39,558 bases of DNA from Diplocarpon mali (Eukaryota > Ascomycota > Leotiomycetes > Helotiales > Drepanopezizaceae). The stretch is taken from contig JAENRP010000204.1 of NCBI GenBank assembly GCA_024741835.1, forward strand, positions 37,523-77,080, given 5' to 3'. The notes below the pieces were generated by a model. It did not search any database. It was not told the DNA's origin and worked only from the letters and a program-made list of their open reading frames with translations. A program made the translations under genes and the position numbers. Shown here one piece after another: positions 1-39,558 of this stretch (its first letter is position 1; each line of letters opens with the position of its first letter).

Positions 1-23
1 CCTATAGGCCGGGCCTAGGAGTT
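1..23. repeat. Dispersed palindrome copy, cut by window start
   Basis: Right arm GGCCTAGGAGT is intact and the left arm loses its first base at the window edge. It lies just beyond the likely TGA stop of P1, so it is probably non-coding. The rest of 24-98 is AT-rich with nothing recognisable. Confidence 0.7.
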
Positions 24-402
24 AGAAAACGAAACTAGTAAAATAAATAAATAGGCTATAAAATCGCAAAAACAATTAAAATAGAACCAACCTAAGTATC
101 AGTTTTCCTTAATTCTCTTTAGGAAATAAGGAGAACTATCGCCAGATAATACTCTCTTTGCCAAACGACTACTTCTTCTTAATAGTTCGCTATTAGTATT
201 AGAAGAGTCCGGTCTTAGTATTATAAGAGCTTTAGTATTTCGTAAAGATACTAGTATAGTTTGACGGCTTCTGCTAATAGGGAGGGAGACTTGTGTCGCG
301 GCGTTATTGTTATCATCCTCCAGAGAGTCATCTGCTACTAAGGGGGACGCGGCAGGAGATTCCACGGCTACGACTTCCTTAGCCTTACCTTTCTCTAGAT
401 TA

Positions 403-426
403 AGTCGCGGGCCGGGCCTAGGAGTT
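403..426 (-). repeat. Dispersed palindrome copy in P1
   Basis: Read in the P1 frame as T-P-R-P-G-P-R-L, just upstream of the stop-free C-terminal tail. Confidence 0.85.
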
Positions 427-1224
427 ATATCAAGGGTTTTTACATAAGGCTTTTTAGTACTATACTTCTTAAGAAGAATTGTCTTATCAATTATATTATT
501 AGCCTTAATGTTATTATTAGTGCCTTTTATCTTAGCCTAGGATTTATCGCTATATAACTATAGTTCTAGTTATTGCACTAGCTTTTAAGTATTAGTAAAA
601 TTATTAAAAAGTTCTTACTTATATTTCTTTAGATATATTATCAATTGTGCTATATCCTTTGAAAACAACTCCTTTATAGCTATTACTATTAATAGGTTAT
701 TCTATAATCTTCTACCTATAAGGGCCTTTGATAATGGACCGCCTTTCGTTATCCTAAGGGTTGTATGGAACTTTGCAGAAGATTCTCCTACCGCACCCTA
801 TCTTGCTATACTTAGTCTCTTTATACTAAGTAAATTAATAAGAAAATCTTTTAGGTTAGTGCTATTCTTAAGTAAATTATTATTAATAACTTCTATATAG
901 TTATTGCTAATAGTTAAAAAACCGCCCTTTTCAGATTCCTATTCTAAATCGAGATTAATAAATATACCTTATCTTATGAATACTAAGAATAGAGTAGTAT
1001 CGTTTGAAACGTATTCCTTTAAGACAATTTTCTCCTTAGTATTTAGCTCTTTTTATTATATAGTGCTCTGTATTAGATTTAATAAGATCTATTAAGAGTT
1101 CTTAAGATAATAGGGTATAAGTGTAAATGACTTATAAGACTTTTCTTATATAGTAAATTCTCTAATCGATTGTTTTATAATAGGAATTATATAATAGTTA
1201 ATAGTTCTATTATTAAGGGAGTTG

Positions 1225-1248
1225 ACTTGCGAGCCGGGCCTAGGAGTC
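1225..1248 (-). repeat. Dispersed palindrome copy in P1
   Basis: Read in the P1 frame as T-P-R-P-G-S-Q-V-N-S. The right arm (plus-strand GGCCTAGGAGT) is perfect. Confidence 0.85.
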
Positions 1249-2454
1249 GATTTAATAAATCGCAAGTTGGCGTCAATCTTAATAGTAATAATTCTCGAAT
1301 AGTAGTTAATACTTATAAATTATATAGGCTTAGGATATATTACCAACTTATATAAAGACTTATAATAAGTTAATAGCGCATTAAGATATAGCTTATAGTG
1401 CATTCTTAAAGTCTATTGTATTAAGCTATACGTTATATTATAGAGAAATGCGGAGGGAGGCGAAAGTTTTTTATCGGAATTCCGAAAATGATGCTAATAT
1501 ATTTCCAATTCCTTTTATACTAATATTAAAAATGAATTCTTTTTATAATAGCTAAGGCCATATATGCGCATAGCGCTTAAAAAGGCATAGCTAAGCAGCT
1601 TAGGCATATTTAAGAAGCCTTTACTATAAAGCGATATTAAGGTATTATTAATTAGTATAATCTTATATTAAGCGGGGGTTTAAGTAATATTATAGAATAA
1701 TTTAAAGGCCTTAGGTGCCACTTGGAACTTAGAGAAACCTAACGATATATCTTTCTTAACCTAATTGGCCATTTTATTACTAATAGCCACAATTGCATAG
1801 TTTTTAAAGTATAATAAGAATAGTTTTAGATCAGGAGTAGTGCAAAATTTATAGATATTAGATGATACCTCTTTATTAGTAATGCCTATTGATACTAGTC
1901 TATAATATAATGCATATTATCGTTTATAAAGGGTATAAAATTTCTTAAAATGGAAGTCTTTAAATATCCCTATTATAAATTTACTTAGGCAAGTCTTCAT
2001 TTCTAATATCACTATAACTTTGAATCTGTTACTATACTGCAATATTATCTTAACGTTAAAGGGGACTTGATAACATTCTATAGAGATTATTATCGTAGTA
2101 TCTTTAGGCTTCTCCTTAAGTATATAGTAGTCGCCCTTTGATTTCTTATAGTTAATAAAGAACTGTATAATATTATCTAAGGTGAATTCGTCTTATTGCA
2201 GTTTTATGATCTATTTAACGGCTCTTGCTATTGCCTCTTATACTAATAAAATATCTCCTTGGTTTTCCTTTTTCAAATGCTTTATTATAGACTTATAGAA
2301 TTTTAGAATAAACTTTTGCAAATCTTTAGGAAAGGTCTATATAATATCAGATGTATCCTTTTTAATATTATTAAAAATTTCTAATACATTAGTAATAGGG
2401 CTATCCACTTTATCTATTAGCTTATCTTCTAAGTCTATATTATCATATATTCTA

Positions 2455-2478
2455 ACCCGTAGGCCAGGCCCGCGAGCC
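2455..2478 (-). repeat. Dispersed palindrome copy specific to P1
   Basis: Read in the P1 frame as A-R-G-P-G-L-R-V. No copy was found at the matching place in P2, so this one was probably gained after the two diverged, or lost from P2. Confidence 0.8.
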
Positions 2479-2640
2479 AATTTCTTTGCTACTAGTATAT
2501 AAGGTATTCTAGGCATTTCTAAAGACGGTAATTCAAACACATCTAAGTCTAATGCTTTAAGGTTATAATAGTTAGCAGTTTATATTTCTAGTATTATAGG
2601 TACCTTATACTTATAGACTTCTTTATTATATACTAATTCT

Positions 2641-2664
2641 ACCTATAGGCCGGGCCTGCGAGTC
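2641..2664 (-). repeat. Dispersed palindrome copy in P1
   Basis: Read in the P1 frame as T-R-R-P-G-L-stop-V, the stop being a mutated CAG. A PALK-like stretch precedes it in both P1 and P2, which suggests a shared ancestral insertion. Confidence 0.85.
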
Positions 2665-3600
2665 AAATCGCGCTCGTCTATTGATCCTACCGCAGGTAGT
2701 AGTAGCTTTAAGGCGGCAGGTATAACAAATTCCTATCTTTCTATTTTATTATTAAAGTAGTTTATAGTATACTTAATAAGATAGATCATCTTTTCTTTTG
2801 TAATAAGTAGACTATATTATAACTATTATAAGCTGAGGGTGTTTAAAATTGTCTAATCAAGAAGGGCCAGATTATTATACTACGCTGGATCGTCTTTTAT
2901 AGTCTGAATGGTAGAGTGTATAATAGTACTTAAAAACCTAATAAATTTTCTACCTCTTATATTATTGCCTTAGAGTTTCTTTATGCCTTTTTAAATAGTG
3001 AAATGATTTAATACCTATATAGCCTTTGCCACTAGTTAGTATATCTTAAAAATCTTGCCTAGTCCTCGTAGGGCGTTATTAGCGGTAATATCAGTTATAA
3101 AGTAGGTTTGGAAGAGGGTGCTATAAGTGCTACCTATAAACTGTAGCAATCTTTTCATACCCTTATTCTTTTTATCTCAGTTTCTTTAAAACAAATCCAC
3201 TAATATAAAGTAACCTTAATACTTTTGTAAAAACTTTTCATAATTAATTCCTTTAACCTTAAGCTCTCCCTTAAGAAAATCATCAAAGCCTAGGAACCCC
3301 TCCTTAATAGTAGAAATTCTATAGTTTAATACTTTAATAAAGGAATTCAAGAATACTTATTATTCTATTTCACCTAACGTTCTATAGGTGGTTATAACGT
3401 CTTCTAATGATCGAAGAGACTTCTCGTCCTATGAAAAACCACCTTCCAATATTAGTTCGTTATTAGGAGTGCTTAGGGATTTGCTACCCGAGGCAATAAC
3501 CGTTATGCTCTTCTTAGGTATGGCTTTCTTAGATAAGTTCAAAGGCGCTATAGTGAATCAGCTTATTAAGAAACGTAGAGTTAAACGAGTAGATGATTAT

Positions 3601-4112
3601 TAGGAAAGATTAATCGATATAGGAGGCTTTTATTAGAAAAGATTGATAATAGAAGGATAATAGTAGTAGTGCTGGTATTATAGGTCTAGTGGGGTTATAG
3701 AAAAAAGTAAAAAAAAGTTAAATTATAGTGCGAGGAGAGGCTTATTTATAGAGTTTGGAATCGCGCTAGTGCATAAAGGAAAAGTAGGTATAAAGAGGCT
3801 GGAAGTAGGAACAAAAGTAGGATATGACGCATATAAGGACCTATAATTAGTAAATAATAATTATTAAAGGTAAGGACGATATTTCAAAGGTAAGCATTAG
3901 AAAGTTGTATATAAAGGGAATAATCAAAGAATAAATTATATAAAGAGTAAAGTAAATAAAGAATATATATAGAATAGAATAATAGGTTAAGAATAAAGAG
4001 GTGCAAGTATATAGAAAGTAGATAATCTTAAAAAAAATTCAATATCTAATTTGCAATCTCTCTAAATGGTTTTTAAAAGAGGGTAGACTATAATTCTCTA
4101 GATTAAGTCGAC
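3601..4112. other. AT-rich spacer between P2 and P1
   Basis: The plus strand is rich in A and G (many AAAG, AAGG and AGTAA runs). No coding frame, LTR end or structured repeat was found. It lies between the end of P2 and the start of P1 and may hold the mutated P1 promoter, but no promoter element can be shown. Confidence 0.4.
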
Positions 4113-4290
4113 TCAATTGTTAGTTCTATTATCACTTTAGAATCTTCTTCTCTTATATTAGTTCTTATTTTTCGGCGATTTCTTAGCTTTAAGGACCTCT
4201 TTTAAAGGATCTTCTATTAGTACCCTTAGATTTAGTAACTAAGGTTCATCTGGACCATCTTATAGGCTTAAGCCAGCTAAGTCTAACCTT

Positions 4291-4314
4291 ACTCGTAGGC
4301 TAGGCTTGCGAATC
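4291..4314 (-). repeat. Dispersed palindrome copy in P2
   Basis: Read in the P2 frame as I-R-K-P-S-L-R-V-R; the first Thr codon is changed (ACT to ATT). Confidence 0.8.
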
Positions 4315-5175
4315 AGTCTTGGCGTTTCTAAGCTTAAGGGTAAAAACAGGAGATTGGTTCCTAAATTAGGGTCTAATATTATGCTAGCGTTTCAATTTGT
4401 CTCTTTTCTAAATTTTCTTATAATAATGCCTTTATTAATTAATATATTAGGCTCTTGGATAGCATTTACTTTATTATATTATCCTTAAGACTTAAGTCTA
4501 TAAAGAAGCGACTTAGTATTTATAACGTTCGTCTAGGCCTTAATAAGGGCGTTAAAGAGTTTTTAATTATATTCTGCAAAGTGGATTTTCAATTTATCCT
4601 TATTAAGAAGGAATAACTCCTATACTTTAGTTATAATAGAAGGATCCGTTTAAGAGCGCCGACTAATAATAGCTTTAAAGAGGCTGCCGCAGTTCTTAAG
4701 ATGAAAAGCTGCTTTAAAAGGTGCAGTAGTTCTACTTATATTAATCTATTAAGGCATTAGAGGTTGCTTTAAAGTAAAGATTAAAAAGATAAGATCGGAG
4801 ATTTAAGTTTTATTTTCTAAGGTATTTTTATTGCAAATGGCTATATAATTATTATAAAAGGCTATAAAGCCTCTAATTCTACAAAGTTTATTTAAGCGCA
4901 TTTCAAAAAGGTGCCCTTATTTTATTATTACTATAATAGGATTACTATTATTAGTAATAGGCCGTAAGATCTCTTTTTGCTTCATTTTTATAATTATACA
5001 AGCTAGTTGAGATTTTAAGCCAAGTGCTTAAAAAGTCTATCGACTTATCTTCTTTATAGATAGAGTGAGTTTTATATTTGATTAAAAGCCGACTTACCTA
5101 TTAAGGCTTTTAAAAGCTGGCCTTTATCCGATTAATAGGATCTAATAATCTAAGACTTACTTTTTAATAAAATTG

Positions 5176-5199
5176 ACTCGCGGGCCAGGCTTATAAGTG
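5176..5199 (-). repeat. Dispersed palindrome copy in P2
   Basis: Read in the P2 frame as T-Y-K-P-G-P-R-V-N. The flank carries the longer AATTG outer arm on the plus strand. Confidence 0.8.
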
Positions 5200-6561
5200 A
5201 AAATCGGAATTTCTTTATTAGTAGTACTTATATCTTTCTTTATTAAAACGACTTAATTATAAAGACTAAGGCCAATCAATTAGGAAGGTTTAGGGTAGGC
5301 TATAAGCTAATAGGCTCTTTTACTTTTTACTATTATAGCTAAGAGGTAGAGTTTATAATGTATCTAAAGGACTTATTAAGTAAGACTAAATATTATATTA
5401 TAGAAAAAATAAAAAGGTATAAAGGTTATATTATCTATAAGGCGGAAGTAATAAAGGTATATCTCTACTTCTTATCTTATAATAGAGAGGAATATACTTA
5501 TAAAAGCACTATTATTAGTAGTAAAATTGTCGGTTAAGAAGCGGCATCCGAAGGGTTTAGGCATTATAATTAACCCTTCTTCTTCTATTTCCTCTTGCTA
5601 TTTATTACTTAATAATATTAAAAAGAAAGAATTATTCCATTTAATCGGCTCTAACGCCTTTAAGGCTTTAGGATCAGCCTTGAATTTTATAGCACTTAAA
5701 GATGCTTCTATTATTAATAGGTTAGATTTGCGTATCCTTAAAGAGATAAAGAATTGATTATTAAAGTAGATTAGAAAAAGATTAATATCTTCTACTATAT
5801 AGAGAAGTTCGAGGTATTTAATAGTTTTATTAATATTAAATCCTTTATAATTAAGATTATAGTAAACCGAAAGAGAGCGAATATAAAGGTCGCAAAGTCT
5901 TTTCCTTTTAATTCCTATATTAGGAAGATACTATCGAAAGCGAGTTTTCATTATAAAGGACACTTGAATATTATATTATTCTTTAAGCTTAAGGTTAAGA
6001 ATAACCGATTAAGGCATATTGCTATTATTACAAATGTCTTAATTAATAGATTCCTCTTTGCATTCTCTTTTTTATAAGATAAAATAGTCTCGCTTAATAT
6101 TTAAAAGATTAGGTTTTTAACTTTTATAATTATTAAAGAATTGAACAATATCCATAGGGGTAAACTCGTTTAAGATAAGCTATTAAATCTATCTAACGGC
6201 TCTTTTAGTTATCTTTAAAGCAATAGAAATAGGGTCTTCTCTTATATTATCATTTCTAAAACGGTTATATATAAATATAAAGAAGTTAAGAACTAGCTCC
6301 TTTAAGTTATTAAAGAAGGAGTTTAAGTAAGCGCGCAATCCTTTAATTTCAAATTGCAAATTAGCTAAAGTGGCTATTAAATAATCTATCCTTTTTAAAG
6401 GTTAAGCTAAAATAAGTTATTTAACTAAAAGAGAGTCCTTTAAAGATTTTGAAAATTCTAAAGAGGCTGCGCTAAGCGTTTAGGCAGTTTGTTTAGCAGC
6501 GGTTTCTAGAATCATTTTAGCAAAAGGCAGATTAGGTCCAGTTTTAAAATTCTCGTTTTTA

Positions 6562-6585
6562 ACTCTTAGTCTAGGACTGCGAGTT
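6562..6585 (-). repeat. Dispersed palindrome copy in P2
   Basis: Read in the downstream P2 phase as T-R-S-P-R-L-R-V. It follows the single frameshift in P2 and a PALK stretch shared with P1. Confidence 0.8.
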
Positions 6586-7429
6586 AAATTATATAGTTTA
6601 GCACTTATTATATCTTTAAGCTAAAAGGCGAATTTTAAGGCAGGCTTAATTATAAATAACCAATTCTCTTCTTTATTATTAAAGAAATCTTATTTAAACC
6701 CTAGTATAAAAGTCTAGTTTTTTTTAAAATAAGCAAACTATAAGCAGAAGCGCAGAGCCTTAGTATATTAATAATAGTACTATTAGGTAGGGTAATATCT
6801 ATAGCTTAATTTGATCTTTTTATAGCTCTATTAGCTACTATAAGTACTATATTAGATAGGCCTATAAATCTGCAACTGCGAATTCGATTGCCTTAGAATT
6901 TTACTACTCCTTCTTAAATAATAAAGAAATTGAGAATCTAAATAGCTTTAGCTATAAAAGTGTTTTCTTTAAGAATATTTAATAATACTTGCCTTCTATT
7001 ATTAGAATTAATATTTATTAGGAAATATAAATAAAATAAGAATCCTCTCTTATTAGTAGCTAAATTATCTAATTATTAAATAGATTCTTCCCTTTTATCT
7101 TAATCTATTTTAAAAGTGTTAGCCAAGGTTATATATTGATTTGCATCAGCTAAGAATTCCTCTTTAGAGATTCCCTTTAGTTTTAATTCTTTAATTAAAA
7201 AGTCGTCAAATTAGAGAATTCCAAAGGCTACTTAAGTTAAAAGGTTACTAATAGCATTTGCGTAAGCTAAAAGGAGTTTTTATTACTTTATATCTCTTAA
7301 GGCTATATAGGTCGATTTGAAGTTCTTTAACGATACAATGGCTCTACTATCCTAAGAGAAGTTTATAACTAGTGTTTATTCATCTCCTATTTCAATAGGC
7401 AAAACTATTTATAAGTTCTTTAAAGGCAT

Positions 7430-7859
7430 ATTACTTATAAAAGATAGGAAGTATAAATAAGAGAGTTTAATAGGATATAAGAATTAAAAGGGTATATAAG
7501 CTGCAATAGGTTTACTATATATATATTAAGGAAATTGGACTTTTTTATTTATTATTTAAAAAAAGTAATAGAAATACTATAATTAAAGGCTAATATTAAG
7601 AATATAAAATAAGTTAGAGTAGGCAAGAATTTAAAGTGATCCTAAAAGATCTATATCTTAAATAATAAAGGAGGCGACCTTACTAAAAATATAAAAATAA
7701 GGATTAAAGGAAGGTAAGATAATTAATAAGCTAGGAAATCATTTAGTATTCCTATCTACATTCTTTAAATATTTTAAGAATAATAACTTAAGGTTGCGAT
7801 TAGTTAGGTATTTTAATATTCTTTACTTATAGGACTAGCTTATAGGTTAAGTTGGAAAA
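7430..7859. other. AT-rich spacer, expected 3' end of Gypsy-1
   Basis: This is the position where the 3' untranslated part and 3' LTR of Gypsy-1 should lie. I could not match it to any sequence at the other end of the element (25,700-26,600), and no TG..CA ends or target duplication were identified. Otherwise nothing is seen. Confidence 0.35.
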
Positions 7860-10800
7860 ATTATAGTCTTTATCTAAGGGTTTAAAGTTGCTTATATTAC
7901 CGTTAGTTCTTATAGAAGATTCGGAAGTTGTATTAATTTCTGATTTATCTTCTAAAGGGAATAAGGTCTAATCGCGTTAATAAAAGCGCTTTAGTCAGTT
8001 AGCTATAAAGGTTCCTTTAATATCGATTCTATTAAGTTCCTAAAGAGAATAGTATCCCTTTTCTTTCTATTTAGATTTAACCTTAAATAGACTAAGCTAT
8101 TAATAGTTAAGTTTAGTATCTACTAATATATTAATACTTCTTATAATATTATAAACTAGGATAAGATCATCTTTTTAAATAGGGTGCGTTTTAAGTACTT
8201 TAAAAGTAGCCTATACTTCTTTAGCTTTTTCCTTATATTATTTCTTTTATAAAATGATTTCCTTTATATCTATATCTTAAAGCTTAAGTTATTAGTATCT
8301 TATTACTAGCAAATCGGAACGGTTTTGAATTTGACTATAGTCGAATAATCTCTAAATAGGCTATTAGGATTTAAAAGGGAGCTATGCCTTTCTACTATAG
8401 ATAAGGAAAAATAGTATAACTCTAGTCGGTTTATAGATTGTCATTTAATAAGTAAAGAGTATTTTATAAAAGTGTTTTATCTAATTCTTAAATCCTCTAT
8501 AGGTAACTTTAGATAGCCTATTAAGAATATCGCAATATCCTTGCTTTACTATTCTATTAGCTTTCGAATTATACACTAAGATTTAAACCTATTTGATATT
8601 ATATTTTTATAAAAAAGCTTTAACTACTCCTTTATTTTTAAAGCCTCTATTAATAGTTAGTCTGCTAAAAAGTCTATAGCGATAGACTATATCTTTTTAA
8701 AGGAACTTTATAATAGATTTAAAGTTAGTAGATCTTAATAGTTATCCTTTAAGCTATCTTAATAGGTCTTCCTTTATTAGAATAAAATATATAATCTTAT
8801 TTTCGGTTATTAGTACTTATATAATATCAAGACTGACTTTATAGAAAAGGCCTAATGGCTAGGTTAAGAATAGGGGATTCTCTTTATAATTAGGTTTTCG
8901 TTTCTAATAAGGGATACAACTTTTTATAAAAGCTTTATAGTCCTTAAAAGAACCCTTTTAAAAGAATTTTCTTAAGAGTCAGTAGTAAGTGGACTCAGCC
9001 CCTTAATGGCCAGTCTCTTTATAAATATCTTAAATAGCCTTAGCTCGCAGTTTATTATTATCCAAATAGAGCTATATAGGAAATGAGTTATCGCTCCTTT
9101 TAAATAATCGTCTTCTTTATACTAGATAAATCAGAGCTTTAGCTTTGAATTTCTAAAAATCCTTAAGAGCAACTGTCTTTAATTATTTAAGTATAATTAA
9201 AAATTTCGCGATTTCTTTAAAGTCACTTAAGTAATCAAGTAATAAAATTCTCTTATTTGACTCATAGGCTAGGCTCGCAAGTCGAGTCCCTTTAAGGCAA
9301 TATATTAATAAATAACCAACTTCGTTCTCTACCTACTTATTAATATTTATTTTATCTTCTTTAATTAAATCAAAGGGGTAGGGGCGAGTTCTTTTTAAAA
9401 GGCCGTTTGCGGCAGTATTTTTCATTCTTAGAATATATTTGACTTTAAAGTCTATCAGTCTTATCTAAGTAATCCATTTTATTAGCAAGGCTTTAAATAG
9501 GTTACTTATAGCTCTATTTAGTTATTTTACTAGCACTTTAGCATCAGTTTCAAAGATGAAGTAAATGCTATATAAATCGCTTCTTATCTTTTTCATTGCT
9601 TTTAAGGCTCTTTTGCATTCTTATTTAATAGTATTATACTTTATCTCTACTAGATTCCAAAGACTACTTTTAAAGTAAGCTAAATGTCTTTTCTATTAGC
9701 TATCAGCTTATTAAAGGATAGCACCCTATCCGATTAAGCTTGCATCAACTATTAGTATAATTAGCCTAGCATTAGATCTATAGTCTATTTTAATCAAATA
9801 TAGCGCCTTAAGTAACGCTTGCTTCAGTTGTTTTATAGCCTCTATTTAGGATTCCTCCTATTAAAACTCAGCCCTTTTCCGAAATAAGGAGTAAATAGGT
9901 GCTGCCTTTTTAGCGAAATCCTTGATCTAAATGCGATAATATACTATAATACTAATAAATGCGCAAGCTTTTGCTATATTATTATACCTCTTCTATTTGT
10001 CGATTTTAAGTACTTTAGCCCTTTAAGGACTTTGGCTATTAGAATTAGTAATAAAACTAATAATTTCTATTAATAGAAGATAATATTATAACTTCGGACC
10101 AACTATTGCTCCTACCCTTTTAAATTATATAAGCACCTAATCTAGGTTTTGAATATATTCTATTATAAATCGCTATATACTAAAGAGAACTTCTTTATAA
10201 TTATAGAATGATCTTAATCCTTTTACTCTTATATTATCTATATAAGGGAGCGCAATATTAGGTATATAATCTACTAGTATCTTATAGATTACTTAAACAA
10301 ATTAAGCGATCGAATTTATAGCCCTTTAAAGTAATCTTATTATCCGAAGTAGCTTAAGAGGGGTTTGAATTACTATTATATCTCTTGATTTAATATTAAG
10401 AATAAATTGGTCATATTTAAAGAAGAAGTTAATAAGAGAGCTATAGGTTAATCCTGCGAATTTATTTAAGAACTCATTTATATTTAAAGGAACGTTAGCA
10501 TCTTTAATAGTTACTCAATTCATCTCTACTACTACTATTATTAGTCTATAAGTTCCCTTCTCTTTCTTAGCAATTAGAAACTATTTGTTCTTATAAGGGC
10601 TATTACAGAACTTAAGAACACCTTGCTTTAGCCTATCCTTTAATATTTCGATTACCTTTTCTTAAAGAGCTTTAGGGACTTTGAATGTTTTCTCTTACTA
10701 GGCTTCGTAAGGTATTGTTTTAATCTTAATATAAAGTGTAACCTCTTCTTGAATCTGGCCAAGTTCTATTTAGTTAAAAGCTAAGGCGTCCTTTCGATTT

Positions 10801-11022
10801 ATTAAGGTTTTATAGAGTAGTTTGCATTCTTACTCTATTAAGTCTTTTCTAATTTTCAGTATATTGAAATATTCTTTATTAGCTAATATCCGATGGGTTT
10901 ATTAGAAAATCTGCCTATAATAAACTTGTCGAATTTGCCACCCGGCTTTAGAGGTCGAAGCTTCTTATCTTATTCAAACCAATTATCTAGTCTTTTAAGC
11001 TTTAAGCTATTAGAGATTCCCT
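7860..11022 (-). pseudogene. Gypsy-1 pol, RT-RNase H-integrase part
   Basis: Read on the minus strand from 11,022 downwards. The reverse transcriptase covers about 10,900-10,180: LKQGVLKFCNSPYKNKQFLI, then the catalytic box LPYIDNIRVKG, in which the second Asp has become Asn. The connection and RNase H follow (about 10,000-9,330), with RAFISIIVYYRIWIKDFA, a stretch typical of a widespread fungal Gypsy clade. The integrase zinc-binding region (GHQGAESTYYQL, then CIPYQKRKP, about 9,030-8,900) and a first catalytic-Asp region (SLDIVQV, about 8,830) are visible, followed by VYNSKANRIVKQG, where the catalytic Glu region has become Lys. The C-terminal part includes YYSLQELNGIDIKGTF-like sequence. 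Interruptions are TAG/TAA, consistent with RIP rather than frameshift decay. Confidence 0.8.
9260..9283 (-). repeat. Dispersed palindrome copy in Gypsy-1 pol, off-phase
   Basis: Located in the RNase H-integrase linker. This is the one coding copy whose host frame (R-L-A-S-L-A-Y-E-S) is not the usual phase; the usual phase would give T-C-E-P-S-L-stop-V. Confidence 0.75.
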
Positions 11023-11027
11023 AATCT
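11023..11027. repeat. Target-site duplication AATCT, left side of Copia-2
   Basis: It matches 22,673-22,677 exactly and fixes the outer limits of Copia-2. Confidence 0.9.
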
Positions 11028-11222
11028 TATTGAGCTTAAGTGAGTCGGCGCAGTAGGTATAGGAAACTTCTAGAGGTTGATGGTCGATATATTAGTAAGA
11101 GTTAGGGAAGGAAGGTTACCCTCTTCTTTCCTATAGCTATATATATATTAATATCCTACTAATTAAGTAGTAGGGTTATATGATAATACATTAGAGTGAT
11201 AGCTATATTACCTATCTTAATA
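11028..11222 (-). repeat. 3' LTR of Copia-2
   Basis: About 195 bp, ending internally at a mutated CTTAATA for CTCAACA. It aligns end to end with 22,479-22,672. Confidence 0.9.
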
Positions 11223-11231
11223 CCCTTACTT
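11223..11231 (-). other. Polypurine tract of Copia-2
   Basis: The minus strand reads AAGTAAGGG directly before the 3' LTR, the expected plus-strand priming site. Confidence 0.6.
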
Positions 11232-11522
11232 AGACCTTATTCTAATTGACCTGCAATTAGGAAAATAATAACTATCCTTTTGCGCTAATCTAACTCTTAA
11301 GTATCTCTTTAAATTAAAAATAATTAATTAATAGTAACCTCTATTAAAATCACCAATCTTACTTATAAGGCGGGACTAAGAGTTAAATTTCCAAAAGCGT
11401 TCCTTTATAAGACTATATGACTTAACTCGCAGTCTAAGCCTAGGAGTCGATCTAAAAACTTTCCTTTATAAGACTATATGACTTAACTCGCAAGGCAGGC
11501 CTAGGAGTCGTCCTTAAGCCTA
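11232..11522 (-). other. 3' untranslated part of Copia-2 with palindrome repeats
   Basis: No protein is read here after the pol stop at 11,523-11,525. Its main content is three palindrome copies, two of them within a 61-bp direct repeat. Confidence 0.6.
11361..11510. repeat. Three palindrome copies with a 61-bp tandem repeat
   Basis: Palindrome copies lie at 11361-11384, 11425-11448 and 11486-11509. The last two belong to a 61-bp direct repeat whose units start at 11402 and 11463 with CCTTTATAAGACTATATGAC, so the palindrome was amplified together with about 37 bp of flank. The copies lie past the stop codon and need no reading frame. Confidence 0.8.
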
Positions 11523-14500
11523 TTAAGCCCCTACTATCTTCTGCAACCCTAGTATATCTTTAAACGCTTTAAATTTTATAACCGTCTTTAGTAGCTTTAT
11601 AAATCTATTTGCTACTATTCGATCGGTTAAGATATAGGTAATCGATAACTTATTCTTTATAATAAGGTCGCAGATAAAGTAGTAGGTAATATTAATATAT
11701 TTCGATCACTTATATAAGTATAGATTCTTTATAAGTGCAATCGCCTTTATATTATCTACTTAAAGATTAATATAGTTCCTATCTTATCTAATATACTTAG
11801 TGAAACCTATATCTTTTAAAACTTAAGCGATCTATAATCCTTACTTGCAATTTAATAATATTAATATATATTCGGCTTTAGTACTTGCAGTAGCTACTGA
11901 TTTCTACTTCCTACTTCCTTATAATATAGGTCTACTATATAGTATTATTACGCTTTTAGATATACTTTTCCGACCCTTTATATTTGCCTAGTTGGAATCG
12001 GTATATACCTTAAGCTTTGCGCTTATATATTTTATTAGTCTATATCTCACCTTTTATATAATTATTAATCAAAGGTATCTTTTAAATCGCTTGACTGCGT
12101 TCTTATATTAAATCGTCAGATCCTTTAAGTTCTGATTAAGTTACTTAATAATAAAGGCAATATCTGGTCTTATATATACTATAGTATATATAATCACTTT
12201 AATATTCTATTAGTACTTCTTTAGATCTCCTTTTTACTCATTTTCATTAGTAGGCTCTAACTTATTATACTTTCCTTTAATTGGAGTACGCTTTGGCTTA
12301 AAGTTAGGAGTATAAGCGGAGAGTCCTATTCGATCTAGGATCTTCTTAATATACTACTCTTAATCCAACTAGAGTTCTTAAGTAGAGCGGTTCCTTATAA
12401 CGCAAATGCTGAGGATCTTATAAATTCCCCTTAGATCCTTAGTATTAAAACGTTTCCGAATTATTATAAAGAACCAATCTAATTAAATAGTTGTTTTCGC
12501 AGCTGTAGCAATATTGTCGATATATAATAGTAACTTGATTTTACGCTTAATATAAGTAAATAGATAAGGGTTAGCTAGGCTTTAAACGAATCCCATTTCC
12601 ACTAGAGCAAAGCTATATAAGAGGTTCTAATTATAAGCTGATTATTTAAGCCTATAGATACTGCAAAATATATAAAGAGAGTGGCTAGCGCGTATAAGAA
12701 TACTATTAGGTTAAGAGAGAAAAATCTATTCCTTTATAATTGCTTTAGTAAATATATTTTTAATATTATACTATTTGCATTTAAGGTCTTTAGCAGCTAC
12801 TATTACTATAAATATGCAAAGGGTATCTATACGAACTATTAGCGCAAATATATTAAAGTAGTCTTCTTTATACTATTAGGAGAAGCCCTTAGCTATAAGC
12901 CTTACTTTATAATACTCTAGGGTTCCATTTGCATATATCTTAATTATAAAGACCTACTTTGTTAATACTAGGTTCATATCTTCTGGTATCGGTTCTTCTA
13001 TTTATATACCATTTGTAATAAAAGAGCTTATCTTCTCTTAGATTGCTTCGCTTTATACTACTTTATTCTTTAAATTGTTAATAGCTTTATTATATATTTT
13101 TAAAAGAGAGATTTTCATTATCCCTTTAGCGGCTAGGAACGCATTATCTTTATTAAAGCTCTATTAAAGTTCGAGCTTATAGATCCTATATGCTATTATA
13201 GCTTAGATACACTTAAACTCGCGTTCGTCTAAGGTATCTTTCGATTCTAGGTCTCTATTCCTCTTTAAAGACGTAGGTTCGGCTGTGGGTTCTATAAGCT
13301 TATTATCTAAGGAACCGCTTTCTAATAGTAGAGGCTTATTATTACTTATACCTATTTTAGGAATATCCTTTACTATAGGTGCTTTAACTAAAGGGATAAC
13401 GATATTAAAGTTGTTCTATACTTTAAATAGTTCGCAAATAATAGGAATAGTCTATTCGGCCTTTAGGCGACTAATAGGTCATCGATTAGCAGGTACGCTT
13501 AATATACCTAAGCTAAAAGAAAGGGGTTATTAGTTCGGCTTAATAGTATTACTATTAAGTAGTATACCTTGCGAATCTCTAAGTATATAGAGCTTTAAGG
13601 ATAGCTCCCCCCTATTTCGAGATTTATTAAACTTAATTACTAAGGATATAATTATTTGCCTTAGGTCTAGCGTATATACTATCTATTGCTTTATTATCTA
13701 TTTAATATACCTAATAAATATATACTCTCTACCTCGGTCTATTAGCTTCTTACTCTTTATACCCGCGGGCTAGGACTTTAGGCTAATATAAGAGTAGCAA
13801 ATACTTCTAAAGACGCAGATATAGTCTAAGCTTAGTTTCTATCTAAAATATAGCTTATATAGCGATATTCGGGTGCTATTAACTATTAGTCTACTACCTA
13901 TTCTATTTTGTAAGTATATATCTACTTTAACCGCAAGGTCTTAGAATTCTAATAATAGGTTAGCATCTTATAATAGAGCGCGATAGTCAGTCTTTACTTA
14001 CTAAATGCTTCGCTTAGCGATACCATTTTAATAGGAACCTTTATATATTACAATTAGCTTATAATAAACTCCTTATTTTACCTATTTATTAAGCTTTGCC
14101 CTAATCTTTAATATATTATTAGACCTAATAGCTATTAGCTTTAACTAAGTCTAGTATTCTTCTATTACTTTCTAAGTTTCCAACTTTTCTATAAGCTTAG
14201 ATTTAGTCCTAGCGCAAATGGTCTATATCTATTAAGTAGAGTTATCTACTATTTAAAAAAACCAATTATTTCCTTTAATTAAGGTTATAAATAGTTTAGT
14301 AGTATTAATAGATATTAGCGCTAGTATCAAATCTTTCTATAAACTAAGCTTAATTCGCATCCGATTTCGAAGTTTTATTAGCTTGCAAATTCGGCATACT
14401 AAGCGATCCTTTAGTACTTAGATCTTCTATTTTAAAGTTAAGACCTTATATAGGCCTTTCAATTTCTTTAGCCTTAGATGCGCAAATCTTTTATATATTA

Positions 14501-14619
14501 GCTAATACTTTAATAGGCTTTCGGCTTCTAATAGCTTTAATAGCCTATCGTCAGTCGATGCTTTATTATTAGCGGCTAGAAAGGACTAGTAATAGCAGTT
14601 TGAGGTTTTGCCGTTTTCC

Positions 14620-14994
14620 GATTGCAAGCCCGGCTTAAGAGTCGATTCTAACGAATTTGCGAATTTCACTCGCAGTCTTAAATTAAGAGTTATTTCTATA
14701 AATTTCACTTGCGATCCTAGCTTAAGAGTCGTTATTAGCGAATCTATAGAATCTACTCGCAGTCCTAGCCTAGGAGTCATTTCTATTAAATTCACTTATA
14801 ATCCTAGCTTAAGAGTCATCTTTAAGGATACCTTATAATCTACTTATAGTCCTAGCTTAAGAGTTATTTTCGCGAATTTCACTTACAATCCTAGCTTAAG
14901 AGTCCATTTATTCTCCTTATCCTTGCTTAATTGTATTAAAGTAAAAAGTGCACTTTCCTTAAAGGAATCCACTTATAGGTCTGGCCTAAAAGTC
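14620..14994 (-). repeat. Eight-copy palindrome array inside Copia-2 pol
   Basis: Copies start at 14620, 14668, 14707, 14755, 14794, 14842, 14881 and 14971. The first seven are spaced 48, 39, 48, 39, 48, 39 nt: alternating long (24-nt) and short (15-nt) spacers, a composite 87-nt (29-codon) unit repeated three times; the last gap (90 nt) looks like a unit with a lost middle copy. Short spacers resemble each other (ATTTCTATAAATTTC type). All copies are in one phase on the minus strand, that of the pol frame, giving T-x-x-L-G-L-x-V peptides. The opposite strand is also open over 14,608-14,838 because the unit is palindromic. Confidence 0.9.
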
Positions 14995-15195
14995 AATTTC
15001 TATAATATTACCTTTAAGATAATATAAAGTCTATCTTTAATTTTAACCTTAAAGATCACTTTATAATTATTATTTATAAATTATATAAATTAATTATTAA
15101 AAACTCTTATATAATTCAACTCTATACAGATCTTGTAATTAGATAAAAGATTAATACTTAAGTTAAGTATAAGGAGAACATTTTGCAAAAAGAAA

Positions 15196-15200
15196 GAAAC
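15196..15200. repeat. Target-site duplication GAAAC, left side of Copia-1
   Basis: Identical to 20,755-20,759. Confidence 0.95.
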
Positions 15201-15432
15201 TGTTGCAGGTATGCCCGTCATATATTTGTCATATGATCAACACATAATATGTCATATGACTTGCCACATGACTTAGCGGCTTCGCTAAGAAGCCCGCTTA
15301 CCTTAAGTAGCTTGTAGTTAGAGAGCTCTTATGAATAAAGATACTTAATATCGTCGTTTGCACCTTATACTTCTTTATGCCCTCTCTTCTAGTTTACTAT
15401 TAAGTTCACTATCTGAGAACCTCCTTACTATA
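15201..15432 (+). repeat. 5' LTR of Copia-1
   Basis: 232 bp, TGTTGCAGGTATGCC to CTATA (mutated CTACA). The promoter should lie here, but no TATA box can be told from the AT-rich background. Confidence 0.95.
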
Positions 15433-15445
15433 GGTTATAAGCCCC
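15433..15445 (+). other. Primer-binding site, half initiator tRNA-Met type
   Basis: GGTTATAAGCCCC directly follows the LTR. It complements the anticodon arm of initiator tRNA-Met (GGGCTCATAACC) with one G-to-A change. This is the priming mode known for Drosophila copia, which uses the 5' half of the cut tRNA. Confidence 0.75.
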
Positions 15446-16889
15446 GCATACCTATGAATAGCATTTGATATAAAATTCCATCGATTAGAGTCTCCCTTAC
15501 AAACGAAAAGGCTGATCGATATTTTTAAGTTTTTATTACTTAACTAACGACGTACGATAGTATCATCTTAATAATAAAACAGTAGCTATTCCCCTTCTGG
15601 AGCGCTACGCAATAATCTAAGCTTACGCAAGATTCGTTACCGTAGCTGAATTATTAGGACTAATAGCTGAGATTACCAGCTTAATTGCTGAAAGTACTCT
15701 ACTGCCTGAATTACCTATTTTTAAAGGGACTGATATATAGTACCTTAAACTCGAATTTAATAGTTTATCTCCTCCTCCTTCTCCTTTTCCTCCTTTCGAT
15801 AACTTTATATATATATATATAAATAAGATGATATTATTGTCTTTGGCTGCCCTTAGCCTCCTTGAGTCTTAAAAGCTTAAAGGCGTAGAGGACTATAGCT
15901 AATAGAGGAATAAGGTTTTGAACCTTGCAAAGTCAAACGCCTTGACTATGCATCTTTATATAAAAGCTAGAATATATGCTCTACTTAAGGTTGACTTATA
16001 GGACTGTTCTATCACTCTTAAGGAAAGGGATAATTGGATTAAATAGGAAGCTAAGGAATCTCAGATAAAGCTTGCTATTACACTTAATTGTAAACCAGGC
16101 CTACTAGCTTATATAAAAGGCGATAAATCTGCCTTAGATATATGGGAAGCTCTTTAAAAATAGTATAAAGGATCTAGAATAGTACTTGAATATAATGCTA
16201 TCCAGACCTATGTTACTATTAAATATGACGACTTCAATTTACTTGAAGCTTACGTCGTCGCTTTTAGGCTTTCGATTACTAAATTGGAAGCTCTCGAATC
16301 TGCCCCTCCCTCTTATTAGCACCCTATTATATTTATTACTAGCTATTCCAATAGATGGCCTATTTGGGCAGATCGATAACGCTTTAACCTTTGCTTAGCT
16401 ATAGCAGCTAGACGAAAATCAGAGATCACGTTTAAAGCTCTTATTAAAGATATTACTAACGAAGCTCAAGCCTTATAGAGTTTAAAGATGAACGGAACCG
16501 TCTTATATAGTAATAAATCGGCTGGTAAGCCGCATTCCTCTGATTATAAGAAGTCAGAAAATAAGGGAGGTTTTAAAGACTTAAAGAAGAGCACCTCTAG
16601 GAATACTACTACCTCTTCCCTTAACTCCCTCTGTCCTTATTGTAAGTAACTAGAGCTATACTATAAGGTAGAAGATTGCTTTACAATTAACAAATCGAAA
16701 AGAGAGGCTTAAGAGAAGGATTTAAGAAAGAAGTATATATTCCGTTACCTTAAAGGTAAGGACGATAAGTCCTTGCTGTTATTACCAAAAGGTAAGAAGC
16801 CTTTTAGGAAGATTCAAAAGGAAGATAAAGAGTCAGATAATAACCTCTTTAGGCATATTATGCTATTACTAACCCTAGGGCCAATTCTC

Positions 16890-16913
16890 ACTTGCGAGCT
16901 GGGCCTAGGAGTT
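16890..16913 (+). repeat. Dispersed palindrome copy, Copia-1 gag-protease linker
   Basis: Read in the gag-pol frame as T-C-E-L-G-L-G-V-N-S. The GC-type arm is on the left. Confidence 0.9.
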
Positions 16914-16943
16914 AATTCCGACTCCTCCTTAGGGCCAATTTCC

Positions 16944-16967
16944 ACTCGCAGGCTAGGCCTAAGAGTC
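16944..16967 (+). repeat. Dispersed palindrome copy, Copia-1 gag-protease linker
   Basis: Read as T-R-R-L-G-L-R-V-S-S, 54 nt (18 codons) after the previous copy. Both copies share a GGGCCAATT flank, so the pair may be a local duplication. Confidence 0.9.
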
Positions 16968-18377
16968 AGTTCTTCTACCTACTTCTTATTAAAATTGAGG
17001 AATCGTTAGCTGTACGATATAGGTGCTAGTGAGCATATCTTTAATGATCTCTTTAAGTTCACTTCCTATACTGCTTAAGATAATCTACCCTCCTTAAGTA
17101 TAGTTAATAGATCTATTTAACCTCTTAGCGTTAGCACTTGTAAAGTTAATGCACTTAAATCTAATGGAAAGGTATATATTCTTAAGTTAATTAATACTCT
17201 CTATATACCTTAATTACCTATCTGCCTATACTTAGGTGGTAAACTTAATAAAATTAAAGGCTTCTATTGAAATGGCAAGCTATTCCTATCTAATGAGAAG
17301 GAAATTTGCACTATCGATAATAATATATATATTAATAAGGAATAGCCTTCTACTAACTCCTTTGGTTATATAAGTGGATATGCTCTCCTAGCTGCAATTG
17401 AGAATGGACCTTTTGATATTGAGCTCTAGTACTGTCGATTAGGCTACGCTGGCCTATAAACGGTTAGAAAGACCTAATCTGCTATTATTAATATGTAAAT
17501 TAAGGAAATAAAATCAAGGAAGATGCGAATTTGCGCCCCTTGCGAAAAAGGCAGACCTCTCTAATATGTTAATAAACGTTCAGCTTGCCCTCGACCTACG
17601 AAGGCACTTGACAAGCTATACGTCGATGTGGTTTATCTAAAGCCAATTGGCCTTAATAGCCATAAATACGCTTCTATCTTTACTTGCGCAGCTATAATAG
17701 CTAGGTAGGGATGGACTTATATAAATAAATCTGATGCCTTTAAGGTAAATAAGAAGATGATCAGCCTTTTACAAACTTAGTATAATCGTATAATCAAGTA
17801 GTAGAGAACTGATAGAGGTAAGGAGTACTCTCTTATATAGATGCGAATACTTATAGAAAACCTTAGTATGATTTTGGAGGAATCTACTTTATATATGCTA
17901 GAATAAGATAGTAGATTGGAACGATTAATTCGCATATTAATAGAAAAGTTGCGAATAGCTATAATTGATTAAAATATCCCCTCCTTTCTCTGGCCTTACC
18001 TCCTCCTTTTAATGATATATATTACTAATCTTATTGCCTCTGATATTCTTAGTGGTAAGACTCTATATAAGATCTTTTAGGATAATATTAAGCCTAATAA
18101 GCCTTATACTCCCTTAGTTAAGCATCTTTAAGTCTTAGGCTATCGCGTCTATATGCTAATCGAGAAAGAAAGGCGAACTTAAAGTAATAAACTCGCTTTA
18201 AGAGCAGAGGTAGGTACTCTTATCGGATTTGATAGTAGAAGTATCTATCAAATCTATATGCTATTATGAATAGGTGATAAGATTATTCGATCATCTTACG
18301 TTCGATTCGATAAAGATGGCCTAATTATAGAGCTATACCTTAAGGAAAATTCCTCTTCTCAATTGAGGGGTAATTTG

Positions 18378-18401
18378 ACTCCTAGTCTAGGACCGCGAGT
18401 C
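18378..18401 (+). repeat. Dispersed palindrome copy, Copia-1 integrase-RT linker, opposite orientation
   Basis: The GC-type arm is on the right, so this copy is inverted relative to 16,890, yet the same phase gives T-P-S-L-G-P-R-V-N-S. Outer arms AATT...AATT extend the palindrome to about 32 nt. Confidence 0.9.
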
Positions 18402-18422
18402 AATTCTCACTCTTACGATTTC

Positions 18423-18446
18423 ACTCTTAGGCCAGGACCAGGAGTC
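18423..18446 (+). repeat. Dispersed palindrome copy, Copia-1 integrase-RT linker
   Basis: Read as T-L-R-P-G-P-G-V-N-S, 45 nt (15 codons) after the previous copy. Confidence 0.9.
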
Positions 18447-20238
18447 AATTCTGATTTAGGAAAAGTTGAGCTTTTAACTTTAAAAAAGAGAGGAAGACCT
18501 CCTGGTTCAAAGAATAAGGCTTACCCTCAGCCTTTTGAGAAGAGAGCTACTCGCTTAACTTATGCTCTTGGATTTAAAGCTAATAACTATAATAATAAGG
18601 AAGCCTATTTAGGCGCCTTCTATATGGCCTTACTTGACTCTCTATACTTAAATGACCTGAAAACAGTCGAATAAGCCCTCTCTTGCGCTAATGCTGATAA
18701 ATGGCAATCTGCGATCAACTCTAAGTATAATTCCCTCGCTTATAAGAATATATAGGTGGTGGTGAAACGCTTAGAACTCTTTAAAGACGATAGAGTACTT
18801 AGATTGAGACTTGTCTTTAAAACCAAAAGAGATTAAAATAGGGAAATCTCCTAATAGAAGGTCAGATTCGTTATATAAGGCTATATGCAACGATAAGGTC
18901 GAGATTATAACTAGACTTTTGCTAGAGTATGCAAATCTGCGGTTTGGAAGATCGCACTTGCGCTTATAGCGCTATACGACTTTGAGCTAGATTAGTTCGA
19001 TATTAAGATAGCTTTCCTTAATTCAAAAGCTGACTCTAATATCTATATCAAGTTACCTCTTAGATATACTTAAGATAAGGTCGTTCTTTTACCTTAAGAC
19101 CACTATCTTAAGCTTCTTAAGGCCTTATATAGCTTAAAGCAATCTCTACGACTATAGTAAGAAAAGCTACGGTCTGAGCTATAAAAGCTCGATTTTCAAC
19201 CTTTTAATACTAATAATTGCGTATATATCAACCGCGCCTCTCGGATTCTTATCGTTACCTATGTCGACGACTTCCTTATGGTAGCTAAGAAGGGTGATAT
19301 ATATAATAAGTTTAAGAGAGATCTTTGCAACCTTTTCGAAATTATAGGTAGCGAACTAGCTAACTACTTCTTAGGAGTATATATAGTTAGAGATTAATAA
19401 AATAGAACGATCTTACTTTATTAAAACGCCTATATTGATAAGGTTCTTAAACGTTTTTATATAACTAATTATAAGAGCGTACTAACGCCTTTTGCTAGTA
19501 GCTATAAAGTTCATATGGTCAAATTTGAAGGCTAAGCCACTTTATAGGAAGTGAAGCTATACTAAGAGATCTGTGGTTCTTTATAGTACCTTGCGCACTA
19601 TACGCATTAGGATATACTATACTATTGCTCTATTCTTAGTAAATTCCTTACTAACCCTTTGCTATAATATATAGTAGCTTTAAAATGAGTTTTATAGTAC
19701 TTGCAAGGAACGCGATTCTATTATACTACCTTTGGAAGTAAAACAATTGACCTAGAGCTTTAGAAATTGTATAGCTACTGCGATTCTGATTAAGTAGGTA
19801 ATAGAGGAAGTAGAGCCTCCTATTCTAGGGCCGTCTTCTTCCTTAATAATAGCGTAATTACCGCTTCCTTTAAGCGATAAACTATTATCGCTCTCTTATC
19901 TATAGAGGTAGAGTACGTCGCTATATGCAAATTTGCATAAGAGGCCTCTTAGATATGCTAAGTACTTAAGGAAATGGGCTACGCTAGCGATGACGCTATT
20001 AAAGTCAAGATGATTTGCGATAACTAGAGAGCCCTTTATCTTATTGAAAACCCCGAATATCATTAGAGAACGAAGTATATCGATATCAAGTTCTATTATA
20101 TTCGGCAAGAACTTCGGAAAGGCCATTTGGACCTCTAGTATACGAATACTAAAGACAATGCCGCCGACGGCCTTACTAAGAGCTTAAATAGCTTTAACTA
20201 CGCCGCCTTTATTAAATTGTTAAATATGAAGGTTTTAT

Positions 20239-20322
20239 ACCTCGATTAAAGGGTGATTTTTTTTTTGCACCTCTATTATAAGGTGATTTTTTTTACACTT
20301 CTATTAAGAGGCGATTTTTTTT
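20239..20322 (+). repeat. Three tandem hairpin-plus-T-tract units in the Copia-1 3' region
   Basis: Units start at 20239, 20269 and 20297 (30, 28 and 26 nt). Each has the form ACCTCTATTAAGGGGTGA followed by 10, 8 and 8 T. In the second unit CACCT and AAGGTG can pair, giving a small hairpin before a T run. The array runs directly into the palindrome at 20323. It starts in the last codons of pol and is otherwise non-coding. A role in transcript 3' ends is only a guess. Confidence 0.75.
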
Positions 20323-20346
20323 ACTCCTAGGCTGGGCCTGCGAGTT
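20323..20346 (+). repeat. Dispersed palindrome copy, Copia-1 3' untranslated part
   Basis: Well preserved copy, CT-type arm on the left. It is non-coding if the stop at 20,247 is native. The rest, 20347-20513, is AT-rich with nothing recognisable. Confidence 0.85.
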
Positions 20347-20513
20347 GATTTTGACTTACTAAGGGGTGGATTTCCTACTTTAAAGTAAAGCGCGCTAGCG
20401 AACTCTACTCTATTTCTAATATCTATAGGTTGATTTTTCATACGAAACTGTAAAATACAATAAAAGTTATAACGTTATATATGTTACTAGCGAGTACCTT
20501 TAAAGGTCTCCCT

Positions 20514-20522
20514 AGAGGGGTG
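20514..20522 (+). other. Polypurine tract of Copia-1
   Basis: AGAGGGGTG directly before the 3' LTR, the expected plus-strand primer. Confidence 0.8.
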
Positions 20523-20754
20523 TGTTGCAGGTATGCCTGTTATATATTTATCATATGATTAATATATAATATATTATATGACTTGCCATATGACTTAGCG
20601 GCTTCGCTAAGAAGCCCGCTTACCTTAAGTAGCTCGTAGTTAAAGAGCTCTTATGAATAAAGACACTCAATATCGTCGTTTGCACCTTATACTTCTTTGT
20701 GCCCTCTCTTCTAGTTTACTATCAAGTTCACTATCTGAGAACCTCCTTGCTACA
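20523..20754 (+). repeat. 3' LTR of Copia-1
   Basis: 232 bp, keeping the native end CTACA. RIP changes are spread over both LTRs: this copy is more mutated in its first third, while the 5' LTR is more mutated in the rest. Confidence 0.95.
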
Positions 20755-20759
20755 GAAAC
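20755..20759. repeat. Target-site duplication GAAAC, right side of Copia-1
   Basis: Identical to 15,196-15,200. Confidence 0.95.
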
Positions 20760-22105
20760 GCTAGTAATATTCATCTCTACTATACTTATTAAGTTTATAT
20801 ACAACCTTCTACTACTAACCTTAATAGAGTGCCTTTTTATTTTAATAAGCGGGCCTTTAAATAGGTAGGATTTATTAATTATATATACTATACAATTAGT
20901 ATTACTATACTAGTCGGATTTAAGGATCTTATAAAGATCGGCTTTTAAGATATAGGCATCTTTATTATAATTATTATTTAAATTATTAAAAGTGGATTTA
21001 GGTTTAGATAACCTACTATTATTATTAGAGGTATCTGCTAAAGTTTTAATTAAATAGCCTTTTCCTTTGCCTTTCCTTAATAGGTGCGGCCTTTAGTAAG
21101 ATAAAGGCAATTTGCTTTTTAACTTCTGCTTCAATTGCTTTTTAATATTAAAGCTAGCGACTATATTGATTAATTGCCTTTTAACTTTACAATTAGTAAT
21201 ATTATAAGCACTATTATAAAAGTAGCATCCCTAATAAGCTTAAGGGCTTATCCTACGCTCCTTCCTCTTCTTAGGCTTATCGTTACCCTATAATGCAGCA
21301 TTTGCCGATTTAAAGCATCCTTTAAAGTCTTACTTAATAGTTTAAAGGAGGTCGATCTTCTTATAAATCTTAAGGTTAGGTTAAATAAGAAGAGATTGTT
21401 TTGCAATAGCGAACTTAAGAGAGAGGCTATTAAGTAGGAAATTAAAAAGCTAAGTTTCCTTAAAAGTTATAACTATCTTAAGATCTACGGCTCTTACTCT
21501 CCTCCTTGCTTTATATAGTATAGACTAAGTAAAGTCTATATTTATATCTATATCCTTACTATCTTTATCTTTTTTATACTAAAATAAAGTGATCTACTAT
21601 AGTAAATGCTAAGTATTAAAGGCAGTTGTTTAAGAGTATTTTACCTTTAAGGTATCCTATCTTATCTTTATATTATTATAAACTTGAATAAAATCTCGAT
21701 CTTTGTCGCTTAAACCTCTATTAATCTTAAGCTTACATTTGGCTAAGGCTAGCCTATACTCCTTCTCCTTTTCTATATTCAAAATCTGCCTTTAGGATTC
21801 TCAATTATTATCTATTAAAGCTCTTAAGCTAAGCTTATTTAATATATTTAGCAAATCCTTAGCAGTTATATTAGCTATTAAAGTAGAAGTAGACGAATCG
21901 GTAGAAGGAGTATAGAAGGCTATTCTTATATATTTAATAAGTGTCTTTTAAATCGCCATTTCGATACCTTTGCTCTTAAAGTAAAGTTCTAAATCGTCGA
22001 ACTATCGTTACCAGTTCTTTTAAAAGAGTTAGAGGTCTTTAAGTCTAGTATTTCGATTAGAATCGGAAGCTATTGCCGTTTCGAATCGAATTGCATTAAA
22101 ATCAA
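20755..22105 (-). pseudogene. Copia-2 gag and protease
   Basis: Minus strand. Gag opens near 22,100 (FNAIRFETAIASDSNRNTRL, then FDDLELYFKSKGIEMAI), like gag of the UBN2 type common in Copia elements. A zinc-knuckle remnant reads CYFYNSAYNITNC (about 21,220-21,185): a CX2CX3HX4C pattern with the second Cys and the His both now Tyr, each a single RIP-type change. The protease follows at about 20,920: YSNTNCIVYIINKSYLFKG, where the catalytic DTG reads NTN, again G-to-A changes. Reading then passes through the GAAAC duplication into the part at 15,195 and below. The gag start codon is not determined. Confidence 0.8.
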
Positions 22106-22466
22106 ATAAATTAAATAGTTAAAAGCACTCCTCCTATCGAAAAGTTGAAATGATTAAATAGCGGTATTATAAAAGTATTAAATAGGGAGGAAGTCCTCTT
22201 ATTAAAAAGGATTTTTAAGCTATAACGCAGGGAATTATACCTCTTACGAAATATAGTAAAGTAAGGAATCATACCTCTTATAGTACTAAAGGGGTTATAA
22301 AGCAAGGAATCATACCTCTTATAATATAAGTTGGCTAAATAGGGAATTACACCTCCTACTCGCCGATTGCTTGCCTCTTACTACAAGTCTCGTTCAACTT
22401 CTTACTAATAGTTATAGCGCAAGTGCTTTCCAAGGGAAGTTAATAATCTATTATTAGTCTATCTAA
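22106..22466 (-). repeat. Copia-2 leader with a four-fold short repeat
   Basis: Between primer-binding site and gag. The plus-strand motif GGAATCATACCTCTTA (or GGAATTATACCTCTTA) starts at 22231, 22265 and 22306, with a fourth weaker copy at 22343 and a possible fifth near 22188; spacings are 34, 41 and 37 nt. It may be a regulatory or packaging repeat of the element; only the repetition is seen. Confidence 0.65.
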
Positions 22467-22478
22467 GGCTTATAACCT
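22467..22478 (-). other. Primer-binding site of Copia-2, half initiator tRNA-Met type
   Basis: The minus strand reads GGTTATAAGCCT directly after the 5' LTR, the same start as in Copia-1, complementary to the anticodon arm of initiator tRNA-Met apart from a G-to-A change. Confidence 0.75.
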
Positions 22479-22672
22479 ATTAAGCTTAAGTAAGTTGGCG
22501 CAATAGGTATAAGAAACTTCTAAAGGTCGATAGTCGATATATTAATAAGAGTTAAGGAAGGAAGGTTACCCCTTTCTTCCCTATAGCTATATACGTATCA
22601 ATATCCTACTAATTAAGCAATAGGGTCATATGATAATATATCAGAGTGATGGCTGTATCACCCATCTCAACA
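22479..22672 (-). repeat. 5' LTR of Copia-2
   Basis: Keeps the native end CTCAACA on the plus strand (TGTTGAG on the coding strand) and is followed by AATCT at 22,673-22,677. Confidence 0.9.
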
Positions 22673-22677
22673 AATCT
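22673..22677. repeat. Target-site duplication AATCT, right side of Copia-2
   Basis: Identical to 11,023-11,027. Confidence 0.9.
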
Positions 22678-22875
22678 ACTAGTTGTACTTTATCGGCCTT
22701 GCTTTTATATATAATTTGAATATTAGCTAGTACTATACTTCTTTACTTCTTTCCTTTTTTATTAAATCTTATAAAACGGTCCGAATTTTCTTTTTTAAAA
22801 ATAAATAAAAGATTTTCTAAGTTGTTAATTTGAAGTGCATAAATGGAAATGTTATTAGTAATTTTATTGTTTTTC

Positions 22876-22899
22876 ACTTGCGGGTCCGGCTTATAAGTG
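22876..22899 (-). repeat. Dispersed palindrome copy in Gypsy-1
   Basis: Read in the local frame as T-Y-K-P-D-P-Q-V-K-N. Confidence 0.8.
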
Positions 22900-23037
22900 G
22901 TTTTTAGGTTTTTTAAAATGATTAAGGAATTATTGAAATTTGTAAAACAAACTCTCTTTTCTACCTTATTTTTCTTTTTTCTTAATTATTAATCTAATAA
23001 AACGCTAATTGCACTATTTTTCAAAATTCCAGATTTG

Positions 23038-23061
23038 ACTCTTAGTTTAAGACTATAAGTT
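23038..23061 (-). repeat. Dispersed palindrome copy in Gypsy-1
   Basis: Strongly mutated copy, read in the same phase as the copy at 22,876 as T-Y-S-L-K-L-R-V-K-S. Confidence 0.7.
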
Positions 23062-24953
23062 AAATCGCTATTATTTAAAATCGGCAAACTTACCTTTCTT
23101 TTGCTATAACTCCTCGCTAGGTGCCTTCCTTTATTAGTATTAAGCTTAGCCCTTATGCTAGCTAATCGTTTCTTAAAACCTTATTTTAGAATTTAGCTAT
23201 ATCTCTTACGATAACCATTTGTCCTTTTAAAGATCGATCTATATTCTAAGGACTAGCTTTTATAAGACTATCTTTAGGATAGTTAAATATTAGCTAAGAT
23301 TTTAAAATAAAGGGCATTTTTAAAAGAATATCATTTGAAGAATTCTCTATTATTAGAAAGTCAGTATAATTAACGATTCCTTTAACTTTAACCTTTACGT
23401 TTTTTACCTATCTATTAAAATTGTATTTTAATCTAAAGACAGTTAAATAAATAAGAAGTCGATCGCTAATAATTATTAATTAAGCTATTTCTGCCACTTT
23501 TCTAGTTATTGTATTAACTTTTAAACTATAATTAATTAGAGCCTTTGCTTTAACTGATTCTTCTATAGAATAAATAATAATAGGGCTTTTTATTATAATT
23601 GCTAAATAATTTCAATTGATATTTTAAGATATTAAAGCTATTGCTATAATATTATAGTACTTCTAAATTCCTTTATCTTTTGCAATTTAAAGACATTTGA
23701 TTAAAGCTAGGTGCTTTTTAAAGTTCTTTTATATTACAATTTCCATTTCCTTATTATTATTCAAATCTTTAAAGGTAATTAGGATATGCTTTCTTAGCAC
23801 TTTGTTAAAGCGTTTAATTAAACCAAATAGGTCTTTAAATGTAAGGTTAATTTGCTAGGCTATGATATTCTCTATAGCTTTCTCTATTGCAATTAAATTA
23901 GTATATTTATTGATAAATTTTTCCTATTTTAATATCTGTCTCTTTCGCTTAAGATTAAGGGTTTGCGCAATAATTTCAACTTCTTAATCTTTAAGCTTAA
24001 AGCCATCTTTATCTATTATATCTTTAATCAATTCATCTATTATATTAGCTTTATCCTTATCTATTATAGTTCTAGATTATTAAGTATCTTTTAGCATTTG
24101 GATTCTATATTAAGATTCCTAAGTTGCACGCATTGATTTCTGGACTTTGGCTGGTTTTATTAGTATTAAGGGAGTAGTAGATCTAGAAGGATGCTAAGTA
24201 TTCTAAGGGTTTTTAGATATAGAAGTAGTATTAATATCAGCAGATACGTTATTATTAACCTACTTTAAAATAAAAATACCTCTGACTTTAATAGCAGTCT
24301 AGTTCGAAGTTTGGTTAGTAAGCACTCCTTTAAGTAGATTGCTAGCTAGATTTATATATATATAAGTTAGGACCTTAGAGTTGATTTCGATAATGCGCTT
24401 CTATTTAGCCAAATCCTTATCCTACTTTATACTATATATTATTATTTGAATAGTCTATAGCTATAAATAATTTTAGTGTTTTTTAATAAGGATAGCGTCT
24501 AGCCTAGGATCTCTAATGCAAAGCATCTTATACTTATTAATATATATAACCCTAGTATTAATAAAATGAAGGAAAAGAGGGCAATTATTACAATACTTAT
24601 ATAAAGCGTAGTTAGGTTCTTTATTATTGTAAAAGTTGCAAGTTAGTCGTCTTCTATTGCTATTTCCTTAATACCTTATAGTATTAATATTAGCAGAGTG
24701 CTAGTTAGGATCAATTCCTCCTTCTTTAGCTAGCTATTGCATTCTTATATTAGCTGGTTATTCCGAATGATAAGAAGCAGGAGTCTAGTAATAGGAACTA
24801 CTAAGTTAGCTTATAGTAGCTGAGTTTTATCTATTACCAAATTAGAGAATATGCTATTTTTCTTATAAGAGATTATTAATTCTAGTTTCTAAGCTTTAGA
24901 TCTAGAGTTTTGTAAATTAGGTCTTAAGTTCTTTAATTCTAAGGTTAGATCTT

Positions 24954-24977
24954 ACTCTTAAGTCGGGCCCGCGAGTG
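24954..24977 (-). repeat. Dispersed palindrome copy in Gypsy-1 gag
   Basis: Read in the gag frame as F-T-R-G-P-D-L-R-V-R-S. Confidence 0.85.
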
Positions 24978-25700
24978 AAAGGTATAACTATTAGGTTCTT
25001 CTTTGCCTCTTCTATAACTTCTAGTGCTTTCGAGTGTTCTTAGACCAGACTCTTAAGGTCTTTAGTATAAGAGGGAGTAGGGGCTTTTTCCTATTCTATA
25101 GTATTAATAGTTCTTTTACTAAGATCTGATTTTAAAGCAAAGGCCGAGAATTCCTTAAATAAGGCAAAGGTTATAAGGTCTTGCTTATTAATCTTAAAAT
25201 GCTTAATAATCTTATTTCAAAGGCTAATAGGTAATCTAAGTAAGAAAAGGCGGCCTCTTTTAACTTTGCTAAGTATTTTCTAATTAATTAAGGTATTTGA
25301 TATATAAGTAAAAGTCTAATAGTAGTTCTTAAGTTCCTTAGGAGTATAAGTGATTAAAATAAATTCCTTTAAAAAAGCTAGGGTATTACGAATCTACTAT
25401 CTATTAAATTCGCGGAATTCAGATTTAAGGACCTTAATAAGGAATTCCTATAAACTATAAGTTTTCCATTTAAGGAAGGACTTAATAATATCCTTACTTA
25501 TATGATTATAGTAGCAAGGAAGTCGAGAAATCATATCCTCTTATATAATACCAAAATTGTAATAAGTTTCCTTATATTACTTAAGGAAATTAGTAATATT
25601 AGTACTTATAAAGTAAGGAGCGCTAGGAGAATTAAGGAGGGGAAAGTGATTAGTAATAGCCTTAAATGCGGCTATTATTATTTTATACTAACTGTCTAAG

Positions 25701-26640
25701 TTAATAGAATCTATAAGAGGCAAAGGAGAAGCTTTAATATTGCGAGATTGATTGCTAAAAGGAGTACTTCGAAATTCAAAAGGGCTTAAAGAATATTTAA
25801 AATCTAAGTCAATCTTAAAGTGATTAGGACAAGTTTAAAAAGATTTAAATAAAGGGTTAGTAAAAAGTTTAAAATTGTTATTATTTTTAGTATTTTCTAA
25901 TATTAATATTAAAAAAGTAGGTAGTAGTCTTAAGTTATTTAAGGATATCTTTTTATCCTTCTACTTATAGGCTAAGCTTAAGAGTAGAATTCCGGATTCT
26001 GCTAAAAGTTTAATCCAAGTTTATTAAGAGATTCTAAATAGGTGCTAAATAGCTAATAAAAGTATTGCAATTAATCGTAATAAGATAAGTTTATTTAATT
26101 AAAGACTAATTTCTAAGATAAGGTTTGTATTTAAGATTCTTCTTAGCCTTTAGGCTAATTCCTATTAGTCCTTAGAATAAAGGGGTCTTTAAAGACGATT
26201 CTAAGGCAATTTTTAAAGTTCTATCTAGCTAAGACAGCTGAATTATTAAATTCGGATTTCTAAGGATTCTAAGGAGATACTTCTAATTAGAGTTTACGCT
26301 TAGTATTACTTAAGTACTCGAAACTACTGCTATTAGAGATTGCTATTATAAGGTTTGTTATACTTTTTATATTAGAAAGCCGAAAATTCCGAGAATCTTA
26401 GAGTTAAGGAAGAAAATAGGGGTTTTTAAAGTAGAGCTAAAAAGGGAAAATCTAAGGTTATTGATAATTGCTAAACGAAAATCGATAGTTTTAAGTAATT
26501 AGGCGATTGAGGATAAGGTTTTTAAAGTTGATTAAAATGCTATAAGTGTTTTAAAGATGTATTTTTTAAAAAGGCCAGTCTCTTATCTGCAAACTAAGAG
26601 ATCGATAAGGTTATATAGGGATGGAAATCTTAAGAAATCG
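25701..26640. other. AT-rich stretch, expected 5' end of Gypsy-1
   Basis: No LTR, PBS or coding frame was recognised. It holds the rightmost palindrome copy of the window at 25,973. Sequence here did not match 7,430-7,860 by eye. Confidence 0.35.
25973..25996 (-). repeat. Dispersed palindrome copy, last one in the window
   Basis: The usual phase gives T-L-K-L-S-L-stop-V on the minus strand. Whether it is coding is unknown because it lies before the recognisable start of Gypsy-1 gag. Confidence 0.65.
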
Positions 26641-27570
26641 ATCCTTGCGTAGGTTATTAATATAAAACTAAAAGGAGATAATATAAGAATAGGCCTAAGG
26701 GAAGACCTAAAAACAAGAGGAGGAAGCACTATAAGCGGGCTCTCCTAGATAAGATATTAGGAACAAGTCCCAAGTATGGGGTATATTTAGTACTTATAGC
26801 AACGCGCGCTATCTCTATATACAGAAGATGGCCCTTTTATCCTCCTATCGTCCTGCGCCGATTATGTGATATATGTCATAAGACCTATCTATCTCAGGTC
26901 TCCATATTACTATATCGAATGTCTTAGGCGCGTCATTATCTTACTATCTACTGCGCCGAGAAGCTCCAAGCTATATTTAGGCATAACGACTTTATTATAA
27001 GTCTATTAGTAGGAGTAAGGGAGTATAATTAGGAAGCATATAGTAGTAGCCCTAGTAGGGCGCTCCTTAGAGTTGTTATTGCTATTCTCCATTTTTAAAG
27101 TAATTATTTAAAGAAGTATAAGGAAGGAAAGCTTTATAAGGGAAAAAACGCGTACTTTTATAGGTGCGCTGCCTTTGTTGACTTTCCTTTGTCACCTGAT
27201 TTAGTTTCTATTCTATAAAGGCTTCCATTCTATAGAAGAAGCACCTGGAACCGCGCTCCCTCTCTTATTAATTATAGCTTTATTAAGCAATTTTCATTAT
27301 TCTAAAAGCTGGGGAGTATAATAAAGGAGTCTTATATACTAGATCTAGTGCTATTTATAGCTAAGCCCAGCTAGGAGCTGCTTCTTACCTAAGGGGTGTA
27401 TTGCGCTATAAGGAGCCTTAGGCACTAAGGCCTTTGAGGACTGGCTTATGTAATGTACCCCTAAAGTGGCCACGGAGCACTTCTATAAAGGGAGCTCAGA
27501 TATACAGTTAGAGTAGAATTTTATAAGCTTCTGCCACCATTAGGAATCCACCTCTAAATACAGCACGACA
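26641..27570 (+). pseudogene. Unrecognised frame joined in phase to Copia-4a
   Basis: I do not recognise this protein. A plus-strand phase runs from GRPKNKRRKHYKRALLDKI (about 26,705) with only about 12 stops in some 300 codons, nearly all TAG/TAA, and an open first stretch of about 75 codons containing CDICHKTYLSQ. The phase continues without shift through GIHL and IQHDKGLAVFTT into Copia-4a at 27,571. The segment is richer in GC and less mutated than its surroundings. In Copia-4b the same junction is preceded by a different sequence (a gag). It may be a captured gene fragment, another gag type, or an independent pseudogene that happens to abut. Confidence 0.4.
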
Positions 27571-28942
27571 AAGGGCTAGCAGTTTTTACTACTTGAGAGT
27601 CTCTCTTAGATGCCGAAACCCTTTCGCAGGCTCTAGTAAGCAGCTCCCGAAATCGCTCTATAAGCTTTAGAAGGGAGATCAGGCCTAAGTGCCCTTATAA
27701 AGGCTCTACTAATCACTATTAGAAGCCCTAGGACTATCGGAAACTATTATATACTATAGATAGGCGTAAGGAAAATATAAAGGTTCTTCCTTTACAAAAG
27801 GAGGTCCTACGAATATAAAAGGTATTAAATGCAAGAGATTAGTTTAAAGGTCTTTAAGTATAGCTTAAGGAGAATGATATTGCAGTAATAGCGATTAATA
27901 AATTTAAGGGAAAGGCTTTAGCCTTTAAGGAGGATAGTTTAGATAAAAGGGAGAACTTACTAGTCTTTATAATAATAGATCCCTTTGCCTTTAACGCTTT
28001 TGAAGAATCGTTTAACGTCTATTACCTCTTTAAGCTAAAATGCTACCTACTCTCCTTAAGTACGCTCTTTAATAACTATATAGCCACTTATATTATTAAT
28101 TCGAAGGATTTACTTATCGCAGGCACCTTTAAGCCTTTTGGCGACTTATAATAATGTATTAAAGTAGGTACCTTAAGACTCCTAATCATTAGGAGAGGTA
28201 ATAGATATATAGCAGACTCTCTTTTATAGTATAATAGCTCTCCTATAAGGATAATGCTATGCAATATTGCTATTATAAAGGAGTTTATTATTAATATTAT
28301 CTTAAAGAGGCTCCTTATAAATAAGGGTTTTTAATACTTTAGGATAGACCTTACTTTACGCTTTAAAAGCATCGCAGATTCTATAAAGTAAGCTTAATTA
28401 AAGCATTACTATAATCTCGTTTTCTTTAAATATAAGCCTATTAACTATTTAAATCTTTTAAATATACTTTAATATAACTTCTCTACTTTAATAGCATTTC
28501 CTATAGTTAAGATAATACTTTATAATAGATTCTAGTCTAGCTATACGCCTATTAGGGTATAGGATAATAATGCGTATATATAATACCTTTATACTAACTA
28601 TTTAAGTATAGAGGCTCTCTAAGTGCTAGTCAAGTGCATTAAGGAAGTAAAGATCAAGGGAATATAAAGGCTAAAGTGCCTTATATACGTAGTAGCGTCT
28701 GCTAAGCAAGTTATCTCTTACGCTACCTTTAAGAACCGATCTTTAAGGCCCTTCTTTAAGATCTCTTAAGATCTCTTTAACTTTTTAAATAACTTATATA
28801 ATAGTTACTTATAGGTTCTTTTAATTAAAGATAAGTATAGCGGTATACTTTAGACGTTCTTATTAAGATCGAAGGGCAGAGATATAGTTATAAAGGTCCT
28901 TTAGGCCTTTAAAGTATAAGTAAAACGCTAATATAGGCTTTC
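27571..28942 (+). repeat. Direct repeat A1 (Copia-4a copy)
   Basis: 1,372 bp, aligned without net length change to 30,463-31,834 (offset 2,892). Many RIP-type differences occur in the first 700-900 bp, but only about 4 in the last 460 bp. Confidence 0.9.
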
Positions 28943-29100
28943 TATTTGCAAGATTAGGCAAAATAATAATACTTTAATAATCTCCCTAAGGGAAGACTCT
29001 CTTATAGAGTACTAGAGATAGGTAAAAGAGGAGGGAATCGATTTGGAGCTTACTCCTGCTTATATATACTAATCTAATAGAGGCGCAGAGCGAATAGGAA
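27571..29100 (+). pseudogene. Copia-4a: knuckle-protease-integrase fragment
   Basis: Plus-strand fragment in one phase. It starts with GLAVFTT and a knuckle-like KCPYKGSTNHY, then LAFKEDSLDKRENLLVF and a probable protease region (ATYIINSKDLLIAGTFKPFG). Pre-integrase LSIEALQVLVK...LKCLIYVVASAKQVIS covers about 28,600-28,720. Integrase catalytic positions: IKDKYSG (first Asp kept), ICKIRQNNNT (second Asp now Asn) and NRGAERIGRE (Glu kept, about 29,080). After that integrase homology stops and the sequence passes, without LTR, RT or RNase H, into the gag of Copia-4b. The end at about 29,100 is approximate. The family is a Copia type widespread in ascomycetes, from memory of these motifs. Confidence 0.7.
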
Positions 29101-31834
29101 GGGAGTTGTTATATAGAATAGGCGGAGTCTCCACTTATCTTAGAGACCCTTTATATGACTCTGCTAAGTCATAGACTCTCCCTTTTCTTTCCGAAGTCTC
29201 CTTACTATATATATATTAAAAAAAATAATACAATCAATTATCTTCCCTTACTTTTGCAAGACTCTTAAGCGACCTAATAAAGGCCCTCTAGCTAACCGTA
29301 CTATAGTTATAAGCCTTATAAGCACTTTAATATGCTTTCTCTTTGTATACAACTGGTTAAAGGGCCCTTTAAGCTCTTGACCGACTTTTTAAGTATTTAT
29401 AATAACTTAAAGGACCTTTATTTTTAATTAATAAATTTCTAATTTCCGATCGAACCTTATTTGCAAACTCTATTTATATACCTAACCTTTTTCATTAGAC
29501 TTTATTTAATATATCTAACGCTTTAAGCATCTTTAAGCCTTACTTTAATACCTTTGCCTTTTAAGTAAAGTAGTTTAGTAAATATATATTCTTTACTAAG
29601 CTTTATAATATTACTATTTTTACTAATCTGAGACTCCTATTTAAGTCAATTATAGAGACTGAGCCTTAAGCTCCCTTTATATAAGAGCTTAAGGAATTGG
29701 AAATAGCCAACCTTTGCGTAGTATACGTAAGGTTATATAAAGAGTATATAGCTACTCTAGCTAAATAGATTTACGCCTACTTTCCCTTAAGAGATTTATT
29801 AAAAGCTCTCCTTCTATAGGCTTCTTATAAAGATATTAAGGATAAATATAAAATCCTAATAAAGGAGCACCTTATGCGCAAGGAGACTTAGAAGACCTAA
29901 TGTAAATACTATAAACTACTATTAGAATAGGTCTTTAAGATTATCGAAAGAACGCTTTTAGCTTCTGCGATAGCTTAAGCTTAAATCCAAGCTGAAAAGC
30001 TCTCTTTTTTAATACTTAATAGAGATACTCCTATAAGTGGAACTACTACTAACGACCTATATGCTAATTTGGTAAACTAGCAACTCTTACTTTAAGGCCT
30101 AGTATCTATTTTAAAGTATGATATTGCGCCTTTTAATAAGGCTATTTAGTTTTAAATAAGGCTTTAGTACTACGATATACTATGCTAAAGCAAGACTAAG
30201 AGAACTAATACTTAGTAATAGATCTAGGAGTAGTAAGAGGCGTATTGCCTAATAGAATAATACAATCTTCTTAAGATTAAAGGGAGATTAAGAGTAACTG
30301 ATTTTTTAGACTTAATTATAATAAAGATTAATCTGAGTTAAGCGATTTGCTTAAAGGAGGAAATAATTATTAATAAGCAAATAAGAACCTTATATAAGTA
30401 TGACCTAATGCAGCTAAGCCGCACCTTAGCGGGTATTAAATCTAATAAAGCGATTGATAATTAAAGGCTAGCAGTTTTTACTACTTAAGAGTCTCTTTTA
30501 AATGCCGAAACCCCTTCGCAGGCTTTAGTAAGCAGTTCTTAAAATCGCTTTATAAGCTTTAAAAGAGAGATTAGGCCTAAGTACCCTTATAAAGGCTTTA
30601 CTAATTACTATTAAAAGCCCTAGGACTATTAGAAACTATTATATGCTATAGATAGGCGCAAGGAAAATATAAAGGTTCTCCCTTTATAAAAGGAGGTCCT
30701 ATAAATACAAAAGGCATTAAATGCAAGAGATTAGTTTAAAGGTCTTTAAGTATAGCTTAAGGAGAATAATATTATAATAATAGCAATTAACAAATTCAAA
30801 GGAAAGGCTTTAGCCTTTAAAGAGAATGGTTTAAGCAAAAGGGAGAACTTATTAGTCTTTATAATAATAGATCCCTTTGCTTTTAACGGTTTTGAAGAAT
30901 TATTTAATATCTACTACCTCTTTAAGCTAAAATGCTACCTACTCTCTTTAAGTACGCTCTTTAATAATTGCATAGCTACTTATATTATTAATTTAAAGGA
31001 TTTACTTATTATAAGTACCTTTAAGTCTTCTAGCAACTTATAATAATATATTAAAGTAGGTACCTTAAGACTCTTAATTATTAGGAGAGGTAATAGATAT
31101 ATAGTAGACTCTCTTTTATAGTATGATAGCTCTCTTATAAGGATAATACTACGCAATATTGCTATTATAAAGGAGTTTATTATTAATATTATCTTAAAGA
31201 GGCTCCTTATAAATAAGGGTTCTTAATACTTTAAGATAGACCTTACTTTACGCTTTAAAAGCATCGCAAATTCTATAAAGCAAGCTTAATTAAAGCATTA
31301 CTATAATCTTATTTTCTTTAAATATAAGCCTATTAACTATTTAAATCTTTTAAATATACTTTAATATAACTTCTCTACCTTAATAGCATTTCCTATAGTT
31401 AAGATAATACTTTATAATAGATTCTAGTCTAGCTATACGCCTATTAGGATATAGGATAATAATGCGTATATATAATACCTTTATACTAACTACTTAAGTA
31501 TAGAGGCTCTCTAAGTGCTAGTCAAGTGCATTAAGGAAGTAAAGATCAAGGGAATATAAAGGCTAAAGTGCCTTATATACGTAGTAGCGTCTGCTAAGCA
31601 AGTTATCTCTTACGCTACCTTTAAGAACCGATCTTTAAGGCCCTTCTTTAAGATCTCTTAAGATCTCTTTAACTTTTTAAATAACTTATATAATAGTTAC
31701 TTATAGGTTCTTTTAATTAAAGATAAGTATAGCGGTATACTTTAGACGTTCTTATTAAGATCGAAGGGCAGAGATATAGTTATAGAGGTCCTTTAGGCCT
31801 TTAAAGTATAAGTAAAACGCTAATATAGGCTTTC
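29101..31834 (+). pseudogene. Copia-4b: gag-protease-integrase, cut by Copia-3
   Basis: Head-to-tail second copy. Gag region about 29,200-30,460: LSSLTFARLLSDLIKALQL, an alpha-helical middle (KDKYKILIKEHLMRKE) and DLMQLSRTLAGIKSNKAID, with Gln codons mostly now TAG/TAA. From 30,463 it repeats Copia-4a. The knuckle has lost both ligands seen in 4a (KCPYKGSTNHY became KYPYKGFTNYY, each by RIP-type changes), so 4a shows the less mutated state. The copy stops at 31,834 inside the integrase, where Copia-3 begins. The rest of Copia-4b may continue beyond Copia-3, outside the window. Confidence 0.7.
30463..31834 (+). repeat. Direct repeat A2 (Copia-4b copy)
   Basis: Partner of A1, same length. It is the more mutated of the two in the first 700-900 bp. 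Confidence 0.9.
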
Positions 31835-32185
31835 TATAGGTTCTATACTGGTAATCGATATTCACGTGAATATAGTTAAGTACTTATTATTAAAAAGAAT
31901 CTATATTAATATCTGTCTATTTCTATATAACTGAGATAGTACCTTTATACTTATGAATATCCTCCCTCCTATAGTCCTTCCTAGCCGTATATAGATATCC
32001 TTCCGAAGTCCTCCGGCTGAATAGCCGTTTGAAATATATACAAAACCCCTTATATCGCATATGGTATAGCTATATAGGATGACCCCAGGAATAAGGGCAG
32101 CTTGCCTCCTGCATAGGAATCTGCGTACCAATATATATTGCCTTATTATTATCATCATCAATAAGTGCTCCGATTATTAGCCGAC
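31835..32185 (-). repeat. 3' LTR of Copia-3
   Basis: The outer end is certain from the match to 39,513; the inner end is placed at about 32,185 next to a run of five C (GGGGG on the coding strand) and may be off by some 25 bp. It holds a perfect CACGTG at about 31,864-31,869, which in the right LTR has become TATATA by four RIP-type changes. Confidence 0.7.
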
Positions 32186-32193
32186 CCCCTTTA
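32186..32193 (-). other. Probable polypurine tract of Copia-3
   Basis: The coding strand reads AAAGGGG just before the likely 3' LTR edge. Placement depends on the uncertain LTR boundary. Confidence 0.45.
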
Positions 32194-33330
32194 ATATATA
32201 TATCGCTGACTTAGATAGTGCTCGAATGCAATCCCGAGGACCTGCCTAAGGCCTTTCGAGTGCTATGCGTATATTATGCGCATATGATATTAAGAAAGGA
32301 GGCTAGTAAGAATAATACTAGTTATATATACGCATTTAATACTCTTACTTTTAAGAAGTATAACTACTGTATTGCGCAGTAGGTAAAGTGTATCCTAGTA
32401 AGTGCCCTTTAATATCCTCTTACTTTAATAACCTCTAATAGATGTCTATTTTAAATACCTATCTAGGCTTAGGATAAGTATATCATCCTTTAGGATACTT
32501 AAGTTAATAGTAATATTAAAGCAATTTAAAAGGCAGCCTGAATCTTATTTAAAGAGACTTAGATATAAATCTCTATAGTCTTAAAGACTTAGGATGCCCT
32601 TTAGCTAGCTTAGCTAAACGAAGCTTATGCCTTCTACTATAGTATCGACCTTGCGAATACTTAGTAAGCTATAAGTGCCCTTGAATCTATCTAATATTAA
32701 TAACTGATTATTCGTAGGATCTATTGCGCGCTATCTAAGGCGGTAATGCTGCCCTTAGGCGTCTTAAGACTTAAGGTGCCAAGGTGCTCGGCTCCCTTTA
32801 ATGTATAAAGGGGCTATCTAGCTTAGCTAAGGGCCGTTCTTAGGCTCCCTTTAATAATATCTGCTGCTAAAAAGGCAAGGGCAGATAAGTACCTTCTAAG
32901 GGCTCTCTAAAGGGTAGGGATCTAAATCTCGGTAATCTAAATAAACCGAATCCAAAGGAGATCATAGCCGCTCTTACTTAGGTGTAAGCTTAAGAGAAGC
33001 AGGCCAACTTAGTCGCTATTTTAAGTAGTAAGGCTTCTAGGCCTTAAGGGTTTAAGGATCTACGCCTTAGAAATCCTAATACTTAGGATAGGTGCTTATC
33101 AAGGGTAGAATCGTTAGTAGATTATTATTTTTAATAATATAATAATTGCTACTTTGCTATAACCTCTTTCTTAAGTACTACTTAAGTGATAAAAAAAATG
33201 CAAGTACGCGCAGGTAAGTAAGAAAAGATAAAAGAAAGTAGTAATAGCAAGTATAGGAATATATCTTGCAGTAAAATAAAAGAAAAAAAAATTGCTAATA
33301 GCGTATAATTAAAAAATCCGATATTATCAA
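32194..33330 (-). other. Long 3' region of Copia-3, no supported gene
   Basis: About 1.1 kb between the end of pol and the 3' LTR, unusually long for a Copia element. A plus-strand phase from about 32,219 to a TGA near 33,186 looks protein-like if TAG/TAA are ignored, with an open first part of about 48 codons. But its stop density (about 11%) is that of random frames here, and the minus strand reads equally well, so no gene is called. Confidence 0.4.
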
Positions 33331-35742
33331 TTTAGCACCTTTTCAAGTCTGGTTATGCCCTAATAGGCCTTTGTACCTATCCTTCCTTTTTAATAGTTAT
33401 TGAATTAGTATTTACTAATTGCTAAAGGGCCTAATTTGGATTGGCTTTTATTATAGCATCGGCGGGGTTACTAGCGCCATCGATCTAATGTATCTTTATA
33501 AGCTTCCTATTCTTATACGATTGTCATATAGCTATTATATCGATTATTAATCGCTTCTCCTTTATAGTACCCAATTTGACGATATACTTATATAAGGAGA
33601 GGGAATCTATATATATAATAATAGGGAGGCGGGGTAGACTTAGCTTAGCTATTACTATATCGATTGTTATAGCTATAGAAACTAGTATATCAATACCTAC
33701 TACTATAGTATATAGTTCAAAGGCTAGTATAGCTCTTATCACTCTCTTATACTTTATCAAGCTATAGTATAGAATATTGCCTTTTAAAGTAAACTGCGAT
33801 TCTCCTTCTTCTTTAGTAGCTAGTATAATAATATAGCCGATCTATAAGCTTAAATCCTTATTATTAGCAAAAGATCTATTAATAAATGCGAATAGTTTAG
33901 CGTTCTGCAAATTAATAGCAAGGTAGGTCAGGCCTCTTTTAAGGTTATTTCAAATCTATTTAAATCGCTTATTTAAATTCTCTATATCTTAAACTATCAG
34001 ATCCTAATATTAGGCTATAGCTAATAAATCGAAGGAAGCTTTTGGCTAGCAGATCGTAGCTAAATAAGCTCCTTTTGCTCTTTGCTCTAAGTATTATTAC
34101 TTATAGCCCTCTTAAGAAGTATCGACTAGTTCTAGCCTTTGGCCCTGGCCCTTTTATCGCATATATATTATATCTCCTTCCTAGGAAATAATACACCTAT
34201 TAAAAGCTAGTGATTTAGTACTCGATAGGTATTATATTAGCTTTATAAGGAATCCTACCCTTTTAATCTTATCCTCCTCCTTTTTTAAGAAGTCTACTTC
34301 TCTAAGTATCAAAGTATTATCTATTTGTATTCCTACTATACCGAAAAAGGGAGAAGTGCTTAAGGTTAATAATAGATAGGGGTTATAAGTTGAGTTAGCT
34401 ATACTAAGATTGCTGCAATAGTGCTTATAATAGGTGCTAAACTAATGATTTCCTAATTCGGGATACTATAAAGCAGTAGTACTACTTTAAAGACCGTACT
34501 TGCAGGGAATAGCTTAGCAATATCTTATAAAGGAAATATAAATATATCTTATAGTAGCTTTAAAGCTGCCTAAGTATACGCTTATATAATATCCTATAGG
34601 CTAAGAATGCCCTTCTTACCCTATTCTTTAAAGTATTCTTAGACTAATACTAAAAGGCATACTAAAAGGCATTAGCTTACTTATTAGATCGTTAGAGATT
34701 AAGTGATTATACCTTCCTCCTTCTTACTAGTATTATTCTAGGCCTATATAACTAGCTTTAATTTTTCAAATAAGTAGTCTATTTCCTTCCCCTTTATCTT
34801 ATTAACTATTCTTAATTTAAAGATCCTCTTGCCTTTTATAGCAGGGTCATTTTTATTTATTAGTATAAATACCCCTTTATTTATTAGCCTTTAATACTCC
34901 TTTAGGCGAGATTGCTAAAAAGGGCGCCTAAGAGTAGTAATCTTGCCTTCTACCTATAGCTTTTACAATAGTTCCTAATCCCTATTCTCCTTTTCTATTA
35001 GGAATACCTCCGTTTTTAGCTATATATAACTTATTATCTGCTCTAAAGGATATTTATATCTTAGTATTATAGTTATTATCGATTATAAAAAGGCTAGAAA
35101 TAGGCTTAATAAAAGGAACCTCTACTCTTGGTAATTGCTTGCGGCTATTAAGTTACAGCTTAATTAAGCAAGAGGGCTCTACTTCTTTATTAATATCAGT
35201 TGCATTCTACTCCCTTTTAATAATCGTTCGATCCTTAGGTTTAATTCCTTTAGTTTCTTTTAAGCAGTTTTCCTTATTATCGATTTTGAATAGGCGTATG
35301 CTTATCAACCTAAAGTGCTTTATTCTACTGCCGATATTGATTATATAGGTTTCGTTCTTTAAGCCTAGGAACTCGAATAGGCCTATCTATCCTCCCTTCT
35401 TCTAATATATTAATACTAGGTCTTTCAGCCTTAAATCGTAGATATAAGTGGTTCTAAGGCCATTTCTTATACTTAAAGCATCGTTAACTTTATAAGTAGT
35501 ATAGATCTTCCTTACTTCCTTTATAGCCTTCTTAATTATTACTACCCTTTATTCTACCGACGGATTTGGTAGATCTAGTTTAATTAGCCTTAGATATACC
35601 CTAAAAATAAGTAAAGTAGGAATCATCCTATTAGGTCCTGCTATATTATTAACTGCTTTAACGGCCATTTGCAGCCTTTTATTATTACTTAATCAAGGGT
35701 GTTTAGCTATTATTATCTTAAAGGCCTATCTTAAAGGGTAAT

Positions 35743-35827
35743 TGTCGTGCATAATACCGCTCGGCCAAAATGTGAATCCACACCTTAGGGCGCGTACTAG
35801 TATATTTAGCCTATTTTCTGCATAATA
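35743..35827 (-). repeat. 3' LTR of the TRIM
   Basis: 85 bp. It differs from the other copy by 4 transitions, all in CpA/TpG context. Confidence 0.9.
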
Positions 35828-36144
35828 TACCCCTTAGGTCGCTAGAAGAATAGTTTTTCCGGCGGCCTAAGTACTAGCCCAGTCTATAGTAGCGTAGATA
35901 TAGCGCATAGACCGCTAAGCTAGCAGGAAATAGGTGGTCGGAAGGCCGGAATGCATTTTTCTTCGGCCATACGTTAGAGGTCGTTTTACTTAAAACTATC
36001 GAAACTTCTGTCGATGCAGTCGAAACCGAGTATAATCATTGCCGAATTCTTTAAAAAGTGGTTTACTAGTAGAACTTCGAAGCAAGAAACGTCGGCTAAA
36101 CCTCGCGCAAAAGGAATGCGAAAAGAATTATCGCTACGCTTATA

Positions 36145-36155
36145 GGGCTTATAAC
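36145..36155 (-). other. Primer-binding site of the TRIM
   Basis: The minus strand reads GTTATAAGCCC directly after the 5' LTR; the initiator tRNA-Met complement is GGTTATGAGCCC, so one G is missing at the edge and one G is mutated to A. Confidence 0.65.
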
Positions 36156-36240
36156 TGTCGTATATAATACCGCTCGGCCAAAATGTGAATCCATACCTTA
36201 GGGCGCGTACTAGCATATTTAGCCTATTTTCTGCATAATA
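36156..36240 (-). repeat. 5' LTR of the TRIM
   Basis: 85 bp, adjoining the GTAAT duplication on the right. Confidence 0.9.
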
Positions 36241-37300
36241 GTAATAATACCGCTTGACCTTATTAATAGAGTGGTGCGCCTTTATAAGAACTAGCTTTAG
36301 GGTTATTCCTATAGATCTTAAAGAGCTTCTAAACTCTACCGAGTTAAAGTTAGTACTATAGTTGTATATTATAAAATCTAAAGGTCTAATATATATATTT
36401 AGCTAAGCCAATTTAAGGGCTTAAAATACTGCGTCGGCCGAATATGCTCTTATTCCCTTCTATAAGAACCTTGCGGCTCTAAATCCTATCGCTTTATCAA
36501 CTATATAAAGGGCGTTCCTTCTATCGAATTAAGCAATATCGATATATATAATATAATTGAAGTCAATATTATCTTAAAGCTTAAATCGGAATCTATAAGA
36601 GGCGTTAGCATAAAGTTGGTAATATCGGTATATTTCCTTTACTCTTGCTATAATACTAGAGTCTATATCATAACTGGCCTAGTTTAAGAGGTATTTAAAG
36701 CGTTTTACCAAAGGATGTTCAAATCTTTTATATAGCCTTTGGATCTCTATTTCTATTAAGTGGTATATATTGATTATACCCTTTAAAGTTATCAGAAGTT
36801 GCTCTATTATATTAAGTAAAAGCTATAAGTGCTTATGTTTTCTAATAATTAAGTGTTTCTCTTTGCCAATTATAAGCAAATTGCGCAGATTGTTATATTT
36901 AGCTCCTATTTTATCGAATTATTGCAAGCAGATTAAAAACAGTATATCTGCCTTTATAATTAAAAACTCTATAGGGCCTGCCGGTATTCGAATAGTTGTC
37001 TTACCGATTGCATTTTGCAAACCTGCCCTAAAGGTAATTTTATACTTTTTAGCGCCGAGTAGAGCTAGAATTGCATCTTATATATTTTATAAGGCTTTGA
37101 ATTAGTTAATTCCCCTTACATTTTTATTTAAGGCGCCTATATCAATCAAGAATCCTTAAAAGAATTGATCCGTCCACTAGGTTATAAATACCTTAGGGTC
37201 TGTTTATATTAGTTTATTAACCCTTATTATTAAGAGGTATTTAGCCTTTTGCTTTTTAAGCTAGTTAAGTATAGTTCTTAAGTTATATTCCTTTTTTAAA

Positions 37301-39480
37301 AGCTAGGAATACTATAGTAAAGTTGATATTACTATCCTTAGGGTTACTAATTGCTTAGTCCTCCTCTTTTAAAGAGGTTTCCTATTTATCCTTATCAGTC
37401 CTATTGCCTTTTAAATATACTCTATTATCTTCTTAAGCTAGGTATACCTTATATATTTTATCTATTGGCTTATACCCTTCGGCTTATCGGCTTATTATAT
37501 AATAAGACTTCTAGGCGGCTTTTTCTTCATTTAAGTGCTTACTACTATAGTAGTCCTTTTTCTAGTATATAATACACCTTATATAGCCTGGTTTTAATTA
37601 GAAGGTTATTCCTTTCTTATTACCTTAAGTAAACTTCATCTTTCTATTTAAAAAGTATACTATAAATTGCCTTTGCTCCTTAGCCAAATGATATTAAGGT
37701 CTATTAGTAGCTGAACTAGGGTGCTAGGGTTTAGATAGTCCGTTTTAAGCAACTACTTCTACGTAAGCCTATAAGCTATCTAATAGAGCTAGGAACGTCG
37801 CTAGTAGCTTAAAAAGTGCTATTTAAAATAGCCGATTCTTAGAAACACCTTATATAAGTCTATCTCTAATAGATCGATTGTTCTATATACTAGCGTATAG
37901 ACCCAATTGCAGGTTTTATAGCTCCTTAGTATAATTCTCGAGTTAGGTTAAGATTGGTTTCCCCCTTTAGTAGTCCTTTTATCGGAATAGGTCAAATATC
38001 AATCGAAACTACCTCCTTAGGAATCTACTACTCCTCTCTTTGGTCTTGTAATTAGTTTAAATGGCCTCTACTAGCTTAGCGAAATTGAAGTTCTTATTTT
38101 GCAAGTATTAATAGTAGTAGGTTAAAGCTAAGTCTTATAGTATAAAAGGAAACGCTCTATACTATATACTTTAGTCTATAGAGGCTCTTTAGTATAAATT
38201 AGCAAATATATAAAGCTTCTTATTAAAGTGATCTTTACCTTTTAAGTATTGAGTTTCTTTAGTATATATCTTACTTAGATTTATAAGAGTTTTAGCCTAA
38301 TCTAAAGTCAAAGGTTCTATAATATACTAAGATGGTTAAGCGTCGCTTTAGTTTAGGTCTAAAAGCGCTCTTAAACCTCTTTCTATAGCAAAGGGTAGCA
38401 ATAATCCGTCTCTCAGTTGGATTAGTAGTATCGGTATTAGATTCGGGATCTTTAGGTATTATATAACTAGGGTTCGTCCTAACTAAGGTTGATATAGTAT
38501 TCTTTAAAGGTTATATCATTCGGTTATTTATCTTAAAGTGTCCGCTTTATATAGGTTATCTTACGAAGTATTATTATTATATCTAAGGTATCCTTACTAA
38601 AGCGAGTCTTAGTATAGTATCTCCTATTTAGCTATAGTAACCCTTTAAGCAGGTGGCTCGCTTATTTATATAGATTTGGCAAATTCTAAAGTAGACCTTA
38701 TTCTATATTTTAGAGATTATACTATAACTGAGTTTAATACTTCTTAAGTCTATGATTCTAGCTGATCTTTTAGCCACTTATTCCCTTCTTAATATACTGT
38801 ATCGAAAAGTGCCTAGCTAATTAAAACGCCCTTCTTATGCTAAACGTATACTCTATAGTACTAAAGGTCGTCCCTTAAGCGTTATCGAACGTCCTTATTT
38901 AGCAATTTAAAGTCGCCAACTATCTAATCTTAGAACTCCTTTTAGAAGTCCTTAGCAAGGTATAACCCTTTCCTTTTGCCGTCTTATAGTGTCTTTTAGA
39001 AGTTCTTTGCATATAGGTCTTTTAATCTAAGGGCCTTTTCGCTAGGTTGATCCTCTTAAGGTCTTATATCCCTTTTAAAGTCCCTTAGTATCTGGGATTA
39101 CCTTAGATTAAGTGGTATTAATAGTCTCTTCTTAATCATTTCCTAATATTGTCTAGATATTGCTTTACGCCTTAATAGGGTTTAAAAGAAGTCTAATATA
39201 GTTGTATTTTATATATTATTACGCTATTATCTAATTGTAATTAGGATACTAATTGCACTTTAGTTTTACCCTAATTATAATGCGTAATAAAACGCAGGTA
39301 GAAGAGGATAGTATCTACCTTTAAAGTAATAACTCTAGCTCAATTTGCGTACCTTTCGCCTTTTCCCCTTTAGTAGTAACTAATATTACTTTATACATTT
39401 GGGTTAGTATTTAAGGTAAGCCGAAAATACAATCAAGTACTCCTTAAATTAAGAAAGAATTCTTCAGTTTAATAACCTTA
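37301..39480 (-). pseudogene. Copia-3 gag, with protease region at its end
   Basis: Read from about 39,480 leftwards. It includes SRFLRRQFRLIFDLFRQKDY and ENYTKELQNLQLGLYA (about 37,990-37,900), then LLDSLQAYVEVVAQ, and a cysteine-region remnant near 37,590-37,490 (KPGYIRCII, KDYYSSKHLNEEKAA) that resembles the GCWSTKH-type motif in gag of this ascomycete Copia clade, with Cys replaced by Tyr. Downstream the reading becomes less certain and should contain the protease, whose active site I could not identify. The start codon is not determined; next to the right LTR the expected primer-binding site (CTAATTAGTAGTAGTACC on the coding strand) matches no tRNA I recognise. Domain limits are approximate. 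Confidence 0.6.
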
Positions 39481-39512
39481 CTATCTATAGTAAAGGTACT
39501 ACTACTAATTAG

Positions 39513-39558
39513 TATAGGTTCTATACTAGTAATCGATATTTATATAAATATAGTTAAG
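39513..39558 (-). repeat. 5' LTR of Copia-3, first 46 bp, cut by window end
   Basis: Matches 31,835-31,880 with 5 differences in 46 bp, all RIP-type transitions. Confidence 0.85.

Follow-up and report, generated by a model that had tools for sequence, protein, structure and literature searches.

The 39,558 nucleotides of Diplocarpon mali DNA analysed here (contig JAENRP010000204.1, positions 37,523 to 77,080; hereafter the window) raise the question of how one short palindrome has come to lie, nearly always read in the same phase, inside the proteins of several retroelements. A reading made from the sequence only had counted about 29 copies in five elements and had proposed a mobile palindrome tolerated by the proteins that receive it. 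By profile scan (score of at least 8) the window holds 27 copies, plus one cut by its first base, and no copy was found by the same scan in the similarly AT-rich 13.5 kb from 26.0 to 39.5 kb.

The palindromic unit and its copies

That a single palindromic unit recurs was borne out, but the arms originally given for it belong to a decayed form. The less decayed form is ACTC[G/C]CGG[G/T]CC-N-GG[A/C]CCG[G/C]GAGT, and from its sequence the TAGG form described earlier looks like the product of CpG decay. An undecayed form with a TGG arm was rejected, as exact matches were found at only three places, and the CpG form was adopted instead. The palindrome is imperfect, with a 23-nt core, and approximately 35 nt are conserved when the weak outer arms are included; covariation of the outer arms gave no consistent signal among the copies. 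Since the centre base falls on the third codon position in the favoured coding phase, both strands encode a near-identical, Gly-Pro-rich peptide, T-[R/P]-G-P-G-P-[R/G]-V. This peptide had no match in other proteins at E values up to 10, in the scanned frames Pfam found nothing that covers the units, and no viral contig contained an exact match to the unit pattern. A hypermutable centre base was rejected because changes at the centre within families are transitions in most clusters (transversions also occur in two of eight, one of the two being mixed). In situ inversion of the unit was rejected as well.

In a sample of 258 kb, composed of stretches around unit copies or Copia matches, the profile scan detected 203 copies, on which the profile itself had been trained, versus none in one Markov simulation. 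Genome-wide, up to 1078 places lie within two mismatches of the unit pattern; two further pattern forms gave 77 and 208 places, the last figure referring to the undecayed form, and all reversed controls gave 0. Stricter clustering by flanks, which replaced lax or chained earlier clusterings, produced 23 clusters and, after merging, about 18 positions without flank similarity to one another. The copies are spread over five retroelement families; 17 of the approximately 18 positions in the 258-kb sample were assigned to retroelements and one has no assignment. Single units make up 68 of the 117 arrays. The 50 listed undecayed copies, sorted by subtype, fit known sites, the classes being too few to exclude copies in host genes.

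Elements, coding phase and tandem arrays

The five elements of the sequence-only reading are not all separate: P1, P2 and Gypsy-1 merge into one large Gypsy element, while Copia-1 and Copia-2 are indeed distinct and a non-autonomous LTR element (24.9-26.8 kb) joins them. P1 and P2 are 27% identical (E = 2e-67), neither matched any Pfam family, and the spacing of P1, P2 and the Gypsy pol in the window is repeated in several other contigs. All units of this element in the window lie on the minus strand. The P1 module (99-3176, frame by stop profile) carries in-phase units at 403-425, 1225-1247, 2455-2477 and 2641-2663. The unit cut by the window start (1-22), which corresponds to L014:1074, lies downstream of the likely P1 stop (TGA, 99-101) and was taken as non-coding. 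In P2, in-phase units are found at 5176-5198, where the stop profile alone is ambiguous, at 6562-6584, and in the C-terminal part at 4291-4313, a weaker frame call with an in-frame TGA upstream (4392-4394). The two modules have common units at two aligned positions (1225 with 5176, 2641 with 6562) and at a third approximately 20 residues apart, and the P2 alignment gap begins at 2455. Because common positions persist at 27% identity, the P1/P2 units may be old and not recently mobile, as far as this alignment tells. Further along the same strand, Pfam traces of the Gypsy pol (RNaseH and integrase zinc domain, 8889-9848) enclose the unit at 9260-9282, which is out of phase.

Copia-1, on the plus strand, is nested inside Copia-2, on the minus strand. 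The Copia-2 3' LTR (11028-11220) is 87% identical to the 5' LTR (22478-22670) and adjoins a non-coding array of units at 11361-11383, 11425-11447 and 11486-11508, with spacings of 64 and 61. Copia-2 pol traces (SH3 and RVT_2, Pfam) span 12300-13841, with no unit between the two domains by profile scan, and are followed in the window by an array of eight units, all in phase, at 14620-14993 (starting at 14620, 14668, 14707, 14755, 14794, 14842, 14881 and 14971). Between its LTRs (15201-15433 and 20523-20755), Copia-1 has in-phase units downstream of the gag match (16890-16912 and 16944-16966) and in the SH3-RVT_2 linker (18378-18400 and 18423-18445), as well as a non-coding unit that follows pol and precedes the 3' LTR (20323-20345). 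On the minus strand, the unit at 22876-22898 is in phase in a frame taken from the stop profile only. The non-autonomous element contains, also on the minus strand, a unit at 24954-24976, whose phase agrees only with the upstream side, and another at 25963-25985, at the 5' edge of the ORF and taken as non-coding. The earlier placement of the units in linkers holds wherever Pfam domains could be placed: downstream of gag, between SH3 and RVT_2, upstream of RVT_1, and between RNaseH and integrase (positions determined by hand).

Of the 23 copies previously assigned to coding frames, 22 had been said to share one phase. The recount gives 21 of 22, with P1/P2 contributing seven of seven, Copia-2 eight of eight (14620-14971) and Copia-1 four of four, plus 24954 and 22876; the exception at 9260 is confirmed. 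Phase was derived by hand for each copy from the profile-scan coordinates, and six further copies (1, 11361, 11425, 11486, 20323 and 25963) were taken as non-coding or ORF-edge. Frames were set by Pfam traces in the Gypsy and the two Copia elements and by stop profiles elsewhere, and are therefore inferred, the observed elements being decayed. The copies, which from the start had been said not to be all independent, were counted over the sample as 13 independent coding positions. Twelve of these share one phase when homology is used, 9260 again being the exception; by stop profile alone, two of the positions (S5 and S9) are near ties favouring another phase. Phase rotation over the 13 positions gave P values from 2e-5 to 6e-5, depending on the member chosen in merged pairs, and 1.3e-4 without the two weakest positions. 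A third-position statistic was discarded, as symmetrising of the palindrome had inflated it. Tandem spacings tell coding and non-coding arrays apart: all 75 coding spacings are multiples of three, with periods mostly of 39-66 nt, versus none of 11 non-coding ones.

Mobility and competing explanations

The claim of a mobile palindrome tolerated by proteins stands in part. One DNA unit does occur at many unlike positions in one coding phase, but as to mobility itself neither a clean empty site nor a target duplication was found. No clean empty site was present among the 195 best non-query matches of five family searches, where length is constant to within about 8 bases with no unit-sized change; these are the best 40 of approximately 220-260 candidates per search, a sample biased by the fact that a deletion would lower a match's rank. 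The units look fixed in the sampled families. Partial absences comprise the Copia linkers of six relatives, the SH3-RT linker of Copia-2 and the P2 gap opposite 2455. Two candidate empty sites were rejected: one, in L020, is actually a decayed unit, and the other, in the comparison of L014 with L020, fell in a Copia insertion. Flanking direct repeats were not consistent: of 36 tests, a single one reached nominal significance (P = 0.01). A MITE, recognised by terminal inverted repeats with target site duplication, was rejected, and so were terminal repeats of a longer transposon, since the arms are not found apart; arms occurring alone show no excess over simulation. Most unit copies owe their existence to retroelement multiplication. 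An ancestral protein domain is an unlikely origin, because the unit is absent from the SH3-RT linker, where Copia-1 has it, in the six Copia-1 relatives that cover that linker, and because copies occur in non-coding regions as well as in coding ones. The non-coding copies also mark the unit as a DNA-level repeat and not only a peptide.

The explanation that we prefer, and to which we would give an even chance, is that a DNA-level palindrome has spread by template-switch copying through LTR retroelements of a single fungal lineage, probably that of an apple-leaf pathogen of the genus Diplocarpon, with one coding phase tolerated. The unit would have been distributed among these elements as a DNA-level repeat and would have come to rest in protein linkers as well as in untranslated regions. 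Its peptide would make a tolerable linker in either orientation, and in coding sequence almost only the copies in one phase would have persisted. Segments containing the palindrome could then have expanded in tandem through duplications that preserve the frame, and as the elements multiplied the unit would have reached many hundreds of copies. Copies at unlike positions would derive from the copying of one DNA unit, presumably as reverse transcriptase switched between element RNAs packaged together. Such template switching is our preferred, unproven, mechanism of spread. A point against this explanation is that units in coding clusters do not have clearly fewer transversions (20/1518) than their flanks (94/5575; P = 0.19).

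Less probable, though deserving some weight, is a cis-acting signal needed by the LTR elements, such as an RNA or DNA hairpin acting in packaging, priming or transcription; for this role it would have been retained in untranslated regions, the linker copies being by-products or extra signals in the phase that makes a harmless linker. In the large Gypsy, both Copia elements and the non-autonomous LTR element, copies do follow the coding part on its 3' side (positions partly inferred), and one element has a copy 5' of its ORF. In non-coding clusters transversions are fewer in units (10/836) than in flanks (103/3841; Fisher P = 0.005). When eight units were folded as DNA, the stability of two clearly exceeded that of shuffled sequences (z about -3.5), but the other six had z between -2.1 and -0.1. 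Moreover, several coding positions per element and tandem arrays are superfluous for one signal, and the six relatives lack the unit in the Copia SH3-RT linker, a comparison that covers the linkers.

We regard as rather unlikely that the peptide T-x-G-P-G-P-x-V was itself selected, as a flexible linker or a polyprotein processing site, with the DNA palindrome as a by-product of common descent. Linker positions wherever domains are placeable and the nearly exclusive use of one phase would suit it. So would the coding clusters, where many unit transversions fall at third positions of central Gly codons. The non-coding copies weaken it, however, and so do the use of both orientations and the unlike flanks. 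In addition, decay-type changes aside, the arms keep their synonymous third positions (ACT, CSC, CCG, SGA), and therefore the DNA, and not the peptide alone, is conserved.

Coding minisatellites only, that is, one ancestral linker repeat duplicated in tandem within a few elements, are improbable: unit-sized gaps inside families, most commonly of 45 nt (10 of 28 gaps), are read as tandem copy-number changes, but single units at so many unlike positions are incompatible with such an origin. A composition artefact of RIP-like decay favouring GGCC and CTAGG words, for which the strong depletion of CA and TG in the window might speak, is refuted by the empty simulation and reversed controls, by the number of undecayed places and by the unit-free 13.5 kb.

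Comparison with known palindromic repeats

The likeness to Rickettsia palindromic elements (RPEs) suggested from the sequence is supported as far as behaviour goes. RPEs and Wolbachia palindromic elements (WPEs) are dispersed palindromic repeats within ORFs that leave the frame unbroken and occupy exposed or unstructured parts of proteins; RPEs are 100-150 bp long and occur in bacterial genes, including housekeeping genes (PMC3767692, PMC2996958). The fungal unit likewise forms one family of dispersed palindromic repeats and lies in ORFs with the frame kept (12 of the 13 coding positions share a phase, in frames reconstructed from decayed elements). It is much shorter, however, with its 23-nt core and approximately 35 nt in all, and was seen in retroelements, in a sample drawn around unit copies or Copia matches, and not in bacterial genes. 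The unit thus behaves like RPEs, yet is not classed as one.

In size and number the REP and REPIN sequences of bacteria are also comparable, being imperfect palindromes of 20-40 nt in hundreds of copies, but these lie mostly between genes and are mobilised by RAYT transposases, whereas the fungal unit is mainly inside retroelement ORFs. Fungal mitochondria, too, contain short GC-rich palindromes; the present unit is instead part of the assembled genome, where it lies with LTR elements. The published account of nematomorph mitochondrial genes describes inverted repeats in functional coding sequence, with an analysis of pairing phase; they are long and perfect, and the long ones avoid third-third pairing (PMC6649704). 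The fungal unit, in contrast, pairs third with third, is one repeated sequence and belongs to the retroelements of a fungal genome. PARCEL comprises tandem palindromic protein-coding repeats that in some taxa lie in ORFs linked to mobile elements and that are reported from eukaryotic microbes too (PMC2996958). Its repeat is, however, an amphipathic one of 25 residues with a protein HMM, as against 8-12 Gly-Pro-rich residues here.

In the open-access literature, as far as its text was accessible and with most subscription papers outside this coverage, no nuclear fungal coding palindrome was found. The protein-coding palindromes encountered there are bacterial, archaeal or mitochondrial, or are PARCEL; the role of such repeats as selfish DNA creating new protein segments has been a subject of discussion. 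Tentatively, the present unit could be a mobile coding palindrome of a nuclear eukaryotic genome: 35 nt passing from one LTR retroelement to another, unrelated one, probably in the course of reverse transcription, and surviving in their proteins since its symmetry encodes one harmless linker from either strand. With many hundreds of copies, less and more decayed ones side by side, related fungal genomes would allow direct tests of the phase rule, of how the unit inserts and of how protein linkers originate.

The palindromic unit in the genome

The repetition of the unit, a short imperfect palindrome with a 23-nt core, was borne out and extends across the source genome. In the assembly (49.4 Mb, 676 contigs) its originally described form occurs, with up to two mismatches, at 551 forward and 527 reverse places, a tally in which a symmetric copy may count twice, and reversed controls occur at none. 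The form ACTC[GC]CGG[GT]CC-N-GG[AC]CCG[GC]GAGT is present at 208 places with at most one mismatch (controls 0). A position profile trained on copies with up to four mismatches detected 203 copies in the 258 kb of fetched loci and window, which is not a genome-wide density because the loci were picked around unit copies; one order-3 Markov simulation of 258 kb gave 0 matches.

Weak conservation extends six bases past the core on either side, making the unit approximately 35 nt long. At core positions 5-6 the dinucleotides, counted on both strands, are TA (225), CA (90), CG (78) and TG (13), and if C-to-T and G-to-A are taken as decay, TAGG and CGCAGG can be read as derivatives of CGGG. RIP-like decay marks the window, where CA and TG stand at 0.39 and 0.43 of their expected frequencies and no ORF of 150 codons is present. 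Lone arms number 12 away from units and 16 in the simulation (threshold 12), no excess over background, and in DNA folding two of eight units were clearly more stable than shuffles.

Host elements and positions of the copies

Copia-1 (LTRs at 15201-15433 and 20523-20755) is nested in Copia-2 (LTRs at 11028-11220 and 22478-22670). The reading frames of both and of the Gypsy element were set by Pfam traces, and no Pfam family matched P1 or P2, two modules of approximately 1000 residues each that share 27% identity over 837 columns. P1 and P2 lie downstream of the integrase in a large Gypsy-type element (99-7145, minus strand, and 8000-10500). The sequence-only reading had treated P1, P2 and Gypsy-1 as separate elements, a view against which the spacing conserved in several other contigs speaks. 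Among same-strand pairs on one contig less than 30 kb apart (40 best hits per search, window excluded), the P1-to-pol distance was 6759-6801 in four of seven pairs (window 6800; remaining three at 14-28 kb), P2-to-pol 4001-4002 in five of nine (window 4001; remaining four discordant) and P2-to-P1 2794-2808 in all four (window 2799). We read P1, P2 and pol as parts of a single element, some copies of which later received insertions. Copia-1, Copia-2, Gypsy, P1 and P2, all in window 1-23000, share a codon grid in which the low coordinate of every codon is divisible by 3; for P1, P2 and Gypsy it may reflect one element, and for the two Copias it looks like coincidence.

Other elements were also delineated. 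A 2.9-kb non-autonomous LTR element (L011:3499-6444), 72% related to window 24885-26817, has in this copy one unknown ORF and four units (5' edge, ORF and two 3'). The Gypsy element of locus L026 has a weak chromodomain match under the Pfam cut-off, and its sister copy L028 carries a 256-nt repeat pair 6.9 kb apart. A direct repeat of 1375 nt (27571-28945 and 30463-31837, 94% identical, 2.9 kb apart), possibly long LTRs, lies in the 26.0-39.5 kb region of the window, where the profile scan found no unit. The Copia-1 SH3-RT linker includes KRGRPPGSKN (18486-18515), which we take to be AT-hook-like and which has a similar form in several relatives.

Flank comparison grouped the copies into 23 clusters (S-numbers). 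Flanks and family join S22 to S5 and S13 to S7, the alignment of P1 with P2 joins S9 to S15 and S18 to S17, and S6 and S12, approximately 20 residues apart, were joined as a conservative step, which brings the total to approximately 18 positions. LTRs or pol domains assign 17 of these positions to retroelements, the exception being 22876. The coding positions that can be located relative to domains are linkers, in Copia-1 (downstream of gag; SH3 to RVT_2) and in the L026 Gypsy (upstream of RVT_1; RNaseH to integrase); the remaining ones are in P1/P2 (several sites), Copia-2 (one array), and the L026 upstream part and the non-autonomous element (one each). Taken as non-coding are the 3' region of Copia-1, where two of three copies inspected have a stop after the end of pol, a Copia-2 site adjoining its 3' LTR, three sites of the non-autonomous element (one at its 5' edge and two 3'), and a site 76 bases beyond the likely P1 stop.

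Reading phase

Stops were counted in six frames over 300 nt on either side, with the unit left out. In phase 0 the unit begins with codon ACT on the read strand; with its centre at a third codon position, this phase is identical from both strands. The single coding phase claimed earlier held, as did 9260 (S19) as its exception: by stop counts and homology, 12 of 13 independent positions agree (S1, S2, S3, S5, S6/S12, S9/S15, S10, S11, S14, S16, S17/S18 and S20; weaker calls for S3, S6 and S20), 9260 alone disagreeing. S5 and S9, near ties on stop counts, were settled via variant S22 and homology to S15, respectively, and S21 was treated as non-coding. By best frame alone, phase 0 is seen at 11/13 or 10/13 positions, depending on the member chosen, and at 9/11 without S3 and S20. 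Random phase rotation gave P 5e-6 for 17 clusters (homologous pairs included), 3e-5 for 21 (non-coding clusters and homologous pairs included), 2e-5 or 6e-5 for the 13 positions with one member per homologous pair, varying with the member, and 1.3e-4 for 11 positions with the weak S3 and S20 dropped.

All 75 tandem spacings in five coding clusters are multiples of three, and none of the 11 in two non-coding clusters is; copies in a cluster share descent. The little-decayed copy at L047 reads TPGPGPRV two times, in a frame that has one stop.

Origin of the copies and comparison with known systems

That a DNA unit was copied, rather than a peptide selected anew, is indicated by copies outside coding sequence and by synonymous arm positions that have been kept. 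In the sampled DNA the units are confined to retroelements, which suggests copying during retroelement replication. Reverse transcriptase may switch template at the hairpin or its arms, thereby copying the unit, and the phase bias would arise by survival, as one phase encodes a Gly-Pro linker whichever the orientation. The strongest rival explanation is that the unit is a cis-signal in LTR elements.

The mobility of the unit, proposed earlier, was addressed by five genome searches with unit-spanning segments, in which 195 of 195 hits (query excluded) keep their length within approximately 8 bases; only the best 40 of approximately 220-260 candidates were scored per search, so rarer empty copies may go unnoticed. 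Between family copies there are 28 unit-bearing gaps, most frequently of 45 nt (10/28), read as tandem copy number differences. A Copia-1 piece had 34 relatives, of which eight were aligned; the unit was absent by eye from the SH3-RT linker of all six that span it, including Podosphaera aphanis and Rhynchosporium graminicola, and this linker is too variable in them to reveal insertion ends. The profile scan found no unit in the corresponding linker of Copia-2. The 2455 unit of P1 extends into an alignment gap of P2, and units common to two aligned P1/P2 positions point to old units or to one place having been used more than once. Transversions numbered 20/1518 in units vs 94/5575 in flanks for coding clusters (P 0.19), and 10/836 vs 103/3841 for non-coding ones (P 0.005). 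Neither consistent target duplication (nominal signal in one of 36 tests) nor consistent outer-arm covariation (one of 12) was found.

A segment of Copia-1 gag linker at locus L030 of the same genome matches three proteins (E up to 1), all annotated Diplocarpon coronariae, and the best two (77% and 74% identity) contain the same unit peptides, as seen in protein alone. Assemblies of D. coronariae are described as approximately 50-54 Mb, with approximately 34% repeats and 20% Copia (PMC11527701). D. coronariae or a near relative is thus the probable host. The parts consulted of the D. rosae genome paper make no mention of palindromes (PMC5628827), and the titles and abstracts listed by searches of an open-access library include no nuclear fungal case. 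The likeness to Rickettsia palindromic elements drawn in the sequence-only reading stands for behaviour, which is shared with the Rickettsia and Wolbachia elements as far as described (PMC3767692; PMC2996958), but not for length and host. As these differ and empty sites are unproven, the fungal unit is not filed among them. PARCELs (PMC2996958) and the coding palindromes of nematomorphs (PMC6649704) are other repeats related to it in kind.
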